Source: Zunongwangia sp. HGR-M22
GTDB taxonomy: Bacteria; Bacteroidota; Bacteroidia; Flavobacteriales; Flavobacteriaceae
Direction of reading: 5' to 3'
Length of the DNA: 64,000 bases
Assembly (NCBI RefSeq): GCF_027594425.1
Contig: NZ_CP115159.1
Coordinates: 3,309,001-3,373,000, forward strand
The position numbers and the translations under genes are program-made. The notes beneath the pieces are model-generated. The model made no database searches. It was not told where the DNA came from and worked only from the letters and a program-made list of their open reading frames with translations. Numbering within the stretch: position 1 is the first letter of the stretch; every line of letters begins with the position of its first letter. Below, in pieces: positions 1 through 64,000 of this stretch.

Positions 1-50
1 GCAACTATTTTTTGTTGTGAGGTCTTTTTTATTCTTGCTATTTTTGCCAT
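1..50 (-). CDS. N-terminal fragment of an unidentified gene, cut by the window edge
   Basis: On the minus strand an ATG at 48-50 opens a frame that stays open to the window edge and reads MAKIARIKKTSQQKIV. The basic N-terminus and position divergent from fabD make it a credible gene start, with the 120-nt gap serving as a shared promoter region. Only 16 codons are visible, so no function can be assigned. It could also be a chance open frame. Confidence 0.4.
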   Translation of the reverse strand, partial: MAKIARIKKTSQQKIV

Positions 51-170
51 AGATTCCTTATTTTTTCTTCGGAAGAAATGATGATATTATTTATAATTTC
101 GAGTTTCGAAACTGCAATAACAGGATCGAGAAAGCTATTAAAGCCTTTTTGAAAGGATAAAATTTAGAAA

Positions 171-1052
171 ATGAAAGCATACGTTTTTCCCGGACAGGGA
201 GCACAATTCTCAGGAATGGGAGCAGATCTTTATGAAAAATCTGCTGAAGCCAAAGAATTATTTGAAAGAGCAAATGAGATCCTGGGCTTCTCTATCACGG
301 ATATAATGTTTAGTGGATCTGCTGAAGATTTAAAACAAACTAAAGTTACTCAACCCGCAGTATTTTTGCATAGTGCTATTTTGAGTAAAGTTTTAGGAGC
401 AGATTTTAAACCAGATATGGTTGCCGGGCATTCCCTTGGAGAGTTTTCTGCACTTGTGGCTAACAACACCTTAGAATTTGAAGACGCTTTAAAATTAGTT
501 TCACAACGCGCAACGGCAATGCAAAAAGCATGCGAAATCACTCCATCTACAATGGCCGCAGTTTTAGGTCTAGAAGATGAGTTAGTAGAAGCTGTTTGTG
601 CTGAAGTTGATGGTACCGTTGTTGCTGCAAATTATAACTGCCCAGGACAATTAGTAATTTCTGGTGAAATCAGAGCTGTTGAAAAAGCTTGTGAGGAATT
701 GAAAGCACGTGGTGCTAAACGTGCACTGCTTCTTCCGGTTGGAGGAGCTTTTCATTCGCCGCTAATGGAACCAGCAAGAAAAGAACTTGCAGCTGCCATT
801 GAAGCTACAAACTTCAAGAATCCAAGCTGTCCTATTTACCAAAATGTAAGTACTACTGCGGTTACCGATCCGGTTGAAATTCAGAAAAATCTGGTATTTC
901 AATTAACTGCTCCGGTAAAATGGACACAATCAGTACAAAATATGATTAAAGACGGAGCTTCAAGCTTTACAGAAGTAGGCCCTGGTAAAGTATTACAAGG
1001 ACTTGTTAAAAAAGTAGATCGCAAAATGGAAACTTCTTCTGCGACGATATAG
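171..1052 (+). CDS. fabD: Malonyl-CoA:ACP transacylase
   Basis: This enzyme moves malonyl from CoA to acyl carrier protein, the first committed step of type II fatty acid synthesis in the cytoplasm. The 293-aa length is typical. The N-terminus carries the family FPGQGAQ motif, and the nucleophile elbow GHSLGE (around residue 90) contains the catalytic serine. The conserved GAFHSP segment near residue 200 supplies the catalytic histidine. The ATG at 171 is the natural start because the FPGQG motif follows within six residues. The gene stands alone and ends in a strong hairpin terminator shared with the convergent aminotransferase gene. Confidence 0.95.
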   Translation: MKAYVFPGQGAQFSGMGADLYEKSAEAKELFERANEILGFSITDIMFSGSAEDLKQTKVTQPAVFLHSAILSKVLGADFKPDMVAGHSLGEFSALVANNTLEFEDALKLVSQRATAMQKACEITPSTMAAVLGLEDELVEAVCAEVDGTVVAANYNCPGQLVISGEIRAVEKACEELKARGAKRALLLPVGGAFHSPLMEPARKELAAAIEATNFKNPSCPIYQNVSTTAVTDPVEIQKNLVFQLTAPVKWTQSVQNMIKDGASSFTEVGPGKVLQGLVKKVDRKMETSSATI

Positions 1053-1078
1053 TTATTAAAAGAGGAATAACCTAAGTA

Positions 1079-1119
1079 TAAAAAAAGCCCAAATTCAATG
1101 AATTTGGGCTTTTTTTATT
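1079..1119. terminator. Bidirectional intrinsic terminator
   Basis: A perfect 11-bp stem (AGCCCAAATTC with GAATTTGGGCT, 3-nt loop) is flanked by an A-run on the left and a T-run on the right. It can therefore end transcription from fabD on the plus strand and from the aminotransferase gene on the minus strand. Confidence 0.9.
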
Positions 1120-1164
1120 TAGAATATTTTGGTACTAATTAAATATAAAAATAGAGCATGCTTT

Positions 1165-2298
1165 CTAAGCATTCACAAATTCGATCAATTCTTTAGTAAT
1201 AAATTCAATTTGCTCTTCATCCAACTCGGTATGCATTGGCAAGGAAATTACCTCTTTAACTAATTGATTGGTTACTTCAAAATCGGCTTCATTATAGCGC
1301 TCATCAGCATAAGCTTTTTGTTTATGAAGCGGAATTGGATAATACACACCGCAAGGAATTCCTTTTTCTTGAAAATGCTTTACCAAAGCATCTCGTTTTC
1401 CATTAGTAATTTTTAAAGTATACTGATGAAAAACATGAGTATCATCTTCTCCAACTCGAACAGGAATTTTTATATTTTCCTGTCCTTTTAAAGCGGCATC
1501 ATAAAGATCTGCTGCTTTTCTTCTGGCAGCATTATAAGCATCAAGTTTCGGCAATTTTGCTCTTAAAACCACAGCTTGCAAACTATCTAATCTTGAGTTT
1601 ACCCCAACAACATCATGGTGATAACGCTCGTACATACCATGATTCACGACACCACGTATGGTATGCGCTAATTCATCATCATTTGTAAAAATAGCTCCTC
1701 CATCGCCATAACAACCTAAATTTTTAGAAGGAAAAAACGAAGTAGCTCCAATATGACCGATTGTTCCGGTTTTATAAGAATTCCCAGTTTTATCGTGATA
1801 ACTCGCACCAATCGCCTGTGCGTTATCTTCAATTACAAAAAGATTATGTGCCGCAGCAATATCCATAATGGCATCTAAATTTGCAGTTTGCCCAAACAAA
1901 TGTACCGGCACAATCGCTTTAGTTTTTGGTGTAATTGCTTCTTTTATTTTTTCAGGATCGATGTTAAAGGTATCTGGCTCTACATCTACAAGAACCGGAG
2001 TTAAACCTAAAAGAGCGATAACTTCTACCGTTGCAGCAAAAGTAAAATCGGCTGTTATCACCTCGTCTCCCGGTTTTAAGCCTAAGCCCATCATTGCGAT
2101 CTGCAAGGCATCAGTCCCATTACCGCAAGGAATTACGTGTTTTGCACCAAGATATTCTTCCATTTCCTTCTGAAAATTCTGAACTTCAGGCCCGTTTATA
2201 AACGCAGTTGAGGAAATAACCTCATCAAAAGAAGAGTTAATTTGATCTTTTATTCCTTCGTATTGACCTTTAAGGTCAACCATCTGTATCTTTCTCAT
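1165..2298 (-). CDS. DegT/DnrJ/EryC1/StrS-family PLP aminotransferase
   Basis: A 377-aa fold-type I PLP enzyme of the sugar aminotransferase family, which transfers an amino group to nucleotide-linked keto-sugars for LPS, capsule or glycoprotein glycans. Visible family features are the GNGTDALQIA segment near residue 60, the VEDNAQAIGA block (PLP-contacting Asp), and the lysine in FFPSKNLGCYGDGGAI that forms the Schiff base. Its start lies 60 bp from that of the Kdo transferase gene on the other strand, so both may serve envelope polysaccharide synthesis. The exact sugar substrate cannot be read from sequence. Confidence 0.88.
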   Translation of the reverse strand: MRKIQMVDLKGQYEGIKDQINSSFDEVISSTAFINGPEVQNFQKEMEEYLGAKHVIPCGNGTDALQIAMMGLGLKPGDEVITADFTFAATVEVIALLGLTPVLVDVEPDTFNIDPEKIKEAITPKTKAIVPVHLFGQTANLDAIMDIAAAHNLFVIEDNAQAIGASYHDKTGNSYKTGTIGHIGATSFFPSKNLGCYGDGGAIFTNDDELAHTIRGVVNHGMYERYHHDVVGVNSRLDSLQAVVLRAKLPKLDAYNAARRKAADLYDAALKGQENIKIPVRVGEDDTHVFHQYTLKITNGKRDALVKHFQEKGIPCGVYYPIPLHKQKAYADERYNEADFEVTNQLVKEVISLPMHTELDEEQIEFITKELIEFVNA

Positions 2299-2357
2299 TT
2301 GTTTTTTCTTGTGAATTCAAAATTACGAAATATAGCAGCTATTGCCATACATTTTTA

Positions 2358-3632
2358 TTGAAACCCCTACTTTTGTATTCTAAATTCGGTGTTTTGAGAG
2401 GTATTTATAATTTACTTACTTATTTAACTAAAGCAGCATTACCTATTCCTGCAAAATTCAATCCAAAACTTAAATTGTTTGTGGCCGGAAGAAAACAGGT
2501 TTTTAGCGAACTGGAGAAATTAGATTTCTCTAAAGATTGGGCTTGGTTTCATGCAGCATCATTAGGCGAATTTGAGCAGGCTGTACCAATTATGGAAGCA
2601 TTGAAGAACAACTATCCAGATTATAGAATTCTGGTAAGTTTTTATTCTCCATCTGGTTACGAGAACAAAAAAGAACATCCATTAGCCGATGCAATTGTTT
2701 ATTTACCCATCGACACTCCTAAGAATGCAAAACGCTTTGTATCTATTATAAAACCAAAGCTTGCTTTTTTTATTAAATACGATATTTGGCCAAACTTTCT
2801 AAAGGAATTAAAAGAAAATAAAATTCGCACATTTTTAATTTCTGGAGCATTTAGAAAAGAACAGATCTATTTTAAGTCCTACGGAAGTCTCTTTAAAGAG
2901 TCCCTAAAGGTATTTGAACACATATTTCTTCAGAATGAATCTTCAAAGCAGCTTTTAAAAACGATTAATATTGAAAATACCACGGTAAGCGGTGATACTC
3001 GTTTTGATCGTGTGGCGAGGCAGCTAGAATATAATAATCAACTTGATTTTGTAGCCAAATTCAAAGAAAATAAAACCTGTATCGTTGCCGGAAGCACCTG
3101 GCCAGAAGATGATGCGATTTTGTTAGATTATATAAATACGGCACCTGAAAATGTAAAAATCATTATTGCTCCCCATGAGATTAAGCCTGAAAAAATTGAG
3201 CGACTAAAAGCTCAATTTGTAAAGAAAACAGTATTATTTTCAGCAAAAAAGGATGCTGAAATTAACCAATTTCAAGTGCTAATTATAGATACGATTGGAT
3301 TATTAACCAAAATATATAATTATGCTGATATCGCTTATGTTGGTGGTGCAGCGGGTACAAGTGGTTTGCATAATATTTTAGAACCAGCAACATTTGGTAT
3401 CCCGATAATTATCGGTAAAAACTTCGAAAAATTTCCAGAAGCCAGGCAACTTCAGAAACTCGCCGGATTATTTTCCGTTGCTTCCTCAGATGAATTTAAA
3501 AATGTTACAACTAAACTTGTTGAAGATAAAACATTCCGAGAAAAAACAGGAATGATAAGTGGGCACTTTATAAATAGCAATACCGGGGCTACTTCTACTG
3601 TTATTTCCTATTTAAAAAAACACAACTCTTGA
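2358..3632 (+). CDS. waaA: 3-deoxy-D-manno-octulosonic acid (Kdo) transferase
   Basis: A GT30-type inner-membrane glycosyltransferase that adds Kdo to lipid A precursor. The length of about 420 aa fits the family. Diagnostic blocks are WFHAASLGEFEQA near residue 60, the N-terminal-domain stretch IKYDIWPN, GDTRFDR, and the sugar-nucleotide-binding region VGGAAGTSGLHNILEPA in the C-terminal half. No ATG lies near the 5' end. TTG at 2358 gives the longest frame, and TTG at 2394 (giving MRGIYNLLTYL) is an equally good start that would place the usual hydrophobic N-terminus first. No partner genes follow before the lipoprotein cluster. Confidence 0.9.
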   Translation: MKPLLLYSKFGVLRGIYNLLTYLTKAALPIPAKFNPKLKLFVAGRKQVFSELEKLDFSKDWAWFHAASLGEFEQAVPIMEALKNNYPDYRILVSFYSPSGYENKKEHPLADAIVYLPIDTPKNAKRFVSIIKPKLAFFIKYDIWPNFLKELKENKIRTFLISGAFRKEQIYFKSYGSLFKESLKVFEHIFLQNESSKQLLKTINIENTTVSGDTRFDRVARQLEYNNQLDFVAKFKENKTCIVAGSTWPEDDAILLDYINTAPENVKIIIAPHEIKPEKIERLKAQFVKKTVLFSAKKDAEINQFQVLIIDTIGLLTKIYNYADIAYVGGAAGTSGLHNILEPATFGIPIIIGKNFEKFPEARQLQKLAGLFSVASSDEFKNVTTKLVEDKTFREKTGMISGHFINSNTGATSTVISYLKKHNS

Positions 3633-3729
3633 ATTTAGTCGATTTTAACATTTGTTACTAAAATTGATTAAAAATATATCCTCTGGATAGTATTAATCGT
3701 AATTTCGATCTATAAAAGAATATTTAGAT

Positions 3730-3942
3730 ATGAAACGATTAATGGTAATAGGCGGATTTTTAGCTATAACAACGGGTTCATTTTGGTCTTGCCGTGAAGA
3801 ACCTCAAAAAACTGTCGTAAAGGAAAAACAAGTTGAGAAGCAAGAGAATGAAGGAATTCTAGAGCGTACAGCAAAAAAAGTAGATAAAAAAGTTAACAAA
3901 GAAATAGATGAAGAAATTGATAAGATTGGCGATGATAATTAA
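3730..3942 (+). CDS. Small lipoprotein with SCRE lipidation site
   Basis: This 70-aa protein has a signal peptide starting MKRLMVIGGF and a lipobox ending SFWSC, so residue 21 is the likely lipidated cysteine. The mature part is short, highly charged and helix-forming (KEKQVEKQENEGILE...). It is the first of three adjacent small lipoproteins whose mature proteins all begin CRE. Function is unknown; the spacing (about 125 bp to the next gene) suggests separate or loosely coupled transcription. Confidence 0.7.
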   Translation: MKRLMVIGGFLAITTGSFWSCREEPQKTVVKEKQVEKQENEGILERTAKKVDKKVNKEIDEEIDKIGDDN

Positions 3943-4068
3943 AGTGTATTAAGAAATTTTCAGATAAAAGGAAAGATTTAGAAAATTCTTAATAAAATTT
4001 TAGAATAATTTTTTATCCGTCTGTCTTTCTACACCTTACATTTATCCTAACCAAAAAAACTAATTTTT

Positions 4069-4422
4069 ATGAAGCGTTACTTTTTAATTTTAGCTTCATT
4101 CCTTACTATTTCTCTTACGATGAATTCTTGTAGAGAGACTGCGAATGAAGATACCGATGATACTGAAGTAAATGACGGTATGATAGAAGATAAGTCAGAT
4201 GACTATGACGACATGAATGATGATGATAACGGTGTTAAAGAAGATTTAGAGCAAGCTGCAGATGACACAGGAGATGCCATAGAGAATGCTGCTAATGAAA
4301 CTGGGGATGCCATTGAAAATGCGGCTAATGAAACCGGAGATGCTATCGATGAAGCAGCAAACGAGACAGAAAATGCTGTAAATGATGCTGCCGATGAAAT
4401 TGATGGATCTGACGATTATTAA
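4069..4422 (+). CDS. Lipoprotein with tandem acidic apolipoprotein-like helical repeats
   Basis: A 117-aa lipoprotein: hydrophobic signal, lipobox MNSC at residues 18-21, mature start CRETA. An acidic Asp-rich linker is followed by at least three near-identical 11-residue units of the type NAANETGDAIE (residues about 60-110), then degenerate copies. Such 11-mers form long amphipathic helices in stress-type proteins. The repeat is visible in the DNA too, so copy number may vary between strains. It is the second member of the SCRE cluster and lies 19 bp upstream of the third. Function unknown. Confidence 0.75.
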   Translation: MKRYFLILASFLTISLTMNSCRETANEDTDDTEVNDGMIEDKSDDYDDMNDDDNGVKEDLEQAADDTGDAIENAANETGDAIENAANETGDAIDEAANETENAVNDAADEIDGSDDY

Positions 4423-4441
4423 CAAAGACAAAAACAAAATT

Positions 4442-4594
4442 ATGAAAAGAGGTTTAATTATTTTAACGGCATTGGTTACCACGCTAATTTTGACATCATG
4501 CCGAGAAGATAAATCGGGTGTAGAAAAAGCAGCCGATAGTGTTGAAGATGCGGCTGATGACGTTGGCGATGCAGTAGAGGATGCGGTTGATTAA
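4442..4594 (+). CDS. Very small SCRE lipoprotein
   Basis: The ATG at 4442 gives a 50-aa protein with a signal peptide (MKRGLIILTALVTTLILTSC) and a mature chain of about 30 residues that starts CREDK and contains acidic helical heptads (ADSVEDAADDVGDAVEDAVD). An upstream in-frame ATG at 4382 would place a hydrophilic stretch before the signal and is rejected. The helical repeats resemble those of the preceding gene, so the two are probably duplicates. The family resembles small entericidin-like stress lipoproteins in layout only. Confidence 0.72.
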   Translation: MKRGLIILTALVTTLILTSCREDKSGVEKAADSVEDAADDVGDAVEDAVD

Positions 4595-4621
4595 CACTGA
4601 GCAAAACTAACCATTAAAAAT

Positions 4622-4664
4622 TAAAAAAGGCAGTCTAAAGATTATTTTAGACTGCCTTTTTTAT
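4622..4664. terminator. Bidirectional intrinsic terminator
   Basis: A long stem (AAAAGGCAGTCTAAA with its complement, 5-nt loop) is flanked by A- and T-runs. It lies between the lipoprotein cluster on the plus strand and the convergent DJ-1/PfpI gene on the minus strand and fits termination of both. Confidence 0.9.
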
Positions 4665-4683
4665 TAATTCTATTTTAAAAATA

Positions 4684-5364
4684 CTAGCTAAGTTTTTTCA
4701 ATAGATATTCTGCTACCAATTCAGAAGAAGCGGGATTTTGCCCGGTAAATAAAAGACCATCTTCCACAGCATAGGCCTGCCAATCTTCTTTTTTAGAATA
4801 AATTCCTCCTTTTTCTTTAAGCATATCTTCTACCAAGAAAGGAACAACATTAGTAAGCTGCACACCTTCTTCCTCGCCATTGGTAAAACCAGTTACCCTT
4901 TTACCTTTTACTAATGCTTCACCTTCAGTATTTTTCACATGCTTAAGTACTCCAGGTGCATGACATACGGCTGCAACAGGCTTAGCGTTGTTGTAAAAGC
5001 TTTCTATTAGGGCAATAGAATATTTATCTTCTGCCAGATCCCATAATGGTCCATGACCTCCTGGATAGAATACTGCATCATAATCCTCTTGTCTTACACC
5101 CTCTAATTTTAAGGTATTCGCTAGCTGATGCTGCGCTTCTTTATCCTCATCAAAACGTTTTGTGGAAGCGGTCTGAAAGTCTGGTTCATAGCTTTTAGGA
5201 TCGATTGGTGGTTGTCCTCCTTTTGGTGAGGCTAAAGTAATTTCAAAACCTTGATCTTTTAAGATATAATATGGTGAAGCAAATTCTTCAATCCAAAAAC
5301 CAGTTTTTTCTCCAGTATCTCCTAAATCTTCATGACTGGTTAAAACAAACACTAATTTTTTCAT
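4684..5364 (-). CDS. DJ-1/PfpI superfamily protein (Hsp31-like glyoxalase III/deglycase)
   Basis: A 226-aa class I glutamine-amidotransferase-like protein. The nucleophile elbow AAVCHAPG contains the family cysteine near residue 134, preceded by FYPGGHGPLWDL, the conserved PGGHG block that provides the oxyanion hole. Length and the TGFWIEEFASPYY N-terminal block match the type that handles methylglyoxal or acts as a stress chaperone. A Crp-type regulator of the same orientation lies upstream, 145 bp away. The precise activity (glyoxalase, deglycase, chaperone) cannot be settled from sequence. Confidence 0.88.
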   Translation of the reverse strand: MKKLVFVLTSHEDLGDTGEKTGFWIEEFASPYYILKDQGFEITLASPKGGQPPIDPKSYEPDFQTASTKRFDEDKEAQHQLANTLKLEGVRQEDYDAVFYPGGHGPLWDLAEDKYSIALIESFYNNAKPVAAVCHAPGVLKHVKNTEGEALVKGKRVTGFTNGEEEGVQLTNVVPFLVEDMLKEKGGIYSKKEDWQAYAVEDGLLFTGQNPASSELVAEYLLKKLS

Positions 5365-5509
5365 AACATTTTCAATTTTATATTTCTTAATAATGCAAAC
5401 TTCATTAAGCCAGCACTAACAAAAAATGATTTATAATTTCAGTTGTAATTTTATTACATCGCAAAATTACCCTGAATAGTAATCGCAAAAATTGATCTAT
5501 GGTAAGAAA

Positions 5510-6052
5510 TCAGAATGTGCTCACTTCCTTACGGATTCGGCTTAAACTTTCTGTAGTAATTCCCAGATAAGAAGCGATATGATAGTTTTTAACGCTTTGC
5601 TCGATATTCGGATACGCTTTAATAAAAGCGAGATAACGTTCTTTTGCTGGCAGTGATAACCCGGCTAAAATTCGTTTTTGAAAACTTGCAAAAGCTCTTT
5701 CCATTTTTCTTCGGAAAAAAGATTCTAGTCTCGGGATTTCTAAAAATAACTGTTCCATACTAGATTTCGAGATTCGATATAATTCAGCATCTTGTAAACA
5801 TTCGATATGCATCAATGATTTAGAAGCACTAAAAAAAGCAGTATAATCACTTATCCACCAGTCGTGAATGGCAAACTGCAGCGTAAATTCTTTCCCAGAC
5901 TGATCTATAAAATACGTTCTTAAGCATCCAGACTGTACGTAATATTGGTAATTTACAGTTTCCTCTGCTGTTAAAAGCAATTCACCTTTTTGCAACTCTA
6001 CCCGATGTACATGTTCTTGTAGAATGTCAAGATCTTCATTTGAAAAAGACAC
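5510..6052 (-). CDS. Crp/Fnr-family transcriptional regulator
   Basis: A 180-aa regulator with an N-terminal cyclic-nucleotide-binding-like beta-roll (LQKGELLLTAEETVNYQYYVQSGCLRTYF, residues about 17-50) and a C-terminal helix-turn-helix (HIASYLGITTESLSRIRKE, residues about 157-177). The family's second-messenger-binding Arg/Ser pattern is not obvious, as is common in the small Bacteroidetes branch. Its position upstream of the DJ-1/PfpI gene on the same strand suggests, but does not prove, regulation of that stress gene. Confidence 0.85.
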   Translation of the reverse strand: MSFSNEDLDILQEHVHRVELQKGELLLTAEETVNYQYYVQSGCLRTYFIDQSGKEFTLQFAIHDWWISDYTAFFSASKSLMHIECLQDAELYRISKSSMEQLFLEIPRLESFFRRKMERAFASFQKRILAGLSLPAKERYLAFIKAYPNIEQSVKNYHIASYLGITTESLSRIRKEVSTF

Positions 6053-6102
6053 CTGCTTAAATATCTGGGATAGGATATAATTTTCGATAATTTAATCTAT
6101 TA

Positions 6103-6891
6103 TTATGAAGCAGCTTCGTTTCTATACGATTTAAATTGTTGCAGCTCTCTTTTGAGTTCTTCCATCGATTGTTGCAGTTGCTGAAATAATCCATTTTCTG
6201 AAGGATTATCGAGGTTAAAAGTAAGTTTACTATTTACCTGCCATAATTCCTGAATATCACCTAATTTCACTTCTATAGGCAAATATTCTTCATTTAAAGA
6301 AATCAATAAAAGTTTAGAAGGATCTGGAAGCCGCTGAATTTTCTTGATTAAAACGGAATCGTACATCACTACCACGTAAACCCGATTATTATTAACCTCG
6401 TCCATCCCGCCAACACCTTTGGCCATTACCCACTCCCCTGGTCTATAATTGGGTAACATACTATCACCCTCTACCTGAAAACCGCGGTAACTAGCGTTTC
6501 TAAATTCTGGTAAGGGAATATCGAAAGCTGGTAATTGAGTGTACCATTCTACATCCTGAACGTTATGAGGATAACCTGCAGCCGCCTTTTGATTGACCAT
6601 AACAATATTCTCATTATCTCCAACGCGATCTACTGTCACAACCTTTGGACTAACATCTCCTTTTGAAATTTTTAAATACTTTTGGCCGCTATCTCCAAAA
6701 AGCCAAAGGGGATTTATACCAAATTGTCTTAAAAGCTCTGCCACAACCCTCCCAGATAGTTTAGTCCTGCCCCGTTCGATATCTGCTGTAGAGTTTTTAA
6801 TTCCTAAAACTTCAGCAAATTCTGCCTGGGTAAAATTGTTTTCTTCTCTTACTTCTTTAAAATGCTTAATTTCGATGGATGGTACGGCCAT
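6103..6891 (-). CDS. XRE-type repressor with C-terminal S24 (LexA/CI-like) peptidase domain
   Basis: About 262 aa from the ATG at 6891 (MAVPSIEIKHF); the frame extends 19 codons further but without a plausible start region. An N-terminal HTH (REENNFTQAEFAEVLGIKNSTADIERGRTKLS) recognises DNA. The C-terminal half holds the S24 pattern: FQVEGDSMLPNYRPGEWV, with the catalytic serine in GDSM, and a lysine dyad in SVLIKKIQ. Such proteins self-cleave on RecA activation or act as stress repressors. A glutamine-rich coiled tail (QQLQQSMEELKRELQQF) follows. It is not next to phage genes, so it may be a chromosomal SOS-type regulator. Confidence 0.85.
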   Translation of the reverse strand: MAVPSIEIKHFKEVREENNFTQAEFAEVLGIKNSTADIERGRTKLSGRVVAELLRQFGINPLWLFGDSGQKYLKISKGDVSPKVVTVDRVGDNENIVMVNQKAAAGYPHNVQDVEWYTQLPAFDIPLPEFRNASYRGFQVEGDSMLPNYRPGEWVMAKGVGGMDEVNNNRVYVVVMYDSVLIKKIQRLPDPSKLLLISLNEEYLPIEVKLGDIQELWQVNSKLTFNLDNPSENGLFQQLQQSMEELKRELQQFKSYRNEAAS

Positions 6892-6968
6892 AATTTCAGT
6901 ATTAGGAATTATTCCATGCAATATGATGATTATCTGGATTAATTCCAATTTTTAAAACAAATATTTTG

Positions 6969-7637
6969 ATGAAGAAAACGGTATTTATTTTAATTTGCTT
7001 AATTTTCAACTTTAGCTTTTCTCAAAACTTACCAGAAGGATTTGTTTACTTATCTGAAGTTATTCCAGACATTGAAAGTGAACTTAGATATTTAGAGAAC
7101 CATAATTTTACCGGAAGACCAGTCCCCGGCTACGAGAGCAATAAAATAATTTTAAGCTCTCAAGCTGCCAAAGCTTTAGAAAAAGTACAGCAGGAACTTG
7201 AAAATGAAGGATATTGTCTAAAGATATTTGATGCATATCGCCCGCAACGAGCAGTTGATAGTTTTATAGCTTGGTCTAAAAAAGCAGAGGATACTTTAAA
7301 TAAATCTGAGTTTTATCCTAATAAACGAAAAATGAATTTATTTAGTTTAGGATATATCGCTACAAAATCTGGTCATTCTAGGGGTAGTACAGTAGATTTA
7401 ACTATTATAGATGCAAACACACTTGAAGAAATAGATATGGGCGGAAATTTTGACTTTTTCGGGGAGCGCTCTCATCACAATTTTGAGGATCTCAATAAAA
7501 ATCAGCGTCAAAACCGAGAATATCTTAAATCTATAATGTCTAAATATGGATTTCGACATTATAGCGAGGAGTGGTGGCACTATACTTTTAGAAATGAGCC
7601 TTTTCCAGAAACGTATTTTAATTTTATAATCAAATAA
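6969..7637 (+). CDS. Secreted D-alanyl-D-alanine dipeptidase (VanX/DdpX type)
   Basis: This zinc dipeptidase splits D-Ala-D-Ala released from peptidoglycan. A signal peptide ending SFS at residues about 17-19 directs it out of the cytoplasm. The metal-binding SGHSRGSTVDLT (SxHxxGxxxD) and EEWWHYTF blocks give the catalytic Glu and third zinc ligand, and FDAYRP is the conserved arginine block. The ATG at 6969 is preferred over the TTG one codon earlier. A secreted copy with no van-type neighbours points to peptidoglycan recycling rather than glycopeptide resistance. Confidence 0.9.
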   Translation: MKKTVFILICLIFNFSFSQNLPEGFVYLSEVIPDIESELRYLENHNFTGRPVPGYESNKIILSSQAAKALEKVQQELENEGYCLKIFDAYRPQRAVDSFIAWSKKAEDTLNKSEFYPNKRKMNLFSLGYIATKSGHSRGSTVDLTIIDANTLEEIDMGGNFDFFGERSHHNFEDLNKNQRQNREYLKSIMSKYGFRHYSEEWWHYTFRNEPFPETYFNFIIK

Positions 7638-7745
7638 AATTTAACAAAACATCCAATTAAACAGTCTTTATTTAACTTTAAATTCAATGTTTTTTATAAA
7701 TATTTAAACTTTAATTAAAGTATTTTTGAGAAAAACCTACCAATA

Positions 7746-8072
7746 ATGCAGAAAGTTAAATCACTTGGACTTCGAAAGAGATTGAAACAATTGAAAGATA
7801 AATACGATTTCAATAATCTAGATCTTCAGATTCTCAAAAAAGTACAGAATTATCAAATAAAAAGTATTTGCTGCACTACGGATGGTGGATTTGATAAGAA
7901 TACAGGAGAATTTTACACAGATGAAAGAACTTTAAATTTCAAAATAAAGATCGTATATCAAAGAACTCCTAACTCAACACTGGAAACCGTACTTCTTAAA
8001 GCTGAAGAAGCAGATCATGAACATCTTTTTAGATTTCCCGAAGATGATATAAAACTAAACAAAGCTGTATAA
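7746..8072 (+). CDS. Conserved-looking hypothetical protein
   Basis: A 108-aa soluble protein with a basic N-terminus (GLRKRLKQLKDKY), a CC pair in SICCTTDGGFD and an acidic, His-containing C-terminal half (EEADHEHLFRFPEDD). No signal peptide, membrane segment or recognisable domain is visible. Codon use matches its neighbours and it lies between two plus-strand genes with its own leader of about 110 bp. No function can be suggested. Confidence 0.55.
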   Translation: MQKVKSLGLRKRLKQLKDKYDFNNLDLQILKKVQNYQIKSICCTTDGGFDKNTGEFYTDERTLNFKIKIVYQRTPNSTLETVLLKAEEADHEHLFRFPEDDIKLNKAV

Positions 8073-8182
8073 CTAATTCACAAATAAGAGCATATTTTTT
8101 TAGATTTAATTTAAATAACATCTTAATTATTTAAGTAATACATATTTTTCCTATTTTTCAGTGGATACTTGTTACCAAAGAA

Positions 8183-9298
8183 ATGGAAAAAGAAAATGTT
8201 AGGCACGAACTGTTAAGTAGTTTTAAATTTCAGGATAAAACTTCAGAAAAAATTCTTGACGAATTAACTCAAATGGCTTCCGCTATTTGCGATACTCCTA
8301 TTTCATTAATTAGCCTTGTTGGTAAAGAAAAGCAGTTCTTTAAGTCTAAAATTGGACTCGATATCAAGGAAACTCCTATAGAAAGCTCATTTTGCAGATA
8401 TGCCATTAATAATCCCCAGGAAGTTTTAATTGTAGAAAATCCTCTTGAGGATATGCGTTTTAAAGATAATCCATTAGTAGTAGGAAAACCTCATATAAGA
8501 TTTTATGCCGGCGCACCTCTTATTACCGGTAGCGGTGTTGCTTTAGGCACATTATGCGTGATCGATAAGAAAAAACGTAAATTAACCTCAACTCAAATTG
8601 AGGCGCTTCAAATTTTAAGTAATCAAACAATAGATTATTTAGAACATAAAAAAGAGCATATAAATCAAACCGATTTATTGAGAAAAAGCATAAATAAATT
8701 CAATAAATTAAGTAATCACTCTCTGGATGCTTTATTTCAGTTAGAAGTAAATGAAGATAAAAACGTTCAGTTCACTTATATAAATGCGACTTTAAAAAAG
8801 CTCTTACCTCAGCTAACCCCTGAAGAATTTAAAAAAAATCCATTTAAGGCCTTACCATTTGTACATCCAGACGATCGATTAAAAGTAGAGAACACTTTTA
8901 TTGAAGCTATAAAAAATAAAAAGGAATTGGATGTTACCTACCGAGTTAGCAAGCCTAATGGCGACTATGCATGGCATCAATCTCGTGCATTTCCAGACAA
9001 CCAGGCGGGAAAACGAACAGTTTGGTACGGAAGTTTTAGGGACATAACCGATAAAAAGAATTATATAGATTTACTTGAACAAATTATTTTTGACATCTCA
9101 CATATAATGAGAAGACCTATCGCCAATATGCTTGGGTTGATTCATTTACTGGAAGTATCATCTACTGAGGAAGACATGCTAAACAATAAAGAAATTATTA
9201 AATATATAAAAGTTGTTTCTGAAGAGATTGATGTAGAGATAAAAGGTCTAAACGAAAATTATCAAAAAATAAAGAAAAGTTTCAGCAAACTATATTAA
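8183..9298 (+). CDS. GAF-PAS sensor protein with a DHp-like end but no kinase ATPase domain
   Basis: A cytoplasmic 371-aa signalling protein. Residues about 20-155 form a GAF domain (ISLVGKEKQFFKSKIGL... FYAGAPLITGSGVALGTLCVIDKK). Residues about 175-290 form a PAS/PAC domain (FVHPDDRLKV ... VWYGSFRDITDKK). The end (residues 296-371) resembles a histidine-kinase dimerisation helix pair with an H-box-like SHIMRRPIANMLGL, but the protein stops before any HATPase domain. It may be phosphorylated by another kinase or simply dimerise through this part. A terminator follows immediately, so it is a complete gene rather than a truncation by the next frame. Confidence 0.82.
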   Translation: MEKENVRHELLSSFKFQDKTSEKILDELTQMASAICDTPISLISLVGKEKQFFKSKIGLDIKETPIESSFCRYAINNPQEVLIVENPLEDMRFKDNPLVVGKPHIRFYAGAPLITGSGVALGTLCVIDKKKRKLTSTQIEALQILSNQTIDYLEHKKEHINQTDLLRKSINKFNKLSNHSLDALFQLEVNEDKNVQFTYINATLKKLLPQLTPEEFKKNPFKALPFVHPDDRLKVENTFIEAIKNKKELDVTYRVSKPNGDYAWHQSRAFPDNQAGKRTVWYGSFRDITDKKNYIDLLEQIIFDISHIMRRPIANMLGLIHLLEVSSTEEDMLNNKEIIKYIKVVSEEIDVEIKGLNENYQKIKKSFSKLY

Positions 9299-9330
9299 AA
9301 AAAAATGCCCTAATATCTTAGGGCATTTTT
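9299..9330 (+). terminator. Intrinsic terminator of the GAF-PAS gene
   Basis: The stem AAATGCCCTAA with TTAGGGCATTT (4-nt loop TATC) is followed by a T-run. An A-run on the other side means it could also stop minus-strand transcription from 9362-9844. Confidence 0.88.
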
Positions 9331-9361
9331 CAAAACTAATCTTAAAGAAATAACGAAATAT

Positions 9362-9844
9362 TTAATTTTTCACAACTCCGAAATGAGGCTCGAAACTGTC
9401 GCTACTAGACCAACTCAATTTTCCGTTGTAGTATATCTTATCTTGAATTATATATCGATCACCTTTTAAGTACTCACTTTTAATGGTGTCTATATCTCTC
9501 TCATTCCACTGTACTAAGGTAAGTGGTTCTTCTTCGTCAGAATAGTTCTGTACAATTCTCATTCTATATTCATCTCCAGATTTAAAAACAACAAAACTTC
9601 TAGGTAGATCGCTTGTTTCATCATAAACTTCCTGCGCTTTCCCATTTTCCACATAATAAAGTTTTATTTCGTCTGAATTGATACTATTAGGATGACTAGG
9701 ATCTAAAAGATTTTCTCCACGTTGATTCTCAACTGTAATCTCGACTGCTACATCCAAATTAAAAGTATCTGCACCTGGTCTTTCCTGACTACATCCTATT
9801 GTCAAAAAAGCTATTAAAAGTCCTAAAAGTATTTTTGTTCTCAT
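9362..9844 (-). CDS. Hypothetical lipoprotein
   Basis: A 160-aa protein with the signal MRTKILLGLLIAFLTIGC, where the cysteine at residue 18 completes a lipobox. The mature part is beta-rich with alternating acidic and aromatic residues (RMRIVQNYSDEEEPLTLVQWNERD). No known domain was recognised. It is a single gene between a convergent sensor gene and a 320-bp intergenic region. Confidence 0.65.
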   Translation of the reverse strand: MRTKILLGLLIAFLTIGCSQERPGADTFNLDVAVEITVENQRGENLLDPSHPNSINSDEIKLYYVENGKAQEVYDETSDLPRSFVVFKSGDEYRMRIVQNYSDEEEPLTLVQWNERDIDTIKSEYLKGDRYIIQDKIYYNGKLSWSSSDSFEPHFGVVKN

Positions 9845-10166
9845 GCTGTTCTTAAGATTTGTTATCTATTATTTCGTTTTGTAAAATTAAAAAATAATAG
9901 ACACGAAAAACTTATAAAACTCGATGAAAAACACTTAAATAATGAAATCACATGATTTTAACTATATTTTGTAAGTCCTTTCCTACATTTAGATACAAAT
10001 AAAAGCTTTACAGCTATAAAAATGTAAGAATTTACGCTCAATAATTACAGTGCTAAACCGTTTATCCATGGATAAAACACCTATTTTTAAGTGATAAAAC
10101 AGGATTAAATGCACAAAAAAACCTCCAATTAGAGGTTTTTTATCGATAAAATTTTCGTTTTATATT
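9845..10166. other. Intergenic region with a 16-bp perfect palindrome and a terminator
   Basis: No coding frame is supported here. Two features stand out: a perfect 16-bp palindrome TTTATCCATGGATAAA at 10061-10076, shaped like a dimeric regulator site and lying upstream of the minus-strand lipoprotein gene; and a hairpin at 10115-10141 (AACCTC, loop, GAGGTT with A/T flanks) that would terminate the metalloprotease gene. Confidence 0.5.
10115..10141 (-). terminator. Intrinsic terminator of the metalloprotease gene
   Basis: A hairpin with stem AAAACCTC/GAGGTTTT and loop CAATTA. The A-run to its left becomes the U-tract on the minus strand, just after the stop codon at 10167. Confidence 0.8.
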
Positions 10167-12587
10167 TTAATTATCAGAAAAAGCTTTTTCAATTCTAGCA
10201 ATTAAATCTTTATAATGATATCTACTCAATCGGTCTGAAGTTGAATATTGCATACGATTTATCTGAGCTTTTAAATTCTCTAATTCACCACGCATCAATG
10301 CAATAACATCTGTGTTTGCGACTTGATTCCCATTTTCAATTTCATTAATATAGCTAACGCCTATATCTACGTAAGTTCGCTGTAAATTTCTACGATATGC
10401 ATCTACTTTTTCTCCACGATAAAGTTCGGTAAAAACTCCGTTTCTCAAATCATCAAAAAGTTCTAATACTGAATAGCTATTACCATGTAATTGCTGATTC
10501 TCTACCATTCTTAACAAACGATCTTCGTCAAGTAAATAACTTAAAACTCTAGTCTGTAGTTTTTGAATACGCTCGATTGCTCCTGTAGACTGTATACGAT
10601 CTAAAATTTCTTTATCTAATAACCAATCTGGCGTTGTAAAAGCATTCTGATTTAAAAATTCTACTGCTTTTTCCTGAATATCATCCGGAACTGGTGAGTA
10701 AACGACACCTTCTTGATCTGCGGTTTTCCTTGTCTCATAAACACCCCCAACATTAGTAACTACATGATAAAGATAGCCTCTCCAAAGGCTTATAAGTTCT
10801 CCGTAAACTTCTTCTAAATCATTATAACCATACCCATCTTTTGTTGTCCAATCGATCAAGTTAGGTACAACTTTTTTCATGTTAGCTAAACCATATTCGC
10901 TAGCTTTTACCTGATCTTTACCTAAGCTTTCTCGCTGTGATTGAGGATCGCGACCACCATAACCACTTCCAAATTCATAAATAGGATCGCCAGCTTTTTC
11001 AAGGATCCATTTATCCAGACTTTCTTTCTCGTCTGCAGAAGATTTTGCTTCTGGCAAATAACGATAGCCCCAATTAATGGCATAAACATCATAAGGCCCC
11101 ATCATTCTAATATATCGCACGCCTTTGTCCTCTGGCTGCGCCACATAATTTACACGGGCGTAATCCATAATCGACGGTGTAAGTCCATATTTTTGTGTAA
11201 ACTCGGCAGAGCGTAATGAATCTGTTGGATAAGCAGCACTGGCTTTCATGTTATGTGGTAAACCTAAAGCGTGACCCACTTCGTGTGCAATTACCATTCG
11301 CATCATTTCTCCAATTTCCTCTTCAGGAGTTTCTAAAGTTCTGGCATTTGGATTTTGCGCACCAGCTTCAATCATAAACCTGTTTCTGTAAGATCGAAGG
11401 TGATTGTGATACCAAATGATATCACTTTCTATAATTTCACCAGTTCTAGGATCTGTTACAGATGGTCCTACAGCATTTCTGGTTGTACTAGCTACATAAC
11501 GCACAACCGAATATCTTACATCCTCTGGACTAAAATCTGGATCTTCTTCTTTAGATGGTGGATCTTTTGCAATAATCGCATTTTTAAAACCAGCTTCTTC
11601 AAAAGCTTTATTCCAATCTTCTATACCTTTTTTAAAGTAAGGTCTCCAGCGTTTTGGTGTTGCAGGATCTAAATAATAAACAATTGGTTTTACAGGCTCA
11701 ACTAATTCTCCTCGTTTGTAAGCTTCAATATCCTTAGGCTCTAAACGCCATCTTCTAATAATCTCATAATCATCAGATTTTAAGGCTTCAGAATTATAAT
11801 CGTATTTACCAATGGTAAACCAACCTACACGATAATCGGCAATTCTGGGCATCATTTTATCTTCAGGCAGAAGAATCATAGACTGATTCATTAACATAGA
11901 AATGGTACTGGCTTGCCCACGTTCTGGTGGCTCTTCAGCATCATACGTCATTACGTGTCTCACTTCTACATTTTCAGGGAAAGAATGCACTTCTTCAATA
12001 TAAGACCTGCTTTTATCTAATCGCTTTACCTTATATTTTTTTCGTGCAGATGCATCCATAGCGTTGATCGCCGCAACTTCATCTTCAAAAAGATTAGTAA
12101 CATCAATCACATAAGCACTGCTATCTGGCGTCATGGTCTCTATAGCAGCGCTATAAAGAATCGGCTCAAAATTATTCGCTTTAACCGACTTATAAATTGG
12201 TGATTCCTCATCGCTCTGATTTTCAAAGCTCATCACTCTTACATCAATATTTTTTCCGCGCTTATTCCACCGTACAACCTGCTCGTTTACCTTAGAGCCT
12301 GCGTTTACATAACCGCCGCCATAACCAGCAGGTGCTTTAGCAATCCTGCTTACCCAAAGCATATCTTTATTAAATAATGAATCTGGGATTTCAAAAAAGA
12401 CCTTATTATCCAACTTGTGCGTAGTGAATAATCCACGATCTGAAATTGCATCATTTGTAATTACTTTGTTGTAGGATTTAAGATCTCCTTTCTTTTCTGT
12501 TTGGGGAACTTCTGTGACAGGTTTAGAAGTTTTACAGCCAACACTTAGTGCTGCCAATACTCCAATCGCTAGTACTTTTTTTATCAT
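10167..12587 (-). CDS. Zinc-dependent metalloprotease lipoprotein (DUF5117/DUF5118-type)
   Basis: About 806 aa from the ATG at 12587 (MIKKVLAIGVLAALSVGC, lipobox cysteine at residue 18); an ATG 13 codons upstream lacks a good signal. The catalytic site is the extended metzincin-like HEVGHALGLPHN near residue 450 (HExxHxxGxxH). The N-terminal half carries the DUF5117-type beta-rich block (DKVFFEIPDSLFNKDMLWVSRI). Family members are surface or periplasmic proteases widespread in Bacteroidetes, with unknown natural substrates. The gene stands alone between two long intergenic regions. Confidence 0.88.
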   Translation of the reverse strand: MIKKVLAIGVLAALSVGCKTSKPVTEVPQTEKKGDLKSYNKVITNDAISDRGLFTTHKLDNKVFFEIPDSLFNKDMLWVSRIAKAPAGYGGGYVNAGSKVNEQVVRWNKRGKNIDVRVMSFENQSDEESPIYKSVKANNFEPILYSAAIETMTPDSSAYVIDVTNLFEDEVAAINAMDASARKKYKVKRLDKSRSYIEEVHSFPENVEVRHVMTYDAEEPPERGQASTISMLMNQSMILLPEDKMMPRIADYRVGWFTIGKYDYNSEALKSDDYEIIRRWRLEPKDIEAYKRGELVEPVKPIVYYLDPATPKRWRPYFKKGIEDWNKAFEEAGFKNAIIAKDPPSKEEDPDFSPEDVRYSVVRYVASTTRNAVGPSVTDPRTGEIIESDIIWYHNHLRSYRNRFMIEAGAQNPNARTLETPEEEIGEMMRMVIAHEVGHALGLPHNMKASAAYPTDSLRSAEFTQKYGLTPSIMDYARVNYVAQPEDKGVRYIRMMGPYDVYAINWGYRYLPEAKSSADEKESLDKWILEKAGDPIYEFGSGYGGRDPQSQRESLGKDQVKASEYGLANMKKVVPNLIDWTTKDGYGYNDLEEVYGELISLWRGYLYHVVTNVGGVYETRKTADQEGVVYSPVPDDIQEKAVEFLNQNAFTTPDWLLDKEILDRIQSTGAIERIQKLQTRVLSYLLDEDRLLRMVENQQLHGNSYSVLELFDDLRNGVFTELYRGEKVDAYRRNLQRTYVDIGVSYINEIENGNQVANTDVIALMRGELENLKAQINRMQYSTSDRLSRYHYKDLIARIEKAFSDN

Positions 12588-15262
<2,675 letters not shown>

Positions 15263-15286
15263 TAATAAAGTTGATTCTTAAATAAC

Positions 15287-15441
15287 AAAGAGGCTGTCTA
15301 AAAAGTTAATTTTCGTCAACCTGAACTTGTTTCAGGTTCTCATAACGATTTTTAAATCAATCAGACGAGATTCTGAAATAAACCTGTCTGCCGACAGGCA
15401 GGTTCAGAATGACGTTTTGGATATTTTCAGACGGCCTATTT
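15287..15441. repeat. Palindromic dispersed repeat element (REP/MITE-like)
   Basis: About 155 bp bounded by imperfect terminal inverted repeats (AAAGAGGCTGTCTAAAAA at the left, its near-complement around 15424-15441). Inside are two hairpins: CCTGAA/TTCAGG, and CCTGTCTGCC with GGCAGG, ending in a TTCAGAATGACG-type segment. It contains no coding frame. Repeats of this type, with CCTGTCTGCCGACAGGCAGG cores, are familiar from flavobacterial genomes as dispersed intergenic elements. It sits between the convergent katG and small lipoprotein genes, where it could also terminate both. Confidence 0.65.
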
Positions 15442-15456
15442 GTATTATAAAAAAGA

Positions 15457-15741
15457 CTAGTCCGTTTTATTAATTTTAATAACCTGAGGTCGATATTCTT
15501 CACTATCCATTCTTTCTAATTTACCATTTTTAAAATAATAATAACCGGTCCTTTCCAGTTCATATCCATACTTCACTTTATAAACCGTATACTCTTTATA
15601 CATTGCTACAAGCTGTTCATATTTTGCTACATCTTTAAATTCTTCTAGAGACATACCAATGCTTATAGCTGGTGCTTTATAAGCATAACACGAAAGTAAA
15701 AGGCTAGAAAAAATAATAGCCAGACATGTATTTTTAAACAT
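15457..15741 (-). CDS. Small hypothetical lipoprotein
   Basis: A 94-aa protein with the signal MFKNTCLAIIFSSLLLSC and a likely lipidated Cys18. The mature domain (IGMSLEEFKDVA...YGYELERTGYYYFKNGKLERM) has the helix-then-two-strands arrangement of short BamE/SmpA-like lipoproteins, with a Gly-Met-Ser turn before the first helix. That similarity is in layout only. The gene stands alone next to a dispersed repeat. Confidence 0.6.
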   Translation of the reverse strand: MFKNTCLAIIFSSLLLSCYAYKAPAISIGMSLEEFKDVAKYEQLVAMYKEYTVYKVKYGYELERTGYYYFKNGKLERMDSEEYRPQVIKINKTD

Positions 15742-15913
15742 AATTTGGTTTTATTTTCCGAACACAAAAATTCAGCCAAAATATATTATAAAAGAGAAAA
15801 TGGTTTAAACTCACAGCAAATATGCACTATTAAAAATAATGATCTCACCCTGAAGAAATACCTTTCGGAAAGTTCTAAATTAAAAATTTCTTTTTAAGAA
15901 AAAGTCAAAAGAT

Positions 15914-16654
15914 TTAGTAATATTCAAATGTCATTTCTTCTACAGTTCCATCTAAATATTTTCTACTTTCATAGATGGGATAATTTTCATCGTTATATTT
16001 AAATGTAGACTCATAAGAATATATAAATTCAATATTACCTTCAGAATCCCAACTATTGTAAACGATAGTATTCCCCATCTCCTTTCCTCTAAAGAATTCT
16101 AATGTTTCGTTTTTGTTTGCTCTATTTTTATCATCTCGTATACGTTGCTCTTTAAAAGATAATTCACCGTTAAAATTATATCGAGAAGATTCTACACTAC
16201 AATTTGAATCTATATAATTAAATGTTCTTTTTGAAGATAAATTATCGTTTACATCATAATCCTCATAATTGACGTACCCACAATTATCATTAGAAAAGTT
16301 ATATATTCTATAACTTACCATTTGATTCTTAGAATCATACTCATCCCTTACAGATATATTCTCCGTAAGATTATAATATTTGAATAATTGAATCAATTTA
16401 TTTGAAGAATCATAGTTCTTTATGAAAATTGTATCGTTAGAATATTTAATATTCTCTTGTCGCCACAATTTTCCGTTTCTATAGTATTCCCTAGAAGAAA
16501 TTAAATTATTTTTATAAGTATACTTTCTAAAAACAAGACCATCTAAATTAACTTGTTTTATAAATAATTCCTGAGGCTTTAATACTTCATTTGAATCATC
16601 ATTTGAACAACTTAAAAGTATAAGTGATATGAAGATTAAGTAAATTTTTTTCAT
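15914..16654 (-). CDS. Lipoprotein with repetitive YD/antitoxin-like strands
   Basis: A 246-aa protein with the lipoprotein signal MKKIYLIFISLILLSC. The rest is a run of short beta units of the type YDSKNQMVSYRIYNFSN and YDVNDNLSSKRTFNY, each about 20-25 residues and rich in Tyr, Asn and Asp. This resembles solenoid-like MORN or YD-type repeats in Bacteroidetes lipoproteins. Function unknown. The gene stands alone. Confidence 0.65.
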   Translation of the reverse strand: MKKIYLIFISLILLSCSNDDSNEVLKPQELFIKQVNLDGLVFRKYTYKNNLISSREYYRNGKLWRQENIKYSNDTIFIKNYDSSNKLIQLFKYYNLTENISVRDEYDSKNQMVSYRIYNFSNDNCGYVNYEDYDVNDNLSSKRTFNYIDSNCSVESSRYNFNGELSFKEQRIRDDKNRANKNETLEFFRGKEMGNTIVYNSWDSEGNIEFIYSYESTFKYNDENYPIYESRKYLDGTVEEMTFEYY

Positions 16655-17313
16655 TTTTATTTCTCAAATTACTAATTAGTTGATTATTTAATTTCTCGCT
16701 GGATTACGATAAATCAAACTAACTATAAGACTTATATTTTCTATTTAACATATTTACTTTTTGACTATCTGCTTTTTATAATAATCAATCTTTATCATTG
16801 CAGACTTGATCAGGAATCTCATAGATATTTAAAAATAATATTGTTGAGGATGAGCTCCTGAATTGCCCCAAATCCCGGAAGATTTCAAACCTAATCATAT
16901 ATCTAATAATAACGATCTTAGCAAGAATATCAATTCAGAATTCAATTTTCGATACAATTCTTGCAAGTCATTTTTTCTACGTCAATGTGCTGCAATTTTA
17001 AGTTAAATTCTTGTTAACACAAATAAAATAGATAATTTTATTTCTACACTGGAGAGTTAGATTTAATCCTTTATTATTAGATAGCATGCTAGTCATCTAA
17101 AATTACCCCCTTTAATATTACAATCCTATCCAAGCAAATTAAGATTAGCTAATTTAGTTACTTATTCCAATTAAATTTATTACATCAGAAAATTCGAAAG
17201 ATACTGTCTATTAAGACATATATATAATCAAGAAAAATTTCAGTTCAAAGACAGAAATTCTCTAAATCCAAAAGATCAAACTGCTTAAAATAAATTTTTA
17301 AGCATCCTCCAGT
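16655..17313. other. 660-bp intergenic region without recognisable gene
   Basis: Very AT-rich sequence on both strands with stops in all frames. No tRNA, hairpin terminator or repeat was recognised. It lies upstream of the lipoprotein gene and downstream of the broken proline dehydrogenase, so it may hold remnants of decayed sequence. Confidence 0.4.
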
Positions 17314-18286
17314 CTAAAAACAATAATCAGTGTCAGATATAGTGCGCTCTGAAACCATGTCCGCTATTCCCTGAAAAATATTTAATGGATATTCCGCCCA
17401 ACGGTTACATAAATATAAGTACCACTCTTTTCCGTATACGATATAAATTCGGCAATTATAACCGTCATCTTTATACTTTTGGAATTCTTCATTTCTAATG
17501 CCCAATAATCTTTCCATCACATAATTGGTGGGCTTATATTTTTCGATTAATGCAATCGTCTGCTTATATATTTTTTCATCATGCGAGGCTATGGCACATT
17601 TATGGTTATTCGTTAAAAGTTTCTCTACATATCCCAAATAAATTTCATCAAGCTTATCCCCACGTTCTATCGATAATCCCCTTGCAGTTTCATAGGCTCC
17701 TTTTACCATTCGTATACTGCCAGACAACTGGGACACTTCTTTAAAATCATCTTTCGTCCTTTCCAGATAAGCCTGAAGCGTTATTCCAAGATTTTTATGC
17801 GTTTTTAAAGTTTCTTTATACACCTCCAGAATACTATCGGTTCTGTCCTTGCCTTCCATACTGATAATAACTTCCTGATTCATTTTGCCAGCCTCTTCAC
17901 AAATGGCTTTTAAGTTTTCCATTGCCAGTTCTTTCGAGATAAGCAGACCAATATGTGATAGATCTAAAGAAATAGAAGAATTAAGATGATCTTTTTTAAC
18001 TGCTCTGGCAAAATTGATAAATTCAGCGGTCGCTTGGTTGGCATCTTTTTCATTCCGAATACTTTCTCCCATAAAATCGGTCGTAACTTCGTATCCCTTT
18101 TCATTCCATTTCCGAACCGAAGAGTGTTTCCTTTATCGTTTCCCCACCAATATATCGATCTGCTGCTTTCTTTAAAACCTTAAATAAGACTTCATTATTT
18201 AATATAAAATTTTTCGCTTCTTCATTTAAGGCTGCTTTTTTCAGGCTATCTGCCCCAAGCCTTAATAAGCTTTGTTCTTGTTTCAT
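17314..18286 (-). pseudogene. Frameshifted proline dehydrogenase
   Basis: Two minus-strand frames together make one monofunctional proline dehydrogenase of about 323 aa. Residues 1-55 come from 18286 down to about 18121 (ADRYIGGETIKETL). The remainder continues in another frame as SVRKWNEKGYEVTTDFMGESIRN and runs to 17314. One extra base in the CTCTT run at about 18121 accounts for the shift. The barrel segments ISLDLSHIGLLIS, VIISMEGKDRTDS and RMVKGAYE are present, but the substrate-clamping RRLAERP motif reads NRWAEYP, so two of the usual arginines are lost. It is most likely a decaying gene; a sequencing error explains the shift but not the motif. Confidence 0.78.
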
Positions 18287-18348
18287 GACATTTGAATATT
18301 TTATGGGATTATACTTTTAAAAACCGATTTAAAATCGCCTAATACCTC

Positions 18349-18933
18349 TTATTTATTCTCCTTCCCCAATTGCTCTATTTTGGACAAGCATTTTTTTCTG
18401 AATTCCTCACTCGAACTCTTTATAGGAGCGATGTAACTAACTTTAACCGGATTGACTCCACAAAACTGAAGGGTTCCTTTTTTAAACTGATTCAGCGCCG
18501 GACTTTTCATAAAAAGACGATCATACCACTTTGGCGTATCGGCCGTCATGATGATCCTTGCTGTTTTCCCTTTTAATAGCTTTTTGGGAACCGACTTTCC
18601 CGGTTCGTAATCAAACATAATTCCGGATAAAAAAGTCCGATCAATAAAACCTTTCATCAGTGCAGGATAACCATACCACCACATTGGGAAAACCCACACC
18701 AGGTGATCTGCCGCTTTAATTTTTTCTATGGAAGACAAAAGATCCGTCTCCAAATTTAACCGCTTACGATAACCGAATTGCAGATTGGGATTAAAATCCA
18801 ATTCCCGAATATTAAGTAAGTTTACTGAGGCATTGGACTCTTTCGCACCTTTTTGGTAAGCTGCTGCCAATGCACTATTAAAACTTTCCTGATCTGGGTG
18901 CCCGTTTATAATTAAAACCTGTTTATTTTTCAT
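18349..18933 (-). CDS. NAD(P)H quinone oxidoreductase, flavodoxin-like fold
   Basis: About 194 aa from the ATG at 18933 (MKNKQVLIINGHPDQESFN); the longer frame adds 11 residues before the Rossmann-like strand and is less likely. The LIINGHPDQESFN block (FMN phosphate loop) and the WVFPMWWYGYPALMKGFIDRTF block are typical of the NQO1/KefF/MdaB family, which reduces quinones by two electrons with FMN. It lies between the broken proline dehydrogenase and a Crp-type regulator on the same strand, possibly its regulator. Confidence 0.88.
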   Translation of the reverse strand: MKNKQVLIINGHPDQESFNSALAAAYQKGAKESNASVNLLNIRELDFNPNLQFGYRKRLNLETDLLSSIEKIKAADHLVWVFPMWWYGYPALMKGFIDRTFLSGIMFDYEPGKSVPKKLLKGKTARIIMTADTPKWYDRLFMKSPALNQFKKGTLQFCGVNPVKVSYIAPIKSSSEEFRKKCLSKIEQLGKENK

Positions 18934-18966
18934 ATACTTCTTTCTTTGATGCAATACTACAGACAT

Positions 18967-19262
18967 CAGGAAAGTGTAGAAAGGACAAATGTCTAAATCG
19001 GAGTTCTATTTAATCCTCATTGAGGATTTAATTCCCCGTCCCGATAGCAATCGAGATGCCCTCGAAATTATAAAAAGTTTTTCCGATTCATATCTTGCGG
19101 GCTTGCTCCCAAGTTCTTGATTAGCATACCGTAGGCTGACTGAATTTTTTGCAAAATATTTTGTCTCGAAGCTTCCATTTTGGTTGTATTTCGATATCAA
19201 TTTTCTTTAAAAATGCACTTCATGCGCCAAAAATACCTTCATTAATCGAATTCAGGTTCTAA
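18967..19262. repeat. Intergenic region with small palindromes
   Basis: No gene is supported. A near-perfect inverted repeat (AATCCTCA, one base, TGAGGATT) lies near 19011-19027, and a hairpin TCCCGATagcaATCGAGA follows at about 19039-19056. The second resembles the CCCGATAGC-type repeats common between flavobacterial genes. Confidence 0.35.
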
Positions 19263-19835
19263 TTATAAAAGTTGACTTCGCAGCCTGCTTAAATGTCTTT
19301 GGGTGATCCCAAGGTAAGAGGCAATATACTTTAAAGGCACCTGTTGAATGATTTCTGGATGGTTGGCTATTAAATCGGCATAGCGTTTTTCGGCAGATAC
19401 CATTTGCAGCATCAATAAGCGTTCTTCCATTAAAACATAGGATTGCTCTGTAAAATGATTTGAAAACTTAAGCCATCCATAACTAGAACGTATTAAGTCA
19501 TGATACTGCTTTTCTTGAATCATTAATACCTCGACATCGGTTAAGGCCTGAATATATTCGAATGTCCTTTTCCCGGTAAGAAAAGAAGAATAAGCTGTTA
19601 TAAATGTATTAGGAAAAGTTAAACAATAGGTAACCTCTTCATCCTTGCCGGAAAAATAGTAGTTTCTAAGCGTCCCGGAACTTATAAAAGCGATCCAGTC
19701 ACAGGTTTTCCCGGCTTCTATAAGCAGTTCATTTTTCTTGTAAAATTTAGGAGTAAAAACTGTTAAACCTCTTTTGATATCCTCTTCCGATAAATCACTA
19801 AAAGATCTAAATACTTTTTCCAGCGCTTCTTTCAT
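19263..19835 (-). CDS. Crp/Fnr-family transcriptional regulator
   Basis: About 190 aa from the ATG at 19835 (MKEALEKVFRSF); an ATG 20 codons upstream is possible. The N-terminal beta-roll (FYKKNELLIEAGKTCDWIAFISSGTLRNYYF) and the C-terminal HTH (YIASYLGITQRHLSRLRSQLL) place it in the same small family as 5510-6052. It is the nearest regulator to the quinone reductase gene downstream, a common pairing in Bacteroidetes. Confidence 0.85.
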   Translation of the reverse strand: MKEALEKVFRSFSDLSEEDIKRGLTVFTPKFYKKNELLIEAGKTCDWIAFISSGTLRNYYFSGKDEEVTYCLTFPNTFITAYSSFLTGKRTFEYIQALTDVEVLMIQEKQYHDLIRSSYGWLKFSNHFTEQSYVLMEERLLMLQMVSAEKRYADLIANHPEIIQQVPLKYIASYLGITQRHLSRLRSQLL

Positions 19836-19955
19836 CCTGATGGTATTTCGGTTAAAACGAACCTTTTCGAGTACTCTTAAGTGGTTTAAGCACATGTTTT
19901 TATGAGCCTCGCCATCTGAATTTTCAATAATTATTTATTATACTCTTTATATACA

Positions 19956-20498
19956 TTAAAATCGATAACCTAATTTAATCCCATAGCGAATAACCTGGTC
20001 GTGATCCGTTTTATCAGCATTAAAAAGTTGTTTTCCATAACCAAAATTAAATTCAAAAATAAATCCACTTTTCGTAATCCATTTGCTACCTAGCCCTATA
20101 CCTAGAGATAAATCATACACATCTGGATTTTCAGTATATGTGAGCGGCTTTTCAGTATCATAGACTTTTTTACCGTCAATTGAACTGAACGTTCCAAAAC
20201 CTTCGAGAAAGAACCCTGCTGCATATTTCTTACCAAAATACCTTCTGTAATAAGGTGTAAGGGAATAATTCATATCCTCATCAATTTTGTCCGTAAACAA
20301 ATAAAGACCTGAAACCCCTAAAGATGATTTACTATTTAAATTCCTCTCATAAATTGCTTCAACTGATCCACTAAGTAAAGGTTGAATTATATCAACTTTT
20401 ATTTCGTTTTGTTCCTTATACTGATTGTTCGTACCATTCTGTGCATTAGTAGCAAAAAATGAAAATAACAAAGCTAAAATAAAGAGGGACTTTTTCAT
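19956..20498 (-). CDS. Outer-membrane beta-barrel protein
   Basis: A 180-aa protein with a signal peptide (MKKSLFILALLFSFFATNAQ) and alternating-hydrophobicity strands that end GIKLGYRF, the terminal aromatic expected for Bam-dependent insertion. It fits an eight-stranded DUF3575/OmpA-like barrel. A membrane AraC regulator on the same strand lies 90 bp upstream. Ligand and role unknown. Confidence 0.7.
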   Translation of the reverse strand: MKKSLFILALLFSFFATNAQNGTNNQYKEQNEIKVDIIQPLLSGSVEAIYERNLNSKSSLGVSGLYLFTDKIDEDMNYSLTPYYRRYFGKKYAAGFFLEGFGTFSSIDGKKVYDTEKPLTYTENPDVYDLSLGIGLGSKWITKSGFIFEFNFGYGKQLFNADKTDHDQVIRYGIKLGYRF

Positions 20499-20586
20499 AA
20501 AATATGATTTAAATTATTTGAAGGCAAATTTCAAATATCATGGATTAGAAAAGGTTCCAAAAGCTTAAAATCCTATAAATTGGGAC

Positions 20587-21723
20587 TTATTTTTCAGAGT
20601 TCTTATATTCATTTGGTGTCTGACCAGTAACTTTTTTAAAAGCTTTGTAAAAAGTAGTTTTCGAAGTAAACCCAGCTTCTAATCCTATGGCCAACAAACT
20701 GTAGTTTTCATATTCAGAATTTGAAATCATTTCCTTTACAGCTTCAACTCGATATTTATTGATGTAGAAAGCAAAGTTATCACCTGTTACTGTGTTTATA
20801 ATTTGTGAAACATATCCAGCACTTATACCTAGTTTTTGAGCAACTTTTTCTCTATTTAATGTATTATCGGTATAGATGTGATCATCTTTGCAAAGTATTT
20901 CTAGTTTTTGAAAATAAAGATTATCTGCCGTCATAGATTCCCTATCTACTTCTGAATCACTATTTTCTACAAATTCCTGATTGATGTACGAAAGAGCTAA
21001 ATCTTTATTCAGAAAATTATGGATTGCATCTTTGTTTTTGGCTAGTTTGTATTTGTAAATACCTATGTAGGCTGTCCAATGAACTATCAAGGTAGCAGAT
21101 ATCGCTAGTACATTCATAGTATAAGAAATGTCATATTGAAAAAATAAGCCGGCTAAGCAGGTAATAAGCCAAGCAAATAACAATGTGGAAACAATTGTCA
21201 ATAAAGTAATTATCCATTTTTTTTCCTGTGAATTTTCTAAATATCTTATCAGAAAATAAGAGTACAGCGGCAGGAATGGGATAAAAATAATGGCTAAAAT
21301 AAGATGAATCAAACCAAGTATTTCGATTAGATCAATACCGGGCTCAGGAATGGTATAAATCCCTGCAACACGATCAAGATCGTATGCGATATTAAGGACA
21401 GCGGAATAGGCAAATGGAATAAAATACAAATATCCTTTTTGTCTACTTTTCACAGTATCATCAATCCTATTTATTACAAACAGGAATAGGAAAGCAGGTA
21501 TCAGAAATACCCACTCGATGTGCTCAATAAAGCGCAGAATAGGATAGGAAGTAGCTGCTTTTTCGATTTCAAAAACATGATTCAATAAAATAATTGAAAG
21601 TGTAAATATCAAATATGCCAGATATTTATTTGAATTACTATTGAACAAGGAAGACTTTAAAATAACTAAGCCCAGAACAATCCCCTGAAATATTGCAATA
21701 TTTAAAATCGTTGTATAAATCAA
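20587..21723 (-). CDS. AraC-family regulator with an integral-membrane sensor half
   Basis: A 378-aa protein. Residues 1-230 contain about seven hydrophobic segments (for example IAIFQGIVLGLVIL, IEWVFLIPAFLFLFVI, WIITLLTIVSTLLFAWLITCLAGLFF), and residues about 275-378 form an AraC-type double HTH (KVAQKLGISAGYVSQIINTVTG and LLAIGLEAGFTSKTTFYKAFKKVTGQTPNEYKNS). This layout is widespread in Flavobacteriia, where the membrane half presumably senses a small molecule. It probably acts on the barrel gene next to it. It is the last chromosomal gene before the prophage. Confidence 0.88.
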   Translation of the reverse strand: MIYTTILNIAIFQGIVLGLVILKSSLFNSNSNKYLAYLIFTLSIILLNHVFEIEKAATSYPILRFIEHIEWVFLIPAFLFLFVINRIDDTVKSRQKGYLYFIPFAYSAVLNIAYDLDRVAGIYTIPEPGIDLIEILGLIHLILAIIFIPFLPLYSYFLIRYLENSQEKKWIITLLTIVSTLLFAWLITCLAGLFFQYDISYTMNVLAISATLIVHWTAYIGIYKYKLAKNKDAIHNFLNKDLALSYINQEFVENSDSEVDRESMTADNLYFQKLEILCKDDHIYTDNTLNREKVAQKLGISAGYVSQIINTVTGDNFAFYINKYRVEAVKEMISNSEYENYSLLAIGLEAGFTSKTTFYKAFKKVTGQTPNEYKNSEK

Positions 21724-21955
21724 ATTTTAATAGAAAAGTTGTTTTTGAGATTTGTGTGGAAATATCATTCTTTAATAGGTAGCTAATTTAAGTCGAATTG
21801 ACAAAACGAGCATATATTTATACTAATGACTTACTTAGCGGATTAAGAAATGATTAAATCAAATAATCCATTTTTAGATTAAATTTATTCCAGAGATCAA
21901 TTAGAAATCTATATAGATAACTAAAAATCAACAAGATAAAAAGAGCTTTTATTCA
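21724..21955. other. Chromosomal flank left of the prophage
   Basis: AT-rich sequence between the AraC-type gene and the left attachment site. No gene, hairpin or tRNA other than the att remnant is seen. Confidence 0.4.
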
Positions 21956-22006
21956 CGAAGCGGGACTTACACCGGCACGAACGTTACTATTCATTGGATT
22001 TTAAGT
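21956..22006 (-). other. Left attachment site (attL): decayed 3' part of tRNA-Leu
   Basis: These 51 nt match positions 63819-63869 of the intact tRNA-Leu(UAA) gene at 45 of 51 places and in the same orientation. The last 17 nt (21990-22006, including the anticodon-loop segment) are identical and are the likely crossover core. The T-arm part is broken: the loop reads TGTAAGT instead of TTCAAGT and its stem no longer pairs. This is the host tRNA 3' end displaced by integration and freed from selection, so the integration appears old. Confidence 0.85.
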
Positions 22007-22110
22007 ACTATAACCCTGTTTTTAGACCGTAAAATTTATTATTTATCAGCGTTTTACATTTTCATACACTTCTTAAAATTGAAAAATCTAGGTACGAATT
22101 TAGGTTCTTT

Positions 22111-23391
22111 TTAAAACGGCAAATCTTCATAATCCTCATTGTTTTCAATTAATGCATCTAATTCATTTGGAATCTCTATATCAAATTTTTCGAAGGCATC
22201 TTTTAGCTTATCCTCAAAAAAACCATTTCCTCGAATTTTGTTATCTAACTTATCTATTAAGTTGTATGGAGGATAATCTCTCTCGACACTTGCTTTCAAT
22301 GATAACAAGTCATTTCTTTGAATCTCCTGTGTAAATAAATAATGGACTATGAAACTAGACCTATTATTTCCAGTACTAAAATTGCTGAAACCATTTGTTG
22401 GGAATAAATCAGGACGAATCTTCCTGTAGAAATTCAAGTTTTGCAATTCTATAACTTGACTATCCGCAGGAATATGATCATAACACCTTGGAATTATTGT
22501 TTGAAATACTTCATCTATTTGATTTCGTTTTATATGACCATTACGAATAAGCCCTAAAAGAATTCCATAATTATTATATGTCAACCCTCCAAATAATTTA
22601 GAATACCAAAGTTTTCTTACAAACCCTACATCTAAACTAAGCCTGCCTATAATTTCTGGATACTCTTTAATTAGAGATTCTAAATCGGACTCGTTTTTCT
22701 TTAGAAAACCGAGTAGGACATCCTGAATTTCAGGAGTTCCTGATTTAAAAATATTCCCGAAAATCTTCAAGTATTCAGGTATTGGCCACGCCTCCTGAAA
22801 TTGATTTCTTATTTCCGAAAAAAAATGTTCCAGCTCATATTTATTAACGGAATATTCTATCTCACTAATTAATGGATCCATCTTTTCATCCGGCGGTGTA
22901 ATACTCGGATCAAAGAAATTTACAAATTTTCGAAAAAGACTTTCTTTACTTCCATTAACAACTAGTTTAGGTAAATATTCAATTAAAAAGCTCCAAAAAC
23001 TTTCTGTATGGAAATAATCAATACGTTCCTTTTTGAAATGTGCACAATCATTCCTCTTATCTCGCCAGTAATCTAATTCCCTTCTGATTGACGCACTTAT
23101 TGGAAAAATAGGCGGATTGTTAGTTACCAAAGCATCGTATGCTTTTCCATCCCATATTTCTACATCATTCAGTTCCCTTCTCAAAAGTTCCCACCTACCC
23201 TGTTGAAAGCCTGAAGGAATACTTGATTCTAAAATCCTATAGCGTATAACATTTAGAAAACCTAAGTATGAATACAATAGTGATGACCTATAAGCTCCAT
23301 TCTTAAAACACAAAATCGATTCTCCAAATAAGCCTTCTGTATTTTCATTAAAATTCTGAATTTCTAACCACTTCTCAATTTCTAATCTCAT
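22111..23391 (-). CDS. HEPN-motif protein, candidate defence RNase
   Basis: A 426-aa soluble protein, not a family I can name. Residues 113-118 read RNDCAH within WRDKRNDCAHFKKERID, which fits the R-N-x3-H catalytic signature of HEPN RNases, preceded by helices containing GAYRSSLLYSYLGFLNVIR as expected for that all-alpha fold. The remaining 300 residues are helical and charged, perhaps a sensor. It begins directly after the stop codon of the secreted protein upstream on the same strand, so the two are coupled. Lying just inside attL is a typical place for lysogeny-expressed defence cargo. The RNase call rests on the motif alone. Confidence 0.6.
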   Translation of the reverse strand: MRLEIEKWLEIQNFNENTEGLFGESILCFKNGAYRSSLLYSYLGFLNVIRYRILESSIPSGFQQGRWELLRRELNDVEIWDGKAYDALVTNNPPIFPISASIRRELDYWRDKRNDCAHFKKERIDYFHTESFWSFLIEYLPKLVVNGSKESLFRKFVNFFDPSITPPDEKMDPLISEIEYSVNKYELEHFFSEIRNQFQEAWPIPEYLKIFGNIFKSGTPEIQDVLLGFLKKNESDLESLIKEYPEIIGRLSLDVGFVRKLWYSKLFGGLTYNNYGILLGLIRNGHIKRNQIDEVFQTIIPRCYDHIPADSQVIELQNLNFYRKIRPDLFPTNGFSNFSTGNNRSSFIVHYLFTQEIQRNDLLSLKASVERDYPPYNLIDKLDNKIRGNGFFEDKLKDAFEKFDIEIPNELDALIENNEDYEDLPF

Positions 23392-24030
23392 CTACCACTC
23401 ATTTTTACTAGTATTTTTTTCTAAAAATTCATCTATGCTTTGTGCCGTTTCTATTAGAGCCATTGAAACCGGATTAAAAACTTCACGTCTAAGCTTCATT
23501 ACTTTCCTATAATGATTTTCAAAAGCATCGACAGAATCCATAAGCTCTAGAGCAGCAATTCGTTCTTGCTGACTCTCCAAGTCACCAATCATTTTATAAT
23601 AGGCTACGGTAAAATCTTTAATGGGCATATCTTCAGCGGCATAGTAAACCCTCACAAATTCGCCTCCATAGGGTGACCTAAATTGAACGTTATTCATCCA
23701 GATCCTAACCTTATCTTTCTTTTTAAGGCTAATCATAATATTGTATTTGGCGACTCCGCTTAATCGAACATTCCCATAGACTTCGGTCACAGGTTTTTCA
23801 ATAACACCAATAATAAAATCATCTTCTTTCATTTTAATGGTTTCGTCTGGATCGTGGTTCGTTACAAACCATTGCAATAAAGTTTTACGCAGAGCATCCT
23901 GGCTACCTTCAATTTCCTTTTCATGCATAAAATAGACATAGCCATCTTGATCGCCCTTCATTTCAAATTGCGCCACAGAAAATTTTGGTAAAAAAATAAC
24001 AATCGAAAAAATGAGTAAAATTCTGCTCAT
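23392..24030 (-). CDS. Secreted protein with DUF4468-like domain
   Basis: A 212-aa protein with signal peptide MSRILLIFSIVIFLPKFSVAQ. The mature part resembles DUF4468/TBP-like domains of Bacteroidetes (GVIEKPVTEVYGNVRLSGVAKYNIMISLKKKDKVRIWMNNVQF, residues about 70-120), followed by a helical C-terminus. Its stop codon abuts the ATG of the HEPN-motif gene, so they form one transcript. A periplasmic domain linked to a cytoplasmic HEPN candidate is unusual. Role unknown. Confidence 0.65.
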   Translation of the reverse strand: MSRILLIFSIVIFLPKFSVAQFEMKGDQDGYVYFMHEKEIEGSQDALRKTLLQWFVTNHDPDETIKMKEDDFIIGVIEKPVTEVYGNVRLSGVAKYNIMISLKKKDKVRIWMNNVQFRSPYGGEFVRVYYAAEDMPIKDFTVAYYKMIGDLESQQERIAALELMDSVDAFENHYRKVMKLRREVFNPVSMALIETAQSIDEFLEKNTSKNEW

Positions 24031-24241
24031 AGTATTTTGGATTTGGCCCTACTCCTTTAGTATTAATCAACCCTGCTATGAGATTTGAAACAACAGCAAA
24101 GGCTAAAGGCCTATTTGATTTACCTTAAAAACAAAAACATGTACACCAAAAAAGAACAAGAGAAAATTGAAAACCAATTTGAAAGGAGAAACTCTAAATT
24201 TTGGTAACTAAAAGCAACTACTCCCCTCGCGATAAAATACC

Positions 24242-24556
24242 TTAATCTATCTTTGGCAACTCTAAATTAAACCCCGGTGTAGCATTCAACCATAAAACCA
24301 AACCAATTTCAACAGCAAGTACCAGGTTATCTTGATAAAGCTTAATTTCATTTTCCTCCACCCTTTCATTTACTAATGCTCTAGACAACTCTAAAGCTTC
24401 ATCAAAATATTCTTTTGATTCTTCGCTTCTTCGATAATTCACAACGATATCTCTCGCTTGGCGAATAATAAGATCCATCCTATGAAAAGTATAGTCTTTC
24501 ATTTCTTCACGATTCTTATAAAACCGTTCCATAACAATAGTAGGATCCTTCATCAT
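24242..24556 (-). CDS. Small hypothetical protein, last gene of the repressor-linked operon
   Basis: A 104-aa, all-helical, charged protein (ERFYKNREEMKDYTFHRMDLIIRQARDIVVNYRRSEESKEYF) with a Leu-rich hydrophobic patch near its end (LVLAVEIGLVLWLNATPGF). No domain was recognised. It lies 21 bp downstream of the four-helix membrane protein gene on the same strand and probably belongs to that unit. Confidence 0.55.
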   Translation of the reverse strand: MMKDPTIVMERFYKNREEMKDYTFHRMDLIIRQARDIVVNYRRSEESKEYFDEALELSRALVNERVEENEIKLYQDNLVLAVEIGLVLWLNATPGFNLELPKID

Positions 24557-24577
24557 CCAATTTCAGATTAATATAAT

Positions 24578-25072
24578 TCAATTTGTATTTTTCTTCATTT
24601 CATTGTCGAAAAGCTTAAATATTCTCTTTAGTATCATTAAAGCTGTTAGAAAAAAATGACTGCAAAGGAAATAAACAATAAAGGTAAAAACTGTTATCGC
24701 TGTAGAATTTTCAACATTTAAGAGTAACGTAAATAGAATTGTAGCAAATGCTAAAAGTACAGAATACGAAATATTAGCTAAGACTTCCTCGAGAACCTGA
24801 TTTTTAATCTGATTACTATTATCCCTTCTTACAATATCAAAAAGGATCACAATCACATTAAATAAAAGCCCAACTAATACAGTCATTACAGTAATTACGG
24901 TTCCAACAGCATCATCCGAAAAGTAAACATTGAAAAATAGAAGTACTCCACTAAAAATGAGCGGTAAGACTAAAAAAACGAACCAATCCCAAAAATCAGC
25001 TTTCTTTGTATTACTATTAACAAGTGTTTTAAAATGCTTGTGAATAATACCGATAATATTAATTTTATCCAT
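24578..25072 (-). CDS. Four-helix membrane protein of the repressor-linked operon
   Basis: A 164-aa protein with four predicted transmembrane segments (around residues 28-48, 57-79, 98-118 and 124-146) and short charged ends. It overlaps the stop of the 318-aa gene upstream by one base, so translation is coupled. A small four-helix protein next to a 318-aa soluble partner recalls the KwaA/KwaB arrangement of Kiwa, but gene order is reversed and no sequence match was recognised. Likely role: membrane effector or superinfection exclusion; this is inference. Confidence 0.6.
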   Translation of the reverse strand: MDKINIIGIIHKHFKTLVNSNTKKADFWDWFVFLVLPLIFSGVLLFFNVYFSDDAVGTVITVMTVLVGLLFNVIVILFDIVRRDNSNQIKNQVLEEVLANISYSVLLAFATILFTLLLNVENSTAITVFTFIVYFLCSHFFLTALMILKRIFKLFDNEMKKNTN

Positions 25073-26028
25073 TAAAAGACCTCCTTTCTTATATCCTCAA
25101 CAAATTCTTTCGCAATTTCATCAATACTAGTGAAAAGTGGGTGCCCTGTTTCAACATCGAATCTAAGATCCCTACCTATATCCACATACGGTCGTAAAGC
25201 AAAAGATTCTGAAATATCTATTGTTCTATTCTTATCTCCAATCTTTACTCTTATCTTCTTTCGGTGGGAACCATCCATTCCTAGCTCTTTAAAAGCAGGA
25301 GTTTCAAAAAATTTTGTGTTATTATTAGACATAAAATTATCAAACTTAGTCTCTGGAAAAAAGGCATCAGCTGCCTTAATGCGAATTTCCACATTCTTAA
25401 TTTTAGGAATATATAATTGACCATCGACATTATCCATCATTTTATCTACAATATCTGACGGTAGATTATTTCTAGTCAAAATAAATTCTTTAATCTTACC
25501 CTTTTCGAAAGTTTTACGCGCAAGTTCTGTGGAAGTAAAAACCTTATAATCAATTTTTAAATCAAGCTTTTTTGAATCGATAAAGTCTTTAAACCTTAGA
25601 GAGAAAATAGTATTAATACCGTAGATTCCCGTTCTCTGAAGGATTAGAAAAGCTTTTCTACCATTCAATGGAAACCAGATTAAAAAATAGAATGGTTTAA
25701 TCTCTAAATCAGTCTTCTTTTTTTTATAAACCTCTTTTTCAGAAACTTGATCAACTATGGAACTACCTGTACCATATTCACCACTTTGTACCACGCCGCT
25801 AAAAACTCCAGTTTCCCCAGAAATTGTCATTGGCTCCTTCAAAATTTTAAAAGAACGCTGTTGTTCCTCATCAACATTTAATCTATCATTGAATTTCACA
25901 AAATCTTTAAAAAAGGAGATCATAGATTCATTTTCATCTCCGAATGTATTATAAAAACCTAATACGTCTTCAGAGTACTTTTTTCTAATGTTTAACGTAT
26001 AAACCTCTAACTGGAATTTATTTGCCAT
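25072..26028 (-). CDS. Unrecognised 318-aa protein, candidate defence sensor
   Basis: A soluble alpha/beta protein starting MANKFQLEVYTLNIRKKY. The central part (KPFYFLIWFPLNGRKAFLILQRTGIYGINTIF) reads as core beta strands followed by a helix. The C-terminal part has a basic segment, SHRKKIRVKIGDKNRTIDISE, that could bind nucleic acid. No catalytic motif is evident. It lies between a wHTH-membrane protein and a four-helix membrane protein on one strand with 6 bp and -1 bp spacing, which indicates a functional unit. I do not recognise the family. Confidence 0.6.
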   Translation of the reverse strand: MANKFQLEVYTLNIRKKYSEDVLGFYNTFGDENESMISFFKDFVKFNDRLNVDEEQQRSFKILKEPMTISGETGVFSGVVQSGEYGTGSSIVDQVSEKEVYKKKKTDLEIKPFYFLIWFPLNGRKAFLILQRTGIYGINTIFSLRFKDFIDSKKLDLKIDYKVFTSTELARKTFEKGKIKEFILTRNNLPSDIVDKMMDNVDGQLYIPKIKNVEIRIKAADAFFPETKFDNFMSNNNTKFFETPAFKELGMDGSHRKKIRVKIGDKNRTIDISESFALRPYVDIGRDLRFDVETGHPLFTSIDEIAKEFVEDIRKEVF

Positions 26029-26034
26029 TATATA

Positions 26035-26532
26035 CTATTTTAAACTGTCCTTTTTTTGATTGATTAAATTTGGTCTATTTGTCAGCAGAGAGTCAATAAC
26101 TAATTCTAATTCGTTTATTTTCTCTTTCTGCTCATCTATGGTTTTGTCGTCCTTATATGACAACCAGGTAAGTAGCAATGTTAAAAATCCAAACAATATG
26201 TTGAAACCAATACTTATTACCGTTTTTGTAGTTGTCTTTCTTTGTTGGAATATTTGCTCTCTCTTTTGGGATGATAAATAGTCAGAGAAATTTTCATATT
26301 TGTCACCAATTTCTTGCCCTGCATGGTTCAGTGCAAAACTATATTTCGAGTAATTGCTTGCTGTAATAAGTTCACGATCGTACAATTCATCGATGACTGC
26401 ATCGAGTAAAACTCTATCCGTAACATTCCAATTATGTCTAGCCAAACCTATTACTTCAAAGTAAGCACCTGGCTTTTGATAATAGAATGCAAAGACTTTA
26501 TCTAAAAGTATTTCTTTTTCAGATTTTCCCAC
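26035..26532 (-). CDS. Winged-helix-like membrane-anchored protein
   Basis: A 165-aa protein. Residues about 10-70 look like a winged helix (LLDAVIDELYDRELITASNYSKYSFALNHAGQEIG), residues about 103-125 form one transmembrane helix (VISIGFNILFGFLTLLLTWLSY), and the end is a short coiled coil (IDEQKEKINELELVIDSLL). It follows the repressor gene by 51 bp on the same strand and precedes the 318-aa gene by 6 bp. It may tether a sensing complex to the membrane. Confidence 0.6.
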   Translation of the reverse strand: MGKSEKEILLDKVFAFYYQKPGAYFEVIGLARHNWNVTDRVLLDAVIDELYDRELITASNYSKYSFALNHAGQEIGDKYENFSDYLSSQKREQIFQQRKTTTKTVISIGFNILFGFLTLLLTWLSYKDDKTIDEQKEKINELELVIDSLLTNRPNLINQKKDSLK

Positions 26533-26583
26533 TTTTATAATAATGATTCCGCAGGTAAACCTTTGGAATATTAAGTAAATAAC

Positions 26584-27051
26584 TTAGTTCTTAGCCAAAA
26601 AATCACTTAGATTTTTGGTAGCACTAGCAATATCTGCAGCTTTAAGTTCTTCAATAAAACCAAGGATTTTTTGTTGACCCTTAAGGGTTTCGAATACGCC
26701 CTCACTAATAGTCTCAAAATTTTTGATCATTCCCTGGCTAATGGCATGAAGATCTTTTCTAAGCTCTAGATTGCTTATATCGTTTTGCCCCTGGTAGGGT
26801 TTGGGCGGGTTATCTTTTGATTCGTTTTGGGCTTCTGACTTCATCATCTCTCCTTCTCCTGTAAGCAACCACTTCAGACAAATGTCGGAATATTTCTTAC
26901 TGAACTCGATTATTAATTCAGTCCCTGGTTGTGACTGTCTTTTCTCAGTCAATTTAAGATAACCTGTTGATACAGAAAGACTTTTTTCAAACTGTGATTT
27001 ATTCAAACCGTATTTTTTCCGTACTATTTCAAGTCTATCTATAACGCTCAC
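26584..27051 (-). CDS. Phage lysogeny repressor, XRE type
   Basis: A 155-aa protein with an N-terminal HTH (IVRKKYGLNKSQFEKSLSVSTGYLKLTEKRQSQPGTELIIEFSKKY, residues 8-53) followed by WLLTGEGEM, a hallmark of Bacteroidetes phage and mobile-element repressors. It lacks an S24 protease domain, so induction must use another route (for example an antirepressor). It faces the early gene at 27208 across a switch region with several CAGACA-type sites. Accessory genes downstream on the same strand probably ride on its transcript in the lysogen. Confidence 0.82.
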   Translation of the reverse strand: MSVIDRLEIVRKKYGLNKSQFEKSLSVSTGYLKLTEKRQSQPGTELIIEFSKKYSDICLKWLLTGEGEMMKSEAQNESKDNPPKPYQGQNDISNLELRKDLHAISQGMIKNFETISEGVFETLKGQQKILGFIEELKAADIASATKNLSDFLAKN

Positions 27052-27207
27052 AATCAGACAAGTAAAATTAATTTTCAGACAATTGAATTATTTTAGCTTC
27101 AATTGTTTGGTTTTTTCAGACATTTGAATGTATATTTGTTTAAACAAAAACACGAACCAAAACTCAAATATACACAAGTATAACGGTTTTGGCAATAGGA
27201 GAATTAT
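27052..27207. promoter_or_regulatory. Lysis/lysogeny switch region with repeated operators
   Basis: Copies of CAGACA(A/T)TTG-like sites occur at about 27055 (CAGACAAGT), 27076 (CAGACAATTG), 27100 (inverted, CAATTGTTTGG) and 27117 (CAGACATTTG). The middle two form a perfect 9-bp inverted repeat, ACAATTGAA/TTCAATTGT. A canonical early promoter is present on the plus strand: TTTG at 27106-27109, 21 nt, TATATTTG at 27131-27138. The last operator lies between its two boxes, so repressor binding would block it. Confidence 0.75.
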
Positions 27208-27492
27208 ATGATAACGCAAAAACAAAAGATCGAATTGAAAGAAATAATCGGCTCGAAGCATATCCAAAAACTTCAGAATTATTTTATGCAGCGAGGAATT
27301 AAAAACCGTTACCAGGAATCCTATTCACTAGAATACATCAGTCTAATATTTAATGGCAAAGTAACGAATAAGAAGGTAGAAGATGCAATTTTCGATTATG
27401 TGCCTTACATCATGCAAAAGCGAGCTACGGTAAACGAGGAGCGCGCAGATCTTTTAGCAAACGCCAAAAAACAAGCCTCGCATGCGTCGTAA
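27208..27492 (+). CDS. Cro-like early regulator candidate
   Basis: A 94-aa basic protein (KIELKEIIGSKHIQKLQNYFMQRGIKNRYQESYSLEYISLIFNGKVTNKKVEDAIFDY). The arrangement of helices with SLEYISLIFNGKVTNKKVEDAI resembles an HTH, and the position directly across the operator region from the repressor is that of Cro. It overlaps the next gene by 11 nt. The identification rests mainly on position. Confidence 0.6.
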   Translation: MITQKQKIELKEIIGSKHIQKLQNYFMQRGIKNRYQESYSLEYISLIFNGKVTNKKVEDAIFDYVPYIMQKRATVNEERADLLANAKKQASHAS

Positions 27493-28297
27493 GTTTTTTA
27501 AAATAAAAGTGATTCTTAAAGATCGGTTAAGTTATACCGATAGGCTTATGATACTGGCCATTATTGCTTTTATATTTCTTATTGCCATTGCAGCTGCCTT
27601 GATATACGATATAAATAAAAAGCCCGAAGCGGGAACTACGGGCTTTTCACATAAATATTTACGCTTAAATAAATATCAAATGAAAGTCAAATTTACAAAA
27701 CCCAGCGAAAACCCGCAACATTTAATTGCAGGTTTACTACAAAAAGATGATGGGATCGAGTTCTATGGGATCCCACAAAGCAAGAAAGTAGAATGGTTGC
27801 AAAATGGCCATTCGCATAACTTCGATAAGCTGCCGCAAGGTAAGTTTATGATCCTGGCCAATGCTTTTAATAGCAATCACGAAGCCAGGCAGGTTATTAA
27901 TAAATACTTTGGAATTAATCTTCCCTTTAAAAGACGGGTAGAACTGTACACCTACTTTATGTATGGCGGTTTAGATAATAAACCCGATATGATTGGCGAG
28001 GTGTTACAACCTCCAGAAAATTACAGGCATGAAGAGGATTGTATTTCCCTTCAGTTTAAAAAAATCCATCTAAACGGATCTCCTTTAAAGCACAGGGAAA
28101 TTAAAATGCTCGATATGATGCTAAGAGATTATAAAGATACGGCGATTGCCTTTAAAATGGGCATCCAGGTAAGCACCTACAATCAGCACAAAAAAGAACT
28201 TTTTATTAAAACCGGTACGCATAGCAGAACCGCATTAATGATCGCTGCCATAAAGCAACGGGCAACAGGATTTTTTCATAAGGTTAGTTTAGGTTAA
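27482..28297 (+). CDS. Early phage protein with LuxR-like HTH; N-terminal membrane segment and internal hairpin
   Basis: A 271-aa frame. Residues about 20-45 are a transmembrane helix (ILAIIAFIFLIAIAAALIY). The C-terminal part (LKHREIKMLDMMLRDYKDTAIAFKMGIQVSTYNQHKKELFIKTG) is a LuxR-type HTH. A terminator-like hairpin at 27617-27646 lies between the two, and an in-frame ATG at 27680 (MKVKFTKPSENPQ) gives a self-contained 205-aa soluble protein. The gene may therefore encode two products or start at 27680. Likely role: phage transcription regulation. Confidence 0.65.
   Translation: MRRKFFKIKVILKDRLSYTDRLMILAIIAFIFLIAIAAALIYDINKKPEAGTTGFSHKYLRLNKYQMKVKFTKPSENPQHLIAGLLQKDDGIEFYGIPQSKKVEWLQNGHSHNFDKLPQGKFMILANAFNSNHEARQVINKYFGINLPFKRRVELYTYFMYGGLDNKPDMIGEVLQPPENYRHEEDCISLQFKKIHLNGSPLKHREIKMLDMMLRDYKDTAIAFKMGIQVSTYNQHKKELFIKTGTHSRTALMIAAIKQRATGFFHKVSLG
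27617..27646 (+). terminator. Intragenic terminator-like hairpin
   Basis: AAAAGCCCG pairs with CGGGCTTTT across a 12-nt loop, with an A-run before and a short T-run after it. It lies inside the open frame of 27482-28297, just after the membrane-segment codons, and could attenuate early transcription. Confidence 0.55.
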
Positions 28298-28497
28298 TGA
28301 TGAGAAAGGACGTTAGATATTATCGAAGTTTAATGAAACGCTGTGATCTACAGATCAAAGCAGCCATGACGAATGATGATTTTAATGAACAGGAACAGAA
28401 AGATGTGATTGCCTCTTTTAAAAAGCAGAAGAGAGACTATGCTTTGAAACTAGCGTCCTTTTTTAAACCTACGCACAAACTGAAATTCAACAATTAA
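28297..28497 (+). CDS. Small early phage protein
   Basis: A 66-aa basic helical protein (MMRKDVRYYRSLMKRCDLQIKAAMTNDDFNEQEQKDVIASFKKQKRDYALKL). Its start overlaps the preceding stop, so it is part of the early operon. No domain was recognised. Confidence 0.55.
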   Translation: MMRKDVRYYRSLMKRCDLQIKAAMTNDDFNEQEQKDVIASFKKQKRDYALKLASFFKPTHKLKFNN

Positions 28498-28506
28498 TAC
28501 CCAATC

Positions 28507-28737
28507 ATGAACCAATTAACAGCACATAGCATCACTCCCCTGCTCTCGGCCCTACCCGAAGAGCAGCTACGGGTGCTATATGCTGAAATTGGCAAAAAAC
28601 TGGACAAATCTAAAAAGCCGGTTAAACCAAAAAAACAAAAGAAAACAACTCGCGAAAGCATTGCCGAGCAGCTTGGCGAAGAATGGCTGGAAGGCAACGA
28701 GGAAATGATGATCTCGCAAATAATGCATGGATCTTAA
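28507..28737 (+). CDS. Small lysine-rich early phage protein
   Basis: A 76-aa protein with a lysine/proline-rich middle (KKLDKSKKPVKPKKQKKTTRE) between two helical parts; the end (SIAEQLGEEWLEGNEEMM) is acidic. It may bind nucleic acid. It is the last early gene before the structured 300-nt gap. Confidence 0.55.
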   Translation: MNQLTAHSITPLLSALPEEQLRVLYAEIGKKLDKSKKPVKPKKQKKTTRESIAEQLGEEWLEGNEEMMISQIMHGS

Positions 28738-28748
28738 AGCTAAAAAAA

Positions 28749-28822
28749 GGAGATGAGAAATATGTATAACAGGTTAAGCATTTTGTCTGGAATCCACGCA
28801 GGTTCGAATCCTGCCCTCTCCA
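28749..28822 (+). ncRNA. tRNA-like sequence with intact T-arm and acceptor stem but no clear anticodon arm
   Basis: The 3' half is tRNA-perfect: T-stem GCAGG/CCTGC around loop TTCGAAT, then acceptor strand CCTCTCC with discriminator A. The 5' strand GGAGATG at 28749-28755 pairs with it at 6 of 7 positions, and total length is 74 nt as for a tRNA. No proper D-arm or 5-bp anticodon stem can be drawn. It may be a decayed tRNA, an att-type relic, or a tRNA-like domain of a longer RNA. No CCA is encoded. Confidence 0.5.
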
Positions 28823-29040
28823 CACCGAGGAGGCAAGTGAAAACTTGACTTCAAACCGACCGGCAGTCATAGGCTGATAATAAATGCCGGTCGGAATTAT
28901 TAAAGAGGCTTTTTTGCCCTACACCAAATGCCGCCGGGAAGGTTGACTCCTAATCCCGGCCTGCATTTGGATTAATTTTTTAAAACCTGAAAATGTTGGG
29001 GTGGGCTATCTCACCCTAATTTTAAACTAAAGCGTTATGT
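28823..29040 (+). ncRNA. Run of stable hairpins upstream of the replication-type gene
   Basis: Four hairpins follow each other. 28834-28847 is CAAGT-GAAA-ACTTG with a GNRA tetraloop. 28856-28894 has a perfect 10-bp stem CCGACCGGCA/TGCCGGTCGG with a 19-nt loop. 28924-28970 has a 15-bp stem with a small internal loop. 28999-29016 is GGGTG/CACCC. There is no supported coding frame. The G+C content is far above the surrounding AT-rich DNA, which argues for selected RNA structure, either a non-coding RNA or a leader controlling the next gene at 29042. Confidence 0.55.
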
Positions 29041-29041
29041 T

Positions 29042-30736
29042 ATGAGCACACCTAAATCGATAGGAAATTTACTTAACAACAATGTGCTAAAGCTGAATGG
29101 CCTTTTAAATACTAAAAAGCCTGAAATCGTACAATCTGAAAAAACAGAAGCTAATAAGTACATTCACCCTATTCTTACCAAAGAAAACATTCGTAATTCA
29201 ATTGCTCTTTATTCCAGGTATATCGAAAAATACAATGCTAGAGTCCGCAATACTAATCTCCAGGTAAAACAATACAATAGCCAGGTGATTAGCCATAGGC
29301 GCAAGGCCTTTATTTCTTTTGAACAAAAACTAAAAGAGGGGATCTGGAAAGAACAGCACAAGTCATTATCTCCTGAAGCCTACAATAAAGCGGTTGAAAG
29401 CTATAACCTTGAACACGGCCCACAAATTAGAAAAGTAAAATTACTGCAGGAAGTACGCCCAGAAAGCAAGCAATATTTTGTGGCTTTTCTACATCAATAC
29501 AATATGCAATTATTCAATCGCAAAAAGTTGCGATGCGATCTACAAGTTCATGTGCCGGGAGAATTACCAAAGCTAGAACTTTATCCCAATAAAATAATCG
29601 ATGCAGAACGTGACGGCGCTAAGAACTTACCGGTTACCGTAGAGACTATAAGAGCCCACAGAGAACGATTAGAAGAAGCCGGGGTTCTTACCGGTTATGA
29701 ATATCACGGCTCAACCAGGCCGCTTAAAATCGCTTTTTGCGAGGAAGTTTTGAGCCTTACCGACAATGGTTTGCCAAAATCTGCCGAAAATGAAAATCAG
29801 GCTCTTATACAGATACAAACGAAGAAAGTTCACCATAACAATGTATCTAGTAGAATACAGTCTTTAGAAGAGACTAAGTATAGGGAAGAAGGTGCTGCCG
29901 CTAACGCGCCAGCGCAAAAAGATTGTACTAAAAAATCTACTGGAACACCGAGAAGGCAAGGTGGAAAAAATTTCAACGCCGGCGACGATCAAGCCGGAAA
30001 TCCACAAAAAAAATTCACCGCCGCGCTCGAAAAAAATGAACTCTCGGCCGTTTTGACTTCCTCCCTACTCGACAAAATTGAACTGGCACAAGATCTGTCC
30101 GCAGGAAATTACAAAAAATATAAACCGCTGGCCGCGAAAATCGCTAAACAAGAAGCGTACTACGGTGCAATGCATCCAGAGGATTTTAAGGAATTGGCCA
30201 TTCAGGATATTTTTAAATATGCTGCGATTTTGTTCTCGAGCTTAGAGGTGCATCCAGGAAGTTGGGTGAATGCTTACAAGATCTGGATAAAGGAAAAATT
30301 TCAAAACTTCAATGGCCAGACCTTAAGCAAACCGAACATGTTTAGCCAATGGCAAAAAGCGATTGAAGTGTTACGCCAGGTTAAAAAATACAGCCAAAAT
30401 CACAAAGAATGGCAACCCCTATACCCTAGCCGATATTTTGATCCGGCATTTACGTACAAGGAAAACAACAGCTTCGAATATGCGTATCGATTCTTTAAAC
30501 TGGACCAGGAAAAAGTAGACAGCTACCAAAAACGTAGAATCCAAGCAGAGAAAAGTCTTAGATATAAAACCGATACCGAAAAAGCACGAGAACAGATCCG
30601 GAAATTTATAAATGGTCGTATTGAACTGCAGCTTGTTTACGATTACGTAAAATACAATTGCAATCGTGAAGTGTACAGAAACATCAATGCGCTGATAAAA
30701 ACCGAACTGGAGAACATGCAAAAATATTTCGCATAA
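29042..30736 (+). CDS. Putative phage replication protein
   Basis: A 564-aa largely helical, basic protein. Residues about 195-245 hold a winged-helix-like segment (LPVTVETIRAHRERLEEAGVLTGYEYHGSTRPLKIAFCEEVLSLTDNG), as in replication initiators that read DNA in Bacteroidetes phages. A low-complexity linker (residues about 280-345) separates it from a second helical domain. No polymerase, helicase or primase motif is visible. It is the only large early gene, so a role in starting replication is likely but unproven. Confidence 0.5.
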   Translation: MSTPKSIGNLLNNNVLKLNGLLNTKKPEIVQSEKTEANKYIHPILTKENIRNSIALYSRYIEKYNARVRNTNLQVKQYNSQVISHRRKAFISFEQKLKEGIWKEQHKSLSPEAYNKAVESYNLEHGPQIRKVKLLQEVRPESKQYFVAFLHQYNMQLFNRKKLRCDLQVHVPGELPKLELYPNKIIDAERDGAKNLPVTVETIRAHRERLEEAGVLTGYEYHGSTRPLKIAFCEEVLSLTDNGLPKSAENENQALIQIQTKKVHHNNVSSRIQSLEETKYREEGAAANAPAQKDCTKKSTGTPRRQGGKNFNAGDDQAGNPQKKFTAALEKNELSAVLTSSLLDKIELAQDLSAGNYKKYKPLAAKIAKQEAYYGAMHPEDFKELAIQDIFKYAAILFSSLEVHPGSWVNAYKIWIKEKFQNFNGQTLSKPNMFSQWQKAIEVLRQVKKYSQNHKEWQPLYPSRYFDPAFTYKENNSFEYAYRFFKLDQEKVDSYQKRRIQAEKSLRYKTDTEKAREQIRKFINGRIELQLVYDYVKYNCNREVYRNINALIKTELENMQKYFA

Positions 30737-30751
30737 ATAATAACGCTTAAA

Positions 30752-30958
30752 ATGAATAATGAAATGAAACATTTACTGAACCTGGTACAGGAAAATTCTA
30801 AGAAGACGGGAAACTTCAGCGGAATTTCTGAAGTACGCCTAGCGCATACCGCCAAAATTCCATTTAATCAAACTCGCCAAATTTTAACTAGGTTGGTTGA
30901 AGACAAAAAAGTATTAATCACTGAAGGAATTAACCATAAACTTGTATTCGCGATATGA
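30752..30958 (+). CDS. Small winged-helix protein
   Basis: A 68-aa protein consisting of one compact winged-helix-like fold: LLNLVQENSKKTGNFSGISEVRLAHTAKIPFNQTRQILTRLVEDKKVLITEGINHKLVF. The recognition helix is probably NQTRQILTRLVE. It overlaps the next gene by 4 nt (ATGA), so translation is coupled. Probably a phage regulator. Confidence 0.6.
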   Translation: MNNEMKHLLNLVQENSKKTGNFSGISEVRLAHTAKIPFNQTRQILTRLVEDKKVLITEGINHKLVFAI

Positions 30959-31260
30959 AAACTGCAGTAAAAGAAAGCATTAAATGCCGCTGTGGCGCAG
31001 CCAATAAAACTTATTGTAAACGCTGCAGTAAAGTACGAATGGTTATTTGCTTAAAGAATGGCCATGAGAATCTAAAACTGAATGGAAACAACCCAGTTTG
31101 GTATTCTTTCCTGAAGTTTAATAATTACCAGGATGTTTATAAAATTGCTGAAGCCATGCAGAATAGAGTGATGCAGCATCCTATCCAACAAGCTACGCAA
31201 GTGCTATTATTTTACATTAATGGCCAACGCACCCACCACTTTAAAAAAGTAATATTATGA
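30955..31260 (+). CDS. Small zinc-ribbon-like phage protein
   Basis: A 101-aa protein with CRCGAANKTYCKRC near residues 11-24 (two Cys-x-Cys / Cys-x2-Cys pairs) that can bind zinc, followed by a helical region. It overlaps both neighbours by 4 nt, so it is part of a tightly coupled small-gene operon. Function unknown. Confidence 0.55.
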   Translation: MKTAVKESIKCRCGAANKTYCKRCSKVRMVICLKNGHENLKLNGNNPVWYSFLKFNNYQDVYKIAEAMQNRVMQHPIQQATQVLLFYINGQRTHHFKKVIL

Positions 31261-31649
31261 TCATTACCAGCCAGATCCCCATAAAGAATTTAAGCCAGGA
31301 TGATCTAAAAGTGATGAATGAAGCTGCGCAATTTTATAATAATATATTAGAGCATCTGTGCCATACTAATAATAAAAGTCAGCATCACATCCACCACTCC
31401 ATCTTATATGGCTATCGTAGGATGATCGCCCAGCGATTTACCCGCAGGAATATCCCTATGCGAAATACGTTAAACCTGGAAGTTTACCAGGCTTTTGTTG
31501 CATTTGATTCATTAATCTATTTCCAGGATAAAACAGACAATCAACTGAAGAAAGTTAAAGCAAATAAAATAGCGAATGAGATCTTCCGGGAACTTCCCCA
31601 GGCAGAAGATATTCATTCGCTTAGTATTAATTCGCAAATGATTAAATAA
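31257..31649 (+). CDS. Hypothetical early phage protein
   Basis: A 130-aa helical protein with a histidine-rich patch (HTNNKSQHHIHHSILYGYRR). It overlaps the preceding gene by 4 nt. No domain was recognised. It is the last gene of the small early operon. Confidence 0.55.
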   Translation: MIITSQIPIKNLSQDDLKVMNEAAQFYNNILEHLCHTNNKSQHHIHHSILYGYRRMIAQRFTRRNIPMRNTLNLEVYQAFVAFDSLIYFQDKTDNQLKKVKANKIANEIFRELPQAEDIHSLSINSQMIK

Positions 31650-31720
31650 TACTTTTGATATGTGAATCTTATTTAACAATATTGAAAAAAAAGCAATCAT
31701 ATATTAAAAATTTAAATCTA

Positions 31721-32224
31721 ATGAATTCTGAACTATATGGATTTATAGGGACATTAGTTGGAACTATTGTCGGAGCCTCTTCAAGTATTTTTGCTACCCT
31801 AATCACGAATAAAGGTAACTCTAGGAATCAAAGAAGAATTGAAAATTTTAAAAATAATCTAATCGTAAAAGAACTACAAAGAGAAAATTGCATGCAAGCC
31901 CAAGAAACAATGCTAAACCTGCTTCGATTCACATCTTTACACCTATTAGATATTATAAATGCAGAAAAAAACAGTAATAGTCCTGTCTCGTTCGATGAAA
32001 AAGTGAATGAAAAATGTAGTGAAAATATAAGAAAATTGAATTTAATAACTCAAAGATTTTCTAATAGAAAATTAGCAGATCAGATTATAGAATTCAGATC
32101 GTTATGCAGTGAATTCATTATGATCGATGACAAAACGCAAGGTTTCAACCTAATGTCAGAAGTTAAAAACAAATACGAAATTGCTTTTGATAAAATAGGA
32201 GAAGAATTAAGAAAAAACTATTGA
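31721..32224 (+). CDS. Single-pass membrane protein
   Basis: The ATG at 31721 gives a 167-aa protein with one N-terminal transmembrane helix (FIGTLVGTIVGASSSIFATLI) and a long helical cytoplasmic tail. An upstream in-frame start at 31655 would put a hydrophilic stretch first and is less likely. It begins the accessory block that continues with TcmP. The layout (one membrane segment with a coiled tail) is common among abortive-infection and exclusion proteins, but no family is recognised. Confidence 0.55.
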   Translation: MNSELYGFIGTLVGTIVGASSSIFATLITNKGNSRNQRRIENFKNNLIVKELQRENCMQAQETMLNLLRFTSLHLLDIINAEKNSNSPVSFDEKVNEKCSENIRKLNLITQRFSNRKLADQIIEFRSLCSEFIMIDDKTQGFNLMSEVKNKYEIAFDKIGEELRKNY

Positions 32225-32308
32225 TTTCATTGAAATATAATTCCATGATATTTTAAAATTTAACTTTTAAGGATAAAATTTTATATTTATAAGAATTAAT
32301 ATTTTAAA

Positions 32309-33436
32309 ATGGCATCAAAAGATCTCTTTAAAACTCCATTCACTGATGAAACAATTACTAAATTAGAAATATTTGAAAGCTATTTAAAGGAGTGGCTACC
32401 TGTTTGGATCAAATCTCAAAAGAGTAAAAACATCTACATATATGATTTTTTTTCTGGGATTGGTTATGACTGTGATGGAATTCCAGGGAGTCCATTAAGA
32501 ATATTGAATATACTAGTGGACTTTCAACACATGATACTATTAGAGAAGAAAAAAATTTTTGTACTCTTTAATGAATACAAAAAAAAATATCATGATCAAT
32601 TAGTAATTAATATTTCTGACTTCTTAGAGCAAAATAAGAAACTGAATTATTTCTTAGAATATAAGATCGAGAATGAAAGTTTTGAAGAATTATATCCTAA
32701 AAAACGAAAAGAACTTCTCAATGGTCCGAATCTAATATTTTTAGATCAGAATGGGATGAAACAATTTAACGATCATAATTTTAAAGACTTTTTAAAATTT
32801 AAAAAAACCGATTTTCTAGTTTTTATAAGTTCATCGCATATAAAAAGATTCGGACATACCAGCGAATTCTCAAGTTATCTAAATATAAAAAAGGAAATAA
32901 TTGAAAAAACGGAATACAATAAAATACATGAGACCATAATTGATTATTACAGAAGTCTAATTCCAAAAGAAAGTACACTAAAGCTTTTCCCTTTTAGTTT
33001 AAAAAAAAATCAAAATATACATGGTCTAATATTTGGGGCAAAACATTTGCTAGCAGTCGATAAATTTTTGAATATTGCATGGAAAAAAGACAAAATTGGG
33101 GGAATTGCAAATTTTGATATAAATGAAGAAATTGTTGAAGAGAATAATCAAATAAGTCTTTTTCCAGAACCTAGAAAGAAAACAAAAACAGAAAAATTCC
33201 AAGAAGAATTGAAAGCATTTTTATTAACGGGTTCTGAGAAAAATAATATCGAAACTTATATTTTCACTCTTCAAAAAGGTTTTACTCATCACCATGCTAT
33301 AGAGGTTTTAAGAAAATTAAGGAAAACAGAAATTGACTTCAAAGGCCAACCAAAATTAAATTATAAAAACTATCGTGATTTCAATAAAAATAATAATTCC
33401 TATATCCCTTTAACCTATAAAAGAATAAAGAAATGA
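32309..33436 (+). CDS. tcmP: Three-Cys-motif partner protein TcmP
   Basis: A 375-aa protein with the family N-terminus FKTPFTDETITKLEIFESYLKEWLPVWI and a methyltransferase-like motif I in IYIYDFFSGIGYDCDGIPGSPLRIL (residues about 42-66). TcmP is known as the regular neighbour of the DUF5131/Gp37-Gp68 three-Cys protein; here the genes overlap by 4 nt (ATGA), which indicates coupled translation and a complex or sequential action. The molecular reaction is not known to me. It belongs to the accessory block between early and late phage genes. Confidence 0.82.
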   Translation: MASKDLFKTPFTDETITKLEIFESYLKEWLPVWIKSQKSKNIYIYDFFSGIGYDCDGIPGSPLRILNILVDFQHMILLEKKKIFVLFNEYKKKYHDQLVINISDFLEQNKKLNYFLEYKIENESFEELYPKKRKELLNGPNLIFLDQNGMKQFNDHNFKDFLKFKKTDFLVFISSSHIKRFGHTSEFSSYLNIKKEIIEKTEYNKIHETIIDYYRSLIPKESTLKLFPFSLKKNQNIHGLIFGAKHLLAVDKFLNIAWKKDKIGGIANFDINEEIVEENNQISLFPEPRKKTKTEKFQEELKAFLLTGSEKNNIETYIFTLQKGFTHHHAIEVLRKLRKTEIDFKGQPKLNYKNYRDFNKNNNSYIPLTYKRIKK

Positions 33437-34170
33437 AAACTTCGAAGATAGAATGGACAGAGGCTACTTGGAATCCAATGACTGGATGCAACAAGGTTAC
33501 AGCAGGATGTAAAAACTGTTATGCAGAAACTATGGCGAAAAGATTGAAAGCTATGGGCACTCCTGGGTATGAAAATGGTTTCCAATTCTCCATAATGCCT
33601 TCAAGACTAAATTTACCTTTAAATGTAAAAAAGCCTACCAGGTTTTTTGTTAATTCAATGAGTGACCTTTTTCATGAAAAAGCCCCTTTTGAGTACATAG
33701 ATAAGATCTTCGAAATCATGAAAAACACCCCGCGGCATCAGTATCAAATACTAACAAAGCGCGAAGATAGGATGTATGAATATTTTCAAACTCGAACTGC
33801 TAGTGAAAACGTATGGCTTGGAGTAACAGTGGAAAATAAAAAGACCAAGCATAGAATTGATAAATTAAGAAATATTGATGTAGGGATCCGTTTCTTATCA
33901 TTAGAACCACTTTTGGAGGATTTAGGAACATTAGATCTTTCTAATATTCATTGGGCAATTGTAGGTGGAGAATCCGGTCCTAAAGCTAGACCAATGGATC
34001 CGGAATGGGCAATTAATATTCAAGAACAATGTGATGAACAAAACGTTGCATTTTTCTTCAAACAATGGGGTACTTGGGGCGCAGACGGTAAGAAAAGAAG
34101 TAAAAAATCTAACGGCAGAATACTTCGCGGTAAAGAATGGAATGAATATCCTGCTAATTTAATCGCCTAA
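33433..34170 (+). CDS. DUF5131 (phage Gp37/Gp68) three-Cys protein
   Basis: A 245-aa protein with the family signature TWNPMTGCNKVTAGCKNCYAETMAKRL. Cys19, Cys26 and Cys29 (C-x6-C-x2-C) can bind an Fe-S cluster, recalling radical SAM enzymes. The later blocks FFVNSMSDLFHE, YQILTKR, LGVTVEN, RFLSLEPLLE and AIVGGESGPKARPM are all typical. It is paired with TcmP by a 4-nt overlap. The last 12 nt overlap the end of a convergent minus-strand gene. The substrate is unknown; a modification role in phage or host nucleic acid is only a guess. Confidence 0.88.
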   Translation: MKTSKIEWTEATWNPMTGCNKVTAGCKNCYAETMAKRLKAMGTPGYENGFQFSIMPSRLNLPLNVKKPTRFFVNSMSDLFHEKAPFEYIDKIFEIMKNTPRHQYQILTKREDRMYEYFQTRTASENVWLGVTVENKKTKHRIDKLRNIDVGIRFLSLEPLLEDLGTLDLSNIHWAIVGGESGPKARPMDPEWAINIQEQCDEQNVAFFFKQWGTWGADGKKRSKKSNGRILRGKEWNEYPANLIA

Positions 34171-34548
34171 TCTATCAAAACTAAACTCATCCCATTCCTT
34201 ACATTTATCAGATGTCACCTCAAAATTACGCATTAGGCCTCGAATAAAAACCGGGGAAATATCGAGATCTCTCATAAAAACTCTTATTCGTTCCTCAATA
34301 TGAGTTTTAACGGTTTTACGAAGCAAACTGCATCTCTCTTTTCGAATAAACTTATGGTCTAAATGATCAATTACTTCTATAAATAATAATAGTTCTGCAG
34401 AATTTGGCTTAGGTTGATTCCTCACATTTTGAATTTGCCCTGGTATCACGCCCCTACCCATAAAGAAGTAATCAAACTGTACTCCATAATGGTCATCTTC
34501 AATATGGCCATTTTCCGGTATATCTTGGCATTGGATAAATGGTTTCAT
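34159..34548 (-). CDS. Hypothetical protein, paralogue of its neighbour
   Basis: A 129-aa protein with the segment FDYFFMGRGVIPGQ near residue 25 and the helical block LLRKTVKTHIEERIRVFMRDLDISPVFI. Both align with the neighbour's FDYYFMATRFIEGT and VIQNRIISHFHRVRLSDIIPSVL. It overlaps that gene by 4 nt and the convergent three-Cys gene by 12 nt at its end. The pair looks like a tandem duplication. No known family. Confidence 0.55.
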   Translation of the reverse strand: MKPFIQCQDIPENGHIEDDHYGVQFDYFFMGRGVIPGQIQNVRNQPKPNSAELLLFIEVIDHLDHKFIRKERCSLLRKTVKTHIEERIRVFMRDLDISPVFIRGLMRNFEVTSDKCKEWDEFSFDRLGD

Positions 34549-34979
34549 AATTCAAATCGAATAAGGTGATTTTTCCTAATATAAATCTCATCGGTTCCAT
34601 CAATCCCAATACGATGACCACCCTTTAAGTTATTATGCTTTATGATATGATCTTCTTTTTTGATTTCAATCCTTTTTAAAACACTTGGTATGATATCAGA
34701 GAGACGTACTCTATGAAAATGAGAAATAATTCTATTTTGTATAACTTCCTTCCAAGTTCCGTAATGACCAAGGTGATGAGTTCGCAAGACATAAGGATTC
34801 TCTTTATCATCAATAATAATCGTCCAAATGGTTAATGATATTTCATCTGTACCTTCTATAAACCTAGTCGCCATAAAATAATAGTCAAAATCAATAAACT
34901 TAGTATCCTCAATAAACCTTTGATTTAAAGGATATCTATCTATAGTGTTACCACTAGTAGTTGATAAATTAAGCTTCAT
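34545..34979 (-). CDS. Hypothetical protein, first of a paralogous pair
   Basis: A 144-aa protein, rich in beta strands (FIDFDYYFMATRFIEGTDEISLTIWTIIIDD) with a C-terminal basic part (IYIRKNHLIRFEL). It translates upstream of its paralogue with a 4-nt overlap. The pair runs against the surrounding plus-strand genes, so it is regulated separately, perhaps expressed in the lysogen. Function unknown. Confidence 0.55.
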   Translation of the reverse strand: MKLNLSTTSGNTIDRYPLNQRFIEDTKFIDFDYYFMATRFIEGTDEISLTIWTIIIDDKENPYVLRTHHLGHYGTWKEVIQNRIISHFHRVRLSDIIPSVLKRIEIKKEDHIIKHNNLKGGHRIGIDGTDEIYIRKNHLIRFEL

Positions 34980-35185
34980 AATGGAATATTTCCTACAAAA
35001 TTAGGATTATTTCCAATACTAACAATTAAAGATTTTGGTTTATATTAGAGACGAAAACTAAAAAATATGAGCTACGAAACCTCATAAGGTGAATCAGTAG
35101 CCAATTTTTACAAACGAGATTTTAAAACGAATACTACCTTTATTTATGGAATCGGAAGGAGAACAAGGGAATTTATTTTAATTAA

Positions 35186-35917
35186 ATGGAATTATCGAAG
35201 AAAAATATACTTATAGGTACTATAGTAGTAATTATAATTTGGGCATTATCTGGTTTACTCATAGATCTTTTTACCTCTAAAAGAGGAACCTTTGGGGATA
35301 TGTTTGGAGCAATTAATGCATTATTTTCTGGTTTAGCATTATTTGGAATTATAGTTTCCATTATGATTCAACAAAACGAACTTAGACTCCAGAGGGAAGA
35401 ACTACAAGAAACCCGTAAAGAATTTGTAAGCAATAGAACAACCTCAATATTATTCAAACAAATTGAATACCTAAATACAAGAATAGAAAAATATAAATTT
35501 CTTAGTGATCCTTTTACTGATTTCCGCCCAGCCTCATTTTCAGAATTTCACTCTATAATAAGTGAATATAAAGAACGAGGTGAGAGCGAAATTGTCAATA
35601 ATTTAATTGATCACAATAAAAAGACTTTTATTAGTATTGTTGAATTAATCGTTAGATCTTATAAAAGTTTTGATAAATTTCTAGATTTCAACAACACGGA
35701 AAAAGAGGAACAAATTCAGCTACGCCAGTTTTTGAAAAATAATATAAACCCTGATACGCAAAAAATTCTATCAATAAGGATCAAGTTTTTACATGAAGAA
35801 TTGAATCAAATGAAAAATAATACTGATGCTAAAGATGATTTAATGATTCAATTTCTCAAAGATTTAATAAAATCTGAAGTTGATGATATTAATTACATCT
35901 TCAATTATGGCAAATAA
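35186..35917 (+). CDS. putAbiC-type membrane protein (putative phage abortive infection)
   Basis: A 243-aa protein with two N-terminal transmembrane helices (residues about 9-29 and 43-65; the loop reads LFTSKRGTFGDMFGAINALFSGLALFG) followed by a coiled coil (NELRLQREELQETRKEF) and a helical cytoplasmic domain. This arrangement and the GTFGDMFGAINALFSG block match proteins annotated as putative phage abortive infection (putAbiC). It is the last accessory gene before the late region. Sensing a superinfecting phage is inferred from family annotation, not shown. Confidence 0.75.
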   Translation: MELSKKNILIGTIVVIIIWALSGLLIDLFTSKRGTFGDMFGAINALFSGLALFGIIVSIMIQQNELRLQREELQETRKEFVSNRTTSILFKQIEYLNTRIEKYKFLSDPFTDFRPASFSEFHSIISEYKERGESEIVNNLIDHNKKTFISIVELIVRSYKSFDKFLDFNNTEKEEQIQLRQFLKNNINPDTQKILSIRIKFLHEELNQMKNNTDAKDDLMIQFLKDLIKSEVDDINYIFNYGK

Positions 35918-35926
35918 AGTGCTTAA

Positions 35927-35963
35927 TGTCCTTTTTTTAACATTGGATTAACTCCTATATTTG
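35927..35963 (+). promoter_or_regulatory. Phage late promoter 1 (TGTCC-T7 box, TATATTTG)
   Basis: The box TGTCCTTTTTTT starts at 35927 and a perfect -7 box TATATTTG starts 29 nt later at 35956. The first ATG downstream (35982) is +55 from the box. No TTTG -33 element is present at normal spacing. Confidence 0.7.
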
Positions 35964-35981
35964 GGAAAAGATCCTACATCT

Positions 35982-36500
35982 ATGTCCCAAAATTACTCTC
36001 AGTATTCCATCGTTCAAAAAATCCCGGTTGCCGATCATGTCTATAAGTACCTGCTAAAATTGTGTGGTAGCGATCATATAATAGCGGGTCGAAACACTTA
36101 CATTGGTAGTCTAGTCCTGTCCCTTCAAGGCCGCAATTATGATGTTCGCTTAACTCGACACAAATACACTAAAATCTTTAGAGTAGAGATCACGGAAACC
36201 TATTACGACAAAAATGGCCTTTTTATCACTCGTGAAAATGCCGAGCTCTTTAATGATCAAATAGACAAAAAGTTTAGAGACGAGCTTTATCGAATGATGC
36301 TTATGAATCGACACCTGGAGGAAAAGTTATTTTTAAAATCAATGCGTGCGTATTTGGAGTTCTATGATATTACAGAAGATGATATTAAAGCAGAGAGCCT
36401 TTACCGTGATTTTAAACGCAAAAAAGATGATCTTTTAGCCAATTTTAGCCTCAATACACCTGCCGGGACTAAATGTGAAGTTTCACAAATTGTCCCTTAA
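35982..36500 (+). CDS. First late-region phage protein, unknown
   Basis: About 172 aa from the ATG at 35982 (MSQNYSQYSIVQK); a TTG at 35961 lies within the promoter and is rejected. An alpha/beta N-terminal half (VLSLQGRNYDVRLTRHKYTKIFRVEITETYYDK) is followed by a helical, charged C-terminus. It opens the late transcription unit. No domain was recognised; structural or regulatory roles are both possible. Confidence 0.55.
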   Translation: MSQNYSQYSIVQKIPVADHVYKYLLKLCGSDHIIAGRNTYIGSLVLSLQGRNYDVRLTRHKYTKIFRVEITETYYDKNGLFITRENAELFNDQIDKKFRDELYRMMLMNRHLEEKLFLKSMRAYLEFYDITEDDIKAESLYRDFKRKKDDLLANFSLNTPAGTKCEVSQIVP

Positions 36501-36513
36501 TTTTTTCTCTCCA

Positions 36514-37056
36514 ATGATCCACAATCTTTGCAACATTTACGGCGACGAGAATTTCGATACTTTCTATAAAGCAATGATTATTGAAGCTTCACAGCTGCCA
36601 AAATTCAACCATCTTACTAAAGAACAGGAAGTTTTAACGCTTATCAATAATTTACCTCAGGAATTCCAGGCAATGACCATTGGTTTTTTACCGGAGCGCT
36701 TTAGCCTTGGTAACAGAACTAGAATAAGAAACGGTAGTCGAATGTATGAAACCGATTTTTCACTTCCCTTGGTTCCACAAGATGCGAATATTCAAAACTT
36801 GCTGGAGACTTATAATAATAAAGAGGTAGTGGTTTTAATTACCAGGCACACTCACTCCCATTTGTACGGTACCAGCGAACAGCCGCTTTTATTTACCTAC
36901 GAGGAACTTCATAATCCCGCACCTTCAGGACTTAAAGGTTATACATTAAATATGAATAATGAAAGCTATGGAGCTCCGCTATACTTTGCAGGAAATGAAG
37001 CAGAATTTCCCATTATTAACCGTGGCCTGGCTTTCCAATTAGCCGGAAGCCTGTAA
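36514..37056 (+). CDS. Hypothetical late phage protein
   Basis: About 180 aa from the ATG at 36514 (MIHNLCNIYGDENF), 13 nt after the preceding stop; an upstream in-frame ATG at 36475 overlaps the previous gene. Helical N-terminus, then a beta-rich half (VVVLITRHTHSHLYGTSEQPLLFTYEELHN). No family was recognised. It ends one base before the next late promoter. Confidence 0.55.
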   Translation: MIHNLCNIYGDENFDTFYKAMIIEASQLPKFNHLTKEQEVLTLINNLPQEFQAMTIGFLPERFSLGNRTRIRNGSRMYETDFSLPLVPQDANIQNLLETYNNKEVVVLITRHTHSHLYGTSEQPLLFTYEELHNPAPSGLKGYTLNMNNESYGAPLYFAGNEAEFPIINRGLAFQLAGSL

Positions 37057-37092
37057 TGTCCTTTTTTACAGGCTAGTGACGATCTAATATTG
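37057..37092 (+). promoter_or_regulatory. Phage late promoter 2, overlapping a hairpin
   Basis: TGTCCTTTTTT begins at 37057, directly after the stop codon of the preceding gene, with TAATATTG at 37085 (28 nt). The box lies in the loop of a perfect 9-bp inverted repeat AGCCTGTAA/TTACAGGCT, so a terminator-like hairpin and promoter overlap here. It drives the protease-capsid operon. Confidence 0.65.
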
Positions 37093-37127
37093 TTCTTCCA
37101 TAATAGTACGGATTAACAATCAACGAT

Positions 37128-38273
37128 TTGCCACAACCAAAGCCTTATTACAACATTGTAAAGAACGAAGCCGCCAAAGAAGCGACCATTTATATCTATG
37201 GTGCAATTGGCGGTATCGATTGGGATACTTACGAAACGATAAACACCGCTTCTAAATTCACACAAGAATTTAACGATTTGGAGAAAGATGCGGACACCAT
37301 CCACATAAGAATCAATTCTCCCGGCGGAGCAGTATTTGAAGGTCAGGCAATTTACAATGCAATCTTCTCTTCTAATAAAAAGATCATTACTTATAATGAT
37401 GGGATTTGCGCCAGTATGGCTGCACTTATACTTCTTTCCGGAGACAAAATCCACGCCTTTAAAAATTCCCTCTTAATGATTCATAACTCCAGTTCTTCTT
37501 ACTGGGGAAATAAAAAAGAGGTTGAAGAACAACTTGAAGCTGCAGAAAAAATCGACAAGGCATTAGGAACGGCAATCGAAGATCGCCTAGGCATTACGGC
37601 AGAAGAAGTTGAAAAAGACTATCTGAACTATAAAGACAATTGGTTTACAACTGATGAAGCTGAAGAGCTTGGATTTTATGATCATATTATTAAAAAAGAA
37701 AAAGCCCAGGTTCCTGAAGATATCATGCAATTGAAACCTAAGGATATGGTAAGCAAGTATGCTGCCATGACCTTCACTATTCCCGAAACAAAATCTAAAA
37801 TCACAAATACCATGAGCAAACCAAACTCGTTCCCGAATTTGGTAGCTGTACTTGGCGCAACCTTAGCGACTACAGATAAAGGCAGCTATATCAATGACGA
37901 ACAAAAGGAGGCTATCGATAATAGAATCGCTGCCGATGCCTTAGCCATCCAGACTGCAAATGCTGCAAAAGAAAAGGCAGAACAGGATTTACAGGCAGAA
38001 AAAGACTCCAGACAACAGGCAATCGATGCCGAAAAAGCGAACACAACCGCTGCTTTAACAGCAATGAGAACAGCTGCAACCGATGCAGGAGTAGAAAACA
38101 TCGCTGAAAATGCAACGATGGAAGACATCAACACAGCACTTACTGCACAAATCGCTGTGTTAAACGGTAAACCAGGTGCTTCGCATACAAGTGGAGCTGC
38201 TGAAGATAAAAACACCGAAGGAGAACATAACTATATAAATTTTGAATCTTCAATCTATAAAGACCTACAATAA
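37128..38273 (+). CDS. ClpP-like head maturation protease with scaffold-like C-terminus
   Basis: A 381-aa protein. Residues 1-210 form a ClpP/S14-type serine protease. The nucleophile Ser96 lies in GICASMAALIL, His119 in LLMIHNSSS, and Asp143 in EKIDKALG is the likely third residue. PGGAVFEGQAIYNAI is the substrate-loop block. Residues about 255-345 are an Ala/Glu/Lys-rich coiled coil, as in scaffold fusions that are cut away during capsid maturation. The start is a TTG at 37128. It overlaps the capsid gene by one base. Confidence 0.88.
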   Translation: MPQPKPYYNIVKNEAAKEATIYIYGAIGGIDWDTYETINTASKFTQEFNDLEKDADTIHIRINSPGGAVFEGQAIYNAIFSSNKKIITYNDGICASMAALILLSGDKIHAFKNSLLMIHNSSSSYWGNKKEVEEQLEAAEKIDKALGTAIEDRLGITAEEVEKDYLNYKDNWFTTDEAEELGFYDHIIKKEKAQVPEDIMQLKPKDMVSKYAAMTFTIPETKSKITNTMSKPNSFPNLVAVLGATLATTDKGSYINDEQKEAIDNRIAADALAIQTANAAKEKAEQDLQAEKDSRQQAIDAEKANTTAALTAMRTAATDAGVENIAENATMEDINTALTAQIAVLNGKPGASHTSGAAEDKNTEGEHNYINFESSIYKDLQ

Positions 38274-39304
38274 TGGGAGACCAAACAATGCAAATAGACG
38301 ATGTCGTTAAGGAATTAAAATCATTTCTTAAAAATAATCCAACACTTGTTTCAGCAGCGATAAACCGTGCTGAAATCGTATTGGATAAACACACTAAACC
38401 TTTAACGAAGATTAAAGGTAAATATCCACAAGCTCACACCTTGCTTACTGATGTAGTTCAAGGTTTTGGTACTGAATGGAACGAACTTGGTGCACTTAGA
38501 ATTAAACATAAAATTCTTAAGAATTATCATCAAAAAGTAAACTTCGCAATCATTCCTGCGGAAATTCTACACTCTTATTGGGCCGAACTTTATGCTGAAA
38601 ATAAGAAGCCACAGGATATGCCTATCTCTAAATATATCGTGGAGAATGAGCTATTGCCAAAGGTTCTGGATAACATGGCAACTTTATCTGTTAAAGGTAA
38701 ATTTGATCCAGCCAGACTTGACGAATTCGGCTACTCTATGGTAGGGATCGAAGAACTATTAAGTGTTATGCACGCTGCAGTTGTAGATCCTGAAATGAAG
38801 AATCCTACTCCGTTTAAAATTCCAATGAACGTTCTTACAGATTCTAACATGGTCGATCAAGTTACTGCATACGAGCGCCAGATACCATCGAAGATTAAAG
38901 GCAAAATTAAAAAAGTCTTTATGTCTGAGAATAATGTGGAGCGATACATTTTGGATTACGAAGAAAGATTTGGCCAAAACAAGTTTCAAAACAATGTTTT
39001 GAAAACCCGATTAGGTAAGCGCGAAATTGTTGCAATTCCAGGAATGGAAACGGATGATATATTCTCTACTACAGAAAATAATTTCAGAAGACTGATAGAC
39101 GTATTTGATGCACCTTCAATCACCGACGTACAGAAGCAGGATTATAAAGTAAAAATCTTTATGGAGTTCTGGAAAGGTTACGATTTCTTAATTGAAGAAT
39201 TAGTGCTGTTATCCAACTATACAGATGCCACTTATGGTCTTGGATCTACAGAGAAAAACAAGTTATACTACGGTATTGATGGTGTAACTCCTCCTGCAGA
39301 ATAA
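38273..39304 (+). CDS. Major capsid protein (probable)
   Basis: A 343-aa protein immediately after the protease-scaffold gene, the standard position of the HK97-fold capsid protein. The N-terminal helical part (VVKELKSFLKNNPTLVSAAINRAEIVLDKHTKPLTKIKGKYPQ) is followed by an alpha/beta body with an extended-loop-like basic segment. Its size is right. No direct family motif is recognised, so the call rests on position and size. An ATG at 38285 would shorten it by four residues. Confidence 0.7.
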   Translation: MGDQTMQIDDVVKELKSFLKNNPTLVSAAINRAEIVLDKHTKPLTKIKGKYPQAHTLLTDVVQGFGTEWNELGALRIKHKILKNYHQKVNFAIIPAEILHSYWAELYAENKKPQDMPISKYIVENELLPKVLDNMATLSVKGKFDPARLDEFGYSMVGIEELLSVMHAAVVDPEMKNPTPFKIPMNVLTDSNMVDQVTAYERQIPSKIKGKIKKVFMSENNVERYILDYEERFGQNKFQNNVLKTRLGKREIVAIPGMETDDIFSTTENNFRRLIDVFDAPSITDVQKQDYKVKIFMEFWKGYDFLIEELVLLSNYTDATYGLGSTEKNKLYYGIDGVTPPAE

Positions 39305-39314
39305 AACCTAAATC

Positions 39315-39689
39315 ATGAACAAAACAGAACTTAAGGCAAGGTGCAAGGAACTCGGTATTTCTACCGAGGGCCTTGATACCAATGCCAAATTAGAAGCAGC
39401 CATTCAAGCCAAAGAGGCTGAGCTTGCGAAAGTCGAAAAGGAGCAACCGGAAACTTCTGAGGAGCAACCGGAAATTTCTGAAGAGGAACTGGAAGAAAAA
39501 GGTGAAGATCCTGCACCCGATCATTATAAAGATGATCGCGGAAGAAAATGGAAGTTCAAAGCGAACACCCCTAAGAAATTAAGAATCGATGGACACCCAA
39601 TGAGCCAGGAAGAAATTCTGGGAACAGAAGAAGTAATTGCTGAGCTTGTTCTTGGGAATTGTTCATTCCTAACCCAAATAATCGAATAA
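39315..39689 (+). CDS. HeH/LEM-like N-terminal phage protein
   Basis: A 124-aa protein. The N-terminus (MNKTELKARCKELGISTEGLDTNAKLEAAIQAKEAELA) is a short helix-extended-helix/SAP-like motif seen near capsid genes. An acidic repeat linker contains the duplicated EKEQPETSEEQPEISEEE, followed by a small beta domain. The family is often a head accessory protein in Bacteroidetes phages; that role is inferred. Confidence 0.6.
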   Translation: MNKTELKARCKELGISTEGLDTNAKLEAAIQAKEAELAKVEKEQPETSEEQPEISEEELEEKGEDPAPDHYKDDRGRKWKFKANTPKKLRIDGHPMSQEEILGTEEVIAELVLGNCSFLTQIIE

Positions 39690-39690
39690 G

Positions 39691-40266
39691 ATGGAATGCG
39701 ATCCAATAAAATTAGAAAACATAGAGTTTTGCGCAACCGATGAAATCGTTGCCGGTCTTAATGATCTAGAAGTTTATGGAGCTGCTATCACCGACTTCGA
39801 AACCATTGCTAAGCCGCCAAAATTAAGCGTGGCCACAAGTTTTGAAGAGGCTGGAACTATAGCTGAAGCTCATACTTTTAAAGAAGGCCGTGGTTTCCAT
39901 AAAATTCAGATCCAGGCAGACTCAGGTAGTGTAGAAAATACGCAATTAGGAGAAAAATCTAATCTTGGTGTACAAAACTCCTTAACCGGAGCGATGCGAA
40001 ACAATAAAAAGACAAAAGGCTATCTTCGATATTATAAAAATACACCGATGATTTTTATAGTTAGAGAGAAAACTGGCAATCTTGTACAGGTTGGAAGTGA
40101 AAACTGCCCTGCCTATATTGTTGAGTTTACCGGAAATACCGGTGCTGCTCCTGGAGATGCCAAGAATATTCAGGTAATTATTCGAGATCAGCAGCCATAT
40201 TTTGCCCCTGATTATGAAGGAGCAATCACTAAATTCCCTGCACCGGCTCCAGATCCTGAAGTATAA
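39691..40266 (+). CDS. Putative tail tube protein
   Basis: A 191-aa beta-rich protein (FHKIQIQADSGSVENTQLGEKSNLGVQNSLTGAMRNNKKTKGYLRYYKNTPMIFIVREKTGNLVQVGSENCPAYIVEFTGNTG) that ends in a proline-rich tail. The size and beta-sandwich pattern fit siphovirus tail tube proteins. It lies one base after the previous gene. The call is inference from pattern and context. Confidence 0.5.
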   Translation: MECDPIKLENIEFCATDEIVAGLNDLEVYGAAITDFETIAKPPKLSVATSFEEAGTIAEAHTFKEGRGFHKIQIQADSGSVENTQLGEKSNLGVQNSLTGAMRNNKKTKGYLRYYKNTPMIFIVREKTGNLVQVGSENCPAYIVEFTGNTGAAPGDAKNIQVIIRDQQPYFAPDYEGAITKFPAPAPDPEV

Positions 40267-40589
40267 TGAGTAAGGCATTTAAAATAGCACCCGGCCGTTA
40301 CGTGATCCCAAACGTTGGAAGTGTAGATGCTCAAAAAGAAGTTAGCGATAATGTACTTTTTGAAATCTATAAACTTCCTCGCCGGGTCTTTCCCTGGATC
40401 CAACTTGGTACCGATGCTGAAGCCTACCTGAAAAAACAAAAGCTCCACGTTAAGGATTTTGCGAAGCTTGTTAATAATGCCCGGACTAAAAATGAGATTG
40501 AACTTTTGGCCAGGATAAGCGATACCAAAACAATCGATCGTATTGCTGAAACCAAATTGAAAGCTTTAGAAAATTCAATTAAAAATTAA
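40266..40589 (+). CDS. Small hypothetical structural-operon protein
   Basis: A 107-aa protein: beta N-terminus (APGRYVIPNVGSVDAQKEVSDNVLFEIYKLPRRVFPWI), helical C-terminus. It overlaps the previous stop by one base and is the last gene of its unit before a strong terminator. Possibly a head-tail connector or tail assembly protein; nothing specific is seen. Confidence 0.55.
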   Translation: MSKAFKIAPGRYVIPNVGSVDAQKEVSDNVLFEIYKLPRRVFPWIQLGTDAEAYLKKQKLHVKDFAKLVNNARTKNEIELLARISDTKTIDRIAETKLKALENSIKN

Positions 40590-40617
40590 ATCTGTATTCT
40601 TCATTTTAATTTAGTTA

Positions 40618-40653
40618 GTAAAAACCGCCAGTGCAATTCCTGGCGGTTTTTTT
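40618..40653 (+). terminator. Intrinsic terminator ending the capsid operon
   Basis: AAAACCGCCAG pairs with CTGGCGGTTTT across an 8-nt loop and is followed by seven Ts. It lies immediately before late promoter 3, which separates two transcription units. Confidence 0.9.
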
Positions 40654-40655
40654 AT

Positions 40656-40691
40656 TGTCCTTTTTAATGACTTGTGCCATCTGCAATTTTG
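40656..40691 (+). promoter_or_regulatory. Phage late promoter 3 (leaderless class)
   Basis: TGTCCTTTTT at 40656, CAATTTTG at 40684 (28 nt). The ATG at 40696 follows the -7 box by 4 nt (+40 from the box), so the transcript would start at or near the ATG. The flank TTTTGGATCATGG is shared almost exactly with promoters 5 and 8. Confidence 0.75.
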
Positions 40692-40695
40692 GATC

Positions 40696-41451
40696 ATGGA
40701 AATAAGTGAATGGTTACAAAGCAAGCCTAAGGTTTATAACACCGGAGTAGATCTTTACGCAGCCTCCAGCGTAATGCAATCAAGAACCCTGGCGAATTTA
40801 AAACGTGGAGAGAATCCGCGAAATATGGCCGTGCTAATTAAAGAGCTTCGGCAATTATCAAAATCCAGAGCTTACCAAAAGCCTAAACCAAAACCGGTGG
40901 TAAAAATAGAAGTTGTTGCAGATCCTAAACCGGTACAGGTAGAAATGGAACGCAAAAACCAAATCGAGCAAAGTGCTAATGCCTATTTCCAGAAAATAAA
41001 ATACAACGAATTACCTGCAGTCTTAAAAGTACGATATCGCCAATTAAAGGATCTCTTTTACGATATGAGCGACTTAAAGTTTGTTTTGAATGACTTGCCT
41101 GCCAAGGAAGTCAATAAGGCTTTAAAAATCATACTAAAGATCGAAGCACTCGACGAGCAAAGAGAAATGATCTGGAGAGAACTGGATCACTGGCAAGATC
41201 ATAAAACCTTACTTCCTACAAAAACAGAAAACGATTTTACTGGGTTATCGCAGCAAGAGCTCTTCCTAAAAAAAGCGAATCTGGTTAACTACATCAATAA
41301 AAAAACTTCGAGAATAAAAAAGTGGGAAAGCGAGATGCAGAAAAAAAGCAATAAGGATGAGCGCTTAAAAATTGGCCAGCAAATTAACCGAACTCAAAAA
41401 GCAGTGCACCAACACAAACTCGACCTGCAGAAAATCGAAGGGATGTTATAG
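40696..41451 (+). CDS. Coiled-coil phage structural or assembly protein
   Basis: About 251 aa from the ATG at 40696 (MEISEWLQSKPKVYNTG); the longer frame starts within the promoter. The N-terminal 60 residues look like a small folded domain. Residues about 80-251 are a long charged coiled coil (KKTSRIKKWESEMQKKSNKDERLKIGQQINRTQKAVHQHKLDLQKIEGML). It is a single-gene unit with its own late promoter. Function unknown. Confidence 0.6.
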   Translation: MEISEWLQSKPKVYNTGVDLYAASSVMQSRTLANLKRGENPRNMAVLIKELRQLSKSRAYQKPKPKPVVKIEVVADPKPVQVEMERKNQIEQSANAYFQKIKYNELPAVLKVRYRQLKDLFYDMSDLKFVLNDLPAKEVNKALKIILKIEALDEQREMIWRELDHWQDHKTLLPTKTENDFTGLSQQELFLKKANLVNYINKKTSRIKKWESEMQKKSNKDERLKIGQQINRTQKAVHQHKLDLQKIEGML

Positions 41452-41475
41452 AGTCCCCCAGCTTACTAACAATCT

Positions 41476-41570
41476 CTCACAACCATTAATAATTAACCCA
41501 ATCAGGCACTGGAGGACATAAGCCCTTCAATATCTGATTGGGAATATTTAATAATTATAATGATTGTGAG
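41476..41570. repeat. Nested inverted repeats upstream of the DNA methylase
   Basis: An outer imperfect inverted repeat (CTCACAACCATTAATAATTA at 41476-41495 against 41552-41570) encloses a perfect 9-bp one (CCCAATCAG at 41497-41505 with CTGATTGGG at 41534-41542), and a small GGAGG/CCTTC stem inside. The right outer arm overlaps the first possible start codon of the methylase. It may fold as a leader RNA or cruciform, or be an autoregulatory site. Confidence 0.6.
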
Positions 41571-41571
41571 A

Positions 41572-42426
41572 ATGACAAAAGTAAACAAAAATCTTAGAAA
41601 GAAGAATTACAAACAGGCGCCACTGCCATTTCAGGGGCAGAAAAGAAGATTTCTAAAAAAGTTTGATGAGGCATTAGAAACTTTTCCAAGTAACGGTACA
41701 TACATTGATATTTTTGGGGGTTCTGGCTTACTCGCTCATCATGTAAAACAAAAGTATCCTCTAGCTAAAGTAATATGGAATGATTACGATAATTTTAAAG
41801 ATAGACTAAAAGCAATTCCAAATACAAATATACTATTAGCCGATCTTAGATTAGAACTGAAGAATGCTCCTCGAGATAAAAAAGTATTTGGAAAACATCG
41901 TGAATCTATTCTTAATTTAGTAAAGAAAGCAGAGTTAGATTTTGGTTACGTCGATTACGTTACGCTTTCTGCTTCTTTACTCTTTGGTGGTAAGTATGCT
42001 AATAATTTTAAAGAATTCGAAAAAATGACCTTTTATAACAGAATTCGGCTAAACGATTATGCTTGCGAAGGATATTTAAACGGAGTAAATAGGATCTCAG
42101 AAGATTATAAAATAATTTTCGAAAACTATAAAAGTCAAAATATAATATTCTTAGTAGATCCACCTTATTTGTCTACTGATACGACAACTTATAAAAGCGA
42201 AAATTACTGGAAGCTTCGCGATTATTTGGATGTTTTGAACCTATTAGATAATTCCCCTTATTTTTATTTCACGAGTAATAAAAGTGAAATCATTGAATTA
42301 TGTGAATGGATTGAAACAAGATCTCTAACGCAAAATCCTTTCACAGGATCAAGCATGTCCACTACTAACAATCGTCTAAATAAGGATTCTGGATATACTG
42401 ATATTATGCTATGGAAAAACCACTAA
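41572..42426 (+). CDS. Phage DNA adenine methyltransferase, D12 class
   Basis: About 284 aa from the ATG at 41572 (MTKVNKNLRKKNYKQ); the ATG at 41560 lies in the inverted repeat. The N-terminus has PLPFQGQKRRF, the counterpart of the FxGxK block. YIDIFGGSG is the SAM-binding motif, and LVDPPYLSTDT contains the catalytic DPPY. Such phage enzymes methylate N6 of adenine to protect the genome from restriction. It has no cognate restriction enzyme nearby and ends in a terminator shared with a convergent gene. Confidence 0.88.
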   Translation: MTKVNKNLRKKNYKQAPLPFQGQKRRFLKKFDEALETFPSNGTYIDIFGGSGLLAHHVKQKYPLAKVIWNDYDNFKDRLKAIPNTNILLADLRLELKNAPRDKKVFGKHRESILNLVKKAELDFGYVDYVTLSASLLFGGKYANNFKEFEKMTFYNRIRLNDYACEGYLNGVNRISEDYKIIFENYKSQNIIFLVDPPYLSTDTTTYKSENYWKLRDYLDVLNLLDNSPYFYFTSNKSEIIELCEWIETRSLTQNPFTGSSMSTTNNRLNKDSGYTDIMLWKNH

Positions 42427-42427
42427 T

Positions 42428-42462
42428 TAAAAAAACAGCGGCTAAATAGCCGCTGTTTTTCT
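42428..42462. terminator. Bidirectional intrinsic terminator
   Basis: AAAACAGCGGCTA pairs with TAGCCGCTGTTTT with a 2-nt loop, flanked by A- and T-runs. It ends the methylase gene and the convergent small gene, whose stop codon lies inside the hairpin. Confidence 0.9.
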
Positions 42463-42744
42463 TTCCAGGAAATAAAATAAATCAGTGTACTCTTCGCGAA
42501 TCACTTCTCCATCCTTAGTTATTTCTGGATAGGTATGTAAGAACGTTTTAAATCCAAGCTCTAAAAGAATATCTCTTATATCGCTTTCGTAGATCCATCG
42601 TTCCGGAAGAACATTTGTCACTAATTTATAGATATTAGAAAGCGTTTTTCTTTCCACATAATCTCCTCCTGTAAATTGAGAATCTACAGGCATATAATTA
42701 TCTTGAATTAGTTTTTTAATCTCATTTGTATAGTCAGTTTTCAT
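42442..42744 (-). CDS. Small phage moron protein with its own host-type promoter
   Basis: A 100-aa soluble protein (MKTDYTNEIKKLIQDNYMPVDSQFTGGDYVERKTLSNIYKLVTNVLPERWIYESDIRDILLELGFKTF) with no recognised domain. A canonical promoter lies directly upstream on the minus strand, with the ATG 5 nt after the -7 box, so it can be expressed in the lysogen independently of late genes. It sits between the methylase and terminase, convergent with the former. Confidence 0.6.
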   Translation of the reverse strand: MKTDYTNEIKKLIQDNYMPVDSQFTGGDYVERKTLSNIYKLVTNVLPERWIYESDIRDILLELGFKTFLHTYPEITKDGEVIREEYTDLFYFLERKTAAI

Positions 42745-42749
42745 TTTCT

Positions 42750-42782
42750 CAAAAATAAAAAGTTACATTTTTAATTATCAAA
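42750..42782 (-). promoter_or_regulatory. Canonical Bacteroidetes promoter for the moron gene
   Basis: Read on the minus strand: TTTG (42782-42779), 21 nt, TATTTTTG (42757-42750). This is the consensus -33/-7 pair, unlike the late promoters in the same region. Confidence 0.7.
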
Positions 42783-42903
42783 TACTTAACCCTCAAAAGG
42801 CTAATTTTTTTTATCAAATATCGGCTCGTTGACAAACGCCGTAGCCTATAGCGATATGACATGTGCCACGTGTTTAAATCATGCAAATATGAAAGACCAC
42901 CCC

Positions 42904-44406
42904 CTAGAACGTGGTGAGTGGCATATCTTCTGCTCCGGCTCTCGAGGCATCTAGTTTACCCTCGAACATTGAGAAGAATGGATAATCAAAAGTATCCGAT
43001 AAGTGTGTTGCGTGCTCCTGGTCCACCCCCTTTCTTCTCTCCGATCGCTTATCCTTTTCCAGTCCTTTCCCTCGATCATAGACTTCTGCATTTTCCATTG
43101 AAACAATTAAGTTAGGGCAGTTGGCCTGATTGATCCGTATCTTGGGTAATCCTCTGCGCCTGCCATCTTCTCGGAGGGCCACGTTAATCAGTCTAAACTT
43201 TTCAGTGTATGATGGATTCGCACCGGTTGTCATTTTATAAACAGTCCACCCTGCTTTGGTTAGTATATCCTTTGCCTGATCTGCCATAGTCATTTTACTA
43301 TTGGCCATCCTATTATTACCGGTTCTATCATAATAGAAGTATACTTCTTTAGTTGGGTGTGGCAAGTAGTAAGGTAGAAACTCCTCCAGGAATAAATGAT
43401 CCAACATCTTTGGCGACTTTACATAGAACTCCTTAAGCACTCTATAAGTGTCCCCCTGTAATTGGCTAACAGTCATACTATTTATATTGGCTCCCCAATC
43501 CACACTTATAATCAGTGGTTCATTCTTCTTGACGTCAAGATCCTGACGACAGTTTAGAGCATTGCCATTTAAATCAGTAATAGGTATTCCTTCTAGATAA
43601 CCGTTATCAAAATCAGTATAGTAGTGATCCGCGGTAAGTTGCGGGTAAAATCCGTCCGTAATTTCTCTAGGTCGGATATTAAGCATTTCAGCATTATAGA
43701 TAATATCATCCCTATAAGACTGGCGCATATACTCAAAATAGTCCGCTCTCAGGTTAGCCATATTTACTCTGGCTGTAGCTTTAAGAAATAATATTTTTGA
43801 GGGATCCTTTCTCGCTGCATCTTCCATTTCTGTAAACCATCTCCCTTTTTTGGTTAAAGGAGTAGAAGAAGTAAAAACCTCGGAGTGCAAAAGCGGCGCA
43901 TTTTTAAATTGTGCTTTTTTGGCTCTGTTGGTGTTTTTTACGTTAATTGCTAACTTCTCATCATCAAATAGCGCAGCTTCATCTCCTCGTATAGCGTAAG
44001 AGTTTAGACCACGCCCGCTATCCTTATGATCTAAGCTGACAAATTGAAAAATTGATCCATTCGACCAATGCCAGATATTATTAAATGCTTCAGGTGATTG
44101 ATAGGGCATTTTAAAGCCCATCTTTTTTCCTGCCATCGAACCAACTACATAATCTACGCCTTCATAAACTCCGAATAATTCCAGACCTTCTTTAATAGCC
44201 GGCATAAATCTGGAGAGAATTTGACTATAGGTAGATCCTACCATTGCAAATGATGCTCTAGGCATTTGTTTAACCAGCTGAAGAGAGTCATAACCCAGGT
44301 AAGTTGTTTTTCCAGATCCCCTACCCCACTCTAAATATTTTTGTTTTTGTTTGGCGGTAGCAGCAACAACCTGGGCGGCATTTAAACGAACTTTTTTACT
44401 CAGCAT
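42904..44406 (-). CDS. Terminase large subunit
   Basis: A 500-aa DNA packaging ATPase and nuclease. Walker A is GRGSGKT at residues 28-34; the Walker B region is SYAIRGDEAALF. The RNase H-like nuclease domain has its metal-binding Asp in IISVDWGAN, a second acidic site in YFYYDRTGN, and the last in HATHLSDTFDYPFF. It overlaps the small subunit gene by 11 nt. The pair runs opposite to the neighbouring capsid and portal genes, which is an unusual gene order. Confidence 0.93.
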   Translation of the reverse strand: MLSKKVRLNAAQVVAATAKQKQKYLEWGRGSGKTTYLGYDSLQLVKQMPRASFAMVGSTYSQILSRFMPAIKEGLELFGVYEGVDYVVGSMAGKKMGFKMPYQSPEAFNNIWHWSNGSIFQFVSLDHKDSGRGLNSYAIRGDEAALFDDEKLAINVKNTNRAKKAQFKNAPLLHSEVFTSSTPLTKKGRWFTEMEDAARKDPSKILFLKATARVNMANLRADYFEYMRQSYRDDIIYNAEMLNIRPREITDGFYPQLTADHYYTDFDNGYLEGIPITDLNGNALNCRQDLDVKKNEPLIISVDWGANINSMTVSQLQGDTYRVLKEFYVKSPKMLDHLFLEEFLPYYLPHPTKEVYFYYDRTGNNRMANSKMTMADQAKDILTKAGWTVYKMTTGANPSYTEKFRLINVALREDGRRRGLPKIRINQANCPNLIVSMENAEVYDRGKGLEKDKRSERRKGVDQEHATHLSDTFDYPFFSMFEGKLDASRAGAEDMPLTTF

Positions 44407-44956
44407 TTTCCTCGTCGTTTAGCTCTTCGAATTCCGTATCCTCGACACCAAAATTGTTGAAATCAACTACCCCTTCAGAGGTCATTTTTTCGATACCTTT
44501 CCTACTTCGACTATCCAGAGTGATAGTGATATCCATATTTTTAAGCTTATCAAGATTAACAAGCTTATCATCCTTGTCGAAATCCGCCAGTTTGATCATA
44601 CGATCAAGACATTTCCCTATTTCAGTTAAGTTCTTCTCCTTAAAAGCAATCTCTAGGGCCTGCTGATTATATTCGAAAATCAAGAAGCGCATTCCTTCCT
44701 TGTCCGCTTTTCCTACATCGCCATAGATCTTTAATGCATTACCAATATCACGATAGGCAGTTGCCTGAGAAACCTCGAATTGTTCTTGAAGGATTTTAGA
44801 AACTTGGTCACGGGTTTTACGATCAAGCATTAGTGTAAAGGCCGTTTTTACACGATTTTTCATTTTTTCCTGAAAATCGCTGAGTTCTATAGAATCATCT
44901 AGAAAGGATCCGTAAACCTTATCGAAGTGAGTGTCTTTTGTGGTTATGTTCGCCAA
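44396..44956 (-). CDS. Terminase small subunit (probable)
   Basis: A 186-aa helical protein directly upstream of TerL. The central HTH-like segment (VSKILQEQFEVSQATAYRDIGNALKIYGD) fits DNA recognition of the packaging site, and the acidic tail (EDTEFEELNDEENAE) is typical. It is transcribed from the minus-strand member of a back-to-back late promoter pair, with the ATG at +55 from its box. Confidence 0.75.
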   Translation of the reverse strand: MANITTKDTHFDKVYGSFLDDSIELSDFQEKMKNRVKTAFTLMLDRKTRDQVSKILQEQFEVSQATAYRDIGNALKIYGDVGKADKEGMRFLIFEYNQQALEIAFKEKNLTEIGKCLDRMIKLADFDKDDKLVNLDKLKNMDITITLDSRSRKGIEKMTSEGVVDFNNFGVEDTEFEELNDEENAE

Positions 44957-44975
44957 TTTATCTGAGGTTTTACTT

Positions 44976-45011
44976 CAAAATTGACCTATCGAAGCCCCTT
45001 AAAAAAGGACA
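44976..45011 (-). promoter_or_regulatory. Phage late promoter 4, for the terminase genes
   Basis: On the minus strand TGTCCTTTTTT starts at 45011 and CAATTTTG starts 28 nt later at 44983. The terminase ATG (44956) is at +55. It lies back-to-back with promoter 5; only 9 nt separate the two boxes, which form an 11-bp inverted repeat. Confidence 0.78.
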
Positions 45012-45020
45012 CTTAATTCC

Positions 45021-45056
45021 TGTCCTTTTTTAAGGCACAAGTCATTCGCACTTTTG
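45021..45056 (+). promoter_or_regulatory. Phage late promoter 5, for the portal operon
   Basis: TGTCCTTTTTT at 45021, CACTTTTG at 45049 (28 nt), ATG at 45061 (+40). The short 4-nt gap predicts a leaderless transcript. Confidence 0.78.
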
Positions 45057-45060
45057 GATT

Positions 45061-45414
45061 ATGGCAGAAGAAACGATCTATCTAAAAGAAGTCCTGGAGA
45101 TTATGCGAACTCCGAATTCCGAAGGAAAAGCGGTGAAATTCGATATTTCCGTGCGCACTTTTAATCGAAATTCCAAAACCGGTGGCACATTAAATAGCTA
45201 CGAAAATGCAAAACTGGTGATGAAGGAAAAAGGAATGGATAAGGATAGTATTTACGCCTTACAGCATTTCAAAAAAACCAAAACCCCGAAGATTAGAAAG
45301 AACCCACAGCACTTCGAAAATAAGACTCGAAATATTCGCCTGGAGAACGGCGAGGTTAAGAAAATCCACATTCGCTACATCATTTCATTCAACGGCAAAA
45401 AAGTCATTTATTAA
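45061..45414 (+). CDS. Hypothetical protein ahead of the portal gene
   Basis: A 117-aa basic beta-rich protein (FDISVRTFNRNSKTGGTLNSYENAKLVMKEKGMDKDSIYALQHFKKTKTPKIRKNPQHFENKTRNIRLENGEVKKIHIRYI). It overlaps the portal gene by one base (TAATG). Probably a small head-assembly protein; no family was recognised. Confidence 0.6.
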   Translation: MAEETIYLKEVLEIMRTPNSEGKAVKFDISVRTFNRNSKTGGTLNSYENAKLVMKEKGMDKDSIYALQHFKKTKTPKIRKNPQHFENKTRNIRLENGEVKKIHIRYIISFNGKKVIY

Positions 45415-46751
45415 TGAGCAATCTTTACGAACATAACCACATTCATTTTGGCACCGGTACACAGGCGACATTTGTATTTTCGGGAAAAGGAAACCACACA
45501 AGTGCTCCAATAGAAGAGACCGGAATCAGTACAACCGGTAAGATTGTAAAATGGGGAGATGACAATCAATATCCTAAGAGATTCCTGGACGTAGTAAAGA
45601 AAAATGGTGCAGCAGGATCCAGTTATCGATTTAACCGTGCAGCACATTATGGCCAGGGATTCCGATTAATGAAATCGACCGATAAAAATGGAAAAGAAGA
45701 TCGACAAATTGTATCGCTAAATTCAGAACCAGAGATAAGAGCCTTCTTCCGTAGAAATAAAATCCATCGTGTTTTTACAGAGATTATAACAGATCTCGAA
45801 ACTTTTGATCTTGGATGGCCAGAGTATATTTTGACCAATGATTATTCAAAGATCTATTCACTTCGTAGGCTTCAAACGGCAAAAATGCGATTTGAAAAAA
45901 TAAACCCAAAAACAGGGATTATTGAAAACTCCTATTTCTGCCATAATTGGAAAAGTACAACTTCTGCAGATAGCGAATATGTTAGTAAAATTCCGGTAAT
46001 CGATAATTACTGCAGCGCTGAAGAAGTAAAAGAATATTGCAAGCGAAATAAAGTTCACAAATTCACGATGCCGATATTTTATCCGCTTATCGATGAAACA
46101 TACTACCCGGAACCATCGCACCATTCAGTTTTCCGTAACGGCTGGATGGAAGTTGTAAATGCCATCCCAGAATATAAAAAACACTTCTCTGAAAATCAAT
46201 TGAACGTGAAGTATATGGTGTATATCTCTGAGGAATACTTCAAAAGAACGTATGGTGATGATTGGGATAAATTCGACACTACTAAGAAAATGGATATTCG
46301 GAAAAATCTTAAAGATGCCATTGACGCTCATCTTGCAGGAAATAAAAATGCCGGTAAATCCATACAATCTACAGTCTTTAGGGATAACAATAATAATTGG
46401 GTTAAAGGTATCGAGGTTGTGCCGTTAAAAGATGAAAATAGCAGCGAAGGAAAAGGCCTTCTAGACTCCTCTGCAGGTAACTCAGAAATCATGTCGGCAA
46501 TTGGTGTGGATCCTAATTTAATGGGAGTTGGTATTCCTGGAGGGAAATTAAACGGAGGATCCGGCTCTGATAAGCGCGAAGCGATGAGCATTCTAAATAG
46601 CCTTTTCAAAACCAAACGAGAAACCACACTCGATATCTGGAGACTTCTTCGTGATTATAATGGATGGGATGAAAATCTAGAAGGTGACTTTGCCGTGACT
46701 AATCTTACTACTCTGGATAAGAATCCAACCGGAACCCAAAACGAGATCTAA
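45414..46751 (+). CDS. Portal protein (probable)
   Basis: A 445-aa protein. The features fit a portal: WGDDNQYPKRFLDVVKKNGAAGSSYRFN near the N-terminus (clip/stem entry), an alpha/beta body, and a C-terminal part MSAIGVDPNLMGVGIPGGKLNGGSGSDKREAMSILNSLFKTKRETTLDIWRLL that resembles the wing helix of portals (GxP...SGSDKRE). Size and placement next to terminase support this. It was not confirmed by any search. Confidence 0.7.
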   Translation: MSNLYEHNHIHFGTGTQATFVFSGKGNHTSAPIEETGISTTGKIVKWGDDNQYPKRFLDVVKKNGAAGSSYRFNRAAHYGQGFRLMKSTDKNGKEDRQIVSLNSEPEIRAFFRRNKIHRVFTEIITDLETFDLGWPEYILTNDYSKIYSLRRLQTAKMRFEKINPKTGIIENSYFCHNWKSTTSADSEYVSKIPVIDNYCSAEEVKEYCKRNKVHKFTMPIFYPLIDETYYPEPSHHSVFRNGWMEVVNAIPEYKKHFSENQLNVKYMVYISEEYFKRTYGDDWDKFDTTKKMDIRKNLKDAIDAHLAGNKNAGKSIQSTVFRDNNNNWVKGIEVVPLKDENSSEGKGLLDSSAGNSEIMSAIGVDPNLMGVGIPGGKLNGGSGSDKREAMSILNSLFKTKRETTLDIWRLLRDYNGWDENLEGDFAVTNLTTLDKNPTGTQNEI

Positions 46752-46753
46752 TT

Positions 46754-47689
46754 ATGTTAGTTAAGAATATTGAAACCATCAAAAAATACGCAATTGTAAA
46801 TTACAATTTCAGCTTTCAGGTGATCGAAAGCCAGTTAAGAAAACAAGAGCGAAAACACATCCTTTCTGTAATTGGCAGGGAACTCTATAACTCCTGGAGC
46901 GATGCAGATCCGGAAGAAGAAACCGAAAAAGAAGTTTTTGATTTGCTTCAGGAAGCTTCAGCTAATTTGGCTTTGCTAAGCTATACTAAAGTAGGGATTG
47001 TGAGCTCTAGCGATGGCGGTTTACATATTTCGATGTCTCAAAATTCGAAGCCTGCAGAATGGTGGCAGATTAAAGATCTTCGAGTAGAACTTTTGAATTC
47101 CGGACTAGAAGCGATCGACCAGGCGCTCGAGTTAATGGAAGCTAATCAGTCTAAATTTGAAAGCTGGACAAATTCCGATCAATACACCATTTTTAAAGAA
47201 TTACTATGTAGCCAAACGGCACATTTCCAAAATTACTACGATATATCTAAAAGCCGTCTCACCTTCCTCGCCTTACGTCCATTCTTGCGAAAAGTAGAAA
47301 AACAATTTTTTGAAGGTCTGTTGGGAGCTGAGACGCTTTTACAAATTAAAGAGGGAAATTCTGCTGAAGAAAAGAAAGCCCTCGAAACTGCACGCTGGGC
47401 ACAAGTATCATTGTCTATTGCTGAAATCGCGAAAGAAGGAATTTTCGAATTATCTTCTCGAGGCCTGTTTACGGTTTTCGAAGAAATCCCCGGAATGAAC
47501 AGAACCAAGGCAGATCAGGTAGAACTCTTAAAACTGGAACAATCTAAAACCAACGAAGGAAATGAGATCTTAAAAGATCTTGTCCGCCATCTAAAAAAGT
47601 TCCCACAAATATTCCAAGATTATGATCAGCGAGAAAACCAAAAAATAACCAATCCCGTGATTAACGGTAAATCCATTGTAAGCTTTTAA
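46754..47689 (+). CDS. Phage structural protein, DUF6712-like
   Basis: A 311-aa mostly helical protein (YAIVNYNFSFQVIESQLRKQERKHILSVIGRELYNSW... LQEASANLALLSYTKVGIVSSSDGGLHISMSQNSKPAEWWQIKDLRVELLNSGLEAIDQALELME). This pattern is what Bacteroidetes phage DUF6712 proteins look like and is usually near the portal; the family name is from memory. Possibly a head-tail connector. Confidence 0.55.
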   Translation: MLVKNIETIKKYAIVNYNFSFQVIESQLRKQERKHILSVIGRELYNSWSDADPEEETEKEVFDLLQEASANLALLSYTKVGIVSSSDGGLHISMSQNSKPAEWWQIKDLRVELLNSGLEAIDQALELMEANQSKFESWTNSDQYTIFKELLCSQTAHFQNYYDISKSRLTFLALRPFLRKVEKQFFEGLLGAETLLQIKEGNSAEEKKALETARWAQVSLSIAEIAKEGIFELSSRGLFTVFEEIPGMNRTKADQVELLKLEQSKTNEGNEILKDLVRHLKKFPQIFQDYDQRENQKITNPVINGKSIVSF

Positions 47690-47691
47690 TT

Positions 47692-48912
47692 ATGGCAAAT
47701 GCTAAGAAACCATCGATAAATATTTCTGGCAAAAGAAATATAAATCCCTCCATTAATCGCCAAACTGAAGTTACAGCAGAAGATTTTGAGGAAATTGCAC
47801 TGATTCTAACTGATCATGCTGATTTAATTGATGCTGCCAATTTAAATCCTGAAAAGTTTTACAAGTTTCATACTTCGCTGGCCACGTTGTCTGCAGCTCG
47901 CCCTAATGCAGAGGAAAATGGCTGGGCTGTGATCATACCCACCAATGGAAATGCACAATTTGTGGCCACTTTTGAAAACGGACAATGGATAGCTTCAGAA
48001 AATGAAGCGCCGGTTCAATTCTTTAATAGCATTGCCGATCGTCCCGACGAAGGTCAAGAAGGTATTTTTTACATTGTTAAGGATGAAAAAATTATTTATC
48101 TGTGGTATAACAATAAATGGAATGGCTTTGGAAAAGATGGAAATAATGGTCTAACAGCTTATCAGGTTGCTGTGTCTCGAGGATTTGTAGGAACAGAAGA
48201 TGAGTGGCTGGAAACTCTAAAAGGAAAATCAGCTTTTGAAATTGCTCAGGCTAACGGATTTCAAGGTACTGAAGCAGAATGGATCGAAAGCCTTGGTGGG
48301 ATTCAAGGAAAATCAGCGTATCAGGTTGCATTAGATAATGGATTTGAAGGAACAGAATCGGAATGGTTAATTTCTTTATTAGGCCCCCAAGGAAAATCAG
48401 CTTATCAAACTGCTTTGGATAATGGCTTTGAAGGAACCGAATCAGAATGGTTAACATCTCTAATTGGAGGTAAAGGAGATCCCGGCCTATCAGCTTATCA
48501 AGATTGGCTATCTAGAGGTAACCAAGGAACATTTGAAGAATTTCTGGAAACTCTTAAAGGTCCCGCTGGTGATGTAACTGCTGCCCAACTTGAAACAGCA
48601 AAGCAAGAAGCTATTAACGAACAGAAAATAATTACGGTTGCAGCAAGTCGTGATTTAGCGGACACCGATCACAAAGCAATTCTTTTGATTACAGCTTCTT
48701 TAACGCTAACTAATCCAGGGAACTTAAGAGCAAATTTCACTTGCGATATAGACGTAACTAGTACCGGACAGGCGACAATCAATGATACTGCTGGTGATGG
48801 AAGTACTTTAGACTTCCCTGGAGGCAAGATCCTTGAATTTAATAAAATGGGAACTATTTACAGGAGGCCAGATGATGCTAGATTAAGAGGTAAAGGAGAA
48901 TTTATAGAATAG
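47692..48912 (+). CDS. Tail fibre-type protein with tandem GKSAYQ repeats
   Basis: A 406-aa protein. Residues about 152-290 carry five repeats of about 28 residues of the type GKSAYQVALDNGFEGTESEWLISLLG, interrupted by short collagen-like GPQG/GGKGDPG linkers. The C-terminal domain is beta-rich. Such repeats are common in phage fibres and baseplate spikes. The DNA repeats are nearly identical, so copy number could change by recombination. It lies between DUF6712-like and LamG-like genes, in the adhesin part of the cluster. Confidence 0.75.
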   Translation: MANAKKPSINISGKRNINPSINRQTEVTAEDFEEIALILTDHADLIDAANLNPEKFYKFHTSLATLSAARPNAEENGWAVIIPTNGNAQFVATFENGQWIASENEAPVQFFNSIADRPDEGQEGIFYIVKDEKIIYLWYNNKWNGFGKDGNNGLTAYQVAVSRGFVGTEDEWLETLKGKSAFEIAQANGFQGTEAEWIESLGGIQGKSAYQVALDNGFEGTESEWLISLLGPQGKSAYQTALDNGFEGTESEWLTSLIGGKGDPGLSAYQDWLSRGNQGTFEEFLETLKGPAGDVTAAQLETAKQEAINEQKIITVAASRDLADTDHKAILLITASLTLTNPGNLRANFTCDIDVTSTGQATINDTAGDGSTLDFPGGKILEFNKMGTIYRRPDDARLRGKGEFIE

Positions 48913-48918
48913 AAAGTT

Positions 48919-50007
48919 ATGGGATTAAGAAGAACGGTTTTTGGTGAAAATTATTATTCATCACCATATAAAATCAATGACCTTCGAGCATCTGAAATTT
49001 ATGGTGTAGCAATTCGATTAAATTTTACAATTCCTGAAGGAAACTTTGAAAAGTTCAATGTTTATGTAAATGATGCATTATATGATGAAATTTATTATTC
49101 AGGAGATACAATTGTATTGATGGATCCATTGACTACTTATGATATTAGAATTACCCCAGTTGGTGTAGTACAAGGAGAACTTGATAAATCAAATCGTATT
49201 ATAGTAACAACTTTAGAAAATAATTATTCTCAAAGCTATCATCCAAGATATGAGGAGCGTTTGGATTATGCGATCGCTCACAAAATACAGATACCTAACG
49301 AATCACAAAGATCTATAGATAATCAAAGGGTAACCGAGCTAGTAAATGAAGGATTATTAGATGAATTTGACTTCTTATACTATTTCAAAAATAATTATCC
49401 AAACATAAAGGCAACAAGTTGTTTTTACACTCTTAATTGGGTTGATCCTACGAAATATCGCTTAAACAATCCAGATAAATTAAAAGAGCCAAGATATTAT
49501 ACAAATCAAGGTTATAAAGCAACTGCAGAAGAAAGGGAGTTTTTTCAAAATGGTTTTGTACCAAACATTGATGCTAATAAATTTTTAGTTGATGATTACT
49601 GTTTAATCTACAAAACATTTGATTTTGAAATATCTTCAAGTTTTACAAATATTCATGTCTTTGGAAATTATGAAAGTAGTAGTAACAATTTAATGGTATC
49701 TAGATCAAGTGGGAACTTGACAGTTTTAGAGAGTGTCCCATCTATAGATAGATTTGATTTAAATGAAATGTTTTTTGTTTTTGGAGATCAAAATGGTAAG
49801 AGAATTTATATGAATAATGTTCTTGAATATAGCGGATCTAGATTAGATTTTTCTAACGGAGACCATGAAATTCTACCTTTAGGTGTTTACGCTACTAATG
49901 TAAATGTAAAAATCGGACCAAATGGGAATTTAGGTTGGGAATTAGTAGGAATTGGTAAAAATTTAGAAAATAAAAGAACTGAACTTTACAATATATTTAA
50001 TTCATAA
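48919..50007 (+). CDS. Putative tail fibre/adhesin
   Basis: A 362-aa protein with a fibronectin-like N-terminal part (GVAIRLNFTIPEGNFEKFNVYVNDALYDEIYYSGDTIVLMDPLTTYDIRITPVGV, residues about 30-90). The C-terminal half resembles a lectin/LamG-like jelly roll (residues about 220-355). It probably binds host surface glycans. Codon use is AT-richer than that of its neighbours, which fits exchangeable host-range modules. Confidence 0.6.
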   Translation: MGLRRTVFGENYYSSPYKINDLRASEIYGVAIRLNFTIPEGNFEKFNVYVNDALYDEIYYSGDTIVLMDPLTTYDIRITPVGVVQGELDKSNRIIVTTLENNYSQSYHPRYEERLDYAIAHKIQIPNESQRSIDNQRVTELVNEGLLDEFDFLYYFKNNYPNIKATSCFYTLNWVDPTKYRLNNPDKLKEPRYYTNQGYKATAEEREFFQNGFVPNIDANKFLVDDYCLIYKTFDFEISSSFTNIHVFGNYESSSNNLMVSRSSGNLTVLESVPSIDRFDLNEMFFVFGDQNGKRIYMNNVLEYSGSRLDFSNGDHEILPLGVYATNVNVKIGPNGNLGWELVGIGKNLENKRTELYNIFNS

Positions 50008-50009
50008 TT

Positions 50010-50420
50010 ATGATAGTTAGAAGTAAAAAACCTTTAATAATTGATTCGAGGTCAGGAACAAAATCTGTAATCGCTTTACAGATTACAGGATGGACGAAAG
50101 AATGCAAAAATAATCGCTACAAAGCAGAAGTTTCAGATTGCACTGTATCCAATATTGAAAGACCTATGGCTGGAGACCCTTTAAAATCATATAAACAATT
50201 CAATTCAAAAACAGTATACTATTCCAATGATGAGATAGATGCTCTTTTTTCACAAATAGGAGAAAGTATCACACCTGAAATGAGTTACTCCGAAAAGCAA
50301 TCTGAAATTATAGCAAAAGCCCTTCTTAGTATCACTCAAAAAACCCCGATCTATGGTAGTTCTAGTGAAGACTGGGAACTTGTCGATGAAACCTCAGAAA
50401 TCCAACTTTCCGAAACATAA
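50010..50420 (+). CDS. Hypothetical late protein downstream of fibre genes
   Basis: A 136-aa protein: a beta-rich N-terminal half (VIALQITGWTKECKNNRYKAEVSDCTVSN) and a helical end. It begins 2 nt after the adhesin gene and ends the operon. It may be a fibre chaperone or attached fibre part. Not recognised. Confidence 0.55.
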   Translation: MIVRSKKPLIIDSRSGTKSVIALQITGWTKECKNNRYKAEVSDCTVSNIERPMAGDPLKSYKQFNSKTVYYSNDEIDALFSQIGESITPEMSYSEKQSEIIAKALLSITQKTPIYGSSSEDWELVDETSEIQLSET

Positions 50421-50426
50421 CCCTCC

Positions 50427-50462
50427 TGTCCTTTTTTTAAAATCATTGGGTTAAGACTTTTA
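50427..50462 (+). promoter_or_regulatory. Phage late promoter 6 (weaker -7 box)
   Basis: TGTCCTTTTTTT starts at 50427. At 28 nt the sequence is GACTTTTA, a two-mismatch -7 box. The ATG at 50482 is at +55, as for promoters 1 and 4. Confidence 0.5.
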
Positions 50463-50481
50463 CATTATAAATCTGAACCCA

Positions 50482-50994
50482 ATGAATCTCTCAAATTTTA
50501 AATCTTGGTTTTCTGAGTTCTTCAGTAATATTGGCCAATTACTTCTTTCATTTTTTTTAATCCTCGTAGCATTCGCGCTTTTTATTCCCTGCTTGATTGC
50601 TTCCATTATTTGGAAAGTAGTGGTTTCTATTTCAAAAGAAAATCGAAAAGCTCGAGATATTATCTCAGGAACCAAGCAATTTTTTTTAGCGATCGCAATT
50701 GCCCTCGATCAACTTGGTAATGTAGCCTTTGGTGGTTTCTTTAATTGGTTGTTTCTAAAAGACCAGGAAGGATTGTACAATTTCGGTGCAGCCCACGAAA
50801 CCATAAGTGAAGTTTTAGGATGGAATCTTTATCTCGAGCATTTAAACCAAAAAGGAAAATATATGGTTGCGCTTCTCGATTGGATCGAAAAAGATCATTG
50901 TATCAAAGCGATGAGATCCGGCATCGAAACGGCACAATTCAAAACTGATCATTGGCAGGATGTTCAGGAATATCAAGTAAACTCAAAACTTTAA
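50482..50994 (+). CDS. Membrane protein of the lysis operon
   Basis: A 170-aa protein. One strong transmembrane region spans residues about 18-48 (LLLSFFLILVAFALFIPCLIASIIWKVVVSI), and a second weaker one lies near residues 66-88. The soluble C-terminal part (AAHETISEVLGWNLYLEHLNQKGKYMVALLDWIEKDHC) is helical. The first gene of the lysis unit; it might modify holin timing. Not recognised. Confidence 0.55.
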   Translation: MNLSNFKSWFSEFFSNIGQLLLSFFLILVAFALFIPCLIASIIWKVVVSISKENRKARDIISGTKQFFLAIAIALDQLGNVAFGGFFNWLFLKDQEGLYNFGAAHETISEVLGWNLYLEHLNQKGKYMVALLDWIEKDHCIKAMRSGIETAQFKTDHWQDVQEYQVNSKL

Positions 50995-50996
50995 TA

Positions 50997-51398
50997 ATGA
51001 AAACAATTCTTACACTGTTGACTGGGTTCTTCCTAATCACTACCAACATCTTTGCGCAAAAATCAAAAAAAGAACCAATTAAAGATTCGGTCACTATTAG
51101 CATTCCGGCTACCGTGGTTTTAAACCACGAAGGTAAAATGCTAATCACCGATCGATATAATAAAAGACATTTTGAAATCGAATCGACCAGGGAAATTTCC
51201 CAGGGAAAAGAATATGAATTTATTCTTCAATTTAAAATTTCCGATCGTCAAAAATATCATTGTATCGGCTGCACCGGAATTCTGCCTGCAACTTTAATCG
51301 ATTTTACGATTACTCCTTATCAGGCTAAACTCGACCAGGCTAGAATTAGGGATGCTTTGCGAAATAAGGGCTATGATAAAAGCCCACGGTATCAATAA
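50997..51398 (+). CDS. Secreted hypothetical phage protein
   Basis: 133 aa from the ATG at 50997, two bases after the previous stop; a longer frame starting in the previous gene is rejected. Signal peptide MKTILTLLTGFFLITTNIFAQ, then a beta-rich body with a Cys pair in YHCIGCTGILP that may form a disulfide or metal site. Its place between two lysis-operon genes suggests action in the periplasm. Confidence 0.6.
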   Translation: MKTILTLLTGFFLITTNIFAQKSKKEPIKDSVTISIPATVVLNHEGKMLITDRYNKRHFEIESTREISQGKEYEFILQFKISDRQKYHCIGCTGILPATLIDFTITPYQAKLDQARIRDALRNKGYDKSPRYQ

Positions 51399-51411
51399 AT
51401 AAGTAATATAT

Positions 51412-51771
51412 ATGCTAGCTCTTCAAACTGAGTCACTTTCCAAATTTTCAGAATATGGTTTACCAGGCCTCGTTATTCTCACACTTATAATAGCGGTAGG
51501 ATATCTCTTTAAAGTAGTTCACGACTACAGTAAACAAGATCGTAAAAGAGCTGATCATTTTGGTGATGCTTTTATGAAAATATCTAGTGATCAAAATGAA
51601 ACTAATCGAAAAATTGTTGAAGTCACAGAAAAAATGGCCGATCAAAACAAAGTGTATCACGAAGATACCACTCGGCGTTTAGAGGAAATGCCTTCCAAAA
51701 TTCTAAAAGAATTTGAGTATCGCCAATTACAGCAAGCTCAAAACAACGCTCATACCACCCCTGCCCCATGA
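51412..51771 (+). CDS. Holin-like protein
   Basis: A 119-aa protein with one N-terminal transmembrane helix (residues about 15-34, EYGLPGLVILTLIIAVGYLFKVV) and a charged coiled-coil tail. It overlaps the endolysin gene by 4 nt (ATGA). That position, size and topology fit single-span holins of the BhlA type that open the inner membrane. Confidence 0.65.
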   Translation: MLALQTESLSKFSEYGLPGLVILTLIIAVGYLFKVVHDYSKQDRKRADHFGDAFMKISSDQNETNRKIVEVTEKMADQNKVYHEDTTRRLEEMPSKILKEFEYRQLQQAQNNAHTTPAP

Positions 51772-52424
51772 CTTTAACACCGCTTCAGATTTTTCAAAAA
51801 GATCATTGTTTAGATCCGGATGGTGTTTTTGGTCCTAAGACAATTAATGCTATGAGAATAGCTTTTCAATTGACTATTAAGCAAACCGCAAACTTTGCGG
51901 GGCAATGCGCGCATGAATCTAATTATTTTAAGCGCCAGTTTGAAAACCTGAATTATTCTTATGAACGATTACTACAGATTTTCTCATACGATCTTGATAC
52001 TGATCGAAATGGTATTCTTTCTGAAGCTGAAAAACAAGTGGCCAGGATCCTGGCAAGAAAACCGGAGCAAATTGCAAACTTTGTTTATGCCAACCAAAAT
52101 GGAAATGGTGATGAAGCTTCCGGTGATGGTTGGTTATTTCGTGGTCGTGGGCCATTACAATTAACCGGTAGAAGAAATTACCAATTATTCGCTGATGCAA
52201 TGAACGATCAGGAAATAATGTGCAATCCGGATCTTGTGGTTACTAAATACTATTTTGAGAGTGCATTATGGTATTTCGATAATAATCATTTGTGGAACGT
52301 GGCTAAGAAAACAGATCTCACCTCGATTAAGCAACTAACAAAGCGAATCAATGGAGGATATCATGGTTTAGATGATCGTATTGAAAAAACTAAAAAATTC
52401 GAAAGATGGTTAATCGCTGCTTAA
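51768..52424 (+). CDS. GH19 endolysin with peptidoglycan-binding start and EF-hand loop
   Basis: A 218-aa peptidoglycan hydrolase. Residues about 3-32 match a short PG-binding motif (LQIFQKDHCLDPDGVFGPKTINAM). The GH19 catalytic residues are Glu50 in CAHESNYFK and Glu116 in NGNGDEASGDGWLFRGRG, followed by LQLTGRRNY. Residues 77-88 (DTDRNGILSEAE) form a complete 12-position EF-hand calcium loop inserted in the variable region between the catalytic blocks. There is no signal peptide, so export needs the holin. It overlaps holin and spanin genes. Confidence 0.9.
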   Translation: MTLTPLQIFQKDHCLDPDGVFGPKTINAMRIAFQLTIKQTANFAGQCAHESNYFKRQFENLNYSYERLLQIFSYDLDTDRNGILSEAEKQVARILARKPEQIANFVYANQNGNGDEASGDGWLFRGRGPLQLTGRRNYQLFADAMNDQEIMCNPDLVVTKYYFESALWYFDNNHLWNVAKKTDLTSIKQLTKRINGGYHGLDDRIEKTKKFERWLIAA

Positions 52425-52894
52425 TAATCGTTTTTATATTCTTCCTAGTTAGCTGCAGCTCCAGAAAAGTCGGGACCCACAAAAAGCAGGAATCGGTCTC
52501 TGAACTTCAGCAAAACGATATCAAAACTTTCGAGAATGAGACAATCAAAAGCGATATCCTGCGAATATCTGAAAAATGGGATCTTAACTTCAACCCCAGG
52601 GATCCAGCCAAGCCTATGGACATTATCCACGGCCAAGATACACTTAGCACCACTAACGCCGATGTTACGATCAGCAAAGAAAACACCAGAGAGCAGGATA
52701 ATTCGGTTAGAGAATCTAATCGCGAATCCAGTGATCAATCAAAGAGCAAAAAAGAAAAAGACGTCTACGAAAAAGGAAAAATAACCGATCGACAGTCCTC
52801 AAGTTGGGGATTAAATATTGGGCTTATTTTCGGCATTATAGTGGCTATTATATTGATATTTCTACACTTTAAAACAAAGTCTCCCAAAACCTGA
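52406..52894 (+). CDS. Putative unimolecular spanin (u-spanin)
   Basis: A 162-aa protein starting within the endolysin gene (19-nt overlap). The N-terminus is a lipoprotein signal (CLIIVFIFFLVSC, lipid on Cys17). The middle is hydrophilic and disordered-looking. Residues about 133-155 form a C-terminal transmembrane helix (WGLNIGLIFGIIVAIILIFLHF). A lipid anchor in the outer membrane plus an inner-membrane anchor in one chain is the topology of u-spanins such as T1 gp11, which fuse the two membranes as the last lysis step. Confidence 0.78.
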   Translation: MVNRCLIIVFIFFLVSCSSRKVGTHKKQESVSELQQNDIKTFENETIKSDILRISEKWDLNFNPRDPAKPMDIIHGQDTLSTTNADVTISKENTREQDNSVRESNRESSDQSKSKKEKDVYEKGKITDRQSSSWGLNIGLIFGIIVAIILIFLHFKTKSPKT

Positions 52895-52917
52895 TTTTTT
52901 CTTAATACCTATGCTTT

Positions 52918-52948
52918 GAAAGGACAGCTATTTTGCTGTCCTTTTTTT
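52918..52948 (+). terminator. Intrinsic terminator of the lysis operon
   Basis: AAAGGACAGC pairs with GCTGTCCTTT across the loop TATTTT and is followed by a T-run. The right arm is itself a TGTCC-T7 box, so terminator and promoter element coincide here. Confidence 0.85.
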
Positions 52949-52972
52949 ATGGTCTCCGGCTAACGTATTTAG
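52937..52972 (+). promoter_or_regulatory. Possible phage late promoter 7 (no clear -7 box)
   Basis: TGTCCTTTTTTT at 52937 is part of a terminator arm. At the usual distance (52965) there is only GTATTTAG, a poor -7 match, and the ATG at 52987 is +50. It could be a true late promoter in a changed form or only the terminator. Confidence 0.35.
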
Positions 52973-52986
52973 CCAAAAATATAAGC

Positions 52987-53829
52987 ATGGGGATCAACTT
53001 ATCATTAACGGTAAAGCTTCCAAAATCATGGAACGAACTAAGCGAAAAGCAGCTGGGAAAAATTGCGGTGGCCATAGAGCATTTTAGAAAATTCTATGAG
53101 CTTTATCCTAAAGAATCAAACACAGCAATTAACAGGCTTTACTCAAGGATCTGTAAGATCTTGCTTAGCTCCAATAATTTCCTGGTTCAATATATAGCCC
53201 TGGTTCAAATTCCTCCGGAAGAATATGCTGATCATGTTGCATTTATAAATAAAGAAAACACCAGGACAGTTTTCCCTCAAGCTTTTAGGATTAGAGGTAA
53301 AAAACATTTCCCTCCAGCGAATAGGATCCAAAACCTATCGATGGAAGAATTCAGCTTTGTCGATGCACTTTTTTTCAACTGGAGATTAAAAAACGATGCT
53401 CGATATCTCGATTTAATTTGTGCTACACTTTATCGTGGTTCAGGGTCTCAAAATCTGGATTATGATATAAGACGGCCTTTTAACAAAGTTATCCTAGAGA
53501 AATCAATCAAAAAATGGATAAAAGTTGCGCCGGAAAAGAAGCTGGCCATTGCTTATACTTTTGAAGGTTGCCGCAATGAAATGGTTAAACTATATCCTAA
53601 TGTTTTCCCGAAACCACCAAAGGAAACGAAGAAAATCAAAATTCAGCAAAAACCACAATACACGCCTTTCGGCCAGCTATTAAACTTCAAAATAAATTTT
53701 GACCCTTCTAAGCTCGAGCAAACCGAACGCATAAACATGCACAAGTTTTTGAGCACCTACGAGAATGAATTAATAAACGAGAAAAAGACTAAAAAGAATG
53801 CCGGAACTAACCCACAAAATCGTCGTTGA
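52987..53829 (+). CDS. Hypothetical phage tail-region protein
   Basis: About 280 aa from the ATG at 52987 (MGINLSLTVKLPKSWNELSEKQLGKI); the longer frame starts upstream in the promoter/terminator region. Helical N-terminus; the end is lysine-rich (TKKIKIQQKPQYTPFG... NEKKTKKNAGTNPQNRR). It overlaps the next gene by 32 nt. Probably a tail assembly protein ahead of the tape measure. Confidence 0.55.
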   Translation: MGINLSLTVKLPKSWNELSEKQLGKIAVAIEHFRKFYELYPKESNTAINRLYSRICKILLSSNNFLVQYIALVQIPPEEYADHVAFINKENTRTVFPQAFRIRGKKHFPPANRIQNLSMEEFSFVDALFFNWRLKNDARYLDLICATLYRGSGSQNLDYDIRRPFNKVILEKSIKKWIKVAPEKKLAIAYTFEGCRNEMVKLYPNVFPKPPKETKKIKIQQKPQYTPFGQLLNFKINFDPSKLEQTERINMHKFLSTYENELINEKKTKKNAGTNPQNRR

Positions 53830-54307
53830 TTTTTTTGAAAATATTAATCAGCAATTAAAAGACTTTCCGGAAAAATCATTTTTCCGAATGGATCTGGATG
53901 AACTCTTTGGTGCTTTTAGATCGGGGATTAATTTTCCGGCCATGAGTGTAGAATCTCCGGAAGGCGATGGATCTAAATCACTTCCCGAAAATAGTATGAT
54001 AGGTCGATTCTTTGCGTTCACGATCTGGCAAAGGCCACAACATGGTAACTTCGACCAACAAAACGAAATGCTCGATGAATGTGAGCGCATTGGTATAAAG
54101 ATACTTGCTCGTATGCGATTTGAATCGAAGAAGCCCGATTCTATTCTTTACAACAAATTCAAAGTTTCGAGTGTAAGCTGGAAACAATATGGCCCCGTAT
54201 TTAATGAGAAGCTTTACGGTTACAGATTTGAAGGCGCTTTCGAGGGTAATGAATCTTTAAAATTAGATCCTGATGATTGGAATGATATAGCTACCAATTG
54301 TCCATAA
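53798..54307 (+). CDS. Putative tail terminator/minor tail protein
   Basis: A 169-aa alpha/beta protein. The N-terminal helix (IVVDFFENINQQLKDFPEKSFFRMDLDELFGAFR) precedes beta strands, and the end is acidic (LKLDPDDWNDIATNCP). It lies three genes before the end of the tail cluster and just before a late promoter. The layout resembles tail completion proteins; this is inference. Confidence 0.45.
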   Translation: MPELTHKIVVDFFENINQQLKDFPEKSFFRMDLDELFGAFRSGINFPAMSVESPEGDGSKSLPENSMIGRFFAFTIWQRPQHGNFDQQNEMLDECERIGIKILARMRFESKKPDSILYNKFKVSSVSWKQYGPVFNEKLYGYRFEGAFEGNESLKLDPDDWNDIATNCP

Positions 54308-54312
54308 TTGTC

Positions 54313-54348
54313 TGTCCTTTTTTAAGGGTTTTATAGCTGCCAATTTTG
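54313..54348 (+). promoter_or_regulatory. Phage late promoter 8 (leaderless class), tail operon
   Basis: TGTCCTTTTTT at 54313, CAATTTTG at 54341 (28 nt), ATG at 54353 (+40), with flank TTTTGAATTATGG. It is nearly identical in layout to promoters 3 and 5. Confidence 0.78.
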
Positions 54349-54352
54349 AATT

Positions 54353-54820
54353 ATGGCAGGAGATATTAAAAGCAAAGAGCAAGCGATTGGAAAAAGAGCC
54401 GCACAGATGGCCGAAAACTATGTGCACTCGATCCTTAAGCGCAAACTAAAAATTCATAATCAGGGGGATGCCAATAACATTCCCATTCTCGAGGCTACCC
54501 GTGTAACTGCCAAAATGGGTACGCACAGATTATTAGGATTAAACTTTACCTCTAGCAAGGTTGGTTTTATGCTTCATTATGGTGCAGCAGGTGTTCGTGA
54601 AGGCGGAAATGTTTATTTAAGAGCTTCCCGGTATCAAAAAGGCGAAACGCTACGAAAACCACACCAGGTTAATCTTCCGCAATTTCAACTCTTTGATGAT
54701 ATCTATAAAAAATCCGGGGCACTCGATTACTTACTTGATGCCCTTGGCGAAACCAGAACCGATGATGTAATGGCCAAGATCTCTAACCTGGTATTACAAA
54801 TTAACACCGAAGATAAATAA
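54353..54820 (+). CDS. Tail assembly protein, unidentified
   Basis: A 155-aa basic protein (IGKRAAQMAENYVHSILKRKLKIHNQGDANN... GFMLHYGAAGVREGGNVYLRASRYQKGETLRKPHQVNLPQFQLF). The HYGAAGVREG segment is unusual. It overlaps the tape measure gene by one base (TAATG). It could be a head-tail joining or tail completion protein. Confidence 0.55.
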   Translation: MAGDIKSKEQAIGKRAAQMAENYVHSILKRKLKIHNQGDANNIPILEATRVTAKMGTHRLLGLNFTSSKVGFMLHYGAAGVREGGNVYLRASRYQKGETLRKPHQVNLPQFQLFDDIYKKSGALDYLLDALGETRTDDVMAKISNLVLQINTEDK

Positions 54821-57252
54821 TGTCTGCAGCTCAAACTAAAGTTTTTAACCTCGCGATTCGTGTAAATGACAAGGAAGTCAAAACCACGATGAATTCTGTT
54901 GGTAAGGAGTTACGGGCGCAGCGTGGTTATGTTCGTAACCTGGAGGAAGGAACGGCAAAATGGAACGCAGAAAATAAGAAGCTCGGCGAACTGGAGAAAA
55001 CTTACGATGGCATGAAAAAACGCCAGCGTGAATTTATTAACCAAACCAAAGAGGGAGAAAAATCCCTCCAAGACAATCGAAAAGCGGTTAATGAATTTGG
55101 GGAGGCCTTTGGAAAAGTAACCGGTGGGTTGGTGACAGGCGATCTTATGATGGTGCAGGAAGGTCTCCAGGGAATGCGAGCCAGTATTATTGGAGCCACA
55201 AAAGCAGCTGTAGCTTTTATCGCTACTCCATTAGGGATGGTGCTTGCCGGGCTTGCCTTAGCTATTGGAGCCGTTACCCAATATTTTAGAGATTCTGAGG
55301 AGGGCCAAAATGCCTGGAATAAAATAAGTGCAGTTACCGGTGTGGTGGTTGGAAATCTTACAGATTTACTTTCCTTTCTCGGGAAAATTATAGTTGATGT
55401 ATTCTCCAATCCTAAAGAGACCATCGAAGCTCTTGGAAGTTTCATTAAAACCAATATTGAAAACCGAATCACTGGTTTAATTCAGTTCTTTCCAAAACTT
55501 GGCGAAGCAATTGACCTCGCGCTAAGTGGGAATTTTAAAGAAGCCGGAAAGGTAGCAGTTGATGCCGTTACTCAAATTACTACCGGAGTAGAAAACTTTA
55601 CCGATAAAGCAGTAGATGGCTTTAATCGTGCTAAAGATGCCGTGAGCGAGTATGGTGACGAAATGGCCAATGAAGTTAAGCGCCAAATGGAGCTTAGTGA
55701 TATGGCCGCAAATGCAGATAAGATTGAGCGACAATTAATCATTGATCGTGGCCGTGTGGAAGCTCAGGTGGCAGAAGCAAGAAGAAAAGCCAGGGACGAA
55801 GAAAATGTTTCTGCAGAAGAACGGCAGAAAATATTAGCTGAAGCGAAAAAAGCTCAGGACGAACTTTACAATCGAGAAATCGAAGCTGCAGAGATTCGCA
55901 GAAAAATAAAAGAGGAAGAAAATACTTTCTCTAATTCCACAAAAGAAGATCTTAACGAAGAGGCTGAGTTAACTGCAAAAGTTGAGCAATTACAGCGAAG
56001 AAAAGCTGATGCCGCTCGAAACTTAATGCGCGACGAGCTTCGTGTAACCAATGAGCTTACTAAAGCAAATGAAAAAGCCGCAGCTGCTGAACAAAAGAGA
56101 CTGGATCAAATAGCAGCACTCGAAGCAGAATATATTAAAAAGCGTGAAGATCGCCTTGCGGATTCTGCCGTTAAAGAAGCAGAACTGGAACAAGAAAGAG
56201 CCTTAGAAAAAGCTCGAGCATTAGGAGCGGAACAGGAACTAATGGATCAGATTCGGGCAGAACACCAAATCAAGATCGATGAAGCCAAAGCTGAAGAGGA
56301 AGCCAAGGAATTAGAGCGTATGCGCTCTTTTGATGAGAAACGTCGAGAGTTGGAAAACGAGCTGGAACTTGCACGTGCTGAAAGCGAAGCTGAAAAAGAA
56401 GAGATCCGAAAAGCTCAGGAATTAGAAAAGGCAGAGCTAGAATGGGAAAAAAAGCTCGAAGAATTCCAAAAAGAAATGGAATTCCTGGAAATGACCGAGG
56501 AAGAAAAAGCCAAAGTCGAGCAAGCAATTAAAGAATCTCACGAAGCGACAATTAATGGCATACATGAAAAGTGGAAGAATAAGGAGCTTAAAAAGGAAGA
56601 AGAAATTGCACGGGAGAAACGCAAGCTATGGAATGGTTCTTTAGATGCTGCAATTAATCTTGCTGGCCAAGAAACAAAAATTGGACAAGCGTTATTATTA
56701 GCAAAACAATTGCTAGCAGCCAAAGAAATGGCGGTTGAACTCGGTTTGTTTCAATCTAAAATGAGCTTAAAAGCTGCCGAAGCTACAGGAGATATTGCAG
56801 CCGGAACGGCTAAAACTGCATCTGTAGGTTTCCCGCAAAACATCCCTTTATTAATTGGATTCGCAGCTCAGGTTGTTGGTATTGTCGGAGCAATTAAAAA
56901 TGCTGCGAAAGCTAAAAACGAAGCTAAAACCACAGGATTTTTTAACGGTGGACCAACCGGTGCAAATGGTTTAGGATTTATTGATGATTCTGGCCACGAG
57001 CCTGTGGGATACGTTCATAAAAATGAATATGTAATTCCGGAGATCGTAAGAAAAGATCCTGAAATGCCTCAGATCGAAAAGTATATAGAGAATAAGCGAA
57101 GAAAGAAACTTGGCCTATTCTATGATGGTGGCCCTACTTCTATGGAAGAAACAAACCCGATAAATTCAGGTAACGATTATGCAGCATTTATAGCAGCAAT
57201 AGATCGATTATTAGAACGCTTGGATATTCCTTTAGAAGCTTTTGTAAGATAG
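54820..57252 (+). CDS. Tail tape measure protein
   Basis: An 810-aa protein that sets tail length and is injected with the DNA. A coiled N-terminus (residues 1-100) leads to a hydrophobic segment (AAVAFIATPLGMVLAGLALAIGAV, residues about 125-155). A long, charged alanine/glutamate-rich coiled coil follows (residues about 290-600), then a Gly-rich end containing GPTGANGLGFIDDSGHEPVGYVHKNEYVIPE, typical of Bacteroidetes tape measures. The size predicts a short siphovirus tail of the order of 120 nm (about 0.15 nm per residue). Confidence 0.88.
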   Translation: MSAAQTKVFNLAIRVNDKEVKTTMNSVGKELRAQRGYVRNLEEGTAKWNAENKKLGELEKTYDGMKKRQREFINQTKEGEKSLQDNRKAVNEFGEAFGKVTGGLVTGDLMMVQEGLQGMRASIIGATKAAVAFIATPLGMVLAGLALAIGAVTQYFRDSEEGQNAWNKISAVTGVVVGNLTDLLSFLGKIIVDVFSNPKETIEALGSFIKTNIENRITGLIQFFPKLGEAIDLALSGNFKEAGKVAVDAVTQITTGVENFTDKAVDGFNRAKDAVSEYGDEMANEVKRQMELSDMAANADKIERQLIIDRGRVEAQVAEARRKARDEENVSAEERQKILAEAKKAQDELYNREIEAAEIRRKIKEEENTFSNSTKEDLNEEAELTAKVEQLQRRKADAARNLMRDELRVTNELTKANEKAAAAEQKRLDQIAALEAEYIKKREDRLADSAVKEAELEQERALEKARALGAEQELMDQIRAEHQIKIDEAKAEEEAKELERMRSFDEKRRELENELELARAESEAEKEEIRKAQELEKAELEWEKKLEEFQKEMEFLEMTEEEKAKVEQAIKESHEATINGIHEKWKNKELKKEEEIAREKRKLWNGSLDAAINLAGQETKIGQALLLAKQLLAAKEMAVELGLFQSKMSLKAAEATGDIAAGTAKTASVGFPQNIPLLIGFAAQVVGIVGAIKNAAKAKNEAKTTGFFNGGPTGANGLGFIDDSGHEPVGYVHKNEYVIPEIVRKDPEMPQIEKYIENKRRKKLGLFYDGGPTSMEETNPINSGNDYAAFIAAIDRLLERLDIPLEAFVR

Positions 57253-57328
57253 GATTATGAAACTGAACAGAAACGCCAGGAAACTCAAAAAAAACTCAAT
57301 AAAATAAAATCTAAATCTAAGATTAAAA

Positions 57329-59272
57329 ATGGCAGATAATCCACATGAAGGTTACGAATTAGGACTAAATCCAAGAAGTCTTTCTATTACCTATAAAAAA
57401 TTTTCAGGAGTAATTCCAAATGAGATAGTGGCTTTATTGTGGCGATACACAGTCGAGGATAATATTGAAATTCTTGATGCACCTCAATGGCTTTTTATAA
57501 TACTTGAAGAGATTTGGAGATTAGACAGTGGCAAAATAGGAAGATCTGATTATAAAATCGCTATAAATGAAAATATAGCTAACAACCTGGCGCCTGGAAA
57601 TTATTCAGCAGATATTAAAATAAGAGGAACAGTCTCCAGCAATTTACTCTTAGGAGGTAGATCTTTAACATATACACTTCAGGTAAATTTAACGGTTCTA
57701 GAAGGTAGCTTACTAGATATTAGTAGCAGATCTTTCACATTCAATTACCGAAGAGGGCAAAACCCTCCTGCTAAACAGTTTCTAAACATTAAAACTGGAA
57801 ATAATTGGTCTATTGTTACAGATCAAACATGGCTTAGTTTTTCACAAGATAATGGACAAGGCAATGCTACGATTACCTTAAATGCAGATCCCGCAGGGAT
57901 TAACAAGACAAGTAATCGAGCTAACTTTATTGTTGATGATGGTAGGTCTAAAATTCAAGGAATTGTCTGGTTGTATGTTTTTGGAAGCAATGAAGAAGCA
58001 GATTATCTAAACGTCACAAAATCACTAATCACTTTTTCCGAAAATTATCAAAAACCACCCTCTAGATCCACCACGTTTCAGATCGATGCTTCCATGAATG
58101 CAGAAATTACAACCGATGCTAATTGGCTGCAACTATCTCCGAGTAATGTGATGAGTGGTGTTAATCAGATTTCTGTCAAAAGTATTAACACTGAATTATT
58201 AGAAATTGGTAGTTATACTTCAAAAATTGAAATTGCAGGTGATGGTTTCGGTTCGGTTTTTATAGATGTGCTTCTAGATATTGTTCAAGAAACGACGGAA
58301 GGTTTAGAAAGCAATAAATTATACTTTGCCGATGATCGTAATAAGTTGAAATTAGGAAATGCCGGAAAAAATGCAGAAGCTATATTGAATTTTACTACTG
58401 TAGGGACAGTCCAAACCTTAAGATATACGAAACGCGCGCCCTATTTTCAGAACATAGCTAACATCCTTATAGGACAGGAAACGGACACTTTATTAAGTCC
58501 CCAAATCTTACCGCCCCTAGATACGCAGTCTTTCTCGCCTGTGATTCCTATTCGGTATGATTTTGAGGTTCTTGATAAAACTATGGGGAATCAGCTTAGC
58601 AAGTTAAGAGAAACGTTTTCAAATATTCAATTCCTAAATGGAAAAACTCCAACTTTAGGAAAACTCTCATATATTCCAGAAAATATAACGGTTCCAAAAG
58701 ATGGTATAATAGCATTTTCAATTCTAACTGATGAGGCCATAGACCAGGCGATAATTACGGGTGATATTCAAACCCAAATTCCCATCTCCAAAACAGGGAA
58801 AGTACTAACGTTTATTTTCAATCTAAATGAATATGGATTAAATTCAAAAAACACCTTTCAGATAAGTTTCGGCACAATTAATTTACAGGTAGTTGTTAAA
58901 CCTTCAGATGCTCCTTCAACTCAATTAATATGGCTCAATGAATGGGATTGCCCTGAAATTTTTAATTGTGATGGTATATTCAAAATTATAGATGAAGAAG
59001 AAAGTACTGTTTCTGTAAGAAATAGAGATGGCAAAGAATATAGCACAATTGTGGACATTCAAGAGCCTAAATCATTCGAGATTAACACTGGTAATATTTA
59101 CAGCGAGAAAGAAGTTGCTTTCCTAGCTAGTGTTTTAAGATCTAAAAAAATCTGGCTAGAACACCAGGGACAACGCTGGGAAGTTCTAAGAGATTTTAGG
59201 AGTCTCATAACTTCAGAAACTAGACGATATAATAGAAACTTTGATCTAAAATTTAACTTCGCTTCGAAATGA
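57329..59272 (+). CDS. Tail-tip protein with BACON-like domains
   Basis: A 647-aa protein with two clear BACON-like units (residues about 130-222 and 225-316). These contain WSIVTDQTWLSFSQDNGQGNATITLNAD and ITTDANWLQLSPSNVMSGVNQISVKS, the family's aromatic-turn-Ser pattern. A similar first unit is likely at residues 10-122. The C-terminal half differs and is beta-rich. BACON domains bind carbohydrates or mucin and also occur in Bacteroidetes phage tails. It overlaps the next gene by 4 nt. It probably engages the host surface at the tail tip. Confidence 0.75.
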   Translation: MADNPHEGYELGLNPRSLSITYKKFSGVIPNEIVALLWRYTVEDNIEILDAPQWLFIILEEIWRLDSGKIGRSDYKIAINENIANNLAPGNYSADIKIRGTVSSNLLLGGRSLTYTLQVNLTVLEGSLLDISSRSFTFNYRRGQNPPAKQFLNIKTGNNWSIVTDQTWLSFSQDNGQGNATITLNADPAGINKTSNRANFIVDDGRSKIQGIVWLYVFGSNEEADYLNVTKSLITFSENYQKPPSRSTTFQIDASMNAEITTDANWLQLSPSNVMSGVNQISVKSINTELLEIGSYTSKIEIAGDGFGSVFIDVLLDIVQETTEGLESNKLYFADDRNKLKLGNAGKNAEAILNFTTVGTVQTLRYTKRAPYFQNIANILIGQETDTLLSPQILPPLDTQSFSPVIPIRYDFEVLDKTMGNQLSKLRETFSNIQFLNGKTPTLGKLSYIPENITVPKDGIIAFSILTDEAIDQAIITGDIQTQIPISKTGKVLTFIFNLNEYGLNSKNTFQISFGTINLQVVVKPSDAPSTQLIWLNEWDCPEIFNCDGIFKIIDEEESTVSVRNRDGKEYSTIVDIQEPKSFEINTGNIYSEKEVAFLASVLRSKKIWLEHQGQRWEVLRDFRSLITSETRRYNRNFDLKFNFASK

Positions 59273-61050
59273 TTTATATTCAAACCGACACCTTTCAGAT
59301 CGACATTAGTAGATATGGGGTGAGTCTAAACGAAGAAAGTGATTTATTTACAGATAGTGTAAATAAAAATTACTCTTTGCCTTTTACCATAGAGGGGGAT
59401 GCAGAGCTTCTTAATAAATTAGGTTTATTGCATTTGGGCAATGCCAGTGATGTTGACATTCAAATTCCGTGTCGTTTAATATTACCCGATCGCCATTATA
59501 AAGCTAATTTGTTTATTGGCGATATACAGGGAAAAAAAATCGAATGTACCATCACTTATGGTGATGAAGATCTTGCGGTTTATGATATAGAGCTTAAAAA
59601 TTTACCATGGCCACAAATAATATCGGTCGATTTACCGGTATATGCACGTAATTGCAGCCGTAAATCCTGGCCGTCTACTGCTTTCAATTTCCCTATGGTG
59701 TGGAAGCCAAGTATTACAGAAGAGGATAATTATGAGGCTTTTGAAGGTTTCTTGAATAATTTCCAAAACTCGAAATATGTAGAAAATGAGATCGATAATT
59801 CAGGAGAAGAACCTAAGTATCTAAATAAAAACGTCATGGCTCCTATGCCTTATCTACTAGAGATTCTACGGTTTATTTATGCCCAGGAAGGAAAAAAGGT
59901 ATTTGGCGAAGCTGTAGAGCATCCAGATCTTAAGAAGGCACTATATATTCCTGAAAACTATCTGGAAAAATTTAGAGGTAGCGAATATCTGCAATGGTCT
60001 TTTTCAGATCCTAAAAGCAACCTGATTAACAATAACAAAGTTTACAGTCTATACGAGCAATTGCTTTCCCCTACCGAAGTTGGTAATTATGAAATTGATT
60101 ACACTATAAGTTTAGATCCCGTACAGGCTAGGTATTTCGAATTTAAAATATACAGGCAAGACTCAATTACAGGTGAACGATCTATTCTAAAAGAAGCTAA
60201 GTCAACAAACAACAGGGTGAAATTAGATGATAAATTTTCCATTACGATAGAAAAAAAAGATATCTATGATAAAATAGTGGTGCAACTTATTCTGGAGAAC
60301 CAAAATCAATCGATTGCTGATACAAACAATTTCGAATATAGTTTTGAAGGTGGTAGATTAAATCAATTTCCATCTGTTTTTTCTTTGTCAAATTTTGTTC
60401 CCGATATGACAGCTGGTGAATATATTAACCTTCTTAAGAATTGGTGGAATCTTGATATAGATGTTCAGGAGCGATTCGTGATAGTTAATTTTGCACAAAA
60501 TTCAGTTTTAGATAGAAAAGTACGTGATCATTCGCACTTAGAAGACCCAAAGAAGAAATTTGTACACAACACCAATCGTTTTTATAAACTTAGTTATACA
60601 AACGGGGAAACTTATTTTTACAATAAAAACGGCCGAGTTTTTTCAAACCTTCTGGATAATGAGGAAGACGAAATAAAGATTGAATTAGATCTACAGCCAG
60701 CCTTGGTAGAACCCAACAAGGGAATTATAACGGCAGTCGCTCCTGAAGAATCTAGTGATTTAGATTTTTGTCTTTACGGTGGTCTTGAAAATGATCTTCC
60801 TGTTTGTTCCGAAAATCTTAGCAGAGCTCTTTCTTTGGATAATGTTGGATCCAATTTTTGGGAGACCTGGTTATGGTTTAGGATCCACTCCAAAACTTTT
60901 AAAGATAGTATTGAATGCTCAACACACGAAATCTACGATATTAAAGAGCTTAGTTTTAAGTATAACGAAAAGCAGATCATAAAAAAAATATCAAAAAAGT
61001 TTCAATCTGAAAAAGTTATGAAAGTGGAAGTGGAGAGTGAAGCGTTTTAA
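59269..61050 (+). CDS. Large tail protein (baseplate/hub candidate)
   Basis: A 593-aa mainly beta protein. The N-terminal part (YIQTDTFQIDISRYGVSLNEESDLFTDSVNKNYSLPFTIEGD) resembles distal-tail hub proteins that face tape measure genes. A central domain (TAGEYINLLKNWWNLDIDVQERFVIVNF, residues about 375-410) follows. It is the last structural gene and overlaps the BACON protein by 4 nt. The specific role is inferred from position. Confidence 0.6.
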   Translation: MIYIQTDTFQIDISRYGVSLNEESDLFTDSVNKNYSLPFTIEGDAELLNKLGLLHLGNASDVDIQIPCRLILPDRHYKANLFIGDIQGKKIECTITYGDEDLAVYDIELKNLPWPQIISVDLPVYARNCSRKSWPSTAFNFPMVWKPSITEEDNYEAFEGFLNNFQNSKYVENEIDNSGEEPKYLNKNVMAPMPYLLEILRFIYAQEGKKVFGEAVEHPDLKKALYIPENYLEKFRGSEYLQWSFSDPKSNLINNNKVYSLYEQLLSPTEVGNYEIDYTISLDPVQARYFEFKIYRQDSITGERSILKEAKSTNNRVKLDDKFSITIEKKDIYDKIVVQLILENQNQSIADTNNFEYSFEGGRLNQFPSVFSLSNFVPDMTAGEYINLLKNWWNLDIDVQERFVIVNFAQNSVLDRKVRDHSHLEDPKKKFVHNTNRFYKLSYTNGETYFYNKNGRVFSNLLDNEEDEIKIELDLQPALVEPNKGIITAVAPEESSDLDFCLYGGLENDLPVCSENLSRALSLDNVGSNFWETWLWFRIHSKTFKDSIECSTHEIYDIKELSFKYNEKQIIKKISKKFQSEKVMKVEVESEAF

Positions 61051-61077
61051 TATTTTATATTTATCCGTTAGAATTAT

Positions 61078-61085
61078 TATTTTTG
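61078..61085 (+). promoter_or_regulatory. Host-type -7 box of the terminal moron pair
   Basis: TATTTTTG matches TAnnTTTG and lies 18 nt before the ATG at 61104. No TGTCC box precedes it, so the following two genes are not part of the late regulon. A -33 TTTG is not clear. Confidence 0.5.
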
Positions 61086-61103
61086 AAAAATAACAAAACT
61101 TAA

Positions 61104-61772
61104 ATGGGAACATATAATATATATTGTGATGAAAGTACTCACATAGAAAATGACGGTCATCCTTACATGATTTTATCCTATGTAAGTGCTCCGTATCATC
61201 TTTTAAAAATGTATAATAAGAGTATTCGTGAGATGAAACTTAATCATTTTTATAAAGGTGAAATGAAATGGAGCTCTCTTTCGAAATCTCAATATCCTCT
61301 TTATAATGAAATAATTGATTTCTTTTTCAGCAACGACCTAAATTTTAGAGCAATAATTGTTGATAAAGCAGAATTAAAACACTCTAAATTTCATCAAGAC
61401 CATAATACATTTTATGATAAAATGTATTACCAATTACTCAATAAAAAATTAGAACCCGACTGTAATTACAATATTTACATTGACATTAAGGACAGTTACT
61501 CATACTTGAAGGCTAGAAACTTAAAGAATTATTTAGAACGCGATTATAGTAACATCAGAAATTTACAAGTAATTAGATCATATGAAAGTGAATTAATGCA
61601 AATAACTGATGTACTGATGGGTGCCATTAATTATAAACTCAGAAATTTAAATCAAGTTACTGCTAAAAATAATATTATAAAGAAAATTGAAAAACTACTT
61701 GGAAAACCTCTAAACGAGAAGACTCCCCCATATGAAAGAAAATTCAATTTATTCTTTATTAAACTTCAGTAA
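61104..61772 (+). CDS. DUF3800 protein
   Basis: A 222-aa protein with the DUF3800 hallmarks: YNIYCDESTHIENDGHPYMILSYVSA at the start (Asp9/Glu10 of the RNase H-like core), GEMKWSSLSK near residue 52, IYIDIKDSYSYLKARNLKNYL, and SYESELMQITDVLMGAINYK at the end. These give a set of acidic residues compatible with a nuclease. Members are frequent in phages and defence islands; activity is unproven. It is followed at 3 bp by a toxin-like gene. Confidence 0.82.
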   Translation: MGTYNIYCDESTHIENDGHPYMILSYVSAPYHLLKMYNKSIREMKLNHFYKGEMKWSSLSKSQYPLYNEIIDFFFSNDLNFRAIIVDKAELKHSKFHQDHNTFYDKMYYQLLNKKLEPDCNYNIYIDIKDSYSYLKARNLKNYLERDYSNIRNLQVIRSYESELMQITDVLMGAINYKLRNLNQVTAKNNIIKKIEKLLGKPLNEKTPPYERKFNLFFIKLQ

Positions 61773-61775
61773 ATT

Positions 61776-62318
61776 ATGCCCACTAATCTTATAAAAAAAT
61801 ATGATTCTCATTTAGAAATAAATCATTTACCAGAGGATAAAAGAACTATCTCTTTGAAAGCTATTTTTGATAGAGATATAAACAATGATAAACAAATAAC
61901 CTTTAGAGATAAAATTATCCGTCCATTGAAGAAAGATGGAGATGTAGACATGGAAGTTTTATTTTCCCATTTAACTAACAGAACCGAAGATACTTACGAC
62001 GATAAAGGAAATGTAATAAAAAAAAGAAGTGTTTTCGATTTTGAGAGATCTAAAAGGCTACATTGGATTCTTCCTCATCTTAAAGAAAATATAAATGGGG
62101 CTGATATAAGGGTATTTAGCTCAAATCATAGGCAAAATGGAAGAAATATAAAAAGAACCTTTATTCATAATTTATCCAAAAATTATGTAATCATCCTGGA
62201 ACCACAAAGATCCGGATCTGATTATTACTTTATAACTGCATATTATTTAGAAAAAAAATATGGCGGACACAAAACAATTAAAAATAAATACAAAAATAAA
62301 CTACCCGAAATATATTAA
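61776..62318 (+). CDS. Possible BECR-fold (barnase/RelE-like) nuclease toxin
   Basis: A 180-aa basic protein. The C-terminal end (RTFIHNLSKNYVIILEPQRSGSDYYFITAYYLEKKYGGHKTIKNKYKNKLPEIY) has the strand-turn-strand arrangement and the YFITAYY-type strand seen in phage PBECR/RelE-like toxins, with candidate catalytic Arg, His and Lys. A charged N-terminal half could be a binding domain. The pair with DUF3800 beside the integrase suggests toxin-antitoxin or defence cargo, but the antitoxin is unclear. Low-confidence family assignment. Confidence 0.4.
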   Translation: MPTNLIKKYDSHLEINHLPEDKRTISLKAIFDRDINNDKQITFRDKIIRPLKKDGDVDMEVLFSHLTNRTEDTYDDKGNVIKKRSVFDFERSKRLHWILPHLKENINGADIRVFSSNHRQNGRNIKRTFIHNLSKNYVIILEPQRSGSDYYFITAYYLEKKYGGHKTIKNKYKNKLPEIY

Positions 62319-62324
62319 AACGCA

Positions 62325-62356
62325 AAGTCCGGCAAAGCTTCTGAGGCCGCCGGACT
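62325..62356. terminator. Hairpin between the moron pair and the integrase gene
   Basis: AAGTCCGGC pairs with GCCGGACTT across a 14-nt loop. It has no long T-run, so it is a weak terminator candidate between convergent genes. Confidence 0.5.
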
Positions 62357-62447
62357 TCGTAATTCATTTCTCCTAATATGGTAGAATGAACAGTGCAAAT
62401 ATATGATTGTTTTTGTATATAACCAAAGAAACGCTATTATAAATAAC

Positions 62448-63758
62448 TTAAAATTCAATAGTGTAGATATCTGAATGATCGGGTGGAATTGATTTTTTGT
62501 GCTTTCTTAAATAATTCTTTATCCCCACAACACTCTTATGCAGTGTTATTGGCATCAATTTAAATAAAATTTCTTGCTCTCCCATTCCTTCATCTACAAG
62601 GCTATTATATAAATTCATAATTGCGGTATGCCGGCAGCTGTATATCCCGTATTCCCTGCCAAAGCCCAACCTGGTCTTGACTTCTCTAAATCTTTTACCA
62701 AAATGATCTGCCTTACTTTTCAAGGAAACATCCCAATCTGCAGGTTTATTTTGATTCGTAAATAAAGTATAGGATGGTGGAGCTTTCTCTAACTCCATTT
62801 CTTTTATAGTCGGTTTCAATTTCTCAATTACGCGTCTTACGCTTAAATCATCGGTTTTAGTTTCAACTTGGAGCAACCAGTTTTTAGTATTTATATCTTT
62901 TACCTTTAACCTGCAGATTTCAAGCGGTCGCAACAAAGAATAAATTACAAAGGAAACATAGTGTTTTAAATAAGGATCTGTTTTCTCGAGTTCTTCTTTG
63001 ATGATCCGGAGTTCTTCCATAGTAAAAGCTTTATTGTTTACCGGATCTGATTCTACATTCGGAATATCTTTAATAAAGTTATAAGGGATTAACCGCTCAT
63101 TTTTCATCGTAGTAAATAACGCAGAAAGACTCGATTTATGATTATTTACTGAACTACCGGAGACTTCTTTCCCGGTTTGCTCATTCACATAATCAAATCG
63201 TAACCAATCTAGGAACTCATAGAACTGATCAATTCCAAAATGTGAAGGATCTGCTCCGTAATAACCGTTTTCCTTTGCCCAATGTAGAAAACGATTCATG
63301 TGAAACTCATAACCGTTAAGCGTAGATTCCTTTTTCCCGGACTTCAATTTAATTTTATAAGCGTATTCCATCGCGGTGGCCAGTGTCATTTGTGGTCCAC
63401 GATGTTTTGCTTTCTTAGACTTTCGCTCTTCGGTATCCGGAACCCATCCTCGCTCTAAAGCAAGGCTTAAAATAGAAGCTAAATGTTTCCCTGCAGCTCT
63501 TCGTTCTTTAATAGTTTTAAGCCGATTGATCTTCTTTGTAAAAGTAAATTTCTTATCGAGTGGGCCATCTGGATTGGATCGCCAATGAATATAAACGTAC
63601 CACCTTTTTCCAGGAGCAACAGTTGGTTTGCCATTTACTCTTGGAATGTAAAGCTTTGGAATAGAATATCTCTTTTTCGCCATCGAAATTTCTAATTCAA
63701 TTATAGAATTTCTGGGTACGTTTCTGGGTACGTTTTCGTTTTTATCCTTATTTTTCAT
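62448..63758 (-). CDS. int: Tyrosine-type phage integrase
   Basis: A 436-aa site-specific recombinase that inserts and excises the phage at tRNA-Leu. The SAM-like core-binding domain spans residues about 125-230. The catalytic set is Arg in LLRPLEICRLK, the HxxR-type box in YSCRHTAIMNL, His in ITLHKSVVGI and the nucleophile Tyr in IKNYLRKH. Two starts are possible: 63758, or the ATG at 63683 (MAKKRYSIPKLYIPRV), which excludes a 12-bp tandem repeat (encoding VPRNVPRN). It lies 57 bp from the tRNA gene, as expected. Confidence 0.92.
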   Translation of the reverse strand: MKNKDKNENVPRNVPRNSIIELEISMAKKRYSIPKLYIPRVNGKPTVAPGKRWYVYIHWRSNPDGPLDKKFTFTKKINRLKTIKERRAAGKHLASILSLALERGWVPDTEERKSKKAKHRGPQMTLATAMEYAYKIKLKSGKKESTLNGYEFHMNRFLHWAKENGYYGADPSHFGIDQFYEFLDWLRFDYVNEQTGKEVSGSSVNNHKSSLSALFTTMKNERLIPYNFIKDIPNVESDPVNNKAFTMEELRIIKEELEKTDPYLKHYVSFVIYSLLRPLEICRLKVKDINTKNWLLQVETKTDDLSVRRVIEKLKPTIKEMELEKAPPSYTLFTNQNKPADWDVSLKSKADHFGKRFREVKTRLGFGREYGIYSCRHTAIMNLYNSLVDEGMGEQEILFKLMPITLHKSVVGIKNYLRKHKKSIPPDHSDIYTIEF

Positions 63759-63785
63759 ATTAAAAAGAAGGGACTAAAAACAAGA

Positions 63786-63809
63786 AAACCCCTGTTTTTG
63801 CAGGGGTTT
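63786..63809 (-). terminator. Terminator of the tRNA genes
   Basis: AAACCCCTG pairs with CAGGGGTTT across a short A-rich loop, read on the minus strand just after tRNA-Leu, with T residues following. It separates the tRNA transcript from the integrase gene. Confidence 0.8.
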
Positions 63810-63814
63810 CTCTG

Positions 63815-63900
63815 TACTCGGAGCGGGACTTGAACCCGCACGAACGTTGCTGTTCATTGGATTTTAAGTCCAACGTGTCTACCAATTCCACCATCCGAGC
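63815..63900 (-). tRNA. tRNA-Leu (UAA)
   Basis: The reverse complement folds into a class II tRNA: acceptor GCTCGGA with TCCGAGT (one G-U closing pair), anticodon loop CTTAAAA (anticodon TAA) on stem TTGGA/TCCAA, a long variable arm and T-arm GCGGG-TTCAAGT-CCCGC. CCA is not encoded. Its 3' part, from 63819 to 63869, is repeated at 21956-22006, so it is the prophage attachment site; the 3' half now present was probably supplied by the phage. Confidence 0.95.
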
Positions 63901-63918
63901 ATAATATTATATATACTG

Positions 63919-63991
63919 AGCGAAAAACGGGATTCGAACCCGCGACCTCCACCTTGGCAAGGTGGCGCTCTACCAACTGAGCTATTTTCGC
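63919..63991 (-). tRNA. tRNA-Gly (GCC)
   Basis: The reverse complement begins GCGAAAATAGCTCAGTTGG and has anticodon stem CCACC/GGTGG around TTGCCAA (anticodon GCC), and T-arm CGGG-TTCGAAT-CCCG with acceptor TTTTCGC. It lies 19 bp upstream of tRNA-Leu in the same orientation, so the two are probably co-transcribed. Confidence 0.95.
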
Positions 63992-64000
63992 GTATTTAAA

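Follow-up and report, generated by a model that had tools for sequence, protein, structure and literature searches.

Bacteroidota are a dominant phylum of the gut and the sea, and we found no description in the open-access literature of how late genes are switched on in their phages. In phage Mu, each late unit has an activator box adjoining a weak promoter, and the activator gene lies between the early and late genes. In the middle promoters of phage T4, as set out in the part of PMC2988021 drawn on here, the MotA box, (a/t)3TGCTTtA, is centred at -30 and sigma is appropriated. The Bacteroidota sigma-A promoter, according to the sections used of PMC6847099, has the element TAHHTTTG, with transcription beginning 4-5 nt further on, and avoids G at -10/-9, and in F. 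johnsoniae promoters generally a -33 motif can barely be made out. Polaribacter phage Leef_1 (Helgolandviridae), the only cultured relative that we found of the phage described here, carries a LuxR gene published as quorum sensing, in a report whose main text, in the portion available, does not contain the word promoter (PMC8776804).

The window, a stretch of 64,000 nt from Zunongwangia sp. HGR-M22, holds a prophage for which the first-pass annotation had claimed TGTCC-T boxes at eight positions, nearly always upstream of structural units. All eight are present, and virion gene units are indeed preceded by a box, both in the window and in distant phages:

35927-35963, forward strand: box TGTCCTTTTTT with -7 element TATATTTG (35956-35963), before the candidate activator gene (ATG 35982)
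37057-37092, forward strand: box with -7-like TAATATTG (37085-37092), before the ClpP-like head maturation protease gene 37128-38273
40656-40698, forward strand: box with -7 element CAATTTTG (40684-40691), before gene 40696-41451, whose ATG at 40696 is the predicted +1 (leaderless)
44976-45011, reverse strand: box (at 45011) with -7 element CAATTTTG (44983-44976), before a small-terminase-like gene and the terminase
45021-45063, forward strand: box with -7 element CACTTTTG (45049-45056), ATG 45061 being the predicted +1 (leaderless); the unit encodes a 117-aa protein, portal and adaptor
50427-50462, forward strand: box with -7-like GACTTTTA (50455-50462), before 50482-50994 and the endolysin unit
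52937-52972, forward strand: box with a poor -7 element, GTATTTAG, before 52987-53829
54313-54355, forward strand: box with -7 element CAATTTTG (54341-54348), ATG 54353 being the predicted +1 (leaderless); the unit encodes a 155-aa protein and the tape-measure

A -7 box had also been claimed 28 or 29 nt downstream in seven of the eight. The strict form [CT]ANNTTTG occurs at +28 or +29 of five boxes (35927, 40656, 45011 on the reverse strand, 45021 and 54313), so the figure is correct only when the near matches at +28 of 37057 and 50427 are counted as well; 52937 does not fit.

Of the 13 orthologues shown of 40696-41451, 12 have a TGTCCT box in front, that of Leef_1 included (none was seen in G285), as do all nine shown of the gene at 45061. 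The box of the protease gene recurs before its orthologues in G309, G285, G273, G301, L031, L033, L034 and L035, and at 11265 in G030, while the divergent pair 45011(-)/45021(+) is conserved in G309, G285, G273 and G301. The box at 54313 is kept in G301, G285 and G273, not in G309, and that at 50427 in G309 and G301, the sole two orthologues found. Counterparts of the box at 52937 carry an ANNTT core (GAATTTAG in G301, CAAATTTG in G309); in the window this box doubles as the 3' arm of a terminator-like hairpin. The box at 35927 has counterparts in G309, G301 and L031 and is absent before eight other orthologues. More widely, the TGTCC-T box precedes virion genes in the window prophage and in dozens of distant relatives, and the arrangement of box and core is found again in Flavobacteriales phages whose proteins have diverged greatly. 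Among these is Leef_1 (identity 59% for the terminase, 59% for the portal and 58% for 38273-39304), which resembles the window phage in its virion genes, its LuxR-like protein, a 172-aa homologue (Leef1_39) and its boxes.

The excess over shuffled window sequence is strong for the box and for the box with its core: TGTCCTTTTT is found in 10 copies against 0.44 expected (at most 2 in 100 shuffles), and TGTCCTTTTT-N19-ANNTT in five against 0.02 (shuffle maximum 1). Nor is the pattern equally frequent in host DNA, since of the six exact copies of the latter in the 4.04 Mb genome the prophage holds five, with one outside. Two further copies of TGTCCTTTTT have no exact core in position, one at 13079, inside ORF 13010-15262 and beyond the prophage as placed, and one at 26046, antisense within ORF 26035-26532, where the core is one mismatch off. 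The looser TGTCCTWTT-N20-ANNTT is found in 375 of 397 genomes of the family, and on a reading of the table, without summing, it lies at, below or near the level of a reversed-pattern control in most genomes listed; it exceeds the control in G000, G030, G123 and G318, all with such prophages, and also, for example, in G217, G186 and G387. As a literal string in the literature, TGTCCTTTTT returned matches that, among those listed, are unrelated by title.

Spacing was examined in 87 non-redundant boxes, a set that leaves out 40 further places that were viewed only; many of the contigs compared are near-copies or fragments. An ANNTT core lies 29 or 30 bp from the box start in 64 of the 87 (57 at gap 29, 16 at gap 30, nine with both), and 23 have no core at either gap; elsewhere the mean is 2.6 per position, the next highest count being 10 at gap 21. 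An ATG stands at offset 40 from the box start in 23 of the 87, against a mean of 1.8 at other offsets. A chance origin of the box and its spaced core is excluded. An origin of the TGTCC-T runs in intrinsic terminators, or as T stretches arising by chance, might be suggested by boxes that follow terminators or lie in GGACA/TGTCC hairpins, and among the 64 non-redundant sites with core eight have an AAGGACA no more than 45 nt upstream and 17 have six consecutive T in the 14 nt before them. But 56 of the 64 have no AAGGACA arm, and a terminator does not account for the constant distances to ANNTT and to ATG, and we regard this explanation as scarcely credible.

The box consensus is TGTCCTWTTTT, at -40 to -30 and centred at about -35. 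In the 57 gap-29 sites it is followed at -12 to -5 by a degenerate -7 element, CAHHTTKG, from an alignment that required A at -11 and TT at -8/-7 and left the other positions free. Among these sites only three have G at -10 and three at -9, and the predicted +1, at offset 40, is A in 47 and often the A of a start codon, as in a leaderless mRNA. The rarity of G and the A at offset 40 are what would be expected for TAHHTTTG with a start 4-5 nt downstream, in terms of the sections cited above. The -33 TTTG had been reported missing, and there is indeed no TTTG consensus, the T run of the box lying there; because the -33 motif is so faint among F. johnsoniae promoters, at least in those sections, its absence is weaker evidence than was claimed.

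A position over the -33 region would also suit an operator, at which a repressor could block polymerase, and a repressor-like gene is present at 26584-27051 on the reverse strand (phrog_8), so that a lysogenic repressor might silence the late units with no activator involved. The fixed 29/30 bp spacing and degenerate -7 element, however, suit an activator site better, and repressors of this kind seldom have a one-sided, non-palindromic box; we consider this arrangement improbable.

A search of 5-mers at gaps of 18-33 before ANNTT upstream of genes, run blind to TGTCC, ranked TGTCC/GTCCT at gap 29/28 first in five of 12 phages (Leef_1, G123, G318, G705 and G514). The same search gave TGTAA or CTGTA in register, with modest scores, in G761 and G762, and no motif in G664; an earlier whole-contig motif search of boxless contigs had given other words, such as ACCCTA in G761. 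There was no convincing motif in G764 and G765, and in G766 two TGTCC[CA]AA sites stand one base closer to their core (0.08 in simulation), perhaps as another variant of the box.

That a phage factor reads the box had been proposed without naming one. There is now one leading candidate, which would bind the box:

35982-36500, forward strand: 172-aa candidate for the late activator; its gene opens the late cluster, and it matches no database family

Its gene is found in 13 of the 16 phages examined, to which G502 adds a weak syntenic match, and in 21 of 24 contigs picked by a LuxR-like protein encoded in the early region. Of those 21, 19 have TGTCCT boxes and two an in-register variant, TGTMATTT, and the box is absent from all three contigs that are without the gene. 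Since G764 and G765 are near-copies, these represent two independent cases of boxless contigs without the 172-aa gene; in G764 and G766 most of the module is missing as well (G765 was outside that comparison). A second set of 34 contigs was chosen through the 172-aa family only (40 new loci minus six: L224, of 15 kb, and five others on contigs of 4-9 kb). Of these 34, 30 carry boxes, with 114 matches against 2 in the control, and four do not (G786, G795, G802 and G817). The box, its spacing, its conservation, its concentration in phages and its co-occurrence with the 172-aa family are all read directly from the DNA. Because the gene belongs to the virion gene module, co-occurrence alone cannot single out its product.

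In seven TTTT-box phages a C-terminal helix of the 172-aa protein, a segment chosen after the alignment was seen, is 79% identical against 50% for the whole protein. The protein has no recognisable DNA-binding fold. A structure search of the PDB gave nothing above chance, the best second-look match being a cullin chain (Z 5.1 over 58 residues, in the chance range), and the viral structure library contained a single match at E < 0.001, the Leef_1 homologue (E 2.8e-17). PHROGs, Pfam and NCBIfam hold no family for the window protein, stray single-member matches of its family there reaching 0.0036 and 0.0058 at best; a Pfam scan of 13 members gave stray matches to one or two of them, the best at 0.0058, and none to Mor/C.

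Boxes fall into a T-class and an A-class by their seventh base, with TGTCCTTTT and TGTCCTATT as box forms. Column 136 of the 172-aa alignment is D in 24 of 25 T-class rows and in none of 16 A-class rows, and seven other columns also separate the classes; G502 and G815 keep the T and lack the D. We set this covariation aside as independent support because the change of class and of D corresponds to about one switch on the tree, from which 11 of 56 rows (near-duplicates and two unlabelled rows) had been removed and eight sequences left out (G768, G770, G771, G772, G775, G777, G780 and G781).

The same promoter family could instead be read by the LuxR-like protein:

27680-28297, forward strand: LuxR-like (GerE) HTH regulator, 205 aa, in the early region; Pfam GerE 5.7e-06

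LuxR-type proteins commonly work close to the -35 region, and the HTH is genuine: Pfam GerE is found in 13 of 14 family members, the PDB profile match is to NarL (1.6e-11) and the model has a pLDDT of 89, with structure alignments mainly over 129-198, Pfam and profile matches to the HTH part and the N-terminal part, where an autoinducer-binding domain would lie, barely covered. The gene is present in all 16 phages, seven of which were picked by it and nine not, including G502, where the 172-aa homologue is weakly detectable. Yet three contigs with the gene (two of them near-copies) have no box, and among the 34 contigs picked by the 172-aa family the gene was detected in 18 against boxes in 30; G788, G797, G804, G811 and G815 (34-48 kb, and possibly incomplete) have boxes and no detectable copy. 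Phages that share a box also differ in the recognition helix of this protein (48% identical against 42% for the whole protein in the seven TTTT-box phages). Formerly our leading idea, this protein was set back by contigs with the gene only or the boxes only, and we now think it an unlikely reader. Covariation of its recognition helix with box class showed no clean pattern by eye. A reading of the family as phage sigma factors was dropped because Sigma70_r4_2 matches are few and weak (two of 14 members, best 0.019 against 2e-15 for GerE).

Two other small proteins of the window, both HTH-like by a reading of the alignment, bear on the same question:

44396-44956, reverse strand: 186-aa HTH-like protein, probable small terminase, directly before the terminase
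27208-27492, forward strand: 94-aa small early protein, HTH-like, conserved in 14 of 16 phages, a weak rival

Another reader within the module, such as 44396-44956, or two proteins together as with MotA and AsiA of T4, strikes us as distinctly unlikely. The gene 44396-44956 is almost as widespread as the 172-aa gene (13 of 16 phages, 29 of 34 contigs), but in the window it lies, with the terminase, behind a box promoter itself and would therefore be expressed together with them; from its position ahead of the large terminase subunit, it probably encodes the small one.

We lean, somewhat more than evenly, towards the 172-aa protein as likeliest reader, with the TGTCC-T boxes as upstream halves of phage late promoters that use the host sigma-A -7 element. 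Host sigma-A holoenzyme would read the degenerate -7 element, and a phage protein on TGTCCTWTTTT at -40 to -30, most likely the 172-aa product of 35982-36500, would replace the -33 contact, so that under this proposal the virion units would be silent until that protein is made. In most relatives the 172-aa gene would itself be transcribed from a boxless promoter (in 10 of 13 phages the 300 nt ahead of its frame contain no TGTCC box), and the box added before it in the window phage and the phages closest to it might provide self-amplification. Roughly one unit in three would have its transcript begin at the initiation codon. We infer transcription start, activation, binding, timing and the identity of the reader from these sequence relationships. 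An activator-dependent late regulon using host sigma, as the first-pass annotation had it, is partly supported, by phage concentration, rigid spacing, a place before virion units and distant conservation, with transcription start, activation and late timing still conjectural. A bolder reading, which we lean slightly against, is that the 172-aa family constitutes an undescribed class of activator that redirects the divergent sigma-A through a stand-in for the -33 element at TGTCC-T boxes, and governs the late programme; it would span a large group of Flavobacteriales phages, with many of their structural mRNAs leaderless in a phylum without Shine-Dalgarno signals.

A conserved, computable promoter would allow late units to be marked in uncharacterised phages, and might offer a phylum short of tools an inducible promoter. 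It also draws attention to one small protein that, being present in the cultured phage Leef_1, is directly testable, and calls into question the published quorum-sensor reading of the neighbouring LuxR-like gene.

Among known systems, T4 middle promoters are similar in that a one-sided phage box replaces the -35 contact, the host -10 is kept and the spacing is fixed. They differ in the box, TGCTT centred at -30 in T4 and TGTCCTWTTTT from -40 to -30, centred at about -35, here; the 172-aa candidate has no known family. With the Mor/C-type late promoters of Mu the window phage shares several late units with boxes and, at the early/late border, a gene for the activator, here a candidate; unlike in Mu, the box is not palindromic, and neither the 172-aa nor the LuxR-like protein has a Mor/C Pfam match. 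With Bacteroidota sigma-A promoters (TTTG / TAnnTTTG) the sites have in common a -7 element, here degenerate and in part imposed by the alignment, its distance to the predicted start and the avoidance of G. At -12, however, C predominates over T (29 of the 57 sites against 12), and a phage box forms the upstream half in place of the -33 TTTG.

At bases 3309001-3373000 of a 4.04 Mb, single-contig genome, the window holds a prophage whose extent we estimate at about 22-63.8 kb. Its virion genes, among them those for a ClpP-like head maturation protease, terminase, endolysin and tape measure, match the cultured Polaribacter phage Leef_1 (Helgolandviridae), with terminase and portal at 59% each. 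The terminase unit (42904-44956) lies on the minus strand in the window, opposite to the other late genes, and on the same strand as these in Leef_1 and the related genome G030. The left end of the prophage (22111-26028) has five genes on the minus strand, with no Pfam matches and missing from all 15 other phages compared, that are a possible accessory or defence island. A variable block (32309-35917), which encodes a DUF5131 protein and a phrog_8999 protein among others and is seen in 0 of 15 other phages compared, separates early from late genes.

27680-28297: LuxR-like protein with a sure GerE HTH
33433-34170: DUF5131 protein, in the variable block
35186-35917: phrog_8999 protein, in the variable block
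35982-36500: 172-aa protein, first gene of the late cluster
44396-44956, minus strand: 186-aa terminase-adjacent protein, probable small terminase
62448-63758: integrase, adjoining tRNA-Leu

The first-pass annotation had proposed a TGTCC box with a T run as the upstream half of a phage late promoter. All eight of its boxes (35927, 37057, 40656, 45011 on the minus strand, 45021, 50427, 52937 and 54313) are present, and relative to shuffled sequence the window is strongly enriched, with 10 copies of TGTCCTTTTT vs 0.44 expected and five of TGTCCTTTTT-N19-ANNTT, which includes the -7 core, vs 0.02. That seven of the eight carry a -7-like box 28 or 29 nt downstream held in part: the strict [CT]ANNTTTG stands at +28/+29 in five, two more are near matches, and 52937 does not fit. 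Nor is the pattern equally frequent in host DNA, five of the six exact genomic copies of TGTCCTTTTT-N19-ANNTT falling inside the prophage (~1% of the genome). Across 397 genomes of the host family, the looser TGTCCTWTT-N20-ANNTT was at, below or near its reversed control in most genomes listed (an unsummed table read by eye), those above it being four with such prophages and some others, and we see no sign in these counts that the host has a general regulon of this kind. A TGTCCTTTTTTT copy at 26046, antisense within ORF 26035-26532 and with its core one mismatch off, serves as an internal negative.

Relatives were gathered stepwise by the terminase, next the LuxR-like protein and next the 172-aa protein. 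In them the box precedes many of the same operon starts at protein identities of about 20-80%, and some starts have none, such as the counterpart of 54353 in the related genome G309. With TGTCCTWT as the sole selection criterion, 106 boxes were collected from 17 sources, 87 of them non-redundant; among these 87, ANNTT lies 29 bp from the box start in 57 and 30 bp in 16, one or the other being present in 64, and other positions average 2.6. When motifs were sought upstream of genes in 12 phages with TGTCC not supplied, TGTCC/GTCCT at gap 29/28 ranked top in five (Leef_1, G123, G318, G705 and G514), and in G761 and G762 in-register TGTAA or CTGTA came first, at modest scores; this search gave no convincing motif in G764, G765, G766, G502 or G664. 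The box of the near-copies G761 and G762 is TGTMATTT, with five sites each vs 0.4 and 0.3 simulated. In G502, whose host belongs to another family, four of eight TGTCCTTTT sites in the 80 kb taken have the correct core, one with ATG at +40. It is almost certain that the box is real, that it is concentrated in phages and that it is widely conserved.

With the -7 element placed at -12 to -5 (PMC6847099), the box TGTCCTWTTTT would occupy -40 to -30 and the predicted +1 would fall at offset 40. Among the 57 gap-29 sites this offset is A in 47 and begins an ATG in 21, so that roughly one in three of these promoters would yield leaderless mRNA; in F. psychrophilum 5.5% of mRNAs are leaderless (PMC9723704). 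ATG stands at the predicted +1 of 40656, 45021 and 54313 in the window. G is rare in the 57 sites (three at -10 and three at -9), and -12 is mostly C (29/57), unlike the host consensus, as would fit a promoter in need of help. The box is probably part of a promoter that a phage factor reads together with host sigma.

Two divergent boxes at 45001-45031 form an inverted repeat (AAAAAAGGACA ... TGTCCTTTTTT), which may double as a two-way terminator; the pair also occurs in G309, G285, G273, G301, G755, G759, G784 and G787. Box 52937 is the 3' arm of a hairpin at 52922-52948 (AAAGGACAGC...GCTGTCCTTT) followed by T, terminator-like and immediately past gene 52406-52894.

Two proteins stood out as possible readers of the box, the LuxR-like and the 172-aa protein. 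Profile searches of the LuxR-like protein matched its HTH part only, barely covering the N-terminal domain; the Leef_1 paper reads the gene as quorum sensing, and its main text never uses the word promoter (PMC8776804). Directly after this gene and before 28507 lies a copy of the box with one mismatch, CGTCCTTTTTT, and with its core correctly spaced (28454-28487); a similar site occurs at L045:1013 (G273), and the same scan found no counterpart in G309, G301, G285, Leef_1 or G030. Pfam, PHROGs and NCBIfam assign the 172-aa protein to no family, and its predicted structure (pLDDT 81) has no above-chance match in the PDB. Among seven same-box phages its C-terminal helix, a segment selected after the alignment was seen, is 79% identical (whole protein 50%), and the LuxR-like recognition helix 48% (whole protein 42%). 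In 10 of 13 phages the 300 nt upstream of the 172-aa frame contain no TGTCC box, so the protein could be made before the late units; in the window phage and in G301 and G309 its gene also has a box.

Of 24 contigs picked by the LuxR-like protein, 21 carry the 172-aa gene, 19 of them with TGTCCT boxes and two with TGTMATTT. The other three, G764, G765 and G766, have neither box beyond chance, G764 and G765 being near-copies of each other. All 30 contigs of the box scan gave 108 matches, in 25 contigs, vs 3 in the reversed control. The 172-aa family search alone returned 51 loci, 40 of them new, and 34 contigs so picked were tested, several being near-copies of one another and all possibly fragments. 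TGTCCTWT-N21-ANNTT occurs in 30 of these (114 matches vs 2 in the control) and is absent from G786, G795, G802 and G817; the LuxR-like protein was detected in 18. Boxes occur with no LuxR-like match in five contigs of 34-48 kb. The 172-aa gene of G802 matches as that of G762 does, and G802 may hold the TGTMATTT variant. The link of the 172-aa family to the box may reach as far as G502, which has a weak syntenic homologue (hmmsearch E 0.028; hhalign probability only 5%). The T/A switch in box class accompanies loss of an aspartate in the 172-aa C-terminal helix (D in 24/25 T-class vs 0/16 A-class rows), a change that the tree reduces to about one event, and other columns part the classes too.

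The 172-aa gene accompanies the virion module, as does the terminase-adjacent protein, a second rival reader (29/34 contigs). The terminase-adjacent gene has one in-frame TAG in the related contigs G805:C1:24387-24962 and G806:C1:19041-19616, which may reflect recoding, an intron or an error. Taken together, the co-occurrence, position and helix tests favour the 172-aa protein as the reader. We lean slightly towards the whole explanation with this protein as the phage factor, a confidence that came down a little because the three negative contigs include two near-copies. The proposal of activator-dependent late promoters using host sigma and a phage factor is borne out in part, as to a conserved, phage-concentrated box and its spacing, and the factor is a candidate drawn from sequence, the 172-aa protein being favoured.

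Searches of an open-access library turned up no account of late promoters in phages of Bacteroidota. The late promoters of phage Mu work in a similar manner to the proposed box promoters. At T4 middle promoters a phage box centred at -30 stands in for the -35 contact (PMC2988021), and the likeness lies in a phage box in place of the upstream contact. Because they differ from both T4 middle and Mu late promoters in sequence, place and protein, we file the box promoters in neither class.
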